Source: Chitinophaga pendula (GTDB lineage Bacteria > Bacteroidota > Bacteroidia > Chitinophagales > Chitinophagaceae). From it: a stretch of 64,000 bases of DNA. Below the pieces are notes generated by a model, which did no database searches, was not told the DNA's origin, and worked only from the letters and a program-made list of their open reading frames with translations. Each line of letters begins with the position of its first letter. The stretch's first letter is position 1. Below, one piece after another: positions 1 through 64,000 of the stretch. The stretch covers positions 1,426,001 through 1,490,000 of the forward strand of contig NZ_CP077769.1 of NCBI RefSeq assembly GCF_020386615.1. Reading direction: 5' to 3'. The position numbers and the translations under genes are program-made.

Positions 1-603
1 TTGGAAAAAGTGAATGAACTGGTAGAAGAAATAGGAGATGCCTATTGGATCAACCAATATGGAAACCCGTTGAATGCTGCCGCCTATTATCACTCGTTGG
101 GCAAAGAAATGTGTTTTCAGACAGAAACTATAGACTATGTTTTTATGGGCGTTAGTTCTGGAGGAACTATCTCGGGTGTTTCCCGCAAGGTAAAGGAAAA
201 CTATCCGGATGCCAAAGTTGTTGCTGTTGATATTGAGGGATCGGTTATTTTCAATAATCCTCCCAGGAAGAGATACATACCCGGTATAGGGAGCAGTATG
301 GTGCCACAGATACTGGAACATGCCAGGATTGACGAAGTGGTAATGGTAAGTGAAACTGCCACTATCGAAGCTTGTTACGAGTTGTTGAACAAACATACCT
401 TGTTTGCTGGTGGCTCTTCGGGTTCCGTGCTTGCAGGGATTAAGAAATACTTCTCAGAAAAGGATCTCTATGGCCCCGTAAATATCATTGCCGTATTTCC
501 TGACCGCGGTGAAAGATATTATGATACTATATATAACCCTGAATGGTGCCGTAAGGTTACTGAAGCACAACCTAAGCCGGATATAGTGGCCGAAAGTATT
601 TAA
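1..603 (+). CDS. sbnA: SbnA-like PLP-dependent synthase (2,3-diaminopropionate supply), 3' part
   Basis: The visible 200 residues are the C-terminal part of a fold-type II PLP enzyme of the cysteine synthase family, closest in feel to SbnA, N-(2-amino-2-carboxyethyl)-L-glutamate synthase. SbnA joins O-phosphoserine and glutamate as the first step to L-2,3-diaminopropionate. Seen: the phosphate-binding loop GVSSGGTISG near residue 50, the later glycine/serine loop FAGGSSGS near residue 136, and a tail with FPDRGERYYDT near residue 166. The PLP-binding lysine lies upstream of the window, so the 5' end is missing and the TTG at base 1 is not a real start. It is followed 76 bp later by a giant NRPS on the same strand, which suggests a precursor-supply role. 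The partner SbnB-type dehydrogenase is not in the window. Alternative: an ordinary cysteine synthase or cystathionine beta-synthase-like enzyme. The family is secure; the SbnA subgroup is likely. Confidence 0.75.
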   Translation: MEKVNELVEEIGDAYWINQYGNPLNAAAYYHSLGKEMCFQTETIDYVFMGVSSGGTISGVSRKVKENYPDAKVVAVDIEGSVIFNNPPRKRYIPGIGSSMVPQILEHARIDEVVMVSETATIEACYELLNKHTLFAGGSSGSVLAGIKKYFSEKDLYGPVNIIAVFPDRGERYYDTIYNPEWCRKVTEAQPKPDIVAESI

Positions 604-679
604 CTTCTATACCGGACAGCTTTGCCTAACAACTTTCTATCTACCTGTCATCGTCTATACCGCCAGTTGGTAAAATTTT

Positions 680-3600
680 ATGGAAAATATTTATTTCTCG
701 CTTAATCCCAGTCAAAGGGTTATTTATTTTGACCAGTTAATGGATATTAATAGTGTGCACTATAATATCGGTGGTTATCATGAATTTTCCGGTGATATTA
801 ATATATCCTATCTAAAAATGGCGATTAGGGCCGGAGTGCATGCGTTTGATGCACTTCAACTTTCATTTGAGCAAGGGGATGACGGAGAGGGAAGGTGTAA
901 GTTAATGCCGGTAGGAGAGGTGACGATCACAGAGGTAGATCTATCCGGTGACGCGGATGCGTTGAATAAAGGATATGAATGGTTGAAAGAACGAATGAAT
1001 GTTAGCTTTGATATTAGCCTGGGCGAGCTTTATGATTTTTCATTGATAAAGGTATCCGAGAAGAAATATTTCTTGCTAACTAAATTTCATCACCTGGTCT
1101 GTGACGGTATAGGGGTTGCTATTTTTAGCCAGTTTGTTTCAGATAGATATAATGCGCTGCTTAAGGGAGTCGCTCCGGCTCCTGTAACAACTACCTTTAG
1201 GTCTACAGTAGAAGCCTATGAGCTTTCTTTCGATGAATCACTCTACCAACAAGACAAGGTATATTGGCTGAAAGAGTTTGACAGGGAAAATAATGAATTC
1301 TTTGATGTTCGTTATCCACATGCGAAAGAAGCAAGTGAGAGTGTAGTTGTGCCTGTGGATAAATCCTTGCTAGGAAGATGTAACGAATTGATGAGCAACC
1401 ATAAAGTGAACCTGGCCCAGCTTACTATGGCCGCATTGAATGTACTGTATTACCATGCCTATGGTTGGCAGAACATCACTTACGGCTTGACGTCCCATAA
1501 CCGTAGGACCAGGCAGGAGAAAATAGCCTTCGGGACTTTTGCACAGATCTTTCCTTTCAGCTGCGCAGTAACAGATCCTTCTATAACAGTACATGAGCTA
1601 TTCGATAAGATAAAGGCAAAACAACGCGCAGACTACAGGCATCTGAATTATCCGATCGCGCAGATTAACCGGGATCTCAAACTATTTACAAAGAACAGAA
1701 GTCAGGTGTTTGATATAGCGGTGAGCTATAACGTCCTGGATGTGGTGGCTTCTATGAAAGATATTCAAGCCGCATTTTACGATATCTCAACGGAAAGTGA
1801 GCCTAATCCATTACATTTTTGGTGGAGGGTATATAGCGGTAAGCAGGATCTTGAACTGAGAATTGATTATCGGCCCAAATATTTTAGTGGCGAGGATGTA
1901 AGATTATTGACTGAAAGACTTTTCTTCATTTTTGATCAATTTTGTTCAGATGTTGAAAAATCAATGGAGAATATAGATGTCATCCCTCCCACAGAACGGA
2001 TAAAGTTGTTGAAAGGGTTCAATGATACTAAAAGGGATTATCCGGCAGATCAGACAGTGGTCAGCCTTTTTGCTAAACAGGCTAAGGAAACCCCGGATGC
2101 AGTGGCTTTACAGTTTCTGGATACATCTATTACCTACAGACTACTTGATGAGAGATCAAACAGTGTAGCACACTATCTGCGTAGTAAAGGTGTGAGGCAG
2201 GGAAGCTATGTACCCTTATTGATGGAAAGAGGTACTGATATGATAATTGCCATTTTGGGGGTGATGAAGGCTGGGGCTGCTTACGTCCCGATCGATATAA
2301 CTTATCCTCAGAATCGTATCGATTACATGGTGCAAGACTTGAATGCGGTATTGACTATGCGGGGCCTAGATAATGAGCTGCTCAATACTTTCCCTGAAAC
2401 TACATTGGAAGATCAGCCGGCACCAGCATCATTAGCTTATATTATTTATACTTCAGGGTCAACAGGTAATCCTAAGGGAGTAATGATAGAACACCGGGGT
2501 ATGTTGAACCACCTGTATGCGAAGATTAATGACCTTGGGATAGACAAGGATAGCAAAGTAGCATATACCGCTTCTTATACTTTCGATATATCTGTTTGGC
2601 AGATGTTTTCGGCATTGTTATGTGGCGGTCGTACTTGTATTTATGCGCAGGATGCCATTTTAGAGCCGGCCCGGCTTCTGACTTTATTTAGTCAAGATGC
2701 AATAACAATAGCGGAAGTAGTACCCTCTTATTTGTCTGCCATAGTGGACGTGCCAGAGGTGCAGCTGTTGAATGACCTGAAATATCTGTTAATTACAGGA
2801 GAAGCATTGCATGCGTGGCTGGTGAACAAATGGTTTGAGGTGGATAAAAAAGGTATAACACTGGTGAATGCCTACGGTCCGACCGAAGCTTCTGATGATA
2901 TCTGTCACTATTTCATCACAGGTCCGCTTGATACATCTCAGGTACCCATTGGTAGCCCCGTACAGAATACCAGGATCTATATTGTAAATGAGCATGGACA
3001 GTTATGTCCCATTGGTATTAATGGAGAACTATGCGTAGCCGGTATTGGCGTTGGTAGAGGCTATCTTAATCAAGACGAACTGACTGCATCCAAATTTGTA
3101 ATAGATCCATTTGACAGTCAAGGACTACAGCGAATGTATAAAACAGGCGACCTGGCCAGATGGCTTCCGGATGGCAATATTGAGTTCATTGGCCGGATGG
3201 ATGATCAGGTGAAGGTACGTGGATATAGAATTGAATTAGGTGAGATCGAACATGCTATATTAAATACTGCACTCGTTCGACAGGTAGTGGTACTTACCAA
3301 GGGAGACGTACATAAGCAGTTGGTGGGGTATGTGGTACCAGTTGCTGGTTATAGCAAGGAATTGTTATTCGGGTATTTAAGAGAGCAGCTAGCAGACTAT
3401 ATGTTGCCGGCTACGATAGTAGAGCTGGAAGAAATGCCTTTGACCACCAATGGAAAGATTAACAAAAAAGCATTGCCGGACCCGGAATGGAATGATAGTT
3501 TGCCTGACGAACAGATGGAACCACGGTCTGCATTGGAAGCGGTTATCATCAATGTCTGGCAGGAAATCTTAAAGGTACCCACCATCGGTATATATGATAA

Positions 3601-6600
3601 CCTGTTTAAACTGGGAGCGGATTCCATAATGGTAATCCAGTTTGCCAGCCGCATGAACAGGAAAGGATACAGCATCAGTCCGCAATCAGTATTTAAACAC
3701 CAACGGCCGGCTGATTTAGCAGACTATCTGAACAGTAATCAGCATGAACAAACCACCATAACAGCGGAGCAGGGCATCTTATCCGGTATTTCCGGATTAT
3801 TGCCTATACAGCATTGGTATCTGCAAGAAAAGGTACCGTCAGCTGTTACTAACCACTACAATCAGGCTATTTTTATAAACATCCCCCCATCCGTATCGGT
3901 TGAAGATATGCATACAATAGGGCGCTTGCTGCTCATCCAGCACGATGCGCTCCGTTTCCGGTATAGCTATACTGGAAACAATTGGAAACAGGAGTATAGT
4001 CCTGTTGACGCGAAAAAAAATTTGCTGTCAGCTATAAACTTGCAAGATACTCCTGCTGGAGATGTAAGGAATGTTATTAAGGCTGCTGCCAATGAATGTC
4101 AGCAGCGCCTCGATATTACTACTGGAGAAGTATTCCGGATGATACTTTTTACTGGTATTCCTTCCTGTCAGCAACATTTATTATTAATGGTAGGTCATCA
4201 CCTTGTTATAGATGGCGTCTCTTGGAGAATCATTGAGGAAGATATTGGTCTCTTGTTGCAACAACTAGAAAAAGGAGTATTACCGGAACAACAGCTATTG
4301 GGTACAAAATCTGCTTCCTATAAAGATTGGTACCAGGAATTGACTGCCTATGGTAAGTCCGAACAACTTTTGTCTCAAGTTGCTTACTGGGAAAACATTA
4401 CGAATGGATATCTTCCTTTGGTAGATGTAAATAGCGAAGTAGTGGGTAAAGTAGCAGATGGTGTGGAACTGAGACAATCATTATCGGCAAGATACACACA
4501 ACAACTATTACAAGAGGCAGGACAACGCTACAATACGGATGTCAATGACATACTGTTGTCAGCCTTGATGGTCACAATATTGAAATATAATGGAAGAAGG
4601 AAAGTCAACATCGGACTGGAGGGACATGGTCGTGAGCATTTAGTTGCATCCCTGGATATAAGTCGTACAGTGGGATGGTTCACCAATCTTTACCCTGTAA
4701 TGCTCGAATTACCGGAAGGGGAAGCCGAACTCAATTTAGCGCGCATTATTACGGAGATAAAAGAACAATTACGTGCGGTGCCGGATAAAGGGATGGGATA
4801 TGGTGTGTTAAGGTATATCAATAAAGAAGCAGCATTACAAACGGAGATACAGCCCTGGGATATAATATTTAACTATCTGGGATATTGGGAAGGAGTGTAC
4901 GACAGCGATGCTTGGCCTGTAGGGGATATGGTTGGGTTGGAGCAAAGAATGGCAGCACCATTAATATTGAATAGCGCTACATCGGGAGGTCAGTTGATAT
5001 TCAGTTTGAGTTATAATAGGTTACAATTCGAAGATCAGGCCATGGCGGCCTTTATGGCATCTTATCTTTCCGTACTGGAAGAGGTAATCGATCATTGTAC
5101 AGCCGCTGCAGGTATCTATGGCACTCCTTCTGACTATGGTTTACAAGGAGTGGCAACGGTAGGGCAGCTGAATGATTTTATGGAGGAGGAAGTGACCCCG
5201 GGCTTAAGGAGATATGAAGCCATAGAAGGGTTATACAGGTTAACGGGCCTCCAGGAAGGGCTATTGTTTCATAGCTTATACAAGGATTCAGCCGATGCCG
5301 ACTTGTACATTGAGAAGCAGGAACTGGAGCTGGAGAATGTAGACCCGGCAATATTTAGAAAGAGTTGGGAACATATTGTTGCGAACCATAGTATACTAAG
5401 GAGTTCTTTTTTTGCTGACCGGTTTAAAGTACCTGTACAATGTGTACAGAAAACTGTGACATTGAACTTTGAGTACGTGGAAAGTGAAGAGACGACGGCT
5501 ACGATCCCTTTATTTGATCTTTCAGTAGCACCACTGCTATTTTTGCGGCTGGTGAAATTAACTGATCGGACATACAAACTATACTGGACGCACCATCATA
5601 TATTACTGGATGGCTGGTCTATGCCACTGATTATAATGGAATTGCTGGCTACATACGAAAGCTTACTGAAAAGCGAAGTACGGGCTGTCGTAAGAACAGA
5701 TAATTATGGCGACTATATAAAATACCTGGAAAGACTTGATAGAAGAAATGAAAGAGCATATTGGAATAAATATGTTGCCGGAATTGAAGGTCCTACCTTA
5801 TTACCATTTATAGATAAAAAGGTATCCAGGAACAGAGGGGGTGAAAGCTATGGTAAAGTGGAGCTTAGAATAGAAGGGAAAGGTGCCCGGGACATAATAT
5901 CCTACGCCAGAAATAATGGAATTACATTCAATACCATTCTTCAAGCTGTCTGGAGCCTGTTACTGCATAGGTATACAGCGAATAAGGATATTGTATTTGG
6001 TGTTACAGTAGCAGGTCGTCCTGCAGACCTTTCAGATGTGGAAAGTCGTGTAGGACTTTATATCAATACCCTGCCATTCAGAAGCCAGATAGATTGGGAA
6101 ATAGGTGTAACTGATTGGCTGTTGCAACTGCAGTCTGCACACCAGGCTAGCCAGGAGTATCAATACACGCCATTAAGTGATATTCAATTAAGCAGTGGTG
6201 TAACCGATGATTGGTTCGATTCGCTGTTAGTATATGAGAATTATCCGATAGACTGGTCAGAAATAAAGGAGAAATGGCAGCTGAAAATTAAGGAAGTAAA
6301 AATAGAAGAACATACCAACTATCCCTTGACGATAGTAGCATATTCATCAGCAGGTGATATTCATCTGCAATTTAGCTACAACAGTCTTCTGTTAGAAGAA
6401 ACAAGGGTAACGCAGATAAGTAATGATTTTGCATGGTTATTACATCGTATTACCGCTGAAGGTACATCATCGCTTAAAGCATTATTCGATGAGCAGTATG
6501 GTGTTAATAGCAATAATGTATTCACGGAAGAGCTTCAGCAGGCGGGAGATGAGCTGACAGTACAGTGGAGACTGCAACAGAGCTTTGACACCAATAAGGA

Positions 6601-9600
6601 AAAACCGGCATTACACTACAAAGACAAGTTGTATACCTATGCTGATATTGACCATAGAGTTACCAGTATTGTAGCTGCACTGGAAAAACTTCAGTTACCG
6701 CAAGGTAGTGCTGTTGGTATATCATTTGAAGATCGTAGCTGGGTGATCTGCGCTATGTTGGCCGTGTTGAGAATACGTGGTGTATTCGTAATGCTGGAAC
6801 CGACATTGCCGGAAGGCAGATTGGCCGCTATGTTATCGCAGATAGATCTGAGCTGTGTATTGACAGATCAGGGAAACAGGCAGCTGTATGATGATAGCGT
6901 CAATTTCCTCAGTCCCGCCGATATTGACAGATATGCTGTACCAGGTATCCTACAGGAAAGAAACTATGATCCGTCAGATAATATCTACATATATTTCACT
7001 TCGGGAAGTACAGGTATTCCTAAGGGAGTGGTAGGTAAGAATAAAGGACTTTCTCATTTTATCAACTGGGAAATAACAACGTTTGGTATTGACAGTAGTT
7101 TCAGGATTAGCCAGTTCACGAACCCTGGATTCGATGTATTTATGAGGGATACCTTGGTGCCATTATGTGCAGGTGCCTGTATATATGTGCCTGAGGAAGA
7201 ACATTTACTTACTGGTAAGAAAGTGATGCACTGGATTGCAGATAGCCAGATTAATCTGATTCATTGTGTTCCAACTTTCTTCAAATTCTTTAATAAGAAT
7301 GTAGCAGAAACAGACTTAAAACATTTGAAGTACATACTGCTGGCGGGAGAAAAAACGATTCCGTTCGAACTGAAAGAATGGTATGAGACCGTAGGCAATG
7401 CTGTACAATTGGTTAATATTTACGGTCCTACGGAGACGACGTTGGCAAAAGGATATTTTCTAATTAATAACAAAGATATCGATAGAGGATTTATTCCTGT
7501 TAAAGCGATACCGGGAGCACAGTTTATGATCTTGGATGATCAGTTGAATAGTTGCCCGCAATACGTGGTCGGAGAAATCTATATCAGAACCCCATATCGC
7601 ACTGCCGGTTACCTCAAAAATAAACGGGTAGATCCAAGCCTGTTTATAACAAATCCGTATGCAAACAGAGAAGATGATCTGATATATAGAACTGGTGACC
7701 AGGGCCGTTGGCATGGCGATGGAGAATTGGAGATAATGGGTAGGATAGATAACCAGATAAAAATCAGGGGAATACGAATAGATCTGGATGATATCAGACA
7801 AAACATATTATCATATCCGGTATTAAGAGAAGTAGTACTTATCAGTAAAAAGGATGAGGAAGGAGAGGTCCATATTTATGCTTTCTTCGTAAGCGATGAT
7901 AAAGTTGAAGTCACAGTACTGCGAGCATATCTAGATAAGATCCTGCCCAGGAATATGATGCCTGCATACTTTATCCAGCTGGATGCAATACCATTGTTAC
8001 CTAATGGTAAGACAGACAGAAGGGCATTAATGGAGTATCAGATACCCACTGTAGGCGATGTTCCGCTAGCGGTCATGACTCCTGCAGAGACAAAACTTGT
8101 GAACGTCTGGGCATCAATATTGAAAATAGATGTGGGTACTATAGATATTAATAAGAGTTTCTTTGAAGCAGGAGGTCATTCCTTAAAAGTGTTCCACCTG
8201 ATAAATGAGATCCAGGAGAGCTTCAGCGTAAAGCTAAAATTGGGAGAAATATTTCAGAATGCTTCCGTAAAGAAACTTGCTGCACTCATCACTTCGTTGG
8301 GGGAGACCACTGTTGAGCATATAATTCGGATAGCTGACAGAGAATATTATCCAGCCTCACCGGCGCAGGAGCGAATGTATTATCAACACACGCTACATGA
8401 AAATAATACTGATTTTAATATCACATTGCCGTTCCTGATAGAAGAGAATATAGATTTGTCAATGTTGGAAAAGACCTTACAGCAACTGGTTGAAAGACAT
8501 GAAGGGCTGAGGACCGGTTTCTTCCTGCAAGAAAACGGTGTGGTACAAAAAATATTTGAAGAGGTAACACTTGGCTTGGAGGTACTTTCCGAAAAAAATG
8601 TTAGCGAGGCATTGCGACAATTTGCCCGTCCCTTTGATCTGTCTGTTCCCCCATTAATTAGAAGTGGGTGGCTAAAGGACCAGGAAGGGAGGTCATTCTT
8701 GTTATTAGATGTTCACCATATTGTCGCAGATGGATCTTCCCTGGAGATATTAATGAAGGATCTGTATAAGCTTTATAACAAACAGTCAATAATCCAGTTA
8801 CCGGTTCGATATGTTGATTATGCACATTGGGTAAAGAACAATGGAGATACGTTGGAAAAACAACGTCAATACTGGAAAAATAGTTTGTCTGGTGAACTAC
8901 CTCAGCTTGAACTACCGGTATCTGGTAATATTTACGAAATAGAGCGATATGTATGTACTGAAAAGATACTCTCTGTTACTGGAGATATTTACAGTAAGAT
9001 AAAAGCAAAAGCGGCAGCTTGTGAGGTTTCCGAGTTTATGCTGTTTTTATCCGCCTATTATATTATGTTATCCCGCATGTCTGGTAGTGAGGATATTATT
9101 ATAGGCACAGATGTTATTGGCCGTACCCATCACGATCTGAAAGAGGTAGTTGGCACTTTTATAAATGTATTGCCGCTCAGAATACAGGTTACTGCAGATG
9201 AGCAGTATACAGATTTTCTGTTGGCGGTGAAAAGTTTAGTACTGAATGCTTACGAAAACCAGGATCTGCAATTCGATCAGATTGTCAATATGCTCGGTGA
9301 GCACGCTAGGAGATCAGCGAACCCGATTTTTGATGTACACTTCGCCTATACAGCGGCGGCGGAGGAAATTGATGTTGCCTCAAAAGCCGGCTTAAAATAC
9401 CTGGTATTGGACAAGGAGCACATAAGCAGCCAGTATCCATTTAAATTGGAAGCATTTGCCTATCAGAAGAGGGTTGATATTTCTTTTGTATATGACAACA
9501 GATTGTTTGAAGAAGACACGATCGAGTTATTGAAAGAATATTTCTATAACATTCTTACGGCAATATTACATAATGAATCTATCCTTGTAGGAGACATAAA

Positions 9601-9637
9601 TCTTGAAGTTCCTGCAATTTCTCTCTCAGATAAATAA
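680..9637 (+). CDS. NRPS, C-A-PCP-E-C-A-PCP-C (modules 1-2 plus the C of module 3)
   Basis: A 2985-residue NRPS. Domains by approximate residue: C1 1-440 (HHLVCDG from His137); A1 455-945 (core A3 near 588, NGK lysine near 925); PCP 955-1025 (LGADS, Ser982); E 1038-1475 (HHLVIDGVSW from His1173, typical of epimerases); C2 1512-1945 (HHILLDG from His1639, preceded by TGLQEGLLFHSL, typical of D-donor C domains); A2 1960-2450; PCP 2460-2535 (GGHS, Ser2501); C3 2553-2980 (HHIVADG from His2679). Specificity residues read by eye: A1 DIWELTADDK, with several acidic positions and no match I can recall; A2 DVRHLAILAK, also unassigned. An N-terminal C on the first synthetase may be a lipo-initiation domain, giving an acylated first residue, but it could also accept a chain from an upstream protein. 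The protein ends on a C domain whose A-PCP partner lies on another protein two genes down. ATG start; no clear Shine-Dalgarno sequence. Confidence 0.95.
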   Translation: MENIYFSLNPSQRVIYFDQLMDINSVHYNIGGYHEFSGDINISYLKMAIRAGVHAFDALQLSFEQGDDGEGRCKLMPVGEVTITEVDLSGDADALNKGYEWLKERMNVSFDISLGELYDFSLIKVSEKKYFLLTKFHHLVCDGIGVAIFSQFVSDRYNALLKGVAPAPVTTTFRSTVEAYELSFDESLYQQDKVYWLKEFDRENNEFFDVRYPHAKEASESVVVPVDKSLLGRCNELMSNHKVNLAQLTMAALNVLYYHAYGWQNITYGLTSHNRRTRQEKIAFGTFAQIFPFSCAVTDPSITVHELFDKIKAKQRADYRHLNYPIAQINRDLKLFTKNRSQVFDIAVSYNVLDVVASMKDIQAAFYDISTESEPNPLHFWWRVYSGKQDLELRIDYRPKYFSGEDVRLLTERLFFIFDQFCSDVEKSMENIDVIPPTERIKLLKGFNDTKRDYPADQTVVSLFAKQAKETPDAVALQFLDTSITYRLLDERSNSVAHYLRSKGVRQGSYVPLLMERGTDMIIAILGVMKAGAAYVPIDITYPQNRIDYMVQDLNAVLTMRGLDNELLNTFPETTLEDQPAPASLAYIIYTSGSTGNPKGVMIEHRGMLNHLYAKINDLGIDKDSKVAYTASYTFDISVWQMFSALLCGGRTCIYAQDAILEPARLLTLFSQDAITIAEVVPSYLSAIVDVPEVQLLNDLKYLLITGEALHAWLVNKWFEVDKKGITLVNAYGPTEASDDICHYFITGPLDTSQVPIGSPVQNTRIYIVNEHGQLCPIGINGELCVAGIGVGRGYLNQDELTASKFVIDPFDSQGLQRMYKTGDLARWLPDGNIEFIGRMDDQVKVRGYRIELGEIEHAILNTALVRQVVVLTKGDVHKQLVGYVVPVAGYSKELLFGYLREQLADYMLPATIVELEEMPLTTNGKINKKALPDPEWNDSLPDEQMEPRSALEAVIINVWQEILKVPTIGIYDNLFKLGADSIMVIQFASRMNRKGYSISPQSVFKHQRPADLADYLNSNQHEQTTITAEQGILSGISGLLPIQHWYLQEKVPSAVTNHYNQAIFINIPPSVSVEDMHTIGRLLLIQHDALRFRYSYTGNNWKQEYSPVDAKKNLLSAINLQDTPAGDVRNVIKAAANECQQRLDITTGEVFRMILFTGIPSCQQHLLLMVGHHLVIDGVSWRIIEEDIGLLLQQLEKGVLPEQQLLGTKSASYKDWYQELTAYGKSEQLLSQVAYWENITNGYLPLVDVNSEVVGKVADGVELRQSLSARYTQQLLQEAGQRYNTDVNDILLSALMVTILKYNGRRKVNIGLEGHGREHLVASLDISRTVGWFTNLYPVMLELPEGEAELNLARIITEIKEQLRAVPDKGMGYGVLRYINKEAALQTEIQPWDIIFNYLGYWEGVYDSDAWPVGDMVGLEQRMAAPLILNSATSGGQLIFSLSYNRLQFEDQAMAAFMASYLSVLEEVIDHCTAAAGIYGTPSDYGLQGVATVGQLNDFMEEEVTPGLRRYEAIEGLYRLTGLQEGLLFHSLYKDSADADLYIEKQELELENVDPAIFRKSWEHIVANHSILRSSFFADRFKVPVQCVQKTVTLNFEYVESEETTATIPLFDLSVAPLLFLRLVKLTDRTYKLYWTHHHILLDGWSMPLIIMELLATYESLLKSEVRAVVRTDNYGDYIKYLERLDRRNERAYWNKYVAGIEGPTLLPFIDKKVSRNRGGESYGKVELRIEGKGARDIISYARNNGITFNTILQAVWSLLLHRYTANKDIVFGVTVAGRPADLSDVESRVGLYINTLPFRSQIDWEIGVTDWLLQLQSAHQASQEYQYTPLSDIQLSSGVTDDWFDSLLVYENYPIDWSEIKEKWQLKIKEVKIEEHTNYPLTIVAYSSAGDIHLQFSYNSLLLEETRVTQISNDFAWLLHRITAEGTSSLKALFDEQYGVNSNNVFTEELQQAGDELTVQWRLQQSFDTNKEKPALHYKDKLYTYADIDHRVTSIVAALEKLQLPQGSAVGISFEDRSWVICAMLAVLRIRGVFVMLEPTLPEGRLAAMLSQIDLSCVLTDQGNRQLYDDSVNFLSPADIDRYAVPGILQERNYDPSDNIYIYFTSGSTGIPKGVVGKNKGLSHFINWEITTFGIDSSFRISQFTNPGFDVFMRDTLVPLCAGACIYVPEEEHLLTGKKVMHWIADSQINLIHCVPTFFKFFNKNVAETDLKHLKYILLAGEKTIPFELKEWYETVGNAVQLVNIYGPTETTLAKGYFLINNKDIDRGFIPVKAIPGAQFMILDDQLNSCPQYVVGEIYIRTPYRTAGYLKNKRVDPSLFITNPYANREDDLIYRTGDQGRWHGDGELEIMGRIDNQIKIRGIRIDLDDIRQNILSYPVLREVVLISKKDEEGEVHIYAFFVSDDKVEVTVLRAYLDKILPRNMMPAYFIQLDAIPLLPNGKTDRRALMEYQIPTVGDVPLAVMTPAETKLVNVWASILKIDVGTIDINKSFFEAGGHSLKVFHLINEIQESFSVKLKLGEIFQNASVKKLAALITSLGETTVEHIIRIADREYYPASPAQERMYYQHTLHENNTDFNITLPFLIEENIDLSMLEKTLQQLVERHEGLRTGFFLQENGVVQKIFEEVTLGLEVLSEKNVSEALRQFARPFDLSVPPLIRSGWLKDQEGRSFLLLDVHHIVADGSSLEILMKDLYKLYNKQSIIQLPVRYVDYAHWVKNNGDTLEKQRQYWKNSLSGELPQLELPVSGNIYEIERYVCTEKILSVTGDIYSKIKAKAAACEVSEFMLFLSAYYIMLSRMSGSEDIIIGTDVIGRTHHDLKEVVGTFINVLPLRIQVTADEQYTDFLLAVKSLVLNAYENQDLQFDQIVNMLGEHARRSANPIFDVHFAYTAAAEEIDVASKAGLKYLVLDKEHISSQYPFKLEAFAYQKRVDISFVYDNRLFEEDTIELLKEYFYNILTAILHNESILVGDINLEVPAISLSDK

Positions 9638-9648
9638 AAACATATCAT

Positions 9649-11505
9649 ATGTGTGGCATATGCGGATTTATAAATTTTAAGGCACGGGCATCAGCAGAGG
9701 ATAAAGAGATAGTGCGTAGAATGACGGACAAACTGATCCATAGAGGACCGGATGCGCAGGATACATTAATTTTCGATAATGTGGCACTGGGATTTTGCCG
9801 TTTAAGCATTATCGGTTTAGGGAATGGCATGCAGCCGATCAGTAATGAGGACGACTCTATTTTCCTGGTATGTAATGGAGAAATATTCAATTATATTGAA
9901 CTGAGAGACACATTAAGAGCAAAGGGCCATATATTTAAAACAGAATCAGATGTAGAGACGATCATTCACTTATATGAAGACCATGGGATGGACTTTGTCA
10001 ATATGCTGAATGGCCAGTTTGCTTTTGCATTGTACGACAAGCGCAAAAGTGAACTTTACTGCGTACGTGACCACATGGGGATTGTTCCTTTATACTATAC
10101 TTTTGCCAACGATATTTTCGTATTCGGATCGGAGATTAAAGCAATTCTGGAACATCCTGCTGTGAGCCGGCAGGTTGATCTGGTAGCATTGGACCAGGTG
10201 TTTACCTTTCCCGGACTGATAAGTCCCAGGACCATGTTTAAAGATATACATAGCCTGGAAAATGGACATTATCTCAAAGTAGATCCCGAAGGCCGTATTA
10301 GTAAAAAGGAATACTGGGATTTGGATTTTCCGGCAGAAGGGCAAGTCGAAGAAAGGGACGAAAAATATTATGTTGACAAACTGGAGGAACTGTTCGAAAA
10401 GTCTATCAAATTAAGATTGAGATCAGATGTACCAACAGGTTTATATCTGAGCGGAGGGCTGGACTCGTCTATGATAACGATGAAAGTAGACCAACTGCAA
10501 CCAGGAAAACATAAAGAGGCATTCTCCATTGATTTTGTTGAGTCAGATATATCAGAGACTTCTTATCAGGAACTCGTAGCTACCGCCAGCAATGCTAATC
10601 TTAACAAAAAGACATTCTATTTTAAAGATATCAGTGAGCGGTTAAAACAGGCAATTTACCACTGTGAGTGTCCTTTAAAGGAGACATACAATACAGCTTC
10701 CCTGGCCTTATCTTCTTCCAGCCGTGCAAAAGGAGTAAAAGTAATCCTCTCTGGGGAAGGGTCAGACGAATTATTTGCCGGCTATGTAGGTTACCGGTTC
10801 GATAAAATGCGGGCAATGGGCGGTTTCCAGTCTCCGCTTACTGATACCGAACGAGCATATAGAAACAGGGTGTGGGGAGATGATACCGTATTTTATGAGT
10901 CCGATTTTTCTGAAATAACAAATACAAAAAGGCAGCTATATTCAAAAAGTGTTAATGACAACTTTGACCAGGTTAACTGCCTGAATTTTCCCGTAATTAA
11001 TAAAGCACGGTTAAAGGGCAGACACGTTATTAACAAACGTTCCTATCTTGATTATAAGCTAAGGTTAGTGGATCACCTGGTCGCTGATCATGGGGACAGG
11101 ATGGCATTAGCACATTCTGTAGAGGTAAGATATCCTTTCCTGGATAAGGAGATTATAGAATTTTCCACGCAAGTGCCCCCTGATCTTAAACTGAAAGATT
11201 TTACGGAAAAATATATTGTGAAAACACTAGCAAGCAGATTCGTACCAAAGAAGGTAGTGGAAAGGGAGAAGTTTGGATTTGTTGCACCTGGTAGCTCCTA
11301 TTTGTTGCAGAATAAAGTAGAATATATCCAGGACCTTCTGTCTTATAGCCAAATAGAACGGCAAGGTTACTTCAATCCTGATATGATTGAAAGCCTGAAA
11401 ACGCGCTATAGTCAGAAAGGATTTAAGCTGAATCTACCTTTTGAAAGTGACCTGCTGATCACAGTCATTACATTCGGTATTTTCCTAGACCAATTTTTTG
11501 AGTAA
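9649..11505 (+). CDS. asnB: Asparagine synthetase, glutamine-hydrolysing
   Basis: A 618-residue class II amidotransferase that makes Asn from Asp, ATP and glutamine. The start is fixed by MCGICGF, since Cys2 must become the N-terminal Ntn nucleophile of the glutaminase domain (residues 2 to about 210). The C-terminal synthetase domain carries the pyrophosphate loop SGGLDSS near residue 268 and a second conserved stretch SGEGSDELFAGY near residue 368. Length is normal for AsnB. It lies 11 bp after one NRPS gene and about 19 bp before the next, exactly between the C domain and the A-PCP of the same predicted module. Three A domains further down carry an Asn code, so local supply of Asn is the simplest role. 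Alternatives are amidation of the product or a housekeeping copy; the sequence alone does not exclude product amidation. Confidence 0.93.
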   Translation: MCGICGFINFKARASAEDKEIVRRMTDKLIHRGPDAQDTLIFDNVALGFCRLSIIGLGNGMQPISNEDDSIFLVCNGEIFNYIELRDTLRAKGHIFKTESDVETIIHLYEDHGMDFVNMLNGQFAFALYDKRKSELYCVRDHMGIVPLYYTFANDIFVFGSEIKAILEHPAVSRQVDLVALDQVFTFPGLISPRTMFKDIHSLENGHYLKVDPEGRISKKEYWDLDFPAEGQVEERDEKYYVDKLEELFEKSIKLRLRSDVPTGLYLSGGLDSSMITMKVDQLQPGKHKEAFSIDFVESDISETSYQELVATASNANLNKKTFYFKDISERLKQAIYHCECPLKETYNTASLALSSSSRAKGVKVILSGEGSDELFAGYVGYRFDKMRAMGGFQSPLTDTERAYRNRVWGDDTVFYESDFSEITNTKRQLYSKSVNDNFDQVNCLNFPVINKARLKGRHVINKRSYLDYKLRLVDHLVADHGDRMALAHSVEVRYPFLDKEIIEFSTQVPPDLKLKDFTEKYIVKTLASRFVPKKVVEREKFGFVAPGSSYLLQNKVEYIQDLLSYSQIERQGYFNPDMIESLKTRYSQKGFKLNLPFESDLLITVITFGIFLDQFFE

Positions 11506-11524
11506 CCCCACATATGATACAACC

Positions 11525-14500
11525 ATGACTTTCCAGCATAAGCTAAACGAGTGCCTGCAAGCTAATCCTCACAACATTGCTATCAGACAGGATGGCAGCG
11601 AGATTACCTATGCGGGGATAGTGTCGGTAACGCGAAGGATAACCAACTTTTTACTACGGGAATTGTCAGAAGAACTCATTCCTGTGGGCGTATTCTGCAC
11701 AGATCGTATTGAGATTATCACTGCTGCTATCGGTATCTGTAATGCCCGTTGCATATTTGTGCCGTTGGATCCCAACTGGCCGGCAAAAAGATTGGAGAGA
11801 ATATTCGATGATCTGAATCTGAGATATGTAATTACTGCTGATGAAAGCGGGTACTTGGATAACATTGGTGAGGAGGCAGAACTAACCCGCTTTGTATGGA
11901 AGGATATCGTAGCAACTGCATCTTCAGAAGATGCATACACTGTGGAATATCCAAAGTATGATCCTAATGATAGTTTGTACATTTATTTCACTTCTGGTAC
12001 AACAGGGCTTCCCAAAGGAATAGTGGGTAAAAATGCTAGTCTGCTGCACTTTCTGGATTGGGAAATATCGGCATTTGGTATTGATAAACCGTTGAATTTT
12101 AGCCAGTTCATTAGCCCATATTTCGATGCTTTTTTGAGAGATGTCTTTGTTCCGCTATTTACAGGCGGGACTATCTGTATACCTACTTATGAAGGACAAT
12201 TATTTCCGGCTGAGCAGTTGTCTGGATGGGTAAATAAATGCAATATCGGTTTCATTCATTGTGTGCCGAGTTTGTTTAGAACTATCAATACGGAAGAGCT
12301 AACAGCGGATGATTATTCCTCGCTGAAATATGTGTTACTGTCAGGAGAAAAAATCATACCAGGGGAATTGAAGAACTGGTATAAAGTATTCGGATCTAGA
12401 ATACAATTGGTTAACCTATATGGCGCTACAGAAACTACCATGATCCGGTCGTTTTACAGGATATTACCAGCTGATGCGGAAAAGGCGAAGATACCTGTAG
12501 GTAAACCTATATCAGATACAGATTTACTCATATTGACCAGTGATTTTAAGGTGTGTAGTACGCTCATGCCAGGAGACCTGTATGTCGTTTCTGCATATAT
12601 GTCGAAGGGGTACTTAAATAATAGTGAACTTACTAATAGCCGGTTCTTTTCGGTAAATATTGCGGGGCGTGGAGAGACAGCAGTCTTTAAAACAGGAGAC
12701 AAGGCAAGAAAACTGGCTGATGGTAATATAGATCTTATAGGCAGGGAAGACAGGCAAGTGAAATTAAGAGGTATTCGTGTCGAGCTGGATGCAGTGGAGT
12801 ACCTATTATGCCAGTCACCTTTTATACAGAATGCGGTTGTTGTAAAAGAAGAGGCGGGAGATACAGAGTTTCTAAAGGCCTTTGTTGTTATTAAGGACAA
12901 AACGTTGTCCGGTGATATCTATTCCTTATTGAATAGCCATCTCTCAGAAGAGGTGCCCGATTATATGATACCTTCTGAATTGAGGGTAGTAGACGAATTT
13001 CCTTTGCTGGGTAACGGCAAGATCGATATTAAGGCGTTGCAAAATATCAAAAGTGTTTCCACGGTTGAGCCACCGGCTAATCATACGGAACAAAAGGTGC
13101 TGTTGATTTGGAAAGAGCTATTGGGAGATAAGGAATTGTCTGTGTTGGACGAATTCCTTCGGGTAGGAGGGAATTCTATTGCCATTATGAGCCTGATTGC
13201 GAAGATCAGTAAGGAGTTTGGTGTGAAGATAGCACTAAGTGACGTTTTTAAAAATATGACCGTCCGCAGGCAAGCAGATTTTATCCGAAGCGCAGCGAAG
13301 GATTCGGATATGCAAATATCAAAAGCGATAGAGAAGGAATACTATAACACATCCTCTTCCCAGGCGAGAATGTATTATAACCATAAACTGAACCCGGGAG
13401 ATCGTGCCTACAATTTACCAATGGCCGTAGAGTTAATTGGTCTGTGTGAAGTTGATAGGCTGCAGCATGTAATCAGGGCACTCGTAAACAGGCATGAAAG
13501 TCTGAGAACGATATTCAGATTAGAGAGAGGGGTGTTGATGCAGCAGATAGCGGAAAATGTTGAAATAAATATAGAGGAATTAGCATTTGAAGATCAGGAT
13601 GTTGATAATATAGTTGCCTCGTTTATCAGACCTTTTGATCTCGATGGACATCCATTATTCCGCTGTGCATTGGCTTGTGGAAAAGGTGGACGTAAAGTAT
13701 TTGTGATCGATATTCATCATATTATCTGCGACGGCCTGTCACAAGTTATCCTAGAAATGGATTTCCTCCGGATTTACAACAGAGAAATTTTACCGGTATT
13801 AGATTATCAATATAAGGATTATGCAGCCTGGGAATTTAAATATCGCCAGTCTGAGAACTATAAAGAACTTCGCTCTTACTGGATAAATATGTTTAAGGAC
13901 GAGGTGCCTCGTTTGCAATTACCTTCCTTGGGAAATACCACTGAAATGTTGCAGGAGGGTGGAGAGATAATGTTCGAGATTGAAAAGTCGGTTATAAATA
14001 AAATATCCGACAAGGTTTGTACTGGGAATACCACTTTGTCATCCATGTTACTCTCATTGTATTATATATATCTATATAAAATAACAGGAAAGAAAGATAT
14101 AGTAATAGGAGTAGCTACTTCAGGCAGGATCCAGTATCAGGTGGAGAATGTAGTAGGAATGTTTGTCAAGACATTACCCATTCGTTTAGAAGTAAATGCT
14201 GATGTCAATTATAAAGAATGGTTGACAGATTTACATACTACGTTGGTAAGTGCATTCGACAGGCAGTTGTGTGACCTCACAGACGTTATCAGCGATCTGA
14301 ATTCGACCGGCGGTATGCCAGTTATTAATTTGTTTGAAACAATGTTCACTTTCCAGAATTTTGAAAAGGAAGGTGTTTTTGCCCATAATGACTACTTTAG
14401 AGAATATCACATAGCGACCCCTGCTCCAAAATTCCCGCTGTCTTTAATTATTACAGAACAGGGTAACGTATTCTCGTTCCGCATAGAATATTCGTTTTCT

Positions 14501-14656
14501 TATTTCATGCCCGCAGATATGAAAGTGCTTGCTGGCATTTTTAAAGACCTCATATTTAAGGTGAGCAATGATACAAATGCCACCATATCGTCATTTATTA
14601 CTGAAAGTGCCATAGGTACTTTGCTGGATGCAGAGGATATTTCATTCAACTTTTAA
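11525..14656 (+). CDS. NRPS, A-PCP-C (A-PCP of module 3 plus the C of module 4)
   Basis: About 1043 residues. A domain 1-490 (A3 TSGTTGLPKG near 156, NGK lysine near 500); PCP with GGNS at Ser551; C domain about 601-1035 with HHIICDG from His731. The A domain starts at the very N terminus with no C before it, so it must be served by the C domain ending the protein at 680-9637. Specificity residues by eye are DARHLSLMIK, from the same unusual A subgroup (Arg at 239, His at 278) as A2 of the first synthetase; substrate unassigned. The ATG at 11525 is preferred as start. A TTG at 11498 would overlap asnB by 8 bp and add nine residues with no domain content. No epimerase or thioesterase is present. 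Confidence 0.93.
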   Translation: MTFQHKLNECLQANPHNIAIRQDGSEITYAGIVSVTRRITNFLLRELSEELIPVGVFCTDRIEIITAAIGICNARCIFVPLDPNWPAKRLERIFDDLNLRYVITADESGYLDNIGEEAELTRFVWKDIVATASSEDAYTVEYPKYDPNDSLYIYFTSGTTGLPKGIVGKNASLLHFLDWEISAFGIDKPLNFSQFISPYFDAFLRDVFVPLFTGGTICIPTYEGQLFPAEQLSGWVNKCNIGFIHCVPSLFRTINTEELTADDYSSLKYVLLSGEKIIPGELKNWYKVFGSRIQLVNLYGATETTMIRSFYRILPADAEKAKIPVGKPISDTDLLILTSDFKVCSTLMPGDLYVVSAYMSKGYLNNSELTNSRFFSVNIAGRGETAVFKTGDKARKLADGNIDLIGREDRQVKLRGIRVELDAVEYLLCQSPFIQNAVVVKEEAGDTEFLKAFVVIKDKTLSGDIYSLLNSHLSEEVPDYMIPSELRVVDEFPLLGNGKIDIKALQNIKSVSTVEPPANHTEQKVLLIWKELLGDKELSVLDEFLRVGGNSIAIMSLIAKISKEFGVKIALSDVFKNMTVRRQADFIRSAAKDSDMQISKAIEKEYYNTSSSQARMYYNHKLNPGDRAYNLPMAVELIGLCEVDRLQHVIRALVNRHESLRTIFRLERGVLMQQIAENVEINIEELAFEDQDVDNIVASFIRPFDLDGHPLFRCALACGKGGRKVFVIDIHHIICDGLSQVILEMDFLRIYNREILPVLDYQYKDYAAWEFKYRQSENYKELRSYWINMFKDEVPRLQLPSLGNTTEMLQEGGEIMFEIEKSVINKISDKVCTGNTTLSSMLLSLYYIYLYKITGKKDIVIGVATSGRIQYQVENVVGMFVKTLPIRLEVNADVNYKEWLTDLHTTLVSAFDRQLCDLTDVISDLNSTGGMPVINLFETMFTFQNFEKEGVFAHNDYFREYHIATPAPKFPLSLIITEQGNVFSFRIEYSFSYFMPADMKVLAGIFKDLIFKVSNDTNATISSFITESAIGTLLDAEDISFNF

Positions 14657-14749
14657 TGGGGATGAATACTTCGAATGCTTATTGGACTGAAGCAACCCCT
14701 CATTTTCTATCCGGCCAATCCGACAATCACTAATCTTCAACTGTGAAGA

Positions 14750-17368
14750 ATGTTAGACCTGACATCATTAAAAAATAATCAAAAGGTACTCGAAAGAGAA
14801 TACTGGGAAAAGACGTTGAAGGGCATTAGGTTTGAAAATCCGTTAAAGGATTATACCATTACTACCGATATGGCTTATCAGGCCGTAATGGACAGCTACT
14901 GTATTGTATTCCCTGCTGAACTCCAGCAATCTTTGTCCAAGATAGCGTCTAACACAAAAGCTGCACATATACTTCTGTTGACCGCACTGGGAATACATAT
15001 ACAGAAATATACATCGACCCAGTCAGTTTGTGTGTTTACGCCAGTGTATAAAGATGCTTCGCAGCATGGTCAAGTGGAGAATGAAGTGATACCTGTTGTT
15101 GTAAGACCTTTCAAAGGATATAGTTTCCGTGATTTATTGGGACATGTAAAGCAAGAATTTATACAGGGTAGTAATTACAGCAGTTATCCTCTTCACTATA
15201 TGCTGGGTATCGATCCAATAGTAATACAGCGTCAACCCGTAGTTGGCTGCTGTATGAAAGAATTGCATTGCATAACCCAGTTCGAACCTTTATTAGTTGA
15301 TTTATTGTTTGTTTTCTCATTAGAAGATACCCCGACATTAACTGTTCAATATAATACTGACAAATTTACGGCAGGATATGTACAACGGCTTGGGGATGCT
15401 TTTTGTGCCTTAACTGGCTCCCTAATGCAGGAGGCGGCTGTAGATATCGCACAGCTGGATTTGTTTAAGAATGCCCCTGAAAGACAATTGTTGCAACAGT
15501 TTAATAACAATGTAGTGAGCTGGCCGGAAGATGCAACCGTTGTTGAATTGTTTGAAAAGCAAGTAGACAAGACACCGGATGATATTGCTTTGATATGTGG
15601 AGAATCGATATTGAGTTACCGGGAATTGGATCAGCGGAGTAACCAGTGGGCATATTACCTGACTGGACATGGAGTGGGAGCAGGGCAATTGGTACCGTTG
15701 TTTATGGACCGGAGCTTGGAAATGGTGATTGCTATCTTGGCGATATTTAAGCTACGGGCTGCTTATGTTCCAATAGATACGAACTTCCCGGAAGATAGGG
15801 TTCAATATATGTTGTCTGATACGGACGCTAAAGTTTTGATAACGCAGCTGCGATTTAAAAATATACTGAAGAATATAGTAGGGGTAGATATCCTGATGAT
15901 GGATGAACAGGAGCAGTATTGGAGTGCATTAGGAAAAGATAGAATAACGGTAAAGCCAGCGACGAATGAACTGGTGTACATGATCTACACCTCGGGCTCT
16001 ACGGGGAAGCCTAAAGGCGTTCTGATAGAGAATGCAGGTATGTTAAACCATCTGTATGCTAAGATTAACGACCTGGAACTGGACCATACAAGTCAGGTTG
16101 CTCAAACGGCATCATATACGTTCGATATCTCTGTATGGCAGATGTTTAGTGCATTACTAGTCGGAGGTAAGACCGTGATATATACGGACGATCTTATATT
16201 TTCTCCCCTGCAGCTGCTACGTACAATTGACCGCGATGAAGTTACTATTTGGGAATGCGTACCCTCTTATTTGGCGACAGTGTTGGCGCTGGATGCAAAA
16301 CTGCCTGCATTTAGTTATCTCAGGAAAATTTTGGTAACAGGAGAAGCAGTAAGCCTAGGAATACTGGAGAGATGGTTTAGTGTTTATCCTGGCAAATGTG
16401 TAGTGAACGCATATGGGCCTACAGAGGCATCTGATGATATCTGTCATTACGCAATGGAACAGGTACCTGTTTATAACCATGTTCCGATAGGCAGGCCAGT
16501 GCAGAATATGAAAATATACGTGGTGGATGATAATGGGCAACTGAGTCCTATAGGTGTGAAGGGAGAGTTGTGTGTATCCGGAGTTGGTGTTGGAAGAGGA
16601 TATTGGAAAGATCCGGTGAAAACCGATAGAAGTTTTGTTATTAACCCATTTGAAACGGATGAAGGGTACCGTATGTATAAAACGGGTGATTACGCTTACT
16701 GGCTACCAGATGGGAATATCGCATTTCTGGGACGTATAGATGAACAGGTTAAGATCCATGGTTATCGTATAGAGTTACAGGAGATTGAAAATGTATTGAC
16801 ACAACAACCGGGAGTAAGGCAGGGTGTTGTTATGGCTAGAGAAGATGAGAATGGCAATAAGCGGTTGGTTGGATATGTAGTACTGGAAGAAGGTGTAGAC
16901 CGGGAGGATATATCCCGGGCATTGAGCCTTCAGTTGCCTGAATATATGCTGCCGAGGCACTGGGTAGAGTTGAGCGAATTGCCGGTAACTACCAATGGGA
17001 AGATCGATAAGAAAGCATTACCAGATGTAAGTATAGCGGCAGCTGTAATTTACAACGCACCCTCTGGCGAATCTGAGGAAAAAATGGTAGAGGTGTGGGC
17101 TGAAGTGCTTGGGGTGGGTAAACACCTGATTGGTGTAAATCGGAATTTTTTTGAACTCGGTGGGAATTCCCTGAAAATACTCCAGCTGATAACCATTCTC
17201 AATGAAGAATTCGGTTACAAGTTGGTGATCACGGATATATTTAGCAATCCTACTATTACTTCCCTGCTCAACTTCCTGGAGAATAATAATAACGAAACAG
17301 AAAGCTATAAAGAAGAAGTAGCAGAAGAACTGTCAGGGATGCAGGATTTATTTAATCAATTAGACTAG
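14750..17368 (+). CDS. NRPS with half C domain, half-C-A-PCP (A-PCP of module 4)
   Basis: 872 residues. Residues 1-245 match only the C-terminal lobe of a condensation domain: the protein begins near the YW position of the mid-domain linker, and no HHxxxDG is present. A domain about 258-745 (A3 near 412, NGK before KKALPD); PCP with GGNS at Ser807. The A code is DIWELTADDK, the same as A1 of the first synthetase, so modules 1 and 4 probably load the same residue. A full C domain already ends the preceding protein, so the half-C looks like a recombination scar or a docking platform. It is not a frameshift, because the 93-bp gap upstream cannot hold a 200-residue lobe. The acidic C-terminal tail ending GMQDLFNQLD may dock to the KS-first protein that starts 9 bp downstream. 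Confidence 0.92.
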   Translation: MLDLTSLKNNQKVLEREYWEKTLKGIRFENPLKDYTITTDMAYQAVMDSYCIVFPAELQQSLSKIASNTKAAHILLLTALGIHIQKYTSTQSVCVFTPVYKDASQHGQVENEVIPVVVRPFKGYSFRDLLGHVKQEFIQGSNYSSYPLHYMLGIDPIVIQRQPVVGCCMKELHCITQFEPLLVDLLFVFSLEDTPTLTVQYNTDKFTAGYVQRLGDAFCALTGSLMQEAAVDIAQLDLFKNAPERQLLQQFNNNVVSWPEDATVVELFEKQVDKTPDDIALICGESILSYRELDQRSNQWAYYLTGHGVGAGQLVPLFMDRSLEMVIAILAIFKLRAAYVPIDTNFPEDRVQYMLSDTDAKVLITQLRFKNILKNIVGVDILMMDEQEQYWSALGKDRITVKPATNELVYMIYTSGSTGKPKGVLIENAGMLNHLYAKINDLELDHTSQVAQTASYTFDISVWQMFSALLVGGKTVIYTDDLIFSPLQLLRTIDRDEVTIWECVPSYLATVLALDAKLPAFSYLRKILVTGEAVSLGILERWFSVYPGKCVVNAYGPTEASDDICHYAMEQVPVYNHVPIGRPVQNMKIYVVDDNGQLSPIGVKGELCVSGVGVGRGYWKDPVKTDRSFVINPFETDEGYRMYKTGDYAYWLPDGNIAFLGRIDEQVKIHGYRIELQEIENVLTQQPGVRQGVVMAREDENGNKRLVGYVVLEEGVDREDISRALSLQLPEYMLPRHWVELSELPVTTNGKIDKKALPDVSIAAAVIYNAPSGESEEKMVEVWAEVLGVGKHLIGVNRNFFELGGNSLKILQLITILNEEFGYKLVITDIFSNPTITSLLNFLENNNNETESYKEEVAEELSGMQDLFNQLD

Positions 17369-17377
17369 GTACAACAG

Positions 17378-20300
17378 ATGAAAAATTATACAGGGCTTGA
17401 AATAGCTATCATCGGTATGGCCGGTCGATTCCCCGGTGCCAACGATATCGAGGGCTTTTGGGAGAATTTAAGAAATGGAGTAGAGTCTGTTGAGTTTTTG
17501 AGCAGAGAAGAACTGGTGAAAAATGGAGAAAATCCAGAATTGATTGACCATCCTGCTTATGTACCTGCCAGTGCTCATGTAAGAGGTAAAGAGTACTTTG
17601 ACGCTGATTTCTTTGGATATCTGCCAGCCGAAGCGAGGTTAATGGACCCGCAGATGCGACTGTTCCATGAGATATGCTGGACGGCATTAGAGGATGCTGG
17701 ATATAATCCCTATGAGTCCGGGAATAAGATTGGATTATTTTCGGGAGGAGCTTCAAATGCCAATTGGGAGGTTGGTGCAATATTAGCCAATAGAGAAGAA
17801 ATGGTGGATGATTTTTCTGCATTCAATCTTCGCAATATTAACTTTTTAAGCTCCCATATATCTTATCTGTTAGATCTCTCAGGTCCTTCTATCACCTGTA
17901 ATACTGCTTGTTCGACTTCATTGGTAGCCATACAGCGCGCCTGTATGAGTTTATTGCTCCGGGAATGTAATATGGCATTGGCTGGTGGGGTTTTTATCTC
18001 CACGCGGCCTCAGGTGGGTTATATACATCAGGATGGTATGATACATTCCGCAGATGGGCACTGCCGGGCTTTTGATGCAGCTGCCAGCGGTACTATTATT
18101 GGAGATGGTGCGGGCGTCGTAGTATTAAAGAAACTGGATGAAGCTATCAAAGATGGAGATCACATTTATGCTATAATTAAAGGGAGTGCTATTAATAACG
18201 ATGGTAGCAGGAAGATCGGATATACAGCCCCCAGTGTTGATGGACAGTCAAAGGTAATCATGAAAGCTATTCAGATGGCTAAAGTGGACCCCTCGACCAT
18301 TGGTTATGTTGAAGCGCATGGTACAGGTACCAAACTGGGTGACCCTGTAGAGATCGCTGGTCTGACAAGAGCCTTTAACACAGAAAAGAAACAATTCTGC
18401 GCAATCGGCTCTGTAAAATCTAATATCGGTCACCTGGATACGGCTGCCGGGGTAGCGGGTCTGATCAAGGCCGTGTTGTCACTGCAACATGGCCAGCTGG
18501 TGCCCAGTCTGCACTACCAGCAACCCAATCCGGAGATCGACTTTGCTAATAGTCCTTTTTATGTAAATACAACATTGCGTCCCTGGGAACGTAATGGTCA
18601 TCCCCGTCGGGCAGGCGTCAGTTCCTTTGGTATAGGTGGCACAAATGTGCATGTGGTGTTGGAAGAAGCACCTGTCCGGGAGGCAGGTAGTGAGGGCCGT
18701 AGCCATCAGCTACTGCTGCTGTCCGGTAAAACGCCAGGGGCGCTGGAGCGTAATGCTGCCCGCGTGTCGGCGTACCTGCAACAGGATACCACCACCTCCT
18801 TAAATGATATTGCCTATACGCAACAGGTAGGACGTGAAGCCTTCCAGTATCGTCGGATGCTGGTCTGCCGAAATCGATCCGAAGCGTTGGCATTGTTGGA
18901 TACCCCTGGCTGGCTGTCGGCAGGGAGTCATTATATTTCGGACAAACGCACAGTAGGTGTTGCCTTTCTGTTCCCTGGCCAGGGATCTCAATATAGCGGG
19001 ATGTGCCAGGGGCTGTATGAAGAAGAGCCGCATTTCCGTAGTACAGTAGATGAGTGTTTGTCTATTGTCCAACGCCGTTGTGGCAAAGACCTGCGTCCGG
19101 TATTATTTGGTGCAGATACCCGTATAGATCAGACAGAATATACCCAACCCTGTCTGTTCATCATAGAATATAGCCTGGCTCGTTTGCTGATGAGCTGGGG
19201 CGTTCAGCCCTCTATGATGATCGGTCACAGTATCGGAGAATATGTGGCTGCTTGTGTGAGTGGTGTATTTAGCTTATCAGATGCATTGTACCTGGTAGTA
19301 AAACGGGGAGAGTGTATGCAGGCTGCACCTACAGGTAAGATGCTGAGTGTGTCATTGGATCGTGAAGGGTTGCTGGCATTGTGTGGAGTGGATATCTGCC
19401 TGGCGGCAGTCAATGGCCCTTCTTCGGGTGTATTGTCCGGCAGAGAGTCTTCGATAGCAGCATTAAAACTACAATTAGAATCATCGGGTCATGTTTGCCG
19501 GGAGTTACGTACCTCACATGGCTTCCATTCACACCTGATGGATGAGGTGTTACCCGCTTTCCGTGACTGTTTTTCGGGTATTACCTTCCATACACCCTCC
19601 CTGCCATTTATTTCAAATGTGACGGGTAAGGAAGCCTTGGCCGATGAGATCTGCCAGGCTGACTACTGGGTGAACCATTTACGTTCGACCGTAGACTTTT
19701 CAGGCGGTTTGTCCACGTTGCTATCCACCAGCAGTACGTCTGTTTTACTGGAAGTAGGTCCAGGCAAGGTGTTGAGTACTTTATGCAGTATGGCCGGACA
19801 GGAGGGCATTCCCCTGGTTCGTGGAGCACGTGATACGGGAGCTGATGGTCATTACCTGTTAACCGGTTTGGGTCAGTTATGGGAGCGAGGCGTAAGTATC
19901 AACTGGCGGGATTATTATGGTAATGAGCGTCGCTTGAAGGTGTCTTTACCAGGTTATAGTTTTGAGCAGGTGAAATATCCGGTACATGTGGATGCTTATC
20001 AGCTATTACAACAACAATCCAATAATAATATTACGGTTGCCGATCGTCGTTTATCCGATTGGTTCTATGTACCCGGATGGCGTCAGTCGGTGATGGGTAC
20101 AGCTACTACGGCTACCCGCCAGATCCTGTTATTGAGTGATGCAGGTGGTTTTGGTGCCCGCTTATCCGCCCGGCTTCGTTCCCAAGGCCATGAGGTGGTA
20201 GAAGTCTACCAGGGAAGCGGTTTTTCCAGTCTTTCCGTAGATGTTTATGAGATAGATGGCGGCGTTGCAGGAGATTTTAGTCAGTTGGCATCGATACTAT

Positions 20301-23300
20301 CTTCCGGTGGTTTTAAACCTACACAGCTACTACATTTATGGTCCATGGACCGTAAAAGTGCTGCCGATTATACCTCCTTGTGTTACAGTGTGTCTAACCT
20401 GGCAATCACCTGGCAGCATTGCAGCCAGGAGTTGGTGTTGCTGACGGAGGAAGGAGAGCTGATACGTGGGGATGAGTCAGGCGACGCATATAGCAGTTTA
20501 GGTCAGAGCCTGTTGAAAGTCATCGGTCAGGAGTATCCAGGACTTCATACCCAACAAATAGATATCAGTTATTCGGGAGTATCTGCAGAATGGCTGGAAG
20601 AATGTGTTTGCCGTGAGTTATCGGCCGTTCGCCGGGGCTCGGTGATCGGTTTGCGTCGGGGTCAACGCTGGCAACAGCATTACGATGCTTTGCGGCTGGA
20701 TCGGGAAGGTAGTGTTTTCCGTGACGGAGGTGTTTACCTGATTACGGGAGGTTTGGGTCAGCTGGGTTATACGTTGTCTAAATACCTGCTGAGTCGTTAT
20801 CAGGCTAAGTTGATCCTGGTAGGCCGCAATAATTTATTGGAAGGAGATAAACAGGTTCGTTATGAGGAGTTACGTCATTTAGGAGTGGTTCGTTATGTCG
20901 CCTGTGATATCTCCGATGCCGGTCAATTGAAGGCGGCATTGGTATTATCTGAGGAACAATTAGGTACTATCAATGGTGTTATTCATGCCGCAGGAGTGGT
21001 GGACGGTCGTTCCATAGGTTTATTACCGGAGTTGAGTACAGATGATTATATGCATCAGTTCCATCCCAAGATCGGTGGTGTTGATGCCTTGTGGCAGGTA
21101 TTGGCTGATCGTGCACTGGACTTCTGTGTGCTGACCTCCTCGATATCGACGGTATTGGGCGGTTTAGGTTTTGGCGCGTATGCGACCGCCAATCGTTATA
21201 TGGACCAGTTTGTACAACGGGAGACTGGGTCTGGCCGTTTACAACGCTGGCTAAGTGTCAGCCTGGATGGATTGGATTTCAATATAAAGACAAGCAATCA
21301 GGATATTGTAGCTGAGGAACTTTGTGAGGTGCTGGAAGTCGTATTACAACATAAACACTTATCGCATGTATTGATATCAAAAGCCCCACTGGAAGGTCGA
21401 TTGGAGCGTTGGGTAACAGGAATAATAGATACTAGTGAACAGAAAGCAGTAATTGATAACCATCCTGTTTTTGAGCAAACGGAGTCTGGCGTGAGCGCAC
21501 AGCTGCAGGCAATGTGGAAAGACTTCTTTGGCCAGGCTGATTTATCTGATACCTCGGACTTTTTCGAAATAGGAGGTGATTCCCTGAAGGCGCTGACGAT
21601 GTTATCACGTATACACAAGACTTTTGGTGTAGATATGTCCATCCGTGATTTTTATGATCATCCGGTATTGTCGACACAGGGTCTTTTTATCCACAATCGT
21701 TTAGGGGACGCTGGTATTGACCAGATAACAGGGCGTAGTGCGGCGATCCCTTCAGCAGGTGGGTCTGGTTTATATGCTTTGTCAGCAGCACAGCGGCGGA
21801 TGTATTTTTTACACGAATTTGATAAAGCGGCGCTGACCTATAATATGCCGCATGTGATCCGGTTGGAAGGCACGTTGGATGCAGAAAAACTACTTACTTG
21901 TTTTGAAAAGTTGATTACCCGTCACGAAGTATTACGGACGACTTTCGAAGTACGGGAAGGGGAGGTAAAACAGCGGGTCCACGAAACGATCGCAGGCTTT
22001 GAATGGACGATTTATGAGAGTGATGCAGCAGGAGTATCCTCCCTGGTAGATCAGTTTATTCGTCCATTTGACCTTGGGCGGGCACCATTGTTAAGAGCAG
22101 GGTTGATCCGTACGGAAAATGACGCACACATATTGCTGGTGGATATGCATCACGTAGTGACTGATGGGGTATCCACAGATATCCTGGTGAATGACTTAAC
22201 GCATCTCTATAAGGGGGCGACATTACCGGCGTTACACCTACAATACAAAGACTATGCACAATGGCAACAAGGAGTAGAGGAGCAACAGCGAATAAAGGGA
22301 CAAAGGGATTTCTGGATGCAACAATACCAGGAATTACCAGAATCCCTGGAGCTACCATTAGATTTTAGCCGTCCTCTGATCAAGAGCGATAGAGGTGCGA
22401 AATGGATGGATGAGCTGTCAGAGGAACAAACAAGCCAATTGAAGGATGTTGCGGAAAAAGAAAATGTGTCGATGTTCATGCTTCTATTGTCTATCTATCA
22501 TGTCTTGCTGAGCAAGCTTAGTAATCAGGAAGATATTGTGATCGGTACACCGACGGCAGGTCGTCTGCATGCAGATCTAGAAGGCGTGATGGGTATGTTT
22601 GTCAATACATTGCCATTGCGTAACCAATCAAGCAAGACTAATACATTTCATACATTCTTACAACAAGTAAAGCAAAATGCATTAGCGTGTTTTGATAATC
22701 AGGAATACCAGTATGAAGATATTGTAGAGTCATTGGGAGTGGCGCGGGATCTGAGTCGAAATCCGTTATTTGATGTAATGTTCAGTTATGAAAATTTTGA
22801 TGATGTTGCATTGGAATTAGAAGGGCTGAAGCTATTACCATTCAATAGAGAACACGAAATAGCGAAATTTGAACTTACACTGGTAGCGGGAGAGCGTGAT
22901 GGCCGGTTAAGCATCAACTTTGAATATAGTACTGTATTGTTCCGCCCCAGAACGATAGAGCGCCTGGCTACTTATTTCAAACGTATAGTATCCGCAGTCG
23001 TTGCTGATACGAATGTATTGTTGAAAGATATAGTTATACTGGATGAGGTAGAACGTGACCGGCTGCTGACAGATTATAACGATACTACGATCGCCTATCC
23101 TTCTAATGAAACCTTTATAGATCTGTTTAGTGAACAGGTCCACCGTACGCCAAATGCGCTGGCACTGACCTGTGGCGCGGATAAAATGTCATATAAAGAA
23201 CTGGATATTTTATCAGAGCAGCTGGCCGTATATCTGCAGTGCAGCTTGGGCATAGGTAGTGGGGATCGTGTGGCGGTGATACTGGACCGTGATCTGCTAT

Positions 23301-26300
23301 TGTTGCCAGTGTTAGTAGGTATTCTTAAATCAGGCGCTGCTTATGTGCCGATAGATCCTGCATACCCTGCACAACGTGCGGCCCTGATCCTGGAAGATGC
23401 AGGCGTGAAGTTAGTATTGAATGCTGATGGACTTTCGGGAATATTGGATGCAGCTAAGTGCTATAGTGGCGCTTCGCGGCTAAGTTCTCCCAGAGGCACA
23501 GACCTGGCATATATGATCTATACGTCTGGATCTACCGGACAGCCTAAGGGAGTAATGATAGCCCATCATTCATTGGCAAACTATCTGAGGTGGGCGCGTA
23601 ACCATTACATTCACAGTAATACAGAAACGGTATTTTCTTTACATAGTTCTATTTCCTTTGATCTGACGATCACCTCTTTATTTCTGCCATTGATCAGTGG
23701 AGGCCGCCTGAAGATCTTCGGAGGAGGTAATAACCCGGGAGTTATTGGAACAGTAATAGCTGATACAGAGGTGAATGTGGTGAAACTGACACCCTCTCAC
23801 CTGAAGCTGATCCGCGATCTGCCGGTATCTGCACGGCCTATGAAATTTATCATAGGCGGGGAGTTACTGGAACGTACGGTAGCGGAGGATATTTATCAGC
23901 AATATGGGGGACAAGCCTCCTTGTATAATGAGTACGGCCCGACTGAGTCTACTGTGGGCTGTATGCTCTACCTGTATAATCCGTTGGAAGGCGGTTATGC
24001 AGTTCCTATAGGTAAGCCTATCTGGAATACGCGTCTTTATGTGCTTGATGAGGAATTACGTCCTGTGGCGTTGGGAGTCCGGGGAGAATTATATATAGGG
24101 GGTGCAGGTTTGGCAGTGGGTTATGCGAATAATCCCCTGTTGACTTCTCAGCGGTTTATTGATAGTCCCTTCGTAAAGGGGGATCGTTTATACCGTACTG
24201 GCGATCAGGTACGGATGTTGTCCTGGGATAAGATGGTATACCTGGGTCGTCTGGATGACCAGGTCAAACTTCGCGGTTACCGGATCGAGTTGGGAGAGAT
24301 CAGCGGTCTGCTGAATAGCTATGAAGGTATCAGCGACAGTGTCGCCGTAGTGATGGGTACATCTGAAGACCAGTACCTGTGTGGCTACTATGTATCTTCA
24401 GCTACAATTGATCATGCTTCGCTGCGGTCCTATCTGCAGGAACAGTTACCTGTTTATATGGTTCCTGATCACCTGCAACGTATTGATCATATTCCGCTGA
24501 CCCAGAATGGGAAGGTGGACTATAAGGCGTTGCCAGCTATTGAGATTGTGGCCGGCACAGACTATATCGCACCATCAGGAGAGATAGAGGAACAGCTAGT
24601 GAGTATCTGGTCCTCCATACTTCGTTTGGATGCGTCTGTAATTAGTGCTGGCCAAAGCTTTTTTGAATTAGGAGGAAACTCTTTACGTGCGATTTTACTG
24701 GTTAACCAGATCCGGAAAGAATTGGAAGTAGAAGTGAGTTTACAGCAACTATTCGGTACGCCGACGATCCACGGACTACACAAAGTGATCCATTCTTCCG
24801 GACGAGTTTCTTACCGCAGTATACCTGCGGCCAACGGGGACGGTCTATATGTACTTTCTTCTGCGCAGCGGCGGATGTATTTTTTACATGAATTTGATAA
24901 GGCTGCGTTGACCTACAACATGCCCCATATAATAAGGTTGAATGGTAAAGTATCGGTGGATCGTATAAAGGCAAGTTTTGAGGGTTTGTTATCCCGTCAT
25001 GAGATACTCCGTACCAGCTTTGAGTTGGAGGATGGTGTATTGAAGCAGCGGGTGCACGATGCTACTATTGGTTTTGAGTGGAATGTTTATGAAAGTGATG
25101 AGGCAGGTGTGCCGGCATTGATTACAGCTTTCATCCGGCCTTTCGATCTAGGCACGGCTCCTTTATTGCGGATAGGTCTTATTGAAGTTGGAGCAGAAGC
25201 GTATATTTTACTGGTAGATATGCACCATGTGGTGACCGATGGAGTATCAACCGATATATTGGTGAATGACTTCACCCGTCTTTACCGTGGAGAAAGTTTA
25301 CCGGCTTTACGCATCCAGTACAAGGATTATGCTGTATGGCAGCAGAGCGAATCAGAACAGCAACGAATATCATCGCAGCGTGATTTTTGGCTGGCTCAAT
25401 ATAGTGATCTGCCAGATCCCCTTGAATTACCACTTGACTTTAACCGTCCATTGATAAAGAATACGGATGGAGCTGTTTTTAAAGATAAATTATCAAAAGA
25501 AGTAACAATAGCATTAAAAGAACTAGCAGCAGAAGAAGGACTGTCCATGTTTATGCTATTATTGTCTGTATATCATATTTTATTAAATAAGTTAAGCAAC
25601 CAGGAAGATATTGTTATAGGGACGCCTACTGCCGGTCGCCTGCACGCTGATTTGAAGGAAGTGATGGGGATGTTTGTGAATACATTACCGTTGCGGAATC
25701 GATCCGAACATACCAGCTCTTTCCGTTCCTTTTTGCAGCAGGTTAAAAAGAATACCCTCTCTAGTTTTGATAACCAGGAATACCAGTATGAGGATATATT
25801 GGAATCCCTGGGAGTAAACCGTGATACCAGCCGTAATCCTTTGTTTGATGTGATGCTCAGCTATGAGGATTTTGAAACAAATACATTGACTTTGGATGGT
25901 GTGGATCTAAATTACTATGATGATAAACGACCCATATCAAAGTTTGATCTGACCTTATTTTCCGGAGAGCATGAAGAACAGATTATTATAGATTTTGAAT
26001 ATAATACGACCCTGTTCCGTTCGGAAACAATAGATCGCCTGGCTACTTATTTCAAACGTATAGTATCCGCAGTCGTTGCTGATACGAATGTATTGTTGAA
26101 AGATATAGTTATACTGGATGAGGTAGAACGTGACCGGCTGCTGACAGATTATAACGATACTACGATCGCCTATCCTGCTAATGAAACCTTTATAGATCTG
26201 TTTAGTGAACAGGTCCACCGTACGCCAGATGCGCTGGCACTGACCTGTGGCGCGGATAAAATGTCATATAAAGAACTGGATATTTTATCAGAGCAGCTGG

Positions 26301-29300
26301 CCATATATCTGCAGTGCAGCTTGGGCATAGGTAGTGGGGATCGTGTGGCGGTGATACTGGACCGTGATCTGTTATTGTTGCCAGTGTTAGTAGGTATTCT
26401 TAAATCAGGCGCTGCTTATGTGCCGATAGATCCTGCATACCCTGCACAACGTGCGGCCCTGATCCTGGAAGATGCAGGCGTGAAGTTAGTATTGAATGCT
26501 GATGGACTTTCGGGAATATTGGATGCAGCTAAGTGCTATAGTGGCGCTTCGCGGCTAAGTTCTCCCAGAGGCACAGACCTGGCTTACGTGATCTATACGT
26601 CTGGATCTACCGGACAGCCTAAGGGAGTAATGATAGCCCATCATTCATTGGCAAACTATCTGAGGTGGGCGCGTAACCATTACATTCATAGTAATACAGA
26701 AACGGTATTTTCTTTACATAGCTCTATTTCCTTTGATCTGACGATCACCTCTTTATTTCTGCCATTGATCAGTGGAGGCCGCCTGAAGATCTTCGGAGGA
26801 GGTAATAACCCGGGAGTTATTGGAACAGTAATAGCTGATACAGAGGTGAATGTGGTGAAACTGACACCCTCTCACCTGAAGCTGATCCGCGATCTGCCGG
26901 TATCTGCACGGCCCATGAAATTTATCATAGGCGGGGAGTTACTGGAACGTACGGTAGCGGAGGATATTTATCAGCAATATGGGGGACAAGCCTCCTTGTA
27001 TAATGAGTACGGCCCGACTGAGTCTACTGTGGGCTGTATGCTCTACCTGTATAATCCGTTGGAAGGCGGTTATGCAGTTCCTATAGGTAAGCCTATCTGG
27101 AATACGCGTCTTTATGTGCTTGATGAGGAATTACGTCCTGTGGCGTTGGGAGTCCGGGGAGAATTATATATAGGGGGTGCAGGTTTGGCAGTGGGTTATG
27201 CGAATAATCCCCTGTTGACTTCTCAGCGGTTTATTGATAGTCCCTTCGTGAAGGGAGATCGTTTATACCGTACTGGCGATCAGGTACGGATGTTGTCCTG
27301 GGATAAGATGGTATACCTGGGTCGTCTGGATGACCAGGTCAAACTTCGCGGTTACCGGATCGAGTTGGGAGAGATCAGCGGTTTACTGAATAGCTATGAA
27401 GGCATCAGCGACAGTGTCGCCGTAGTGATGGGCACATCTGAAGACCAGTACCTGTGTGGCTACTATGTATCTTCAGCTACAATTGATCATGCTTCGCTGC
27501 GGTCCTATCTGCAGGAACAGTTACCTGTTTATATGGTTCCTGATCACCTGCAACGTATTGATCATATTCCGCTGACCCAGAATGGGAAGGTGGACTATAA
27601 GGCGTTGCCAGCTATTGAGATTGTGGCCGGCACAGACTATATCGCACCATCAGGAGAGATAGAGGAACAGCTAGTGAGTATCTGGTCCTCCATACTTCGT
27701 TTGGATGCGTCTGTAATTAGTGCTGGCCAAAGCTTTTTTGAATTAGGAGGAAACTCTTTACGTGCGATTTTACTGGTTAACCAGATCCGGAAAGAATTGG
27801 AAGTAGAAGTGAGTTTACAGCAACTATTCGGTACGCCGACGATCCACGGACTACACAAAGTGATCCATTCTTCCGGACGAGTTTCTTACCGCAGTATACC
27901 TGCGGCCAACGGGGACGGTCTATATGTACTTTCTTCTGCACAGCGGCGGATGTATTTTTTACATGAATTTGATAAGGCTGCGTTGACCTACAACATGCCC
28001 CATATAATAAGGTTGAATGGTAAAATATCGGTGGATCGTATAAAGGCAAGTTTTGAGGGTTTGTTATCCCGTCATGAGATACTCCGTACCAGCTTTGAGT
28101 TGGAGGATGGTGTATTGAAGCAGCGGGTGCACGATGCTACTATTGGTTTTGAGTGGAATGTTTATGAAAGTGATGAGGCAGGTGTGCCGGCATTGATTAC
28201 AGCTTTCATCCGGCCTTTCGATCTAGGCACGGCTCCTTTATTGCGGATAGGTCTTATTGAAGTTGGAGCAGAAGCGTATATTTTACTGGTAGATATGCAC
28301 CATGTGGTGACCGATGGAGTATCAACCGATATATTGGTGAATGACTTCACCCGTCTTTACCGTGGAGAAAGTTTACCGGCTTTACGCATCCAGTACAAGG
28401 ATTATGCTGTATGGCAGCAGAGCGAATCAGAACAGCAACGAATATCATCGCAGCGTGATTTTTGGCTGGCTCAATATAGTGATCTGCCAGATCCCCTTGA
28501 ATTACCACTTGACTTTAACCGTCCATTGATAAAGAATACGGATGGAGCAAAAATAACGGACGAACTCTCTGTTGGTATTACAAATGAGCTACACGCATTG
28601 GCTACAGCCGAGGGCGTATCTATGTTTATGCTGTTATTATCGGTATATCATATTTTATTAAATAAGTTAAGCAACCAGGAAGATATTGTTATAGGAACGC
28701 CCGCCGTAGGACGTTTGCATGCAGATTTGGATGATGTGATGGGGATGTTTGTGAATACATTGCCGATCCGGAACCAGTCTGTAAATGAAAGTACTTTCCA
28801 GTCCTTTTTACAGCAAGTGAAAACGAATACAGTATCCTGCTTTGATAATCAGGAATACCAATATGAGGATATTGTGGAATCTTTAGGGGTAAGTCGTGAT
28901 ACCAGTCGGAACCCATTATTTGATGTAATGTTCAGCTACGAGAATTTTGATGATCTGAACCTGGAATTACCAGGCGTAACACTCAACAATTATTTTTCAG
29001 AACATAAGATATCAAAATTTGATCTCACGCTGGTAGCTGCAGAAAGCGATGGCAGACTTAATATCGCTTTTGAGTATAGTACAGCTTTATTTCAAAAGGA
29101 GAAAATCGCACAAGTAATAACCTACTTCAAACGTATTCTTGCTGCAATTGTAGCAGACAAGGAGATTCTGTTGAAGAATATAGACATCCTGGATGAATCA
29201 GAAAAGGCGCAATTGATACATGCGTATAATGATACTGTAGTATCTTATCCTGCAGATAGCAATACGGTTTCCTTATTTGAAATACAAGCCGATCTCACCC

Positions 29301-31108
29301 CGGACAAGACAGCACTTCTATTTGGAACAGAAGAATTAAGCTATCGCTTATTAGATCAGAGAAGTAACCAGCTGGCCCATTATCTTTCCGCTAAAGGAGT
29401 GGTGGCTGGACAGCTCGTGCCGATTTTCATGCATCGGAGTATAGAAATGGTGATAGCTATACTTGCAATATTAAAATTACGGGCTGCCTATGTCCCCATA
29501 GATATTAAAGCTCCCCAGGATAGAATTGCCTACATCTTATCTGATACAGAGGCGAAGGTACTTATAACACAATCCTCCTTGCAGCTGCTATTGGAGGATA
29601 TCAATGTAACGTCACTGGTCTATGTTGATAAGGAGATTGACCAATGGAGTACCTGTATTGCAGATAGGTTTGAAATGAAGCCGGTGGCGGGTGATCTGGT
29701 CTATATGATCTATACCTCTGGTTCTACCGGATTGCCGAAGGGGGTGTTGATTGAAGATGGTGGTATGTTGAACCATCTTTACGCGAAAATAAATGACCTC
29801 AAACTGAATGGACATAGCATTATTGCGCAAACAGCCCCTTATACTTTTGATATTTCGGTGTGGCAAATATTATGTGCTTTGCTAGTAGGAGGAAAGACTG
29901 TTATCTATACTGATGAGTTGATCTTATCGCCCGCTACACTATTGCAACAAATGGAGACAGATGGTGTGACAATTTGGGAATGTGTCCCTTCCTATTTGAC
30001 TTCAGTATTGTCTCCTGATATACAGCTGCCGGCATTGAAAGAATTGACTACTGTCATGGTAACAGGTGAGGCTGTGAGTAAAAATTTAATTGAAAAATGG
30101 TTTAATACCTATCCTGATAAGCAGGTGGTCAATGCTTATGGACCTACAGAAGCATCAGATGATATCTGTCATTATATCATGCATGAGACACCTGCCCATA
30201 ATACTATTGCGGTTGGTAAACCTGTTCAGAATACAAGGATATATATAGTGGATAGCGCAGGGAATCTATGCCCCCCCGGAGTAAAGGGAGAACTATGTAT
30301 ATCTGGAATAGGTGTGGGAAGAGGATATTGGAAAGATGCCGTGAAGACGGCGAAAAGTTTTGTGGATAACCCATTCGAACCAGCATATGGATTTCGCATG
30401 TATAGAACAGGAGATCATGCTCGCTGGTTACCGGATGGAAATATTGAGTACCTGGGCCGTATAGATGAACAGGTGAAATTGAGGGGGCTTCGGATAGAGC
30501 TCGGAGAGATTACTGCGCAAATGAACGCCTATGAAGGTATTCGGGAAAGTGCAGTAGTCATGAAAGAGAGAAACGGTAATAAATATATAGTAGGCTACTA
30601 CATAGCTGATCAACCAATTATCGTAGAAGATCTCAAATACTTCCTGGGTAGCAAGCTCCCGGATTATATGATCCCTTCCTATTTTATTCCGATAGCGGCC
30701 TTCCCATTAACTGTCAATGGTAAACTGAATAAGAAAGCCTTGCCTGATCCGGAGATTACAGAAGAGAACTACGTTCCTCCTTCCGGCGACATAGAGGAAA
30801 AGTTAGTGGATATATGGGCTACGATCCTACATCTGGATCGACAGGTGATCAGTGTAAGTAAAAACTTCTTTGATCTTGGAGGGAATTCGATTGGTATTAT
30901 AAGTCTTCACTACAAGGTAAACAGTGTATTTGGTACCAGTATTAGTGTGGCTGATATGTTTGGGCTTACAACTATAACAGCCATACGGGATTTCCTGCTG
31001 AAAGGTGCGGGACAGACGACTGAAGAAACGAGGAGTGCTGTAAAACAAGCGATTACAAGCGCTGCTAAAAACTTGAAGTCCTTAAGCAGTTTGCGAAAAG
31101 TGAATTAA
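17378..31108 (+). CDS. Hybrid PKS-NRPS, KS-AT-KR-ACP + three C-A-PCP modules
   Basis: 4576 residues. PKS module: KS 5-430 (TACSTS, Cys178; HGTGT and SNIGH present), AT 528-830 (GQGSQ; GHSIGEY, Ser618; HGFHS, so malonyl is expected), structural plus catalytic KR about 890-1300 (TGGLGQLG near 1123, Tyr1268 in YATAN), ACP GGDS Ser1402. No DH or ER. Then C (HHVVTDG, His1591), A 1915-2395, PCP Ser2435; C (His2616), A 2940-3420, PCP Ser3460; C (His3641), A 3965-4455, PCP Ser4504. The first two A domains read DLTKIGEVGK, one residue from the classical Asn code DLTKLGEVGK. The third reads DIWEMTADDK, close to modules 1 and 4. The two Asn modules are a 3075-bp-period tandem duplication. The C-terminal tail of about 35 residues is basic and helix-like and may dock to the next protein. 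Starts 9 bp after the previous gene. Confidence 0.95.
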   Translation: MKNYTGLEIAIIGMAGRFPGANDIEGFWENLRNGVESVEFLSREELVKNGENPELIDHPAYVPASAHVRGKEYFDADFFGYLPAEARLMDPQMRLFHEICWTALEDAGYNPYESGNKIGLFSGGASNANWEVGAILANREEMVDDFSAFNLRNINFLSSHISYLLDLSGPSITCNTACSTSLVAIQRACMSLLLRECNMALAGGVFISTRPQVGYIHQDGMIHSADGHCRAFDAAASGTIIGDGAGVVVLKKLDEAIKDGDHIYAIIKGSAINNDGSRKIGYTAPSVDGQSKVIMKAIQMAKVDPSTIGYVEAHGTGTKLGDPVEIAGLTRAFNTEKKQFCAIGSVKSNIGHLDTAAGVAGLIKAVLSLQHGQLVPSLHYQQPNPEIDFANSPFYVNTTLRPWERNGHPRRAGVSSFGIGGTNVHVVLEEAPVREAGSEGRSHQLLLLSGKTPGALERNAARVSAYLQQDTTTSLNDIAYTQQVGREAFQYRRMLVCRNRSEALALLDTPGWLSAGSHYISDKRTVGVAFLFPGQGSQYSGMCQGLYEEEPHFRSTVDECLSIVQRRCGKDLRPVLFGADTRIDQTEYTQPCLFIIEYSLARLLMSWGVQPSMMIGHSIGEYVAACVSGVFSLSDALYLVVKRGECMQAAPTGKMLSVSLDREGLLALCGVDICLAAVNGPSSGVLSGRESSIAALKLQLESSGHVCRELRTSHGFHSHLMDEVLPAFRDCFSGITFHTPSLPFISNVTGKEALADEICQADYWVNHLRSTVDFSGGLSTLLSTSSTSVLLEVGPGKVLSTLCSMAGQEGIPLVRGARDTGADGHYLLTGLGQLWERGVSINWRDYYGNERRLKVSLPGYSFEQVKYPVHVDAYQLLQQQSNNNITVADRRLSDWFYVPGWRQSVMGTATTATRQILLLSDAGGFGARLSARLRSQGHEVVEVYQGSGFSSLSVDVYEIDGGVAGDFSQLASILSSGGFKPTQLLHLWSMDRKSAADYTSLCYSVSNLAITWQHCSQELVLLTEEGELIRGDESGDAYSSLGQSLLKVIGQEYPGLHTQQIDISYSGVSAEWLEECVCRELSAVRRGSVIGLRRGQRWQQHYDALRLDREGSVFRDGGVYLITGGLGQLGYTLSKYLLSRYQAKLILVGRNNLLEGDKQVRYEELRHLGVVRYVACDISDAGQLKAALVLSEEQLGTINGVIHAAGVVDGRSIGLLPELSTDDYMHQFHPKIGGVDALWQVLADRALDFCVLTSSISTVLGGLGFGAYATANRYMDQFVQRETGSGRLQRWLSVSLDGLDFNIKTSNQDIVAEELCEVLEVVLQHKHLSHVLISKAPLEGRLERWVTGIIDTSEQKAVIDNHPVFEQTESGVSAQLQAMWKDFFGQADLSDTSDFFEIGGDSLKALTMLSRIHKTFGVDMSIRDFYDHPVLSTQGLFIHNRLGDAGIDQITGRSAAIPSAGGSGLYALSAAQRRMYFLHEFDKAALTYNMPHVIRLEGTLDAEKLLTCFEKLITRHEVLRTTFEVREGEVKQRVHETIAGFEWTIYESDAAGVSSLVDQFIRPFDLGRAPLLRAGLIRTENDAHILLVDMHHVVTDGVSTDILVNDLTHLYKGATLPALHLQYKDYAQWQQGVEEQQRIKGQRDFWMQQYQELPESLELPLDFSRPLIKSDRGAKWMDELSEEQTSQLKDVAEKENVSMFMLLLSIYHVLLSKLSNQEDIVIGTPTAGRLHADLEGVMGMFVNTLPLRNQSSKTNTFHTFLQQVKQNALACFDNQEYQYEDIVESLGVARDLSRNPLFDVMFSYENFDDVALELEGLKLLPFNREHEIAKFELTLVAGERDGRLSINFEYSTVLFRPRTIERLATYFKRIVSAVVADTNVLLKDIVILDEVERDRLLTDYNDTTIAYPSNETFIDLFSEQVHRTPNALALTCGADKMSYKELDILSEQLAVYLQCSLGIGSGDRVAVILDRDLLLLPVLVGILKSGAAYVPIDPAYPAQRAALILEDAGVKLVLNADGLSGILDAAKCYSGASRLSSPRGTDLAYMIYTSGSTGQPKGVMIAHHSLANYLRWARNHYIHSNTETVFSLHSSISFDLTITSLFLPLISGGRLKIFGGGNNPGVIGTVIADTEVNVVKLTPSHLKLIRDLPVSARPMKFIIGGELLERTVAEDIYQQYGGQASLYNEYGPTESTVGCMLYLYNPLEGGYAVPIGKPIWNTRLYVLDEELRPVALGVRGELYIGGAGLAVGYANNPLLTSQRFIDSPFVKGDRLYRTGDQVRMLSWDKMVYLGRLDDQVKLRGYRIELGEISGLLNSYEGISDSVAVVMGTSEDQYLCGYYVSSATIDHASLRSYLQEQLPVYMVPDHLQRIDHIPLTQNGKVDYKALPAIEIVAGTDYIAPSGEIEEQLVSIWSSILRLDASVISAGQSFFELGGNSLRAILLVNQIRKELEVEVSLQQLFGTPTIHGLHKVIHSSGRVSYRSIPAANGDGLYVLSSAQRRMYFLHEFDKAALTYNMPHIIRLNGKVSVDRIKASFEGLLSRHEILRTSFELEDGVLKQRVHDATIGFEWNVYESDEAGVPALITAFIRPFDLGTAPLLRIGLIEVGAEAYILLVDMHHVVTDGVSTDILVNDFTRLYRGESLPALRIQYKDYAVWQQSESEQQRISSQRDFWLAQYSDLPDPLELPLDFNRPLIKNTDGAVFKDKLSKEVTIALKELAAEEGLSMFMLLLSVYHILLNKLSNQEDIVIGTPTAGRLHADLKEVMGMFVNTLPLRNRSEHTSSFRSFLQQVKKNTLSSFDNQEYQYEDILESLGVNRDTSRNPLFDVMLSYEDFETNTLTLDGVDLNYYDDKRPISKFDLTLFSGEHEEQIIIDFEYNTTLFRSETIDRLATYFKRIVSAVVADTNVLLKDIVILDEVERDRLLTDYNDTTIAYPANETFIDLFSEQVHRTPDALALTCGADKMSYKELDILSEQLAIYLQCSLGIGSGDRVAVILDRDLLLLPVLVGILKSGAAYVPIDPAYPAQRAALILEDAGVKLVLNADGLSGILDAAKCYSGASRLSSPRGTDLAYVIYTSGSTGQPKGVMIAHHSLANYLRWARNHYIHSNTETVFSLHSSISFDLTITSLFLPLISGGRLKIFGGGNNPGVIGTVIADTEVNVVKLTPSHLKLIRDLPVSARPMKFIIGGELLERTVAEDIYQQYGGQASLYNEYGPTESTVGCMLYLYNPLEGGYAVPIGKPIWNTRLYVLDEELRPVALGVRGELYIGGAGLAVGYANNPLLTSQRFIDSPFVKGDRLYRTGDQVRMLSWDKMVYLGRLDDQVKLRGYRIELGEISGLLNSYEGISDSVAVVMGTSEDQYLCGYYVSSATIDHASLRSYLQEQLPVYMVPDHLQRIDHIPLTQNGKVDYKALPAIEIVAGTDYIAPSGEIEEQLVSIWSSILRLDASVISAGQSFFELGGNSLRAILLVNQIRKELEVEVSLQQLFGTPTIHGLHKVIHSSGRVSYRSIPAANGDGLYVLSSAQRRMYFLHEFDKAALTYNMPHIIRLNGKISVDRIKASFEGLLSRHEILRTSFELEDGVLKQRVHDATIGFEWNVYESDEAGVPALITAFIRPFDLGTAPLLRIGLIEVGAEAYILLVDMHHVVTDGVSTDILVNDFTRLYRGESLPALRIQYKDYAVWQQSESEQQRISSQRDFWLAQYSDLPDPLELPLDFNRPLIKNTDGAKITDELSVGITNELHALATAEGVSMFMLLLSVYHILLNKLSNQEDIVIGTPAVGRLHADLDDVMGMFVNTLPIRNQSVNESTFQSFLQQVKTNTVSCFDNQEYQYEDIVESLGVSRDTSRNPLFDVMFSYENFDDLNLELPGVTLNNYFSEHKISKFDLTLVAAESDGRLNIAFEYSTALFQKEKIAQVITYFKRILAAIVADKEILLKNIDILDESEKAQLIHAYNDTVVSYPADSNTVSLFEIQADLTPDKTALLFGTEELSYRLLDQRSNQLAHYLSAKGVVAGQLVPIFMHRSIEMVIAILAILKLRAAYVPIDIKAPQDRIAYILSDTEAKVLITQSSLQLLLEDINVTSLVYVDKEIDQWSTCIADRFEMKPVAGDLVYMIYTSGSTGLPKGVLIEDGGMLNHLYAKINDLKLNGHSIIAQTAPYTFDISVWQILCALLVGGKTVIYTDELILSPATLLQQMETDGVTIWECVPSYLTSVLSPDIQLPALKELTTVMVTGEAVSKNLIEKWFNTYPDKQVVNAYGPTEASDDICHYIMHETPAHNTIAVGKPVQNTRIYIVDSAGNLCPPGVKGELCISGIGVGRGYWKDAVKTAKSFVDNPFEPAYGFRMYRTGDHARWLPDGNIEYLGRIDEQVKLRGLRIELGEITAQMNAYEGIRESAVVMKERNGNKYIVGYYIADQPIIVEDLKYFLGSKLPDYMIPSYFIPIAAFPLTVNGKLNKKALPDPEITEENYVPPSGDIEEKLVDIWATILHLDRQVISVSKNFFDLGGNSIGIISLHYKVNSVFGTSISVADMFGLTTITAIRDFLLKGAGQTTEETRSAVKQAITSAAKNLKSLSSLRKVN
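18296..21763 (+). repeat. PKS repeat block, copy 1 (KS C-half - AT - KR - ACP)
   Basis: Near-identical to 32037-35507, with a one-codon indel in the AT-KR linker and two short divergent patches: one in the KR after the nucleotide-binding loop (from about 20830), one in the KR-ACP linker (about 21280-21358). Starts within the KS, just before the HGTGT motif; the KS N-terminal half upstream is divergent. Confidence 0.93.
22961..25473 (+). repeat. Tandem module duplication, copy A (C end - A(Asn) - PCP - C N-lobe)
   Basis: 2513 bp, near-identical to 26036-28548 at an offset of 3075 bp; by eye roughly fifteen scattered substitutions and no indels. The unit runs from the last part of a C domain, through the Asn A domain and PCP, to the linker between the N- and C-lobes of the next C domain (just after NRPLIKNTDGA). 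Sequence on both sides is clearly different between copies. Confidence 0.95.
26036..28548 (+). repeat. Tandem module duplication, copy B
   Basis: Second copy of the 2513-bp unit at 22961-25473. The C-lobe between the copies (25474-26035) is not part of the repeat and differs from the equivalent lobe before copy A, so the exchanged piece is A-PCP plus a C-domain N-lobe rather than a canonical C-A-PCP module. Confidence 0.95.
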
Positions 31109-31118
31109 AACGTCATAC

Positions 31119-34100
31119 ATGAGTGAATATACTGGTTTTGAGATTGCGATCATAGGTATGGCCGGGAGGTTTCCCGGGGCCAACGATATAGAGGGCTTTT
31201 GGGAGAATCTAAAGGCAGGAAAGGAGTCGATCGAATTTTTTAGTCGTGAAGAAGTGCTGGAAGAAGGTGAAAAAGCATCAGTGGTAGATCATCCGTCTTA
31301 CATAAAGGCCAATGCTTTTGTAAAAGGCAAGGAATATTTCGATGCAGCATTTTTTGGTTATATACCAACTGAGGCAGCGCTCATGGATCCGCAGGCCCGT
31401 TTATTTCATGAAGTTTGCTGGACAGCATTGGAAGATGCTGGTTGTAACCCATATACACCAGGAAATAGGATCGGTTTATTCGCGGGTGCTACTCCTAATG
31501 TCAATTGGGAGGCTTATACAACATTAGCCAATGAGACTGGAGAAGTGGATGCCTACACAGAATTTTTGCTAAGCAGTGTCCGTTTCCTTACGACCAGGAT
31601 TGCTTATGCGTTTAATTTCAGTGGGGCCTCAATGGGAGTGGAAACAGCCTGCTCTACTTCGTTGGTGGCTGTTCATCAGGCCTGTCACAGCTTGTTATTG
31701 GGAGATTGTACGGTAGCATTGGCAGGAGGGGTTACAATCCGTAATGAGTCAAAAAAAGGCTATCTGTACCAGGAAGGTATGATACATTCCGCAGATGGGC
31801 ACTGCCGGGCTTTTGATGCTGCCGCTACCGGTACGGTAGGAGGAGAGGGGGCAGGAGTAGTGGTACTCAAAAAGCTGGAGGACGCAATTAATGATGGAGA
31901 TCACATTTATGCGGTGATCCGTGGTACGGGTATCAATAACGACGGTAATAGCAAAGTGGGATATACTGCGCCTTCTATCAATGGTCAGATGGAAGCCATT
32001 ATGATGGCACATGAATGGGGTAGAATCGAGGCGGCCACCATTGGTTATGTTGAAGCACATGGTACAGGTACCAAACTGGGTGACCCTGTGGAGATCGCTG
32101 GTCTGACAAGGGCTTTTAATACAGAAAAGAAACAATTCTGCGCAATCGGCTCTGTAAAATCTAATATCGGTCACCTGGATACGGCTGCCGGGGTAGCAGG
32201 TCTGATCAAGGCCGTGTTGTCACTGCAACATGGCCAGCTGGTGCCCAGTCTGCACTACCAGCAACCCAATCCGGAGATCGACTTTGCTAACAGTCCTTTT
32301 TATGTAAATACAACATTGCGTCCCTGGGAACGTAATGGTCATCCCCGTCGGGCAGGTGTGAGTGCTTTTGGTATAGGTGGCACAAATGTGCATGTGGTGT
32401 TGGAAGAAGCACCTGGGCGCGACACCGGCAGTACCGGTCGCAGCCATCAGTTGCTGCTGCTGTCCGGTAAGACACCAGGGGCGCTGGAGCGTAATGCTGC
32501 CCGCTTGTCGGCGTACCTGCAACAGGATACCACCACCTCCTTAAATGATATTGCCTATACGCAACAGGTAGGACGTGAGTCTTTTTACTATCGTCGGATG
32601 CTGGTCTGCCGAAATCGATCCGAAGCGTTGGCATTGTTGAATACCCCTGGCTGGCTGTCGGCAGGGAGTCATTATATTTCGGACAAACGCACAGTAGGTG
32701 TTGCCTTTCTGTTCCCTGGCCAGGGATCTCAATATAGCGGGATGTGCCAGGGGCTGTATGAAGAAGAGCCGCATTTCCGTAGTACAGTAGATGAGTGTTT
32801 GTCTATTGTCCAACGCCGTTGTGGCAAAGACCTGCGTCCGGTATTATTTGGTGAAGATGCCCGTATGGATCAGACAGAATATACCCAACCCTGTCTGTTC
32901 ATCATAGAATATAGCCTGGCTCGTTTGCTGATGAGCTGGGGCGTTCAGCCCTCTATGATGATCGGTCACAGTATCGGAGAATATGTGGCTGCTTGTGTGA
33001 GTGGTGTATTTAGCTTATCAGATGCATTGTACCTGGTAGTAAAACGGGGAGAGTGTATGCAGGCTGCACCTACAGGTAAGATGCTGAGTGTGTCATTGGA
33101 TCGTGAAGGGTTGCTGGCATTGTGTGGAGTGGATATCTGCCTGGCGGCAGTCAATGGCCCTTCTTCGGGTGTATTGTCCGGCAGAGAGTCTTCGATAGCA
33201 GCATTAAAACTACAATTAGAATCATCGGGTCATGTTTGCCGGGAGTTACGTACCTCACATGGCTTCCATTCACACCTGATGGATGAGGTGTTACCCGCTT
33301 TCCGTGGCTGTTTTTCGGGTATTACCTTCCATACACCCTCCCTGCCATTTATTTCAAATGTGACGGGTAAGGAAGCCTTGGCCGATGAGATCTGCCAGGC
33401 TGACTACTGGGTGAACCATTTACGTTCGACCGTAGACTTTTCAGGCGGCTTGTCCACGTTGCTATCCACCAGCAGTACGTCTGTTTTACTGGAAGTAGGT
33501 CCAGGCAAGGTGTTGAGTACTTTATGCAGTATGGCCGGACAGGAGGGCATTCCCCTGGTTCGTGGAGCACGTGATACGGGAGCTGATGGTCATTACCTGT
33601 TAACCGGTTTGGGTCAGTTATGGGAGCGAGGCGTAAGTATCAACTGGCGGGATTATTATGGTAATGAGCGTCGCTTGAAGGTGCCTTTACCAGGTTATAG
33701 TTTTGAGCAGGTGAAATATCCGGTACATGTGGATGCTTATCAGCTATTACAACAACAGTTGGGATCAGGTACTTTGTCAGATAAGGGCCGTAAGCTATCC
33801 GATTGGTTCTATGTACCCGGATGGCGTCAGTCGGTGGTAGGTACAGCTGCTACGGCTACCCGCCAGATCCTGTTATTAAGTGATGCAGGTGGTTTTGGCG
33901 CCCGCTTATCTGCCCGGCTTCGTTTCCAAGGCCATGAGGTGGTAGAAGTCTACCAGGGAAGCGGTTTTTCCAGTCTTTCCGTAGATGTTTATGAGATAGA
34001 TGGCGGCGTTGCAGGAGATTTTAGTCAGTTGGCATCGATACTATCTTCCGGTGGTTTTAAACCTACACAGCTACTACATTTATGGTCCATGGACCGTAAA

Positions 34101-37100
34101 AGTGCTGCCGATTATACCTCCTTGTGTTACAGTGTATCTAACCTGGCAATCACCTGGCAGCATTGCAGCCAGGAGTTGGTGTTGCTGACGGAGGAAGGAG
34201 AGCTGATACGTGGGGATGAGTCAGGCGACGCATATAGCAGTTTAGGTCAGAGCCTGTTGAAAGTCATCGGTCAGGAGTATCCAGGACTTCATACCCAACA
34301 AATAGATATCAGTTATTCGGGAGTATCTGTAGAATGGCTGGAAGAATGTGTTTGCCGTGAGTTATCGGCCGTTCGCCGGGGCTCGGTGATCGGTTTGCGT
34401 CGGGGTCAACGCTGGCAACAGCATTACGATGCTTTGCGGCTGGATCGGGAAGGTAGTGTTTTCCGTGACGGAGGTGTTTACCTGATTACGGGAGGTTTGG
34501 GTCAGCTGGGTTATACGTTGTCTAAATACCTGCTGAGTCGTTATCAGGCTAAGTTGATCCTGGTAGGCCGCAACAGAAAGTTGAGCGGTGACAAACAAAC
34601 ACGTTATGAAGAATTGTGCAGCTTAGGAGTGGTTCGTTATGTCGCCTGTGATATCTCCGATGCCGGTCAATTGAAGGCAGCATTGGTGTCGTCAGAGGAA
34701 CAACTTGGTACCATCAATGGTGTTATTCATGCCGCAGGAGTAGTGGACGGTCGTTCCATAGGTTTATTACCGGAGTTGAGTACTGGTGACTATATGCATC
34801 AGTTCGGTCCCAAGATCAGCGGTCTTCATGCCTTGTGGCAGGTATTGGCTGATCGTGCACTGGACTTCTGTGTGCTGACCTCCTCGATATCGACGGTATT
34901 GGGCGGTTTAGGTTTTGGCGCGTATGCGACCGCCAATCGTTATATGGACCAGTTTGTACAACGGGAAGTAGGGTCTGGCCGTTTACAACGCTGGCTAAGT
35001 GTCAGCCTGGATGGATTGGATTTTGATGAAATTGGAAGTGCGGAGGAGATTACCCATACCGAAGTTTGTGAAGTGTTGGAAACGGCATTACAACATACCA
35101 GCTTATCGCATGTATTGATATCAAAAGCCCCACTGGAAGGTCGATTGGAGCGTTGGGTAACAGGAATAATAGATACTAGTGAACAGAAAGCAGTAATTGA
35201 TAACCATCTTGTTTTTGAGCAAACGGAGTCTGGCGTGAGCGCACAGCTGCAGGCAATGTGGAAAGACTTCTTTGGCCAGGCTGATTTATCTGATACCTCG
35301 GACTTTTTCGAAATAGGAGGTGATTCCCTGAAGGCGCTGACGATGTTATCACGTATACACAAGACTTTTGGTGTAGATATGTCCATCCGTGATTTTTATG
35401 ATCATCCGGTATTGTCGACACAGGGTCTTTTTATCCACAATCGTTTAGGGGACGCTGGTATTGACCAGATAACAGGGCGTAGTGCGGTGATCCCTTCAGC
35501 AGGTGGGGCGGGCTTATATGCCTTGTCGGCAGCACAGCGGCGGATGTATTTTTTACATGCCTTTGACAAAGCGGCGCTGACCTATAATATGCCGCATGTG
35601 ATCCGGTTGGAAGGAATGTTGGATGCAGAACGGCTACGTACTTGTTTTGAACAGCTGATAGCGCGCCATGAAATACTGCGTACAAGTTTCGAGTTGCATG
35701 AAGGCGAAGTGAAACAGCGGGTCCATGAAACGATTGCAGGCTTTGAATGGACGATTTACGAGAGTGATGCAGCAGGAGTATCCTCCCTGGTAGATCAGTT
35801 TATCCGTCCATTTGACCTGGGACACGCACCTTTGTTGCGTGCAGGGCTGATCCGTATCGGAGAAGCAGCACATGTGTTGCTGGTAGATATGCACCACGTA
35901 GTAACTGATGGGGTATCTACAGATATCCTGGTCAATGACTTTAGTTCACTTTATCGCGGAGCTGAATTACCAGCACTGCACTTACAATATAAAGATTATG
36001 CACAATGGCAGCAGAGTGCGGCAGAGCAGATACGTATATCAGCTCAAAAGGCTTTTTGGATGAAACAATACCAGGATCTGCCAGACCCATTAGCGTTACC
36101 GGTAGACTTTAGTCGTCCCCTGATAAAAAGTACCGTTGGTGCGATTCTTAAAAATAAGCTGACTGGCGATACTGTAAATGGATTGAAACGTCTGGCTGAG
36201 CAGGAAAAAGTATCGATGTTCATGCTCTTATTGTCTATTTATCATGTCTTGCTGAGCAAGCTCAGTAGCCAGGAGGATATTGTAATCGGTACACCAACGG
36301 CAGGTCGTTTACATGCAGATCTGGAACGTGTGATGGGGATGTTTGTAAATACACTACCCTTACGTAATAGCTGTGCAGGAGAGGATACATTTCAATCCTT
36401 TTTACAACGTATAAAAGAAAATACATTATCCTGCTTTGATAATCAGGAATATCAATATGAGGATATCGTTGAGTCGCTTGGTGTAGCCCGTGATATGAGC
36501 CGTAATCCGTTGTTCGACGTAATGTTCAGCTATGAGAACTTTGAAGATGTTGATTCAGAGCTGGAAGGATTAAAGTTAACTGCATATGAGAAGAAACATG
36601 ATGTGTCAAAGTTCGATATGACATTGATTGCAGCAGAAGAAGCAGATGGAATCAGTTTGAATATTGAATATAATACCATTTTATTCAAAGAGGACACCAT
36701 CATTAGAATGGTAGCTTATTTGAAAAGAATCGCAGCGATTATTGTTAAAGATGCTGGTATTAGAATAAAGGATATTGAACTGCTTGATGAAACGGAAAGA
36801 GAAATCTTACTAGGGACATTTAATAGCACTGAAAGTGTATATCCTTCTGATAAAACTATTGTTGATCTTTTCAGGACACAGGTTACTAAAACTCCTGATG
36901 AACCAGCATTAATATTTGGGTCGGATACAATGTCCTACCGTGCACTAGATTTATTATCAACGCAGATAAGTATATACCTATGCAAAGATAGAAAGGTGAG
37001 CGCTGGAGATAAAGTAGCGATCATGTTGGAAAGGAGTATATACCTGATACCTGTTTTACTCGGTATTTTAAAGTCAGGTGCAGCTTATGTTCCGATTGAT

Positions 37101-38675
37101 CCTTCTTATCCCGTGGGGAGAGTTGAGCATATCTTACAGGACGGTAATATACTGGTGATGATTGATAATGAGAATGTATATGGGATCGTACAACAAGCCT
37201 CTCTATACAATGAAAAGGAAATGTCATATGAAGGTCCTACAGGTAGTGATCTTGCCTATGTGATCTATACTTCCGGGTCCACTGGACAGCCCAAAGGAGT
37301 GATGATAGAGCATCGCTCCCTGGTCAATAGATTATGGTGGATGCAGCAACAATATCCGATAGGGCAAGGTGATGTGATATTACAGAAGACTCCGGTTGTG
37401 TTTGATGTGTCTCTGTGGGAGTTATTCTGGTGGTCTTTTACTGGGGCGAGTCTATATCTGCTTCCTCCAGGAGGAGAAAAAGACCCCGAAATGATAAAGT
37501 CCGCGATAACTGCTGCCGGAGTAACGACGCTTCACTTTGTACCATCAATGTTTGAGGCATTCCTTTTAAATACTACTGAAGATGAAGTAAAGACCCGATT
37601 AAAAACATTACGCCGGATATTTTGTAGTGGAGAAGCCCTGAAAGTAGAACAAGTGAATAAATTCAGAGCATTGTTTACCCTACAGAAGGGAACCGATCTA
37701 ATTAACCTATATGGCCCTACTGAGGCTACTGTGGATGTCTCTTGGTATAATTGTGATTGGTCTATCGAACAATTACCTGCCAGTATTCCTATAGGCAAAC
37801 CCATTGCCAATACAGCGTTATATATACTTGATAAATATGGTAGGCTGTCCCCGATTGGAGTAGCAGGAGAATTATATATAGGAGGAGTCGGAGTAGGAAG
37901 AGGGTATTTAAATAATGAGGCGTTAACCAGTGAAAGATTTATTTCAAATCCATTTAAGAGCGGGGATAGGATATACAGAACAGGAGATCTGGCGCGGTGG
38001 ATGCCGGATGGTAATATAGAGTATCTGGGGCGATTGGATGATCAGATAAAGTTACGAGGACTTCGTATCGAACTAGGTGAAATTACCTATCAGTTAAGTG
38101 GTCACAAAGATATACAACAGAGCATAGCTGTCATCAAGGAACGAGCAGGGAGTAAATATATTGTTGGTTACTATACCAGTGAGATCCCAATAGCCGTGTC
38201 GACATTCAAGGAATATCTGAGTACAAGGCTGCCAGATTATATGATACCTTCTTATTTTATTAAGATAGACACGTTCCCGCTTACTACTAACGGAAAACTT
38301 AATAAAAAGGCATTACCAGATCCTGAAATACAAATAGAAAAGGACAGTTATGTTCCACCGGCTAATGAGCTACAGAAAAGTCTGGTGAAAATATGGGCCG
38401 CTGTATTAGCTATTGATGAGGAGAAAATTGGCATCGATACTAACTTTTTTGAATTAGGTGGACACTCTATGGATGTTATTAATGCATGTAATGAGATCAA
38501 TACTGCTTTTAATACAAATCTATCCGTTGCTACCTTTTTTGAGTTCCCACTTGTCAGCAAAATGGCGAAGTACCTGTCAGGTAAGGTAAAAGAGGAGGAG
38601 CAGGAAAATATACAATATTTGGACAATGAAATGGACCAGATGCATCTGGTTTTAGGCGCAATAAACAGGTCTTAA
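31119..38675 (+). CDS. Hybrid PKS-NRPS, KS-AT-KR-ACP-C-A-PCP (serine module)
   Basis: 2518 residues. KS 5-430 (TACSTS, Cys178), AT 528-830 (GHSIGEY, Ser618; HGFHS), KR to about 1300 (Tyr1269), ACP GGDS Ser1403, C 1460-1900 (HHVVTDG, His1592), A about 1920-2400 (A3 near 2050), PCP GGHS Ser2450. A-domain residues read DVWHFSLVDK, essentially the classical serine code, so this module adds malonate with ketoreduction and then Ser. From the KS active-site His region through KR and ACP it is near-identical to the first module of the preceding protein, and up to the KR also to the protein at 46314-58262. Starts 10 bp after the previous stop. The acidic C-terminal tail ending in LGAINRS is probably a docking element. 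Confidence 0.95.
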   Translation: MSEYTGFEIAIIGMAGRFPGANDIEGFWENLKAGKESIEFFSREEVLEEGEKASVVDHPSYIKANAFVKGKEYFDAAFFGYIPTEAALMDPQARLFHEVCWTALEDAGCNPYTPGNRIGLFAGATPNVNWEAYTTLANETGEVDAYTEFLLSSVRFLTTRIAYAFNFSGASMGVETACSTSLVAVHQACHSLLLGDCTVALAGGVTIRNESKKGYLYQEGMIHSADGHCRAFDAAATGTVGGEGAGVVVLKKLEDAINDGDHIYAVIRGTGINNDGNSKVGYTAPSINGQMEAIMMAHEWGRIEAATIGYVEAHGTGTKLGDPVEIAGLTRAFNTEKKQFCAIGSVKSNIGHLDTAAGVAGLIKAVLSLQHGQLVPSLHYQQPNPEIDFANSPFYVNTTLRPWERNGHPRRAGVSAFGIGGTNVHVVLEEAPGRDTGSTGRSHQLLLLSGKTPGALERNAARLSAYLQQDTTTSLNDIAYTQQVGRESFYYRRMLVCRNRSEALALLNTPGWLSAGSHYISDKRTVGVAFLFPGQGSQYSGMCQGLYEEEPHFRSTVDECLSIVQRRCGKDLRPVLFGEDARMDQTEYTQPCLFIIEYSLARLLMSWGVQPSMMIGHSIGEYVAACVSGVFSLSDALYLVVKRGECMQAAPTGKMLSVSLDREGLLALCGVDICLAAVNGPSSGVLSGRESSIAALKLQLESSGHVCRELRTSHGFHSHLMDEVLPAFRGCFSGITFHTPSLPFISNVTGKEALADEICQADYWVNHLRSTVDFSGGLSTLLSTSSTSVLLEVGPGKVLSTLCSMAGQEGIPLVRGARDTGADGHYLLTGLGQLWERGVSINWRDYYGNERRLKVPLPGYSFEQVKYPVHVDAYQLLQQQLGSGTLSDKGRKLSDWFYVPGWRQSVVGTAATATRQILLLSDAGGFGARLSARLRFQGHEVVEVYQGSGFSSLSVDVYEIDGGVAGDFSQLASILSSGGFKPTQLLHLWSMDRKSAADYTSLCYSVSNLAITWQHCSQELVLLTEEGELIRGDESGDAYSSLGQSLLKVIGQEYPGLHTQQIDISYSGVSVEWLEECVCRELSAVRRGSVIGLRRGQRWQQHYDALRLDREGSVFRDGGVYLITGGLGQLGYTLSKYLLSRYQAKLILVGRNRKLSGDKQTRYEELCSLGVVRYVACDISDAGQLKAALVSSEEQLGTINGVIHAAGVVDGRSIGLLPELSTGDYMHQFGPKISGLHALWQVLADRALDFCVLTSSISTVLGGLGFGAYATANRYMDQFVQREVGSGRLQRWLSVSLDGLDFDEIGSAEEITHTEVCEVLETALQHTSLSHVLISKAPLEGRLERWVTGIIDTSEQKAVIDNHLVFEQTESGVSAQLQAMWKDFFGQADLSDTSDFFEIGGDSLKALTMLSRIHKTFGVDMSIRDFYDHPVLSTQGLFIHNRLGDAGIDQITGRSAVIPSAGGAGLYALSAAQRRMYFLHAFDKAALTYNMPHVIRLEGMLDAERLRTCFEQLIARHEILRTSFELHEGEVKQRVHETIAGFEWTIYESDAAGVSSLVDQFIRPFDLGHAPLLRAGLIRIGEAAHVLLVDMHHVVTDGVSTDILVNDFSSLYRGAELPALHLQYKDYAQWQQSAAEQIRISAQKAFWMKQYQDLPDPLALPVDFSRPLIKSTVGAILKNKLTGDTVNGLKRLAEQEKVSMFMLLLSIYHVLLSKLSSQEDIVIGTPTAGRLHADLERVMGMFVNTLPLRNSCAGEDTFQSFLQRIKENTLSCFDNQEYQYEDIVESLGVARDMSRNPLFDVMFSYENFEDVDSELEGLKLTAYEKKHDVSKFDMTLIAAEEADGISLNIEYNTILFKEDTIIRMVAYLKRIAAIIVKDAGIRIKDIELLDETEREILLGTFNSTESVYPSDKTIVDLFRTQVTKTPDEPALIFGSDTMSYRALDLLSTQISIYLCKDRKVSAGDKVAIMLERSIYLIPVLLGILKSGAAYVPIDPSYPVGRVEHILQDGNILVMIDNENVYGIVQQASLYNEKEMSYEGPTGSDLAYVIYTSGSTGQPKGVMIEHRSLVNRLWWMQQQYPIGQGDVILQKTPVVFDVSLWELFWWSFTGASLYLLPPGGEKDPEMIKSAITAAGVTTLHFVPSMFEAFLLNTTEDEVKTRLKTLRRIFCSGEALKVEQVNKFRALFTLQKGTDLINLYGPTEATVDVSWYNCDWSIEQLPASIPIGKPIANTALYILDKYGRLSPIGVAGELYIGGVGVGRGYLNNEALTSERFISNPFKSGDRIYRTGDLARWMPDGNIEYLGRLDDQIKLRGLRIELGEITYQLSGHKDIQQSIAVIKERAGSKYIVGYYTSEIPIAVSTFKEYLSTRLPDYMIPSYFIKIDTFPLTTNGKLNKKALPDPEIQIEKDSYVPPANELQKSLVKIWAAVLAIDEEKIGIDTNFFELGGHSMDVINACNEINTAFNTNLSVATFFEFPLVSKMAKYLSGKVKEEEQENIQYLDNEMDQMHLVLGAINRS
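32037..35507 (+). repeat. PKS repeat block, copy 2
   Basis: Matches copy 1 (18296-21763). Its part 32085-35015 is almost identical to 47280-50210, including the KR patch (GRNRKLSGDKQ) in which copy 1 differs. Confidence 0.93.
35489..36029 (+). repeat. C-domain N-lobe repeat, copy 1
   Basis: About 541 bp near-identical to 50687-51227 (offset 15198). It covers the N-lobe of the C domain with the HHVVTDG motif; the C-lobes that follow diverge. The breakpoint is close to the N-/C-lobe junction, as in the 2.5-kb tandem duplication. Confidence 0.88.
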
Positions 38676-38695
38676 TAAATACAATTTCCTTATAC

Positions 38696-41600
38696 ATGGA
38701 GAAATATACCGGATTAGAAGTAGCAGTGATAGGTCTGTCAGGAAAGTTTCCCAAGGCAGATAATATTAAACAGTACTGGGACAACCTGGTGAATGGCAGG
38801 GACTGTGTAAGCGATTTTACCGAAGAAGAGATTATAGAAGAAGGTGAAGATATAGTGCTTGTAAAGGATCCCATGTATGTAAAGTCCAATGCCTGTTTGG
38901 AGAATAAGCAGTTCTTCGATGCGGCATTCTTTGGTTATCGCAGTCATGAAGCGGAGTTGATGGATCCGCAGGTCAGACTGTTTCACGAATGTTGCTGGGA
39001 AGCACTGGAAGATAGTGGTTATAGCACAGAACATACTAATCGGAAAATCGCACTTTATGCATCCGGATCTTCGGACCCTGATTGGGAGATCTATGCAATG
39101 TTACAGAATGAAGAAGGGTTGGTCGATGACTTTAGTGCATCACAACTGAGAGATGTAAGTTATCTCGCCAGCCGGGTTGCGTACAAACTTAATCTGCGTG
39201 GTCCTGCCGTATTTGTACATACAGCTTGTTCTTCGTCGTTGGCGGCCATTCATCAGGCATATAACAGTTTGTTGTTGGGAGAATGTGAGATGGCGATTGC
39301 GGGTGGTGTATCTGTAAATAATTATTCCAAAAGAGGATATCTATATCAACAAGGGATGATTTTCTCAAAGGACGGAAGATGCAGACCCTTTGACGTAAAT
39401 GCCAGTGGTACAATTGCCGGTGAAGGTGTTGGCGTTGTGGTGTTAAAACGATTACAGGATGCAATAAAGGATAATGATCATATTTATGCGGTAATAAAGG
39501 GTTCTGCGATTAACAACGATGGGAATGATAAGGCAGGATTTACGGCTCCGGGGGTAAAAGGCCAGGTAGATGTGATAAAAAAAGCGCATAAGATGGCTGC
39601 TGTCGCCATATCCGGAATCGGTTACGTGGAAGCACATGGTACGGCTACTCAGCTGGGGGATGCCATTGAGATTGAAGCACTCAACCAGGCTTTCGAAGGT
39701 AGTAAACCACTTACCTGTGCGATAGGGTCAGTAAAATCAAATATTGGTCACCTGGATGCAGCTGCCGGGGTGGCGGGATTTATAAAAACAGTGCTCGCGC
39801 TGAAATATAAAAAACTGTTGCCGAGTTTGCATTATACCAATCCTAATCCCAGTATACCTTTTGAAAAGGGACCATTTTACGTCAATAACACCACGCAGGA
39901 TTGGATGAGCTCGGGGAGCACCATTAAGGCTGGAATAAGTTCTTTCGGTATCGGAGGCACTAATGTCCATATGGTTTTGGAAGAATCGATAACAACACCA
40001 AGATCTACAGCGGGCCGAAAATCCCAGTTACTTACTTTTTCTGCAAAGACACCGGCTGTTCTTGAAAGGAATATAAGTTGCTTTACAACATATTTGAAGC
40101 ATAACGAAGAGATAGCGCTAGCAGATGTATCATATACCCTGAACTTAGGTAGAAGTACCTTTCCGTACAGGATTTCCATTGCCAGCGATACGAGAGAAGA
40201 TGCCATCCGGAAAATGTCTGAGGAACGCTTTCTGCAAGCAGTAGCTATTTCCGGAAACAGAGGCCTGAGGAATATCATCTTTATGTTTTCCGGACAGGGG
40301 ACCCAGTATCCGGGGATGTTTAAGGACATCTATGACAGTGAAGTGATTTTTAGAGAAAAAGTGGACGAGTGTTTTCTCTTATCTCAGCAATATACTGCCA
40401 GAAATCTGCGTGCCGCCTTACTTTCGATGTATGCAGATGGAACCGAATTGGCTGACATTGATGATACCACGTACACACAGCCTTTACTGTTCATAGTAGA
40501 GTATGCTTATGCTCATATGTTGATGCAATGGGGTGTGGTACCAGATATGATGATCGGCCATAGTATCGGTGAGTATGTGGCCGCGTGTTTAAGTGGCGTA
40601 TTATCTCTTGAGGATGCTTTGAAACTTGTAATTCGTCGTGGTGAATTGATGGGTAAAGTAAAGAAGGGTAAGATGCTAAGCATCGCTATTGATGAAGAAG
40701 GAGCTCGTAACCTGCTTGCAGGATATGAGGGTATTGAAATAGCAGTCATAAATAGCCAGGAAGGGATAGTGGTAGCCGGGAATGAGGGCGCTATCGAAGC
40801 TTTCTGTGGAACTTTGTCAGTAGCAGGTATTAAGAATAAGGTGATACCTACTTCACATGCCTTTCATTCCTATATGATGGAAGATATGTTGCCGGAATTC
40901 GAACAAACTGCCAATACAATAAAGATAAATCCTCCAAATATACCTTACGTTTCCAACCTGCATGGTGGATTCGTCACTTTTGATGAATTAAATAAAGGGA
41001 CCTACTGGAGTAAACATGTCAGAAATACTGTACGCTTTTCAAAGGGGATTGATCTGTTGATTAAGCAGGGGCCGGCTATTTTCATCGAGATAGGCCCTGG
41101 AAAGGCATTATGTAATCATGTTAATTTAAATCCTTTATTAAGTGACGAATATACGGTGGTCAATATGATCAGAGCTTCTCAGGAAAGCATAAATGATCAA
41201 TACTACCTGGTCGAGAAAATGGGTACACTTTGGGAGGCAGGAATTAATATAAAATGGAGCGAATATTACGGGAAGGAATCAAGGGCGAGACTTTCATTGC
41301 CGACGTATTCTTTTGAAAAAGTACCTTATTCAACTGTTGTTAATATAGACAGTCTATTACAGAAACGATATGGTAAAAGCAGACGAGAACCCGGTACGGG
41401 AGATGTGAACGCCTTTGCAAGTACGTGGAAGAAAACCGTTATACCGAAGATAGTAAAGGAAGAGTCCCTGAAAATATTGCTATTCAAGGGGAATGAACAT
41501 TTCAGCGATTCTCTGGCGGCATACCTCCGTGATCTTGGGCATAATATCATAGCAGTTGTTGGTGGGCAAACATTTAAGGTGATCCATGAAGGCTTGTTAG

Positions 41601-44600
41601 AAGTAAATTATAATCATTTAACATTGTTATGGGATTATCTGGGATCGAATGGCTTTTCTCCGGATCATATTGTTTATAACACCGCTTTATATGAGCAGTT
41701 TTCATCACCAGATTATACATCCGCACTTTCCGGATTAGAGGACGGATATCTTAATCTATGCAGGTTGGCGCAGTCTATTGCGACAATGAAATCTGTTCAT
41801 GATATATCTATCACGGTTTATAACAACTATGTAGCGAAGGTTTTTGATCAGGATGATGTGAATGCATTGAAATCTGCTATTCTCGGCTGTGTTAAGGTAA
41901 TGCCTTTAGAATTAATGAATGTGACTTGTAAGCTTGTTGATATCCCATATCCTTTTACAAATGAACAGGCACGTAAATATTTGCCAGGGCTTGCCGGGGA
42001 GCTGTTTTACGAAAAAACTGTGCCACTGGTCGCGTACAGAGCAGGACAAAGGTGGAAACATGGTTTTGACAAACTGGAGGCCAGCAAACAAACAACTTCT
42101 GCAGTAAAGATTATTCGGGGAGGAACATATATAGTAACCGGCGGAGCTGGTGGTATTGGTTTTTCCATTGCTAAAGACCTTGCTCGTAAGGGGGGAGCTA
42201 ACGTAATTATTATACATCGCTCTGACCTTTCTGCGGAAATGCTGGAAGAACTTACAGTTATACGTGCGGAAGGGCAAAAGGTGGACCTCTATCAAATGGA
42301 TGTCTCCAAAGAGAGTGACGTAGCGCATTTTGCTAACGAAATTAGTGAGAAGTATGGTAGAATAAACGGTTTGATCTGGTCAGCGGGAGAAGTTGACAGA
42401 GGAGGGATCATTCAGAATAGGACAACTGATGATCTTATTCGGTATACGGATTCTAAAATTAAAGGAGTTCTGCTTTTTCAACGATTTATTGACTTCGCCT
42501 CATTCGACTTTATAGCGTTGTTCTCTTCTATTGGTAACGTGTTCTATCAGTCAAAATTTGGCCAGGTGGCATACAATGCTGCCAATGAATTTATGGAAGC
42601 ACATGTTGCCAGCCTGCGGGAACAATTTGGCATCCATGCTTTTGCCATCAACTGGTGTGATTGGCTGGATGTTGGGATGACGGTAAAAACGATGCAACAG
42701 CAGGATACGGATATCCGGCAGATCAATGCGCAGATAACCGATGGAATTTATCCCTCCGAGGGTGTAAATATGTTTCATAGATGCCTGGAGGGTATTGGCC
42801 TTTCTACTACTATTTACCGCGGAGATCTTAATGAGGCAATCCGTGAACATCAGCATGAATTTGAGTCCTTCAGGGATGAAATGAACGGTGCTCCTGAAGA
42901 GAATAAAGAAGTGCATAAGATCCGGACTACAGAGGAAAAGGTAATGGATGTATTCCGTGAGTTTTTTGGTAGATCTTATATAAATGATGAAGATAATTTC
43001 TTTGAGCTTGGTGGGGATTCCCTGGAAGGGATGACGCTGATCGCCAGGATTAACAAAAAAATAGGAGTAAGGCTGGCTATTGGGGATCTGTATAAACACC
43101 CTGATGTTAAATCGCTGGTGCGGTATCTGGCTAGTCAAGAAGACAAACAGGGAGGTTCAGAAATACCTAAAGCCCCCAAAAAGGAATATTACCAGCTATC
43201 TTCCTCACAAAGGAGAATGTATTTCTTGCAGCAATTGAATCCGAATAGTACTGCCTATAATGGTGTGCAGATACTAATGCTGGATGGTTTGCCCGACAAG
43301 AACAAATTAAAGGATAGTATTAATAAAGTCATACAACGGCACGAGATACTGAGGACGAAATTTGAGCTGGTTAATGAGACAATGGTACAGAAAGTGGAGG
43401 AGGTAGTTAATTTCCTGTTGGAAGAGTATGAATCCGATGGTACTGATATTGATATCCTGATCCAACGTTTTGTACGGTCGTTTAATTTGAATCAGGCGCC
43501 TGTTTTTCGTGCTGGATTGATCCGGATCGATCAGCTAAGTCATTTGTTGTTGTTTGATCTGCATCACATAGTTACGGATGGCGTTTCCAATAATATTCTG
43601 GCAAGCGATTTTATGGACTTGTATAACGGGAAGGAACTAATGCCTTTACGTTTACAATACCGGGACTTCGCTGAATGGCAACAGAGCGAACCTGAGCAGC
43701 AGCGTATATATGCCCAGAAAGAGTTCTGGATGAATATGTTCAGCGAGTTACCAGCGCCATTAGACCTGCCACTGGATTTTAGCCGCCCCTTGTCTAAAGG
43801 CACGGAAGGTGCCAAACTGGTAGATGAATTATCAGATAAACATTCCCTTGCATTAAAGAAACTGGCGGAGAAAGAAGGGGTGTCTATGTTCATGCTTTTG
43901 CTGTCAATATACCATGTTTTGTTAGGCAAGCTGAGCGGGCAATCAGATATTGTAGTAGGCGTTTCTACAGCTGGAAGGCTGAATGCCGATCTCGAAGGTG
44001 TGATGGGAATGTTTGTCAATACATTACCGTTCCGGAATAGATCTGAGGAAGACCAGCCTTTCAGTAGCTTTTTACAAGACGTAAAGAACAACACTCTTTC
44101 CTGTTTTGATAACCAGGAGTACCAGTACGAAGATATTGTGGAATCTTTAGGTATTTCCAGGGACATGAGCCGCAATCCTTTGTTCGACGTTATGTTCAGT
44201 TATGAAAACTTTGAACGTGTCGAGATGGAATTGGAAGGGTTGAGGTTAAAACCCTATAATGAAGAGCATGAAATATCCAAGTTTGACCTTACGCTGATCG
44301 CCGGAGAAGATAGTGGGATTATTAGTATCCAATTAGAGTATAGCACTGCGCTTTTTATGCGGGAAAGCATAGAACAGATATGTCTATACTTCAAACGAAT
44401 AGTAGGTGCCATTATAGAAAATTCAAATGTTTGCCTGAGGGATATTAGTATAATGGATCAGGAGGAATGCAATCGCTTATTGATCGATTTTAATAATACT
44501 GATAATGTCCATTCGCAAGACAGGACTATAATAGACTTGTTTGAAGAACAGGTATATCGTACTCCGAGTGAAACGGCTTTGCAGTTTGGTAAGGAGATGA

Positions 44601-46303
44601 TTTCTTATAAGGACCTACATGTGATATCAGATCAATTGGCTGTGTATCTGCAAGCTGAATTCAATCTGGGAGGTGGTGATCTGGTGGGAGTAATTGCAGA
44701 GAGAAACATTGATCTGGTCATTGTCTTATTAGGGATATTAAAAGCTGGAGCAGCTTATATTCCTATAGACCCTGCCTATCCGGAAGCGCGTACATCCATG
44801 ATCTTGCGTGATGCTGGAGTGAAACTGGTTTTGGATGACCAAAGGATTTCCATTGTAAGACAGGCAGCGGCAAGTTACAGTGGAGATAAGTTGTATTTAC
44901 GCCCTGTGGGCACAGACCTGGCTTACGTGATCTATACGTCTGGATCTACCGGACAGCCTAAGGGAGTAATGATAGCCCATCATTCATTGGCAAACTATCT
45001 GAGGTGGGCGCGTAACCATTACATTCATAGTAATACAGAAACGGTATTTTCTTTACATAGCTCTATTTCCTTTGATCTGACGATCACCTCTTTATTTCTG
45101 CCATTGATCAGTGGAGGCCGCCTGAAGATCTTCGGAGGAGGTAATAACCCGGGAGTTATTGGAACAGTAATAGCTGATACAGAGGTGAATGTGGTGAAAC
45201 TGACACCCTCTCACCTGAAGCTGATCCGCGATCTGCCGGTATCTGCACGGCCCATGAAATTTATCATAGGCGGGGAGTTACTGGAACGTACGGTAGCGGA
45301 GGATATTTATCAGCAATATGGGGGACAAGCCTCCTTGTATAATGAGTACGGCCCGACTGAGTCTACTGTGGGCTGTATGCTCTACCTGTATAATCCGTTG
45401 GAAGGCGGTTATGCAGTTCCTATAGGTAAGCCTATCTGGAATACGCGTCTTTATGTGCTTGATGAGGAATTACGTCCTGTGGCGTTGGGAGTCCGGGGAG
45501 AATTATATATAGGGGGTGCAGGTCTGGCAGTGGGTTATGCGAATAATCCCCTGTTGACTTCTCAGCGGTTTATTGATAGTCCCTTCGTGAAGGGAGATCG
45601 TTTATACCGTACTGGCGATCAGGTACGGATGTTGTCCTGGGATAAGATGGTATACCTGGGTCGTCTGGATGACCAGGTCAAACTTCGCGGTTACCGGATC
45701 GAGTTGGGAGAGATCAGCGGTTTACTGAATAGCTATGAAGGTATCAGCGACAGTGTCGCCGTAGTGATGGGTACATCTGAAGACCAGTACCTGTGTGGCT
45801 ACTATGTATCTTCAGCTACAATTGATCATGCTTCGCTGCGGTCCTATCTGCAGGAACAGTTACCTGTTTATATGGTTCCTGATCACCTGCAACGTATTGA
45901 TCATATTCCGCTGACCCAGAATGGGAAGGTGGATTATAAAGCGCTACCTGATATCGAGATTACCGCAGGAGATGGATATATCGCGCCATCAGGAGAGATA
46001 GAAGAGCAATTGGTCGAAATCTGGGCAGATGTGTTACAGTTAGAGAAAGAAGATATTAGCGTTACCAGGAGCTTTTTTGAATTAGGGGGTAATTCACTAG
46101 AAATAGTAGCACTTACTCATAAAATTAACATCACCTTCGGCCGGAGTATAGGCATCGCGGATATGTTTGGGTTAACTACAATACTTGCCATAAAGGAGTT
46201 CCTTTTGAAAGGAGATACCGAGCGGTTGGACAGCATACGCGAAAATATTGCTTATGCCATCGATGATGCAGAAGAGGATCTAAAAATGTTAGAAGATATT
46301 TAA
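38696..46303 (+). CDS. Hybrid PKS-NRPS, KS-AT-KR-ACP-C-A-PCP (asparagine module, divergent PKS)
   Basis: 2535 residues. KS 5-430 (TACSSS, Cys178; HGTAT), AT about 530-840 (GHSIGEY, Ser623; HAFHS, malonyl type), KR about 1140-1340 (TGGAGGIG near 1148, Tyr1293 in YNAAN), ACP GGDS Ser1442, C (HHIVTDG, His1623), A, PCP GGNS Ser2467. The A code is DLTKIGEVGK, predicted Asn. The PKS half is the odd one of the cluster: unlike the other four PKS modules it is not near-identical to any of them, in KS, AT or KR, and may be the least overwritten copy. The A-domain core, in contrast, is a near-perfect copy of the Asn cores at 23495-24519 and 26570-27594. The acidic C-terminal tail ending DLKMLEDI is a likely docking helix. 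Starts 20 bp after the previous stop. Confidence 0.95.
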   Translation: MEKYTGLEVAVIGLSGKFPKADNIKQYWDNLVNGRDCVSDFTEEEIIEEGEDIVLVKDPMYVKSNACLENKQFFDAAFFGYRSHEAELMDPQVRLFHECCWEALEDSGYSTEHTNRKIALYASGSSDPDWEIYAMLQNEEGLVDDFSASQLRDVSYLASRVAYKLNLRGPAVFVHTACSSSLAAIHQAYNSLLLGECEMAIAGGVSVNNYSKRGYLYQQGMIFSKDGRCRPFDVNASGTIAGEGVGVVVLKRLQDAIKDNDHIYAVIKGSAINNDGNDKAGFTAPGVKGQVDVIKKAHKMAAVAISGIGYVEAHGTATQLGDAIEIEALNQAFEGSKPLTCAIGSVKSNIGHLDAAAGVAGFIKTVLALKYKKLLPSLHYTNPNPSIPFEKGPFYVNNTTQDWMSSGSTIKAGISSFGIGGTNVHMVLEESITTPRSTAGRKSQLLTFSAKTPAVLERNISCFTTYLKHNEEIALADVSYTLNLGRSTFPYRISIASDTREDAIRKMSEERFLQAVAISGNRGLRNIIFMFSGQGTQYPGMFKDIYDSEVIFREKVDECFLLSQQYTARNLRAALLSMYADGTELADIDDTTYTQPLLFIVEYAYAHMLMQWGVVPDMMIGHSIGEYVAACLSGVLSLEDALKLVIRRGELMGKVKKGKMLSIAIDEEGARNLLAGYEGIEIAVINSQEGIVVAGNEGAIEAFCGTLSVAGIKNKVIPTSHAFHSYMMEDMLPEFEQTANTIKINPPNIPYVSNLHGGFVTFDELNKGTYWSKHVRNTVRFSKGIDLLIKQGPAIFIEIGPGKALCNHVNLNPLLSDEYTVVNMIRASQESINDQYYLVEKMGTLWEAGINIKWSEYYGKESRARLSLPTYSFEKVPYSTVVNIDSLLQKRYGKSRREPGTGDVNAFASTWKKTVIPKIVKEESLKILLFKGNEHFSDSLAAYLRDLGHNIIAVVGGQTFKVIHEGLLEVNYNHLTLLWDYLGSNGFSPDHIVYNTALYEQFSSPDYTSALSGLEDGYLNLCRLAQSIATMKSVHDISITVYNNYVAKVFDQDDVNALKSAILGCVKVMPLELMNVTCKLVDIPYPFTNEQARKYLPGLAGELFYEKTVPLVAYRAGQRWKHGFDKLEASKQTTSAVKIIRGGTYIVTGGAGGIGFSIAKDLARKGGANVIIIHRSDLSAEMLEELTVIRAEGQKVDLYQMDVSKESDVAHFANEISEKYGRINGLIWSAGEVDRGGIIQNRTTDDLIRYTDSKIKGVLLFQRFIDFASFDFIALFSSIGNVFYQSKFGQVAYNAANEFMEAHVASLREQFGIHAFAINWCDWLDVGMTVKTMQQQDTDIRQINAQITDGIYPSEGVNMFHRCLEGIGLSTTIYRGDLNEAIREHQHEFESFRDEMNGAPEENKEVHKIRTTEEKVMDVFREFFGRSYINDEDNFFELGGDSLEGMTLIARINKKIGVRLAIGDLYKHPDVKSLVRYLASQEDKQGGSEIPKAPKKEYYQLSSSQRRMYFLQQLNPNSTAYNGVQILMLDGLPDKNKLKDSINKVIQRHEILRTKFELVNETMVQKVEEVVNFLLEEYESDGTDIDILIQRFVRSFNLNQAPVFRAGLIRIDQLSHLLLFDLHHIVTDGVSNNILASDFMDLYNGKELMPLRLQYRDFAEWQQSEPEQQRIYAQKEFWMNMFSELPAPLDLPLDFSRPLSKGTEGAKLVDELSDKHSLALKKLAEKEGVSMFMLLLSIYHVLLGKLSGQSDIVVGVSTAGRLNADLEGVMGMFVNTLPFRNRSEEDQPFSSFLQDVKNNTLSCFDNQEYQYEDIVESLGISRDMSRNPLFDVMFSYENFERVEMELEGLRLKPYNEEHEISKFDLTLIAGEDSGIISIQLEYSTALFMRESIEQICLYFKRIVGAIIENSNVCLRDISIMDQEECNRLLIDFNNTDNVHSQDRTIIDLFEEQVYRTPSETALQFGKEMISYKDLHVISDQLAVYLQAEFNLGGGDLVGVIAERNIDLVIVLLGILKAGAAYIPIDPAYPEARTSMILRDAGVKLVLDDQRISIVRQAAASYSGDKLYLRPVGTDLAYVIYTSGSTGQPKGVMIAHHSLANYLRWARNHYIHSNTETVFSLHSSISFDLTITSLFLPLISGGRLKIFGGGNNPGVIGTVIADTEVNVVKLTPSHLKLIRDLPVSARPMKFIIGGELLERTVAEDIYQQYGGQASLYNEYGPTESTVGCMLYLYNPLEGGYAVPIGKPIWNTRLYVLDEELRPVALGVRGELYIGGAGLAVGYANNPLLTSQRFIDSPFVKGDRLYRTGDQVRMLSWDKMVYLGRLDDQVKLRGYRIELGEISGLLNSYEGISDSVAVVMGTSEDQYLCGYYVSSATIDHASLRSYLQEQLPVYMVPDHLQRIDHIPLTQNGKVDYKALPDIEITAGDGYIAPSGEIEEQLVEIWADVLQLEKEDISVTRSFFELGGNSLEIVALTHKINITFGRSIGIADMFGLTTILAIKEFLLKGDTERLDSIRENIAYAIDDAEEDLKMLEDI
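44909..45933 (+). repeat. Third copy of the Asn adenylation core
   Basis: About 1025 bp almost identical to 26570-27594 (offset 18339) and 23495-24519. It begins just before the A3 motif and ends at the A10 NGK motif, so it covers the specificity residues. It shares most copy-B variants (for example gcttacgtgatc and the cggcccatg variant), but at two sites (ggtatcagc, gggtacatc) it has the copy-A base. The flanking A-domain N-terminal part and the PCP are divergent. Confidence 0.93.
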
Positions 46304-46313
46304 AGAGTTCTAT

Positions 46314-49300
46314 ATGAGTGAATATACTGGTTTTGAGATCGCTATCATTGGTATGGCGGGTAAGTTCCCGGGTGCAGATGATATTCATAGTTTTTGGAAC
46401 AATCTGAAAGAAGGAGTAGAGTCTGTTGAATTTTTCAGTAGAGAGGAGGTATTGGAGGAAGGGGAGACGGCTACTGTGATAGATAATCCGGCTTATGTAA
46501 AAGCAAATGCATATTTGAAAGGCAAGGAGTTCTTCGATGCTTCTTTTTTTGGATATCTTCCTCCTGAGGCAGAGCTGATGGACCCCCAAATGCGGCTATT
46601 TCATGAGATATGCTGGGCTGCACTGGAAGATGCAGGATGTAATCCTAATACACCTGGTAATAAGATCGGTCTTTTTGCAGGAGCCACCCCTAATGTAAAT
46701 TGGGAGGTTTATGCAGCACTCAAGAATGAGGAGGGGCTCATGGATGATTATTCAGCGCTTCAGCTTAGTAACACAAGGTTCTTGGCGACCAGGATTGCTT
46801 ATGTCCTGAACCTGAAGGGCTGGACCATGTCTGTAGATACCGCTTGTTCTACTTCATTGGTAGCTGTACACCAGGCCTGCCGTAGTCTTCTAGTAGGAGA
46901 CTGTACGGTAGCATTAGCAGGGGGAGTTACGGTACATAATGAATCAAAAAGAGGATATCTGTACCAGGAGGGTATGATACACTCAGTAGACGGGCATTGC
47001 CGCACTTTCGATGCGGCTGCCAGCGGTACCGTAGGAGGAGAGGGAGCAGGGGTGGTTGTACTGAAAAAACTTAAGAATGCTATAAAAGATGGCGACCACA
47101 TTTATGCGGTGATCCGTGGTACGGGTATCAATAATGACGGCAGTGATAAAGTAGGATATACCACTCCCTCTATCGACGGTCAGATGGAGGCCATTATGAC
47201 AGCTCATAAATGGGCGAAGATAGAGGCTGATACAATAGATTATATCGAAGCACACGGCACAGGTACTAAATTGGGAGATCCTGTGGAGATCGCTGGTCTG
47301 ACAAGGGCTTTTAATACAGAAAAGAAACAATTCTGCGCGATCGGCTCTGTAAAATCTAACATCGGCCACCTGGATACGGCTGCCGGGGTAGCGGGTCTGA
47401 TCAAGGCCGTGTTGTCACTGCAACATGGCCAGCTGGTGCCCAGTCTGCACTACCAGCAACCCAATCCGGAGATCGACTTTGCTAACAGTCCTTTTTATGT
47501 AAATACAACATTGCGTCCCTGGGAACGTAATGGTCATCCCCGTCGGGCAGGTGTGAGTGCTTTTGGTATAGGTGGCACAAATGTGCATGTGGTGTTGGAA
47601 GAAGCACCTGGGCGCGACACCGGCAGTACCGGTCGCAGCCATCAGTTGCTGCTGCTGTCCGGTAAGACACCAGGGGCGCTGGAGCGTAATGCTGCCCGCT
47701 TGTCGGCGTACCTGCAACAGGATACCACCACCTCCTTAAATGATATTGCCTATACGCAACAGGTAGGACGTGAGTCTTTTTACTATCGTCGGATGCTGGT
47801 CTGCCGAAATCGATCCGAAGCGTTGGCATTGTTGAATACCCCTGGCTGGCTGTCGGCAGGGAGTCATTATATTTCGGACAAACGCACAGTAGGTGTTGCC
47901 TTTCTGTTCCCTGGCCAGGGATCTCAATATAGCGGGATGTGCCAGGGGCTGTATGAAGAAGAGCCGCATTTCCGTAGTACAGTAGATGAGTGTTTGTCTA
48001 TTGTCCAACGCCGTTGTGGCAAAGACCTGCGTCCGGTATTATTTGGTGAAGATGCCCGTATGGATCAGACAGAATATACCCAACCCTGTCTGTTCATCAT
48101 AGAATATAGCCTGGCTCGTTTGCTGATGAGCTGGGGCGTTCAGCCCTCTATGATGATCGGTCACAGTATCGGAGAATATGTGGCTGCTTGTGTGAGTGGT
48201 GTATTTAGCTTATCAGATGCATTGTACCTGGTAGTAAAACGGGGAGAGTGTATGCAGGCTGCACCTACAGGTAAGATGCTGAGTGTGTCATTGGATCGTG
48301 AAGGGTTGCTGGCATTGTGTGGAGTGGATATCTGCCTGGCGGCAGTCAATGGCCCTTCTTCGGGTGTATTGTCCGGCAGAGAGTCTTCGATAGCAGCATT
48401 AAAACTACAATTAGAATCATCGGGTCATGTTTGCCGGGAGTTACGTACCTCACATGGCTTCCATTCACACCTGATGGATGAGGTGTTACCCGCTTTCCGT
48501 GGCTGTTTTTCGGGTATTACCTTCCATACACCCTCCCTGCCATTTATTTCAAATGTGACGGGTAAGGAAGCCTTGGCCGATGAGATCTGCCAGGCTGACT
48601 ACTGGGTGAACCATTTACGTTCGACCGTAGACTTTTCAGGCGGCTTGTCCACGTTGCTATCCACCAGCAGTACGTCTGTTTTACTGGAAGTAGGTCCAGG
48701 CAAGGTGTTGAGTACTTTATGCAGTATGGCCGGACAGGAGGGTATTCCCCTGGTTCGTGGAGCACGTGATACGGGAGCTGATGGTCATTACCTGTTAACC
48801 GGTTTGGGTCAGTTATGGGAGCGAGGCGTAAGTATCAACTGGCGGGATTATTATGGTAATGAGCGTCGCTTGAAGGTGCCTTTACCAGGTTATAGTTTTG
48901 AGCAGGTGAAATATCCGGTACATGTGGATGCTTATCAGCTATTACAACAACAGTTGGGATCAGGTACTTTGTCAGATAAGGGCCGTAAGCTATCCGATTG
49001 GTTCTATGTACCCGGATGGCGTCAGTCGGTGGTAGGTACAGCTGCTACGGCTACCCGCCAGATCCTGTTATTAAGTGATGCAGGTGGTTTTGGCGCCCGC
49101 TTATCCGCCCGGCTTCGTTCCCAAGGCCATGAGGTGGTAGAAGTCTACCAGGGAAGCGGTTTTTCCAGTCTTTCCGTAGATGTTTATGAGATAGATGGCG
49201 GCGTTGCAGGAGATTTTAGTCAGTTGGCATCGATACTATCTTCCGGTGGTTTTAAACCTACACAGCTACTACATTTATGGTCCATGGACCGTAAAAGTGC

Positions 49301-52300
49301 TGCCGATTATACCTCCTTGTGTTACAGTGTATCTAACCTGGCAATCACCTGGCAGCATTGCAGCCAGGAGTTGGTGTTGCTGACAGAGGAAGGAGAGCTG
49401 ATACGTGGGGATGAGTCAGGCGACGCATATAGCAGTTTAGGTCAGAGCCTGTTGAAAGTCATCGGTCAGGAGTATCCAGGACTTCGTACCCAACAAATAG
49501 ATATCAGTTATTCGGGAGTATCTGTAGAATGGCTGGAAGAATGTGTTTGCCGTGAGTTATCGGCCGTTCGCCGGGGCTCGGTGATCGGTTTGCGTCGGGG
49601 TCAACGCTGGCAACAGCATTACGATGCTTTGCGGCTAGATCGGGAAGGTAGTGTTTTCCGTGACGGAGGTGTTTACCTGATTACGGGAGGTTTGGGTCAG
49701 CTGGGTTATACGTTGTCTAAATACCTGCTGAGTCGTTATCAGGCTAAGTTGATCCTGGTAGGCCGCAACAGAAAGTTGAGCGGTGACAAACAAACACGTT
49801 ATGAAGAATTGTGCAGCTTAGGAGTGGTTCGTTATGTCGCCTGTGATATCTCCGATGCCGGTCAATTGAAGGCAGCATTGGTGTCGTCAGAGGAACAACT
49901 GGGTACCATCAATGGTGTTATTCATGCCGCAGGAGTGGTGGACGGTCGTTCCATAGGTTTATTACCGGAGTTGAGTACTGGTGACTATATGCATCAGTTC
50001 GATCCCAAGATCAGCGGTCTTCATGCCTTGTGGCAGGTATTGGCTGATCGTGCACTGGACTTCTGTGTGCTGACCTCCTCGATATCGACGGTATTGGGCG
50101 GTTTAGGTTTTGGTGCGTATGCGACCGCCAATCGTTATATGGACCAGTTTGTACAACGGGAAGTAGGGTCTGGCCGTTTACAACGCTGGCTAAGTGTCAG
50201 CCTGGATGGACTAGATTTTACAGCAGACAATAAGACGGAAGAGATTACCCGTGCGGAGATAAGTGAGATGATGGAAATAGTACTAAGCCATCGCGGTTTA
50301 TCGCACGTGGTAGTATCAAAGACTCCTTTGCAGGGACGGTTGGAGCAATGGGTGACTGGAACAATAGACAACGGTGAGCAAGAAGAAGTAATAAATAAAC
50401 ATCTTGTTTTTGAGAAAACAGCGTCTGGCGTAAGCAAACAACTGCAGACAATGTGGGAGGGTTTCTTCGGTAAAGCTGATTTAGGCGGCTCAGCAGACTT
50501 CTTCGAGATAGGTGGCGATTCTCTGAAGGCGCTGACGATGTTATCGCGGATACACAAGACTTTTGGTGTAGATATGTCCATCCGTGATTTCTATGATCAT
50601 CCGGTATTGTCGACACAGAGTCTTTTTATCTATAACCGTTTAGAAACGACTTCAAGTAATAAACAAACAACAGGTCGTAGCATAACGATCCCTTCAGCAG
50701 GTGGGGCGGGCTTATATGCCTTGTCGGCAGCACAGCGGCGGATGTACTTTTTACATGCCTTTGACAAAGCGGCGCTGACCTATAATATGCCGCATGTGAT
50801 CCGGTTGGAAGGCACGTTGGATGCAGAACGGCTACGTACTTGTTTTGAACAGCTGATAGCGCGCCATGAAATACTGCGTACAAGTTTCGAGTTGCATGAA
50901 GGCGAAGTAAAACAGCGGGTCCATGAAACGATCGCAGGCTTTGAATGGACGATTTACGAGAGTGATGCAGCAGGAGTATCCTCCCTGGTAGATCAGTTTA
51001 TCCGTCCATTTGACCTGGGACAAGCACCTTTGTTGCGTGCAGGGCTGATCCGTATCGGAGAAGCAGCACATGTGTTGCTGGTAGATATGCACCACGTAGT
51101 AACTGATGGGGTATCTACAGATATCCTGGTCAATGACTTTAGTTCACTTTATCGCGGAGCTGAATTACCAGCGCTGCACTTACAATATAAAGATTATGCA
51201 CAATGGCAGCAGAGTGCGGCAGAGCAGGTACGCATATCGGCGCAGCGTGCATTCTGGAAAAAGCAATACAACATACTCCCCGATCCGCTGAACCTGCCTG
51301 TAGACTTTACTCGTCCCATAGTTAAAAGTTCGGAAGGGGCAGTGTCGATGAACGAACTATCCACTGACCTGACTACAAAATTGAGAGCACTGGCAGAGCG
51401 GGAAAGGGTATCAATGTTTATGTTGTTACTTTCCATCTATCATGTGTTACTGAGTAAACTCAGTAATCAGGAAGACATTGTAATCGGTACACCGACAGCC
51501 GGTCGCTTACATGCAGATCTGGAAGGCGTAATGGGGATGTTCGTGAATACTTTACCCTTACGTAATGCCGCTGCCGGAGAAGATACCTTCAGCTCGTTCT
51601 TACAACGGATAAAAGAAAATACATTATCCTGTTTTGATAATCAGGAGTACCAGTATGAAGATATGATCGAAGCACTGGAAGTAGCGCGCGATATGGGACG
51701 TAATCCATTGTTCGACGTGATGTTCAGTTATGAGAATTTTGAAGATCCGGATTTACAGCTGGAAGGATTGAAACTCACTACTTATGATCGTAATTATACT
51801 GCTTCCAAATTCGATATGACCCTTATCGCAAGTGAGGGAGAAGAAAAGATATACATCAATTTTGAATATAGTACAGCCCTGTTCAAACCGGCAACGATTG
51901 AAAGGTTTGTCGGTTATTTTAAACAGATAGCAGCTACTGTTATTGAACAGATTGATATTCAGATGAGCCAGATCAGTGTATTGGGAGAGGAGGAACGTCA
52001 ACAGCTACTAACTGGCTTTAATGACACAGGCCTTGTGTATCCAACGGATAAGAGTCTCCTGGCATTATTTGATCAGTTAGCGCTACAAACACCGGATAAA
52101 GCCGCCTTGCGGTTTGAAGAAGAAGTAATGACCTATGGTGAGTTAAAAACGCTGTCTGATAACATTGCTTTATACTTCAGAGACGAACTGCAACTGGCAA
52201 AAGGAGGCTTAGTAGGTGTGATGACGGCCTATGATCTGAATTTTATTCCTCTTTTATATGGTTTACTAAAAGCTGGTGGAGTGTATGTTCCTATTGACCC

Positions 52301-55300
52301 GCAACATCCGGTGGCAAGGATAAATACGATTGCTTCCGATGCTGGCCTGTCATTGGTAATTAAACACAGGGAAGATAAGATTGAGCTGACAGGAGAGATA
52401 CAGGTACTGAATATAGAAGACCTTGCCGTTGCTGTTACCGGTCCTAAAGAAGGCGCTTTGTCTTATACATTGTCACTGGAAGATCTTGCTTATGTAATTT
52501 ATACATCTGGGTCAACCGGTGAACCTAAAGGGGTGATGATAGAACACGGCTCTTTGTTGAATATTATTCATGCACTTCAGGCAAAATACCCGCTTACTAG
52601 TCAGGATAGTTTCCTGCTTAAGACTGCATTTTCATTTGACGTATCTATAGCAGAGCTTTTTGGTTGGTTTATGGAGGGAGGCAGTCTCTGTATTCTGGAT
52701 CCTGTTCATAAGACGGATATGCGGGAAGTCGTGGCAGCTATTAAACGATTTAAAGCTACTCATATCAACTTTGTTCCGTCCGTATTTGCGGCTTTTGTGG
52801 ATACGTTGAAGGAAATAGGTACAGAAAATATTACAAGCCTGAAATATATTTTCCTCGCAGGAGAGGCATTGAGCGAAAACCTTGTGAATGATTTCAGGAA
52901 ATTCGGGAGAGACATTAAGCTGGAAAATATATATGGACCGACCGAAGGGACCGTATATAGCAGTGCCTATTCTCTGGCAGATCTGCAGGAAGGCATGAAA
53001 ATGTCTATCGGTAAGCCTATCAGTAATGTAAGGTTATATATCCTTGACAAGTATGGTGCTTTACAGCCTGTTGGGGTTCCTGGTGAATTGTGTATTGGAG
53101 GAGCAGGTGTGGCGAGAGGCTACCTTAATAATATATCATTAACAGCGGAGAAATTTATCCCCAATCCCTATGTGCCAATGGAGCGGATCTATCGCACAGG
53201 AGACCTCACTCGCTGGTTAGAGGATGGGAATATTGAATACCTGGGGCGTATAGATGACCAGGTTAAATTAAGAGGGCTCCGTATCGAATTGGGAGAAATT
53301 GCCGTACAGCTGGGAGCGCATCCTGCTATCGCACAGAGTGTGGTAGTTGTGAAAGAAAGAGCAGCAGATAAATATATAGTTGCATATTATATAAGTGACA
53401 GGGTAATTTCACCTGTTGAGTTGAGAATATTCCTTCGGAATAAGCTCCCCGATTATATGATACCATCGTTCTTCGTGCACCTGGAGCAATTCCCATTGAC
53501 TAGTAGTGGTAAGGTGGATAAAAAGGCGCTTCCGCTTCCGGAACTGAAGGTAGAGGTGGATTATAAAGCACCGGAAGGGCAGGTCGAAGAAAAACTGGTC
53601 GAAATATGGGCGAGCGTATTGCAAGTAGATCCACAGGTTATCAGCGTACACAGGAACTTTTTTGAATTGGGCGGTAATTCACTCAAAATAGTTTCTCTCA
53701 ATCAGCTGATTAATAAGGCCTTTAACTGTAATATTACTACGGCTGACATGTTTGGGCTGACGACTATCCGGGATATGAAACAGTTTATCCTCGGGACAAA
53801 TACGCAGCTACAGACTAAACAAACATATAAGTCCACGTATCCTGCAGGAGATAAGGGAACAGCAATAGCTATTGTTGGCCTTGATGGTCGGTTCCCGGGT
53901 GCGAATGATATCAGCCATTTTTGGGATAACCTGATGTCAGGTGTTGAATCTATTTCGTTCTTCAGTCAGGAAGAATTATTGGAAGCAGGAGAAGATGCAC
54001 ATTTACTGAGTGATCCTGCTTATGTAAAAGCCAATGCTTATGTAGACAAGAAAGAATTTTTCGATGCCAGCTTTTTTGGTTATCAGGCTGCTGAAGCTCG
54101 CTTAATGGACCCTCAAATGCGTCTGTTCCATGAAGTATGCTGGACTGCATTGGAAAATGCAGGATATGGCAAACTTGATCAGCATTCAAAAATAGGTTTA
54201 TTCGCATCGGCTGCATCGAATCCTAATTGGGAAGTATATGCAATGCTTAAAAATGAAGAAGAAAGCATAGATGATTTTAGTGCTTCACATTTACGGGATA
54301 TTAGTTTTCTGACTACTAAGATCTCTTATAAGCTTAATCTCAAAGGGCCGGCTATATTTGTTCAATCCGCTTGTTCTTCTTCCCTTATGGCTGTACACCA
54401 GGCCTGCCGGAGTTTGCTCGCTGGCGATTGTACCATGGCACTGGCAGGCGGCATCGCAATAAAGAATATATCGAAAACCGGATATCTGCATCAAGAAGGG
54501 ATGATACATTCCGCAGATGGACACTGCCGGGCTTTTGATGCAGCCGCGACAGGTACGGTAGATGGAGAAGGTGCCGGTGTGGTGCTGTTAAAAAGGTTAG
54601 ATGATGCTGTACGGGATGGCGACCATATTTATGCGGTGATTCGGGGTACGGGCATTAACAATGATGGTAATGATAAGGTAGGATATACCGCACCATCTAT
54701 CAATGGGCAGCGCGAGGCAATCGATATGGCATATGCAAGTGCAGGTGTCGAGCCGTCAACCATTGGCTATATTGAAGCACATGGTACAGGTACCAAACTG
54801 GGAGATCCTGTAGAGATCGCCGGTCTGACAAGGGCTTTTAATACAGAAAAGAAACAATTCTGCGCAATCGGCTCTGTAAAATCTAACATCGGCCACCTGG
54901 ATACGGCTGCCGGGGTAGCGGGTCTGATCAAGGCCGTGTTGTCACTGCAACATGGCCAGCTGGTGCCCAGTCTGCACTACCAGCAACCCAATCCGGAGAT
55001 CGACTTTGCTAACAGTCCTTTTTATGTAAATACAACATTGCGTCCCTGGGAACGTAATGGTCATCCCCGTCGGGCAGGCGTGAGTGCTTTTGGTATAGGT
55101 GGTACAAATGTGCATGTGGTGTTGGAAGAAGCACCTGGGCGCGACACCGGCAGTACCGGTCGCAGCCATCAGTTGCTGCTGCTGTCCGGTAAAACGCCAG
55201 GGGCGCTGGAGCGTAATGCTGCCCGCTTGTCGGCGTACCTGCAACAGGATACCACCACCTCCTTAAATGATATTGCCTATACGCAACAGGTAGGACGTGA

Positions 55301-58262
55301 AGCCTTCCAGTATCGTCGGATGCTGGTCTGCCGAAATCGTTCCGAAGCGTTGGCATTGTTGAATACCCCTGGCTGGCTGTCGGCAGGGAGTCATTATATT
55401 TCGGACAAACGTACAGTAGGTGTTGCCTTTCTGTTCCCTGGCCAGGGATCTCAATATAGCGGGATGTGCCAGGGGCTGTATGAAGAAGAGCCGCATTTCC
55501 GTAGTACAGTAGATGAGTGTTTGTCTATTGTCCAACGCCGTTGTGGCAAAGACCTGCGTCCGGTATTATTTGGTGCAGATGCCCGTATGGATCAGACAGA
55601 ATATACCCAACCCTGTCTGTTCATCATAGAATATAGCCTAGCTCGTTTGCTGATGAGCTGGGGCGTTCAGCCCTCTATGATGATCGGTCACAGTATCGGA
55701 GAATATGTGGCTGCTTGTGTGAGTGGTGTATTTAGCTTATCAGATGCATTGTACCTGGTAGTAAAACGGGGAGAATGTATGCAGGCTGCACCTACAGGTA
55801 AGATGCTGAGTGTGTCATTGGATCGTGAAGGGTTGCTGGCATTGTGTGGAGTGGATATCTGCCTGGCGGCAGTCAATGGCCCTTCTTCGGGTGTATTGTC
55901 CGGCAGAGAGTCTTCGATAGCAGCATTAAAACTACAATTAGAATCATCGGGTCATGTTTGCCGGGAGTTACGTACCTCACATGGCTTCCATTCACACCTG
56001 ATGGATGAGGTGTTACCCGCTTTCCGTGGCTGTTTTTCGGGTATTACCTTCCATACACCCTCCCTGCCATTTATTTCAAATGTGACGGGTAAGGAAGCCT
56101 TGGCCGATGAGATCTGCCAGGCTGACTACTGGGTGAACCATTTACGTTCGACCGTAGACTTTTCAGGTGGCTTGTCTACGTTGCTATCCACCAGCAGTAC
56201 GTCTGTTTTACTGGAAGTAGGTCCAGGCAAGGTGTTGAGTACTTTATGCAGTATGGCCGGACAGGAGGGTATTCCCCTGGTTCGTGGAGCACGTGATACG
56301 GGAGCTGATGGTCATTACCTGTTAACCGGTTTGGGTCAGTTATGGGAGCGAGGCGTAAGTATCAACTGGCGGGATTATTATGGTAATGAGCGTCGCTTGA
56401 AGGTGCCTTTACCAGGTTATAGTTTTGAGCAGGTGAAATATCCGGTACATGTGGATGCTTATCAGCTATTACAACAACAGTTGGGATCAGGTACTTTGTC
56501 AGATAAGGGCCGTAAGCTATCCGATTGGTTCTATGTACCCGGGTGGCGTCAGTCAGTACGAGGACTAAATCAGGACGTACAGACTGACCGACAGATATTA
56601 GTATTCTGCGATAAAAAAGGTTTTGGTGCCCGCTTGTCTGCCCGTTTGGGTGCACAGGGCCATCAGGTAGTAGAAGTATATAGAGGAACAGCCTTTAATA
56701 AGCGGGATACGCATACTTATGAAATAGACGCCACTCTTACGGAAAGCTATCAGCAGTTGGCAGCTGCTTTAAACTCAGAAGGTTTTAAGCCCAACCAGCT
56801 ATTGCATGTATGGTCTATGGACAATAAAGGAGGGGCAGATTATACATCATTATGTTACAGCCTGGCCACTATGGCAAGTACCTGGCAGCATTGTAGTCAG
56901 GAGTTGGTATTGCTGACAGAGGAAGGAGAGCTGATACGCGGAGATGAGTCAGGTGATGCATATAGTAGCTTAGGTCAAAGTTTGCTGAAGGTAATAGGTC
57001 AGGAGTATCCTGGTCTTCGTACCCAACATATAGATATTAGTCAATTGGGCATATCCGAGGCCACATTGGAAATGTCTGTTTGCCGTGAACTGTCGGCTAT
57101 TCGTAGTGGTACGGTGATCGGCCTGAGGAGAGGCAAGCGCTGGCAGCAGCATTACGACGCGTTGTCACTGGAGCGGGAGGGTAGTGTTTTCCGTCAGGGA
57201 GGTGTTTACCTAATCACAGGTGGTTTAGGCCAATTAGGTTATACATTGTCTAAATACCTGCTGACGCGTTATAAAGCCAGATTGGTACTTGTAGGCCGTA
57301 ATGCGATGTTAGATGGCGACAGGCAAACTCGTTATGAGGAATTACGGAACCTGGGAGCAGTGCGCTACGTAGCCTGTGATATCTCCGATGCCGGTCAGTT
57401 GAAAGCAGCATTGGTATTGTCAGAAGAACAATTGGGTACCATAAACGGTGTTATTCATACCGCTGGTGTCATAGAAGGTCGTTCCATCGGGCTGTTACCA
57501 GAGCTGAACACCGCCGACTATATGCATCAGTTCAATCCTAAGATCAACGGTTTGCAATCATTATCGGTAGTACTTGCCGGTCGTGCACTGGACTTTTGCC
57601 TCTTAACTTCCTCTATATCTACTGTATTGGGTGGCGTAGGTTATGGCGCTTACGCAACAGCGAACCGCTATATGGATCAGTTCGTGCAACGGGAAGTAGC
57701 CGCGGGACGTTTGGAACATTGGGTAAGTGTAGGCTTGGACGGATTGGAATTCAAAGAGCACTCCAGCGATCAGGATATCACAGGTGCCGAGTTATGCGAA
57801 GTATTGGAATTAATACTCAGTAACCGCGATTTACCACATGTAGTAGTGTCAAAAACAGCATTAGATACACGTTTGAAGAAATGGGTGGAGAAGGGGAATG
57901 ATTTGCCGAAACAGGAGCCGGTAATAGAAGCGGTAGTGAGTAATGTAGAAACGGTAAAGTCAGCACCGGTTAATCCGATACCAGGTGTTAATCCCCGCTT
58001 CCTTGGCAATGAATATGTGGCTCCTCGTAATGAACTGGATAGCAAGTTGACGGATATATGGAAAGAAATATTTAGTGTTGATAGTGTCGGTATAGATGAC
58101 AACTTCTTTGCACTGGGAGGACATTCGCTTAACGTCTTCCAGATGTTGAATAGGATCAGAAAACTTGATTATCAGATACACTTTAGAGACATGTATGATT
58201 ACCAGACTATTGAAAAACTATCCGACTATCTCATGAAACAAAAGAAGAAACCTGTTAGATAG
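46314..58262 (+). CDS. Hybrid PKS-NRPS, KS-AT-KR-ACP-C-A-PCP-KS-AT-KR-PCP-like (terminal synthase)
   Basis: 3982 residues. First PKS: KS Cys178, AT Ser618, KR Tyr1269, ACP GGDS Ser1403. C (HHVVTDG, His1593), A (A3 near 2065), PCP GGNS Ser2456. Second PKS: KS from about 2515 (SACSSS, Cys2687), AT Ser3127 (GHSIGEY, HGFHS), KR Tyr3780 in YATAN, carrier GGHS Ser3938. The A code DVANFAIVYK is unassigned; Asn278, Ala301 and Tyr331 recall alanine-type codes, so a small aliphatic residue is a weak guess. The last carrier follows a longer, Val/Pro-containing linker and looks like a PCP rather than the GGDS ACPs of the other PKS modules. No thioesterase, reductase or terminal C domain follows, so release must come from a separate protein, most simply the one starting 29 bp downstream. 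The N-terminal residues are the same as in the protein at 31119. Confidence 0.95.
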   Translation: MSEYTGFEIAIIGMAGKFPGADDIHSFWNNLKEGVESVEFFSREEVLEEGETATVIDNPAYVKANAYLKGKEFFDASFFGYLPPEAELMDPQMRLFHEICWAALEDAGCNPNTPGNKIGLFAGATPNVNWEVYAALKNEEGLMDDYSALQLSNTRFLATRIAYVLNLKGWTMSVDTACSTSLVAVHQACRSLLVGDCTVALAGGVTVHNESKRGYLYQEGMIHSVDGHCRTFDAAASGTVGGEGAGVVVLKKLKNAIKDGDHIYAVIRGTGINNDGSDKVGYTTPSIDGQMEAIMTAHKWAKIEADTIDYIEAHGTGTKLGDPVEIAGLTRAFNTEKKQFCAIGSVKSNIGHLDTAAGVAGLIKAVLSLQHGQLVPSLHYQQPNPEIDFANSPFYVNTTLRPWERNGHPRRAGVSAFGIGGTNVHVVLEEAPGRDTGSTGRSHQLLLLSGKTPGALERNAARLSAYLQQDTTTSLNDIAYTQQVGRESFYYRRMLVCRNRSEALALLNTPGWLSAGSHYISDKRTVGVAFLFPGQGSQYSGMCQGLYEEEPHFRSTVDECLSIVQRRCGKDLRPVLFGEDARMDQTEYTQPCLFIIEYSLARLLMSWGVQPSMMIGHSIGEYVAACVSGVFSLSDALYLVVKRGECMQAAPTGKMLSVSLDREGLLALCGVDICLAAVNGPSSGVLSGRESSIAALKLQLESSGHVCRELRTSHGFHSHLMDEVLPAFRGCFSGITFHTPSLPFISNVTGKEALADEICQADYWVNHLRSTVDFSGGLSTLLSTSSTSVLLEVGPGKVLSTLCSMAGQEGIPLVRGARDTGADGHYLLTGLGQLWERGVSINWRDYYGNERRLKVPLPGYSFEQVKYPVHVDAYQLLQQQLGSGTLSDKGRKLSDWFYVPGWRQSVVGTAATATRQILLLSDAGGFGARLSARLRSQGHEVVEVYQGSGFSSLSVDVYEIDGGVAGDFSQLASILSSGGFKPTQLLHLWSMDRKSAADYTSLCYSVSNLAITWQHCSQELVLLTEEGELIRGDESGDAYSSLGQSLLKVIGQEYPGLRTQQIDISYSGVSVEWLEECVCRELSAVRRGSVIGLRRGQRWQQHYDALRLDREGSVFRDGGVYLITGGLGQLGYTLSKYLLSRYQAKLILVGRNRKLSGDKQTRYEELCSLGVVRYVACDISDAGQLKAALVSSEEQLGTINGVIHAAGVVDGRSIGLLPELSTGDYMHQFDPKISGLHALWQVLADRALDFCVLTSSISTVLGGLGFGAYATANRYMDQFVQREVGSGRLQRWLSVSLDGLDFTADNKTEEITRAEISEMMEIVLSHRGLSHVVVSKTPLQGRLEQWVTGTIDNGEQEEVINKHLVFEKTASGVSKQLQTMWEGFFGKADLGGSADFFEIGGDSLKALTMLSRIHKTFGVDMSIRDFYDHPVLSTQSLFIYNRLETTSSNKQTTGRSITIPSAGGAGLYALSAAQRRMYFLHAFDKAALTYNMPHVIRLEGTLDAERLRTCFEQLIARHEILRTSFELHEGEVKQRVHETIAGFEWTIYESDAAGVSSLVDQFIRPFDLGQAPLLRAGLIRIGEAAHVLLVDMHHVVTDGVSTDILVNDFSSLYRGAELPALHLQYKDYAQWQQSAAEQVRISAQRAFWKKQYNILPDPLNLPVDFTRPIVKSSEGAVSMNELSTDLTTKLRALAERERVSMFMLLLSIYHVLLSKLSNQEDIVIGTPTAGRLHADLEGVMGMFVNTLPLRNAAAGEDTFSSFLQRIKENTLSCFDNQEYQYEDMIEALEVARDMGRNPLFDVMFSYENFEDPDLQLEGLKLTTYDRNYTASKFDMTLIASEGEEKIYINFEYSTALFKPATIERFVGYFKQIAATVIEQIDIQMSQISVLGEEERQQLLTGFNDTGLVYPTDKSLLALFDQLALQTPDKAALRFEEEVMTYGELKTLSDNIALYFRDELQLAKGGLVGVMTAYDLNFIPLLYGLLKAGGVYVPIDPQHPVARINTIASDAGLSLVIKHREDKIELTGEIQVLNIEDLAVAVTGPKEGALSYTLSLEDLAYVIYTSGSTGEPKGVMIEHGSLLNIIHALQAKYPLTSQDSFLLKTAFSFDVSIAELFGWFMEGGSLCILDPVHKTDMREVVAAIKRFKATHINFVPSVFAAFVDTLKEIGTENITSLKYIFLAGEALSENLVNDFRKFGRDIKLENIYGPTEGTVYSSAYSLADLQEGMKMSIGKPISNVRLYILDKYGALQPVGVPGELCIGGAGVARGYLNNISLTAEKFIPNPYVPMERIYRTGDLTRWLEDGNIEYLGRIDDQVKLRGLRIELGEIAVQLGAHPAIAQSVVVVKERAADKYIVAYYISDRVISPVELRIFLRNKLPDYMIPSFFVHLEQFPLTSSGKVDKKALPLPELKVEVDYKAPEGQVEEKLVEIWASVLQVDPQVISVHRNFFELGGNSLKIVSLNQLINKAFNCNITTADMFGLTTIRDMKQFILGTNTQLQTKQTYKSTYPAGDKGTAIAIVGLDGRFPGANDISHFWDNLMSGVESISFFSQEELLEAGEDAHLLSDPAYVKANAYVDKKEFFDASFFGYQAAEARLMDPQMRLFHEVCWTALENAGYGKLDQHSKIGLFASAASNPNWEVYAMLKNEEESIDDFSASHLRDISFLTTKISYKLNLKGPAIFVQSACSSSLMAVHQACRSLLAGDCTMALAGGIAIKNISKTGYLHQEGMIHSADGHCRAFDAAATGTVDGEGAGVVLLKRLDDAVRDGDHIYAVIRGTGINNDGNDKVGYTAPSINGQREAIDMAYASAGVEPSTIGYIEAHGTGTKLGDPVEIAGLTRAFNTEKKQFCAIGSVKSNIGHLDTAAGVAGLIKAVLSLQHGQLVPSLHYQQPNPEIDFANSPFYVNTTLRPWERNGHPRRAGVSAFGIGGTNVHVVLEEAPGRDTGSTGRSHQLLLLSGKTPGALERNAARLSAYLQQDTTTSLNDIAYTQQVGREAFQYRRMLVCRNRSEALALLNTPGWLSAGSHYISDKRTVGVAFLFPGQGSQYSGMCQGLYEEEPHFRSTVDECLSIVQRRCGKDLRPVLFGADARMDQTEYTQPCLFIIEYSLARLLMSWGVQPSMMIGHSIGEYVAACVSGVFSLSDALYLVVKRGECMQAAPTGKMLSVSLDREGLLALCGVDICLAAVNGPSSGVLSGRESSIAALKLQLESSGHVCRELRTSHGFHSHLMDEVLPAFRGCFSGITFHTPSLPFISNVTGKEALADEICQADYWVNHLRSTVDFSGGLSTLLSTSSTSVLLEVGPGKVLSTLCSMAGQEGIPLVRGARDTGADGHYLLTGLGQLWERGVSINWRDYYGNERRLKVPLPGYSFEQVKYPVHVDAYQLLQQQLGSGTLSDKGRKLSDWFYVPGWRQSVRGLNQDVQTDRQILVFCDKKGFGARLSARLGAQGHQVVEVYRGTAFNKRDTHTYEIDATLTESYQQLAAALNSEGFKPNQLLHVWSMDNKGGADYTSLCYSLATMASTWQHCSQELVLLTEEGELIRGDESGDAYSSLGQSLLKVIGQEYPGLRTQHIDISQLGISEATLEMSVCRELSAIRSGTVIGLRRGKRWQQHYDALSLEREGSVFRQGGVYLITGGLGQLGYTLSKYLLTRYKARLVLVGRNAMLDGDRQTRYEELRNLGAVRYVACDISDAGQLKAALVLSEEQLGTINGVIHTAGVIEGRSIGLLPELNTADYMHQFNPKINGLQSLSVVLAGRALDFCLLTSSISTVLGGVGYGAYATANRYMDQFVQREVAAGRLEHWVSVGLDGLEFKEHSSDQDITGAELCEVLELILSNRDLPHVVVSKTALDTRLKKWVEKGNDLPKQEPVIEAVVSNVETVKSAPVNPIPGVNPRFLGNEYVAPRNELDSKLTDIWKEIFSVDSVGIDDNFFALGGHSLNVFQMLNRIRKLDYQIHFRDMYDYQTIEKLSDYLMKQKKKPVR
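47280..50210 (+). repeat. PKS repeat block, copy 3 (KS C-half - AT - KR)
   Basis: About 2931 bp almost identical to 32085-35015 (offset 15195), only a handful of substitutions seen. Identity stops at the end of the KR; the KR-ACP linker and ACP that follow are diverged. Confidence 0.93.
50687..51227 (+). repeat. C-domain N-lobe repeat, copy 2
   Basis: Second copy of the C-domain N-lobe at 35489-36029. It is separated from the upstream PKS repeat block (ending at 50210) by a diverged KR-ACP linker and ACP, so the two identity tracts are distinct events or the remains of one event later overwritten. Confidence 0.87.
54822..56554 (+). repeat. PKS repeat block, copy 4 (KS C-half - AT only)
   Basis: About 1733 bp almost identical to 47295-49027 (offset 7527). 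Identity ends at the entry to the structural KR (WRQSV); the KR of this last PKS module is a recognisable but clearly diverged homologue. Confidence 0.92.
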
Positions 58263-58291
58263 CCCTTCTTTATTCAAAAAACTACTGGTTG

Positions 58292-59194
58292 ATGATAACC
58301 CTGAATGAAGTAAACGAAAAACCTGTACGGTTAACACTTATGCCACTTGTTATTAATAAAGCCAGGAACAACCATTTATATGTATTGAATATCAAGCGGG
58401 GAAGCTGGCCACTATTTATCATACCTGGTATCGGAGGGAAAAATGACCGGTTCCGCATGTTTGGCAACATCTTTAGAGAGATATGTACAGTGTACGGTCT
58501 CGAAATGATGGGCACACAACGGGATGAAATTCCATTAAGAAGTATTGAAGCGATTGCGGCACAGAATATCTTATGGATAAAGGAAGTACAACCGGAAGGA
58601 CCTTATCGTTTGCTGGGATATTCTTATGGCGCAAACATCCTCTACGAAATGGTATGCCAGCTTGAAGCTGCAGGAGAGTTAGTCGATTTTGCGGCAGTAT
58701 TAGACCAGCCGGTTGGTGAACTGGAGGGGCTTGATCCGGAACTCAGCAAATTGGATCTGGTACAGGAGCTGTTACAAATATCCAGGGATTACTATGAAAG
58801 TTTTCGCATCCCCTTCCCTGAATGGGGAGCAGCACTTGAAAACAACCTGGCCGCTTTAGATCTGGAGACATTAGTAATGGGGATCGCAGATTTTGTAAGA
58901 CAGGAGTGGCCACGAAAGTGGAATAGCATCGCCTACGTCTCCAGATTGATCAATATCAGGTTGTACAATAGCAGTATCGTTTACAGCCCGTCTGTAAAGA
59001 TTAACTCAGAGATCATTGTTTTTAATGCTAAAAGCATCAATCAGGATATTGCCGACGATACACTAGGTTGGGCGGCATATGCCGACAACGTAAGAAGCAT
59101 TATTGTACCAGGAAACCATCACAGTATCGTTTGGGGAAACAACGTCCTCGAAGTATCCAGACATCTGAGAGATCGCATCAACATGAGCCGTTAA
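58292..59194 (+). CDS. Discrete thioesterase (alpha/beta hydrolase), probable chain release or editing
   Basis: About 300 residues with the alpha/beta-hydrolase layout of NRPS/PKS thioesterase domains. Oxyanion-side motif FIIPGIGG near residue 35, nucleophile elbow GYSYGA with Ser111, likely acid in the LDQP strand near 141, and His276 in PGNHHS near the C terminus. It resembles the C-terminal TE domains of synthetases (GPYRLLGYSYGA) more than typical type II enzymes, although it is a separate protein. As the last synthase has no TE, the best inference is that this protein hydrolyses or cyclises the finished chain; editing of mis-primed carriers is the alternative. The ATG at 58292 is preferred; a TTG directly before it gives one more residue. 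It begins 29 bp after the terminal synthase, so it is surely in the same unit. Confidence 0.88.
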   Translation: MITLNEVNEKPVRLTLMPLVINKARNNHLYVLNIKRGSWPLFIIPGIGGKNDRFRMFGNIFREICTVYGLEMMGTQRDEIPLRSIEAIAAQNILWIKEVQPEGPYRLLGYSYGANILYEMVCQLEAAGELVDFAAVLDQPVGELEGLDPELSKLDLVQELLQISRDYYESFRIPFPEWGAALENNLAALDLETLVMGIADFVRQEWPRKWNSIAYVSRLINIRLYNSSIVYSPSVKINSEIIVFNAKSINQDIADDTLGWAAYADNVRSIIVPGNHHSIVWGNNVLEVSRHLRDRINMSR

Positions 59195-59203
59195 ACAAAG
59201 ACT

Positions 59204-62200
59204 ATGAATAAAGCCTATTCACGTCAGGTTTCGTCGTTTCTCCCCCATGAGGATATACTGACACAGTTTGAACATGAGCCCCCGCCATTCAGGTCTGAAT
59301 TGTTTGATGCAGAGCAAATGCTGCAATATTGCCGCCAGCTGGCAGGCAGACATAAACTGATTGCCGGGCTGGATAATAAAATAATGTTCAGAAGCCTCTC
59401 GGACAACAAAGAGAAGATAAACAGGATTCATAAAGTACTAGCGGAAGCCGGTTCCGGTGACGATGCTATTGAACTGCATGAATGGAGAACAAATTTTTAT
59501 CTCATAGAAGATCAGCTGTCCAAAGCTAAAATGTTGCTGACTGCAGCAAACAAGAAACTGCCTAGGTTACAGGGCGAATCAGGCAAGGATTATCCGCGTA
59601 TATACAGGATCATCACCGCATTTATCGCACACTCCAATGCGCAGGTTGATATCAACAACCTGCTGGCATTTGTCAATACTTATCAAACAATCTCTCCTTT
59701 ACAGACCGGAGAGTTACGAGCTATACAACTGGTACTGAAAGTCGCATTAATAGAAAATCTGGTGAGGGTAGCTGCCCGGATAGCCGTAGCAAAGATCAAC
59801 CAGGGTATCGCAGATAGCTGGGCTGCCCGGATTGCTACTGCCAACGAAAATGGAATAGAAGCACTTAATACGTTATGGATAGATTTTCTACTGTCAGGTC
59901 ATGCCTATAAGGACGTCGTCATAGCAGAGGTAATACGGTACCTGCAGGAAAAGAGTCCCAAAGCTGCTATCCCAATGTCCCGGCTGGAACAGATACTGAG
60001 CGAAAAGTCCTTGACAGGAAAAAGCGTCATGGTATTGGTCAATGAAGAGCTTACAATGGAAAAAGTGAGCTTCAGGAACTGTCTGAGTAGTATCCGCATG
60101 CTGGATACTGTAGACTGGTCCTCCTTTATAGATGCTGCCAATACAATCGATCCGATCTTGTCAAAAGAACATAGTGGGGTATATCCATTAATGGAATTTC
60201 ATACTCGTGACAGATACAGGAGGGAAGTGGGAGCTATTGCACGGCAGGCGAATGTGGCGGAAACTGTCATTGCTGATCATGTGCGCAGGCTGGCAGATAA
60301 TGCCCATATAGCAGGCGATACCGCCTATGGCAGATCCCATGTTGGTTATTTCCTTATTGGAGAAGGACGTAAACAGCTGGCGGAAATGCTGGGCATACCA
60401 TGGAGTAAAAAGAGCCCTCAACCAATAGGTAGAAAAGCATTAATACTTTATCTGGGAGGCTTTTTACTGTTTACCGCTTTGCTGTCAGCCGTGTTCTTTA
60501 ACCAACTGCAACACGAGGCGCGCAGTCTGATGGTATGGCTGCTGATGTCTGTTGCCATTATTTCAGGTGCCGGTCAACTGGCGAAGTTACTGGTAGATAT
60601 GGTAGCTTCCTGTTTTACCAAACCGGTGTTGCTGCCACGTCTTGACTATGCCAATGGAATACCGGACTCCGCAAAGACCCTGGTAGTAGTTCCTGCCTTA
60701 TTGTTTAAAGAAGAAGATGTAAAAGAACTGGTACATGCATTAGAAGTACGTTACCTGGCCAATAGAACACCTAACCTGTATTTTGGACTGGTAACAGACT
60801 TCAGCGATGCGTCGGATGAAATAATGCCTGGAGACGATCAGATATTAGAGCTGCTGGCAGATGGCATAACGGCGTTGAATGACAAATATAATAGCGCCGG
60901 CGACGACCTCTTTTTCCTGTTCCACCGCCCACGGTGCTGGAACCCACTGGAGAAGATATGGATGGGCTATGAACGGAAAAGAGGCAAACTGATGGGATTA
61001 ACAGCATTGCTGAGAGGAGAGGCGAATGAGTTTTCCCGGGTGATAGGTGATACAACACTTTTTGCCGGGATCAGGTATGTGATTACATTGGATGCGGACA
61101 CGCAGCTGCCAAGAGATGCCGCCTGGAAAATGACAGGTACCATGGCACATCCGTTAAATCACCCGGAATATTGTGAGAAGAGATTACGCGTAATAGCAGG
61201 ATATGGCATGCTGCAACCCAGAATGGCCAATGACCTGCGCGAAATGAATCAAAGCAGGTATCATCGCTTCAGCGGCAGCGGTCCCGATCTGGATCCTTAT
61301 ACCCGGGCTATTCCCGACCTCTATCAGGATCTGTTTGGCGAAGGGTCTTTTGTCGGAAAAGGAATATATGATGTAGATATTGTATTAAAGGCGTTGCACA
61401 ATCGCTTTCCGGACGATCGCGTACTAAGTCATGATCTGCTGGAGGGGTCCTATGTCAGATCAGGGCTATTGAATGATGTAAAACTGTATGAACAGGTCAC
61501 CGGATATAACGCAGAGATCAAACGGAAACATAGATGGATACGTGGAGACTGGCAGATCGCTAGTTGGATTGGTCCTTTCGTACCTACCCAGGATAATAGG
61601 AAAGTTAACAATCCTATCTCAGCATTGTCCCGTTGGAAAATGTTGGATAACCTGCGCATAAGTCTCATGCCGGTTGGAAACCTGCTGCTGCTGGTGTTAG
61701 GAATGACCGTGTTGTCAAATACCCTTTTCTGGACAATGGCCGGAATACTGACTATGATGTCTCCGGCGTTGATAACGTTAATATCCAAGTTGTTTTCCAA
61801 ACCGGTAAGGCTCCTGACAGCAGAACATTGGATGGCCTGCATAAAAGATACCGCCGCCGATTTTCTACTCAGAATATATGAGATATTGGTACTCCCATAT
61901 GAAGCCTACCTGGCCATCGATGCCATACTACGTGCCGTCTGGAGAGTATATGTCAGTAAAAGAAGATTGTTGGAATGGGTGCCGTCCGCGAATTTTAAAA
62001 ATATTGGTAATGCAGACCTGCTGACCACCTGCAAAAACATGCTTGTAGGACCGGCTTTGAGTGTATTTGTGGTAGCATATTGGATACTGACAGGTAAGGA
62101 TATCTCTTTTATGCCGGTCGTACTACTGGCAGGTTGGTTACTTTCTCCCGTATGCGCCTGGTGGATGAATCATCCGGATGATATCACACTGGATCAGATC

Positions 62201-64000
62201 ACTAGAGAACAGACATTGTTCCTGCATCAGCAGGCAAGGAAGATCTGGGCCTACTTTGAGACATTTATCAATGAATCGGGTAACTGGCTGCCTCCCGATC
62301 ACTTCCAGGAGCACCCGGTAAAAGTCTTAAAAGATTATACCTCCCCCACCAATATGGGCCTGGCATTATTAGCCAATTTAACGGCGCATGATTTTGGATA
62401 CCTGACCAGTGATCGCATTGTAGTGCAGTTGAATAATATCCTGCACGCCATGGGAAGATTGGAACGTTATAAAGGCCATTTCTATAACTGGTATAATATT
62501 CATAGCCTTAGCCCCTGCTACCCGCGTTATGTGTCCACGGTCGATAGCGGGAATCTTGCCGGCCACCTGATGACGCTCCGGCAGGGGATCACCGATGTGA
62601 ATGACTCACCGCTTATAAGCATCACACAGTTTAAAGGGTTGCTGGATACAGCGTTGGTGCTTGAGACAACAATGACTGGTACGCAGACGCTACAATCGTT
62701 TATACAACAATTGCATGCTATCACTAAAGAAGAGCTTTCTTCACTGGAACAGATCAACGTACATCTTTCCGCTTGTATTGATGCAGTGAATGATCTGGGA
62801 AGTAGCCTAAGACGTGAATATGATAAGGATAGTGATGCTGTTTTCTGGATCGGCAGATTGGAAGACCAATGTGATGCTATGCAGTCGGTATTGGATAACT
62901 ATTTCCCATGGGTATCCTGGACTGATTTACCTGCATCTTGGCAGGAATTGCTACCGTCGCAGGCATTATCTCCACAGGGGTTAAAAAAATGTAATAGCAC
63001 TATAAAAGAGGCTATTAACCAGTTAGACCATCCCACATTGACCCACCAGGAGCGGGCCGTCTTACACCGATTGGCGAATGCTTGGGAGAAAACGGAAATA
63101 ACAGCCAGTCACTTATTACAAGAGGTCGCCTATATCCGTGTGAAATGTACAGCGTTTGCCGATATGGACTATGATTTTCTCTATAATAAGGAGAATATGC
63201 TGTTAAGTATCGGTTACCAAATGGAAACGGAAAGCCTGGATCCGGATTACTATGATGAATTAGCATCCGAAGCTCGATTGGCAAGTTATGCAGCCATTTG
63301 CCAGGGCAAAATACCGGTGAAGAACTGGTTTGCATTGGGGCGCCCGCTGGTACAGACTGATGAAGGCCTGGTGATGTTATCTGCAAATGGTACTATGTTC
63401 GAATATCTGATGCCACTATTGGTAATGCCGGATTTTGATAATACCTTGTTGAACCAGGCTTGTAAAGCTGCAGTAACCGCCCAGATAGCTTACGGTAATA
63501 AAAAAGGAATCCCCTGGGGATTTTCAGAGTCAGAGTACTATGCATTGGATGCCAATTCGAACTATCAATATAAAGTGTTTGGAGCGCCCGATCTGAGCCT
63601 GCGGCAAAGTTATTTAAGTGAAGACAGTGTCGTAGCCCCCTATGCATCCGCTATGGCATTGATGGTGTCTCCAGCAGCAGCATGCCGTAATCTGGAACTG
63701 CTCGCCAAACAGCAATTCAGTGGCCGGTATGGATTCTTTGAGGCAATAGATTACACCCGCTCCCGCGTACCGGGTGGGCAGCAGTTCGGTCTGGTAAGAT
63801 CCTATATGGTACACCATCAGGGAATGGCTCTATTGGGTATGGCATATCTGCTCCAGGATAAACCCATGCAACGCCGCTTTATGCAAGACCCGGAACTGGA
63901 ATCTTCAATTCTCTTGCTGCAGGAAAAGTTCCCACTGGACGTACCCTTCCATATTAAAGGAACAAGCACTGATAACCCCGGCGAACACGAAGAGACCGGT
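59204..64000 (+). CDS. Cyclic beta-1,2-glucan synthase, NdvB/Cgs-like, 5' part
   Basis: An open frame of 1599 codons runs off the window end. It resembles NdvB/ChvB-type cyclic glucan synthases (GT84 plus glycoamylase-like plus GH94), which are usually around 2800 residues. Seen: a soluble N-terminal region to about 405; hydrophobic segments near 410-460, 819-865 and 946-989; a glycosyltransferase segment with LDADTQLP near 628, the EGSFVGKGIYD and LSHDLLEGSY motifs, and RWIRGDWQ; then a glycoamylase-like region with WGFSESEYYALD near 1440, DYTRSRVPGG and MVHHQGMALLG near 1537. The C-terminal phosphorylase-like part is outside the window. It would act at the inner membrane, making periplasmic or exported glucans. 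It sits only 9 bp after the thioesterase, so co-transcription is possible, but a biosynthetic role in the peptide is not expected and it probably marks the cluster border. Confidence 0.88.
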   Translation, partial: MNKAYSRQVSSFLPHEDILTQFEHEPPPFRSELFDAEQMLQYCRQLAGRHKLIAGLDNKIMFRSLSDNKEKINRIHKVLAEAGSGDDAIELHEWRTNFYLIEDQLSKAKMLLTAANKKLPRLQGESGKDYPRIYRIITAFIAHSNAQVDINNLLAFVNTYQTISPLQTGELRAIQLVLKVALIENLVRVAARIAVAKINQGIADSWAARIATANENGIEALNTLWIDFLLSGHAYKDVVIAEVIRYLQEKSPKAAIPMSRLEQILSEKSLTGKSVMVLVNEELTMEKVSFRNCLSSIRMLDTVDWSSFIDAANTIDPILSKEHSGVYPLMEFHTRDRYRREVGAIARQANVAETVIADHVRRLADNAHIAGDTAYGRSHVGYFLIGEGRKQLAEMLGIPWSKKSPQPIGRKALILYLGGFLLFTALLSAVFFNQLQHEARSLMVWLLMSVAIISGAGQLAKLLVDMVASCFTKPVLLPRLDYANGIPDSAKTLVVVPALLFKEEDVKELVHALEVRYLANRTPNLYFGLVTDFSDASDEIMPGDDQILELLADGITALNDKYNSAGDDLFFLFHRPRCWNPLEKIWMGYERKRGKLMGLTALLRGEANEFSRVIGDTTLFAGIRYVITLDADTQLPRDAAWKMTGTMAHPLNHPEYCEKRLRVIAGYGMLQPRMANDLREMNQSRYHRFSGSGPDLDPYTRAIPDLYQDLFGEGSFVGKGIYDVDIVLKALHNRFPDDRVLSHDLLEGSYVRSGLLNDVKLYEQVTGYNAEIKRKHRWIRGDWQIASWIGPFVPTQDNRKVNNPISALSRWKMLDNLRISLMPVGNLLLLVLGMTVLSNTLFWTMAGILTMMSPALITLISKLFSKPVRLLTAEHWMACIKDTAADFLLRIYEILVLPYEAYLAIDAILRAVWRVYVSKRRLLEWVPSANFKNIGNADLLTTCKNMLVGPALSVFVVAYWILTGKDISFMPVVLLAGWLLSPVCAWWMNHPDDITLDQITREQTLFLHQQARKIWAYFETFINESGNWLPPDHFQEHPVKVLKDYTSPTNMGLALLANLTAHDFGYLTSDRIVVQLNNILHAMGRLERYKGHFYNWYNIHSLSPCYPRYVSTVDSGNLAGHLMTLRQGITDVNDSPLISITQFKGLLDTALVLETTMTGTQTLQSFIQQLHAITKEELSSLEQINVHLSACIDAVNDLGSSLRREYDKDSDAVFWIGRLEDQCDAMQSVLDNYFPWVSWTDLPASWQELLPSQALSPQGLKKCNSTIKEAINQLDHPTLTHQERAVLHRLANAWEKTEITASHLLQEVAYIRVKCTAFADMDYDFLYNKENMLLSIGYQMETESLDPDYYDELASEARLASYAAICQGKIPVKNWFALGRPLVQTDEGLVMLSANGTMFEYLMPLLVMPDFDNTLLNQACKAAVTAQIAYGNKKGIPWGFSESEYYALDANSNYQYKVFGAPDLSLRQSYLSEDSVVAPYASAMALMVSPAAACRNLELLAKQQFSGRYGFFEAIDYTRSRVPGGQQFGLVRSYMVHHQGMALLGMAYLLQDKPMQRRFMQDPELESSILLLQEKFPLDVPFHIKGTSTDNPGEHEETG

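Follow-up and report, generated by a model that had tools for sequence, protein, structure and literature searches.

The assembly line and its neighbours

The window, by which we mean the whole stretch of 64,000 nucleotides of Chitinophaga pendula DNA that was analysed, holds seven NRPS/PKS genes on the plus strand, as are all of the window's genes described here. Together they encode ten adenylation (A) domains, five KS-AT-KR-ACP modules and one epimerisation (E) domain, which bears out the 15 modules (ten plus five) of the first-pass annotation. The first gene (680..9637) encodes a starter-type C, A1, PCP, E, C, A2, PCP and C; its E domain (3779..5098, HHLVIDGVSWR), the only one of the line, follows the A1 module. 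A glutamine-hydrolysing asparagine synthase (9649..11505; NCBIfam TIGR01536, 461 bits, cut-off 267.1) precedes a gene for A3, PCP and C (11498..14656) and another for the C-terminal part of a C domain, A4 and PCP (14750..17368). Each of the remaining four genes starts with a KS-AT-KR-ACP module, which is followed by three C-A-PCP modules coded for Asn (DLTKIGEVGK), Asn and 2,3-diaminopropionate (Dap) (17378..31108), by one for Ser (DVWHFSLVDK; 31119..38675), by one for Asn (38696..46303), and by one with a Gly-like code (DVANFAIVYK) and the fifth KS-AT-KR-ACP module (46314..58262).

The line is a colinear hybrid type I NRPS-PKS in which C-A-PCP and KS-AT-ACP modules carry their active-site motifs. 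All five PKS modules have the KS cysteine and both histidines, the AT motif GHSIGEY (accompanied by HGFH in four and HAFH in one) and the KR Ser/Tyr stretch. The Pfam scores of the C, A, KS, AT and KR domains are far above the cut-offs, so the domain calls are not chance; the exception is the partial C domain in 14750..17368 (33.5 bits, cut-off 30.6), which covers 189-333 of the 456 profile positions, the C-terminal part, and is preceded by the complete C domain that ends gene 11498..14656. In the four PKS-bearing proteins, where KR was detected, Pfam finds no DH, ER or MT family, in agreement with the claim that DH and ER are absent; weak hits to short-chain-dehydrogenase profiles, of which one bears the name enoyl reductase (PF13561), sit on the KR stretches. 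No methyltransferase family was found in the scanned NRPS/PKS proteins, and no clear LDD or Trp signature of KR stereochemistry was seen by eye in the KR stretches inspected. Four PKS modules look homogenised; that of 38696..46303 has a separate ancestry.

The earlier extent of 680..59194 does contain these genes, but the cluster runs past both edges of the window. Upstream is the C-terminal part of an SbnA-type Dap biosynthesis enzyme (1..603; NCBIfam TIGR03945, 390.1 bits, cut-off 349.95; best PDB match SbnA, 5d84); the gene begins 377 bases beyond the left edge. Its immediate upstream neighbour, which lies wholly beyond that edge, encodes a peptidase-exporter fusion (genome C1:1422525-1425602). 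Downstream are a standalone thioesterase (58289..59194; Pfam PF00975; relatives at 42-48%), presumed to be the release enzyme, and a 2042-residue homologue of cyclic beta-1,2-glucan synthase (from 59204 to the window end at 64000, ending at 65332; PDB match NdvB, 8rf0, 863 bits), which adjoins the thioesterase in four relatives as well. A further thioesterase, 92% alike, lies on a contig of what may be a close strain. Past the window end are an S12 hydrolase (65329-67212) whose SxxK motif is intact and, beyond 64000, a racemase gene.

Residue codes and the predicted product

The codes of A1 and A4 (DIWELTADDK) match exactly the Dap module of the presumed chitinopeptin cluster of Chitinophaga eiseniae, and that of A7 (DIWEMTADDK) matches it at nine of ten positions. 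Because of this exact match to a chitinopeptin-type Dap module and the SbnA gene in the cluster, residues 1 and 4 can be named as predicted Dap, and residue 7 likewise at nine positions of ten. SbnB is encoded elsewhere in the genome, outside the cluster; the C. eiseniae chitinopeptin cluster, in the available text of PMC9248904, has SbnA without SbnB. SbnA also adjoins the gene with the Asn-E module in one relative (G037), so it is not special to the present cluster, and asparagine synthase, with 7999 scored candidates, was rejected as a cluster marker because it is too common.

Our initial guess for residues 1, 4 and 7 was diaminobutyrate (Dab). The Dap code is one letter from DIWEITADDK, which in G044 accompanies a diaminobutyrate-type aminotransferase, and the A7 code is one letter from both; since the DIWE.TADDK codes differ so little, the code alone does not settle against Dab. 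The best match here to the diaminobutyrate-aminotransferase family, however, scores 213 bits, against 394.9 for the enzyme of the G044 cluster (cut-off 401.6). With this comparison and the chitinopeptin yardstick, Dap is the preferred prediction at all three positions.

The closest likeness of A10 is to the second, Gly-activating A domain of linear gramicidin synthetase A, and residue 10 is probably Gly. A2 (DVRHLAILAK) agrees at eight of ten positions with DPRHLALLAK, predicted to select 2-aminoadipate in zeamine (PMC3547906, available text), and A3 (DARHLSLMIK) at six of ten with DPRHVSLLAK, given for Asn in the available text of PMC12283262. Residues 2 and 3 are therefore given as X2 and X3. 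The predicted order is D-Dap - X2 - X3 - Dap - mal - Asn - Asn - Dap - mal - Ser - mal - Asn - mal - Gly? - mal. The earlier reading of the product holds in its module order, its D residue 1 (the E domain follows it), three Asn, a single Ser and five malonyl-type units with ketoreduction; what it lacked was functional context, to be found beyond the window.

That the order matches no known compound stands within the scope of our searches: a scan of genome contigs, which picks up close relatives only, returned a single Microcystis contig at 39%, and no match to the residue order was found in the literature text available, including that of a paper on Chitinophaga products. A plasmid search gave 11 records covering 1-5% of the query. 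By its parts, the cluster is nearer to the paenilamicin, edeine and zwittermicin type than to pure statine peptides. Paenilamicin, from the available descriptions, is a linear, cationic aminopolyol peptide of NRPS-PKS origin with residues derived from Dap, a likeness to the product predicted here, although its residues and their order are different. The core that marks paenilamicin/galantin-type peptides consists of galantinic acid, N-methyl-Dap and a spermidine end. The chitinopeptins (C. eiseniae, C. flava) share the genus and an identical Dap code with the present cluster, but they are cyclic lipodepsipeptides, and the C. eiseniae stretch examined has no KS-AT-KR modules.

The peptidase-exporter and the cap module

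The best PDB match of the fusion protein by sequence is full-length ClbP (E 1.4e-31), the colibactin peptidase, which is also the top match of its predicted fold (mean pLDDT 82.7; TM 0.76-0.83) over residues 32-462, transmembrane helices included. The protein has the layout of the ClbP/XcnG/ZmaM family, an S12 domain followed by three transmembrane helices with W460 and W466, and both linker tryptophans are kept in every aligned row, the present protein included. ClbP has the three-helix membrane part without an ABC half; the fusion has one, which scores as a cyclic peptide export ABC transporter (TIGR01194, 354 bits, cut-off 286.2).

The reading frame of the peptidase domain is intact, despite the loss of five residues that ClbP keeps. 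In ClbP numbering, both catalytic residues of the SxxK motif are replaced (Ser95 by Ala, Lys98 by Gly), and so are Tyr186 (by Pro) and the D-Asn-binding Ser/Thr188 (by Lys) and Asn331 (by Gly or Thr, according to the aligner). In ClbP, N331A abolished activity and S188A severely impaired it, and N331 is described as strictly conserved among such peptidases (PMC9889268, available text). Ser95, Lys98, Tyr186, Thr188 and Asn331 are all present in the 11 other Chitinophaga homologues. Among 47 database homologues, two of which are identical to the G028 and G048 proteins, Lys98, Tyr186, Asn331 and a Thr or Ser at 188 are invariant, and Ser95 is found in 46, the exception (P0175) having Ala at 95 with the remaining residues kept. 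Position 92 is Gln here but also in 2/11 Chitinophaga and 12/47 database homologues, so this change is uninformative.

In a comparison of eight Chitinophaga proteins, the present peptidase shares a mean identity of 31.1% with its seven counterparts, each of which reaches 46.7-52.5% on that measure; for the ABC part the values are 51.7% and 53.4-61.2%. In a tree of the peptidase and membrane part, its terminal branch is the longest (1.79; next 1.21), but in the ABC tree its branch (0.59) is inside the range of the others. The midpoint-rooted ABC tree puts the protein amid live homologues (nodes 0.90 and 0.85); the peptidase tree places it with a support of 0.32, and some supports are low in both trees. 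With Lys98, Tyr186 and Asn331 kept in every other row, the missing active site is most simply read as a derived state. The gene has a single copy in the genome at E<=1e-80.

In all nine relatives whose NRPS start could be read (G044, G048, G067, G037, G008, G066, G057, G013 and G046), an Asn-coded module (DLTK[IV]GEVGK) is followed by an E domain; in G066 and G057 its position as first in line is not established. In seven of the nine, the gene with this module opens with a domain resembling an acyl ligase or with a C of the starter type. The remaining two of the 11 relatives have an unreadable start: in G028 the contig ends there, and in G004 the cut gene adjoining the exporter encodes an incomplete A domain, a C domain and another A domain whose code is unreadable. 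In C. pendula, the line does not start with Asn and E; the E domain follows only the Dap-coded A1. The nearer relatives, G044, G048 (putative C. rhizophila), G028 (putative C. eiseniae), G067, G008 and G037, all share the peptidase-exporter, but in each the peptidase is live and the residues differ, and the five with a readable start have the Asn-E layout that is absent here. G023 was rejected as a relative, its NRPS being of another kind despite a thioesterase at 40%.

Probable loss of the prodrug step and its alternatives

Related systems give a context for these losses. For the ClbP homologues of zwittermicin (ZmaM) and edeine, removal of N-acyl-D-Asn is backed by inhibitor and MS data (PMC9889270, available text), and for paenilamicin of Paenibacillus larvae a D-Asn prodrug is proposed, with PamJ likened to an exporter that carries a D-Asn peptidase (PMC9054821, available text). 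Zwittermicin and edeine have a working peptidase, a D-Asn cap and other products; in contrast to them the peptidase is dead here, and in contrast to paenilamicin an Asn module followed by E is missing too. Because the five residues and the Asn-E layout are both gone, we conclude from the sequences that the D-Asn prodrug step appears to have been lost in C. pendula, peptidase and cap module together.

We consider it likely that the cluster makes a cationic 15-module product and descends from a D-Asn-cap cluster, the prodrug step having been lost and the acyl-D-Dap end retained. The ancestor would have resembled the Chitinophaga clusters whose layout predicts an N-acyl-D-Asn-capped precursor, to be trimmed on export by the exporter's own ClbP/ZmaM-type peptidase domain. 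In the present lineage, the Asn-E start is missing, the starter-C/Dap/E module is first in line, and the peptidase domain no longer has its catalytic and D-Asn-binding residues, with the exporter half kept. The line is predicted to build a peptide of three Dap, three Asn, one Ser, probably one Gly and two other residues, with five beta-hydroxy C2 extensions from the KS-AT-KR modules; the thioesterase would release it and the upstream ABC protein export it. With no Asn-E cap and a dead peptidase, the N-terminal acyl-D-Dap end most likely stays on the final product. We suggest more tentatively, as a possibility we rather doubt, that the dead peptidase acts as a non-cleaving receptor or gate of the exporter for this end, the cluster having given up protection by a prodrug and turned to exporting a mature lipopeptide, with the producer protected in another way; the predicted fold and membrane-linker tryptophans, both kept, are the features that would fit such a pseudo-enzyme.

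The step could instead have been re-aimed, an acyl-D-Dap cap being removed by the S12 hydrolase or another peptidase. G044, G048 and G028 have a conserved counterpart of the hydrolase (42-43%), SxxK is kept, and a starter C, A and E are arranged as in a cap module (see G046); in those three clusters, however, it accompanies a live peptidase-exporter and so probably has another job. We regard this re-aiming as improbable, though the hydrolase could still trim the product. It is unlikelier still that the cluster is decaying and makes nothing, the dead peptidase being one sign of a dying pathway. One domain has lost its catalytic residues, 14750..17368 holds the C-domain remnant, and A3 has a YGATE variant, but the frames are open, the KS, AT, KR, PCP and C motifs are present, a weak C remnant occurs at the equivalent place in G044 too (12 bits), and the homogenised PKS modules do not look eroded. 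A hybrid peptide of statine type without any prodrug past, a history that the first-pass annotation, in speaking of statine-like units, did not claim, would agree with five KS-AT-KR modules behind aminoacyl modules yielding statine-like units, but is very improbable given the peptidase-exporter homologue and a gene set common with live-peptidase clusters: AsnB with the DARHLSL.. module of A3 (G044, G048, G067, G008), thioesterase, S12 hydrolase and racemase (G044, G048, G028), a NusG-like protein and a response regulator.

Loss of the prodrug step thus remains our preferred reading. If true, it would be a natural case in which resistance by way of a prodrug has dropped out of an antibiotic-type pathway that otherwise looks complete, and it would raise the question of how the producer survives its own product without the cap. 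It would also supply a Dap code for Chitinophaga with a link to a product family solved by NMR, by which the predicted mass can be narrowed ahead of the chemistry. The joint disappearance of cap module and peptidase, one event in the only dead lineage known, is in keeping with joint evolution of the two as a unit.

A peptidase-exporter with an altered active site

The gene upstream of the window (genome contig C1:1422525-1425602) encodes an S12 peptidase domain of the ClbP/ZmaM type, followed by three transmembrane helices and an ABC exporter; its closest solved relative is full-length ClbP. Matches at E<=1e-80 occur in 15 of 79 Chitinophaga genomes, 12 covering peptidase and exporter (C. pendula included) and three the exporter only. 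Judged by the residue roles described in the consulted part of PMC9889268 (ClbP numbering), the C. pendula protein is exceptional: positions 92, 95, 98, 186 and 188 are Q, A, G, P and K, and position 331 is T in one alignment but G in a second and against ClbP. The other 11 Chitinophaga homologues all have S, K, Y, T and N at 95, 98, 186, 188 and 331, with E (nine) or Q (two) at 92. W460 and W466 are present in all 12. Among 47 database homologues, one Ala at 95 is the sole departure at 95, 98, 186 or 331. That homologue, P0175, is likewise a peptidase-exporter, and its remaining key residues are intact.

The peptidase fold is predicted to persist despite the residue loss; the modelled structure (mean pLDDT 82.7, low confidence at approximately 141-160, 241-250 and 271-300) is nearest to full-length ClbP. 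Branch lengths assign the fast change to the peptidase-plus-transmembrane part, not to the ABC half. Neither this cluster nor an exporter of this kind with a dead peptidase appears in the titles and abstract openings surveyed, and no match was found for literature joining Chitinophaga, prodrug and NRPS.

Front end and layout of the assembly line

The relevant NRPS genes could be read in nine of the 11 relatives, those of G004 and G028 being left out at contig ends. In each of the nine, an Asn-coded module precedes an epimerisation (E) domain, the layout for an N-acyl-D-Asn cap. This module lies behind an acyl-ligase-like domain (weak A-profile matches, 28-82 bits) in G044, G048, G067, G037, G008 and G013 and behind a starter-type condensation (C) domain in G046; in G066 and G057, it is present and the start of the line falls outside the stretch covered. 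The G048 E domain scores as C by profiles and was called from its HHLVVDGVTWR motif. In the C/E tree, the first C of the window clusters with the G046 starter C (0.92), its E joins first the final domain encoded by the adjacent gene at 77715 (0.975) and next an E that is internal in G008 (0.978). The C after this E pairs with a G008 C that is likewise internal (0.992). These groupings suggest that the front end was rebuilt, rather than one A domain swapped.

The genome is a single contig of 7,663,439 bases with 111 condensation-domain matches, and the window lies at C1:1426001-1490000. Local profiles made from the window's own domains, with Pfam as a check, give the following layout: starter-type C-A1-PCP-E-C-A2-PCP-C in the gene starting at 680, A3-PCP-C at 11498, and a C remnant with A4-PCP at 14750. 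The hybrid genes comprise KS-AT-KR-ACP followed by three C-A-PCP modules (A5-A7) at 17378, by C-A8-PCP at 31119 and by C-A9-PCP at 38696, and KS-AT-KR-ACP, C-A10-PCP and a final KS-AT-KR-ACP at 46314, with the thioesterase next. Some PCPs were masked by the overlapping A profile and were recovered from Ser motifs or Pfam counts. The ten A domains and five KS-AT-KR modules of the first-pass annotation were both found, and its statement that DH and ER domains are absent agrees with Pfam, which detects no DH, ER-domain or methyltransferase family in the PKS-bearing proteins.

DNA identity among four of the five PKS modules is 98-100% across the AT block (alignment columns 1501-2700), against 58-81% in the first 900 KS columns; the remaining module is 44-64% identical to the others throughout. 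Near-identity of AT with divergence of KS would fit gene conversion of AT, with KS held apart, in these four modules. A5 and A6 show 15 differences in 1524 bases.

Residue codes and the assignment of Dap

By the position rules for such codes, letters were taken at the sites corresponding to GrsA 235-331, and Lys517 was assumed. A1 and A4 have DIWELTADDK, A2 DVRHLAILAK, A3 DARHLSLMIK, A5, A6 and A9 DLTKIGEVGK, A7 DIWEMTADDK, A8 DVWHFSLVDK and A10 DVANFAIVYK. Among solved relatives, A10 is nearest to linear gramicidin synthetase A (469 bits), whose second A domain, presumably a Gly domain, it matches. The A8 code differs by one letter from a Ser code in the consulted part of PMC12283262, where DLTKIGEVGK is an Asn/beta-cyanoalanine code. 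DLTKIGEVGK also precedes E in clusters whose D-Asn-type peptidase is live.

As a yardstick for DIWELTADDK, we used a locus in G028, probably C. eiseniae (C24:546559-600660), in which an SbnA gene immediately precedes 14 A domains. We take its codes to be Val, Thr, Ser-like, Asp, Phe, Ile, Ser, Lys, DIWELTADDK, Leu, Asp, Leu, Asp and Ile; E follows positions 2, 3, 6, 8 and probably 10. We identified it as the chitinopeptin A/B cluster ourselves, coordinates being absent from the text of PMC9248904 consulted, and the two SbnA matches in G028 coincide with the C. eiseniae sbnA/B gene places in that text. There, chitinopeptin contains, among others, one 2,3-diaminopropionate (Dap, at position 9, bound to Lys), two Leu and three beta-OH-Asp, and Thr, Ala, Ile, Lys and Leu10 are D-residues. 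Two mismatches were found: the position 3 code is Ser-like where Ala is expected, and the second Leu falls at 12 by the codes versus 13 in the text of PMC9248904. The Dap assignment is independent of both, as there is one DIWELTADDK code and one Dap in the product. The same text reports sbnA/sbnB homologues in four chitinopeptin clusters, with C. eiseniae lacking sbnB. The window's cluster has the same pattern, with SbnA (TIGR03945, 390.1 bits; cut-off 349.95) inside it and the SbnB of the genome (345.1 bits; cut-off 326.9) outside.

Related clusters, neighbouring genes and proposed biosynthesis

The thioesterase (58289-59194) has matches in 44 of 119 genomes, and standalone thioesterases of similar size among the best are those of G044 (48%), G048 (43%), G028 (42%) and G023 (40%). 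The window, G044 and G048 have in common the asparagine synthase AsnB (9649-11505; 63-65%), the A3 module (42-43%), a separate S12 hydrolase (65329-67212; 42%), a racemase (47-51%) and a glucan-synthase homologue (39-42%). G044 additionally shares a NusG-like protein (46%) and a response regulator (51%); G028, whose contig begins inside the cluster, shares the hydrolase, racemase and glucan-synthase homologue. A diaminobutyrate-type aminotransferase-like gene is found in the G044, G048 and G028 clusters (the G044 copy alone was family-scanned) and is absent from that of the window. The Asp/Glu-racemase family protein (67281-68069, outside the window) is kept in three relatives at 47-52%.

In the window (9649-14656), G044, G048, G067 and G008, AsnB lies directly 5' of a protein of layout A-PCP-C whose code reads DARHLSL[ML][IV]K, and it may produce or amidate the substrate of this module. 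G066 and G057 have DARHLSLMIK, with no AsnB within the stretch covered.

The cyclic beta-1,2-glucan synthase homologue (59204-65332; NdvB match, 863 bits) adjoins the thioesterase in all five loci viewed (window, G044 C3:1147644, G048 C15:797670, G028 C24:8322 and G023 C4:345658). Of the 79 genus genomes, 10 carry it, the loci in G051, G050, G012 and G034 being outside those viewed. Five of the 12 peptidase-exporter genomes have it, G046 on another contig, and the other seven lack it. By eye, an NRPS near the G023 homologue starts like trehalose-phosphate synthase. Upstream of the window, 12201 to 4523 bases from its start (C1:1413799-1421477), a NusG-like protein precedes a two-module NRPS with a thioesterase, the first code of this NRPS, DAQDLGVVDK, being Glu/Gln in the consulted part of PMC12283262; this stretch sits between regulators in C. 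pendula, which is not so in G044. A second hybrid NRPS-PKS gene (77715-96773, outside the window; 6352 aa) has an acyl-ligase-like domain, KS-AT and C-A repeats.

In the biosynthesis that we propose, the starter C would attach an acyl group to Dap, which E would convert to the D-form. The chain would be extended in module order with five ketoreduced malonyl units; the AT motifs agree with malonyl by the motif rules for AT domains. The thioesterase would then release the chain, and the ABC half of the peptidase-exporter would export the product.
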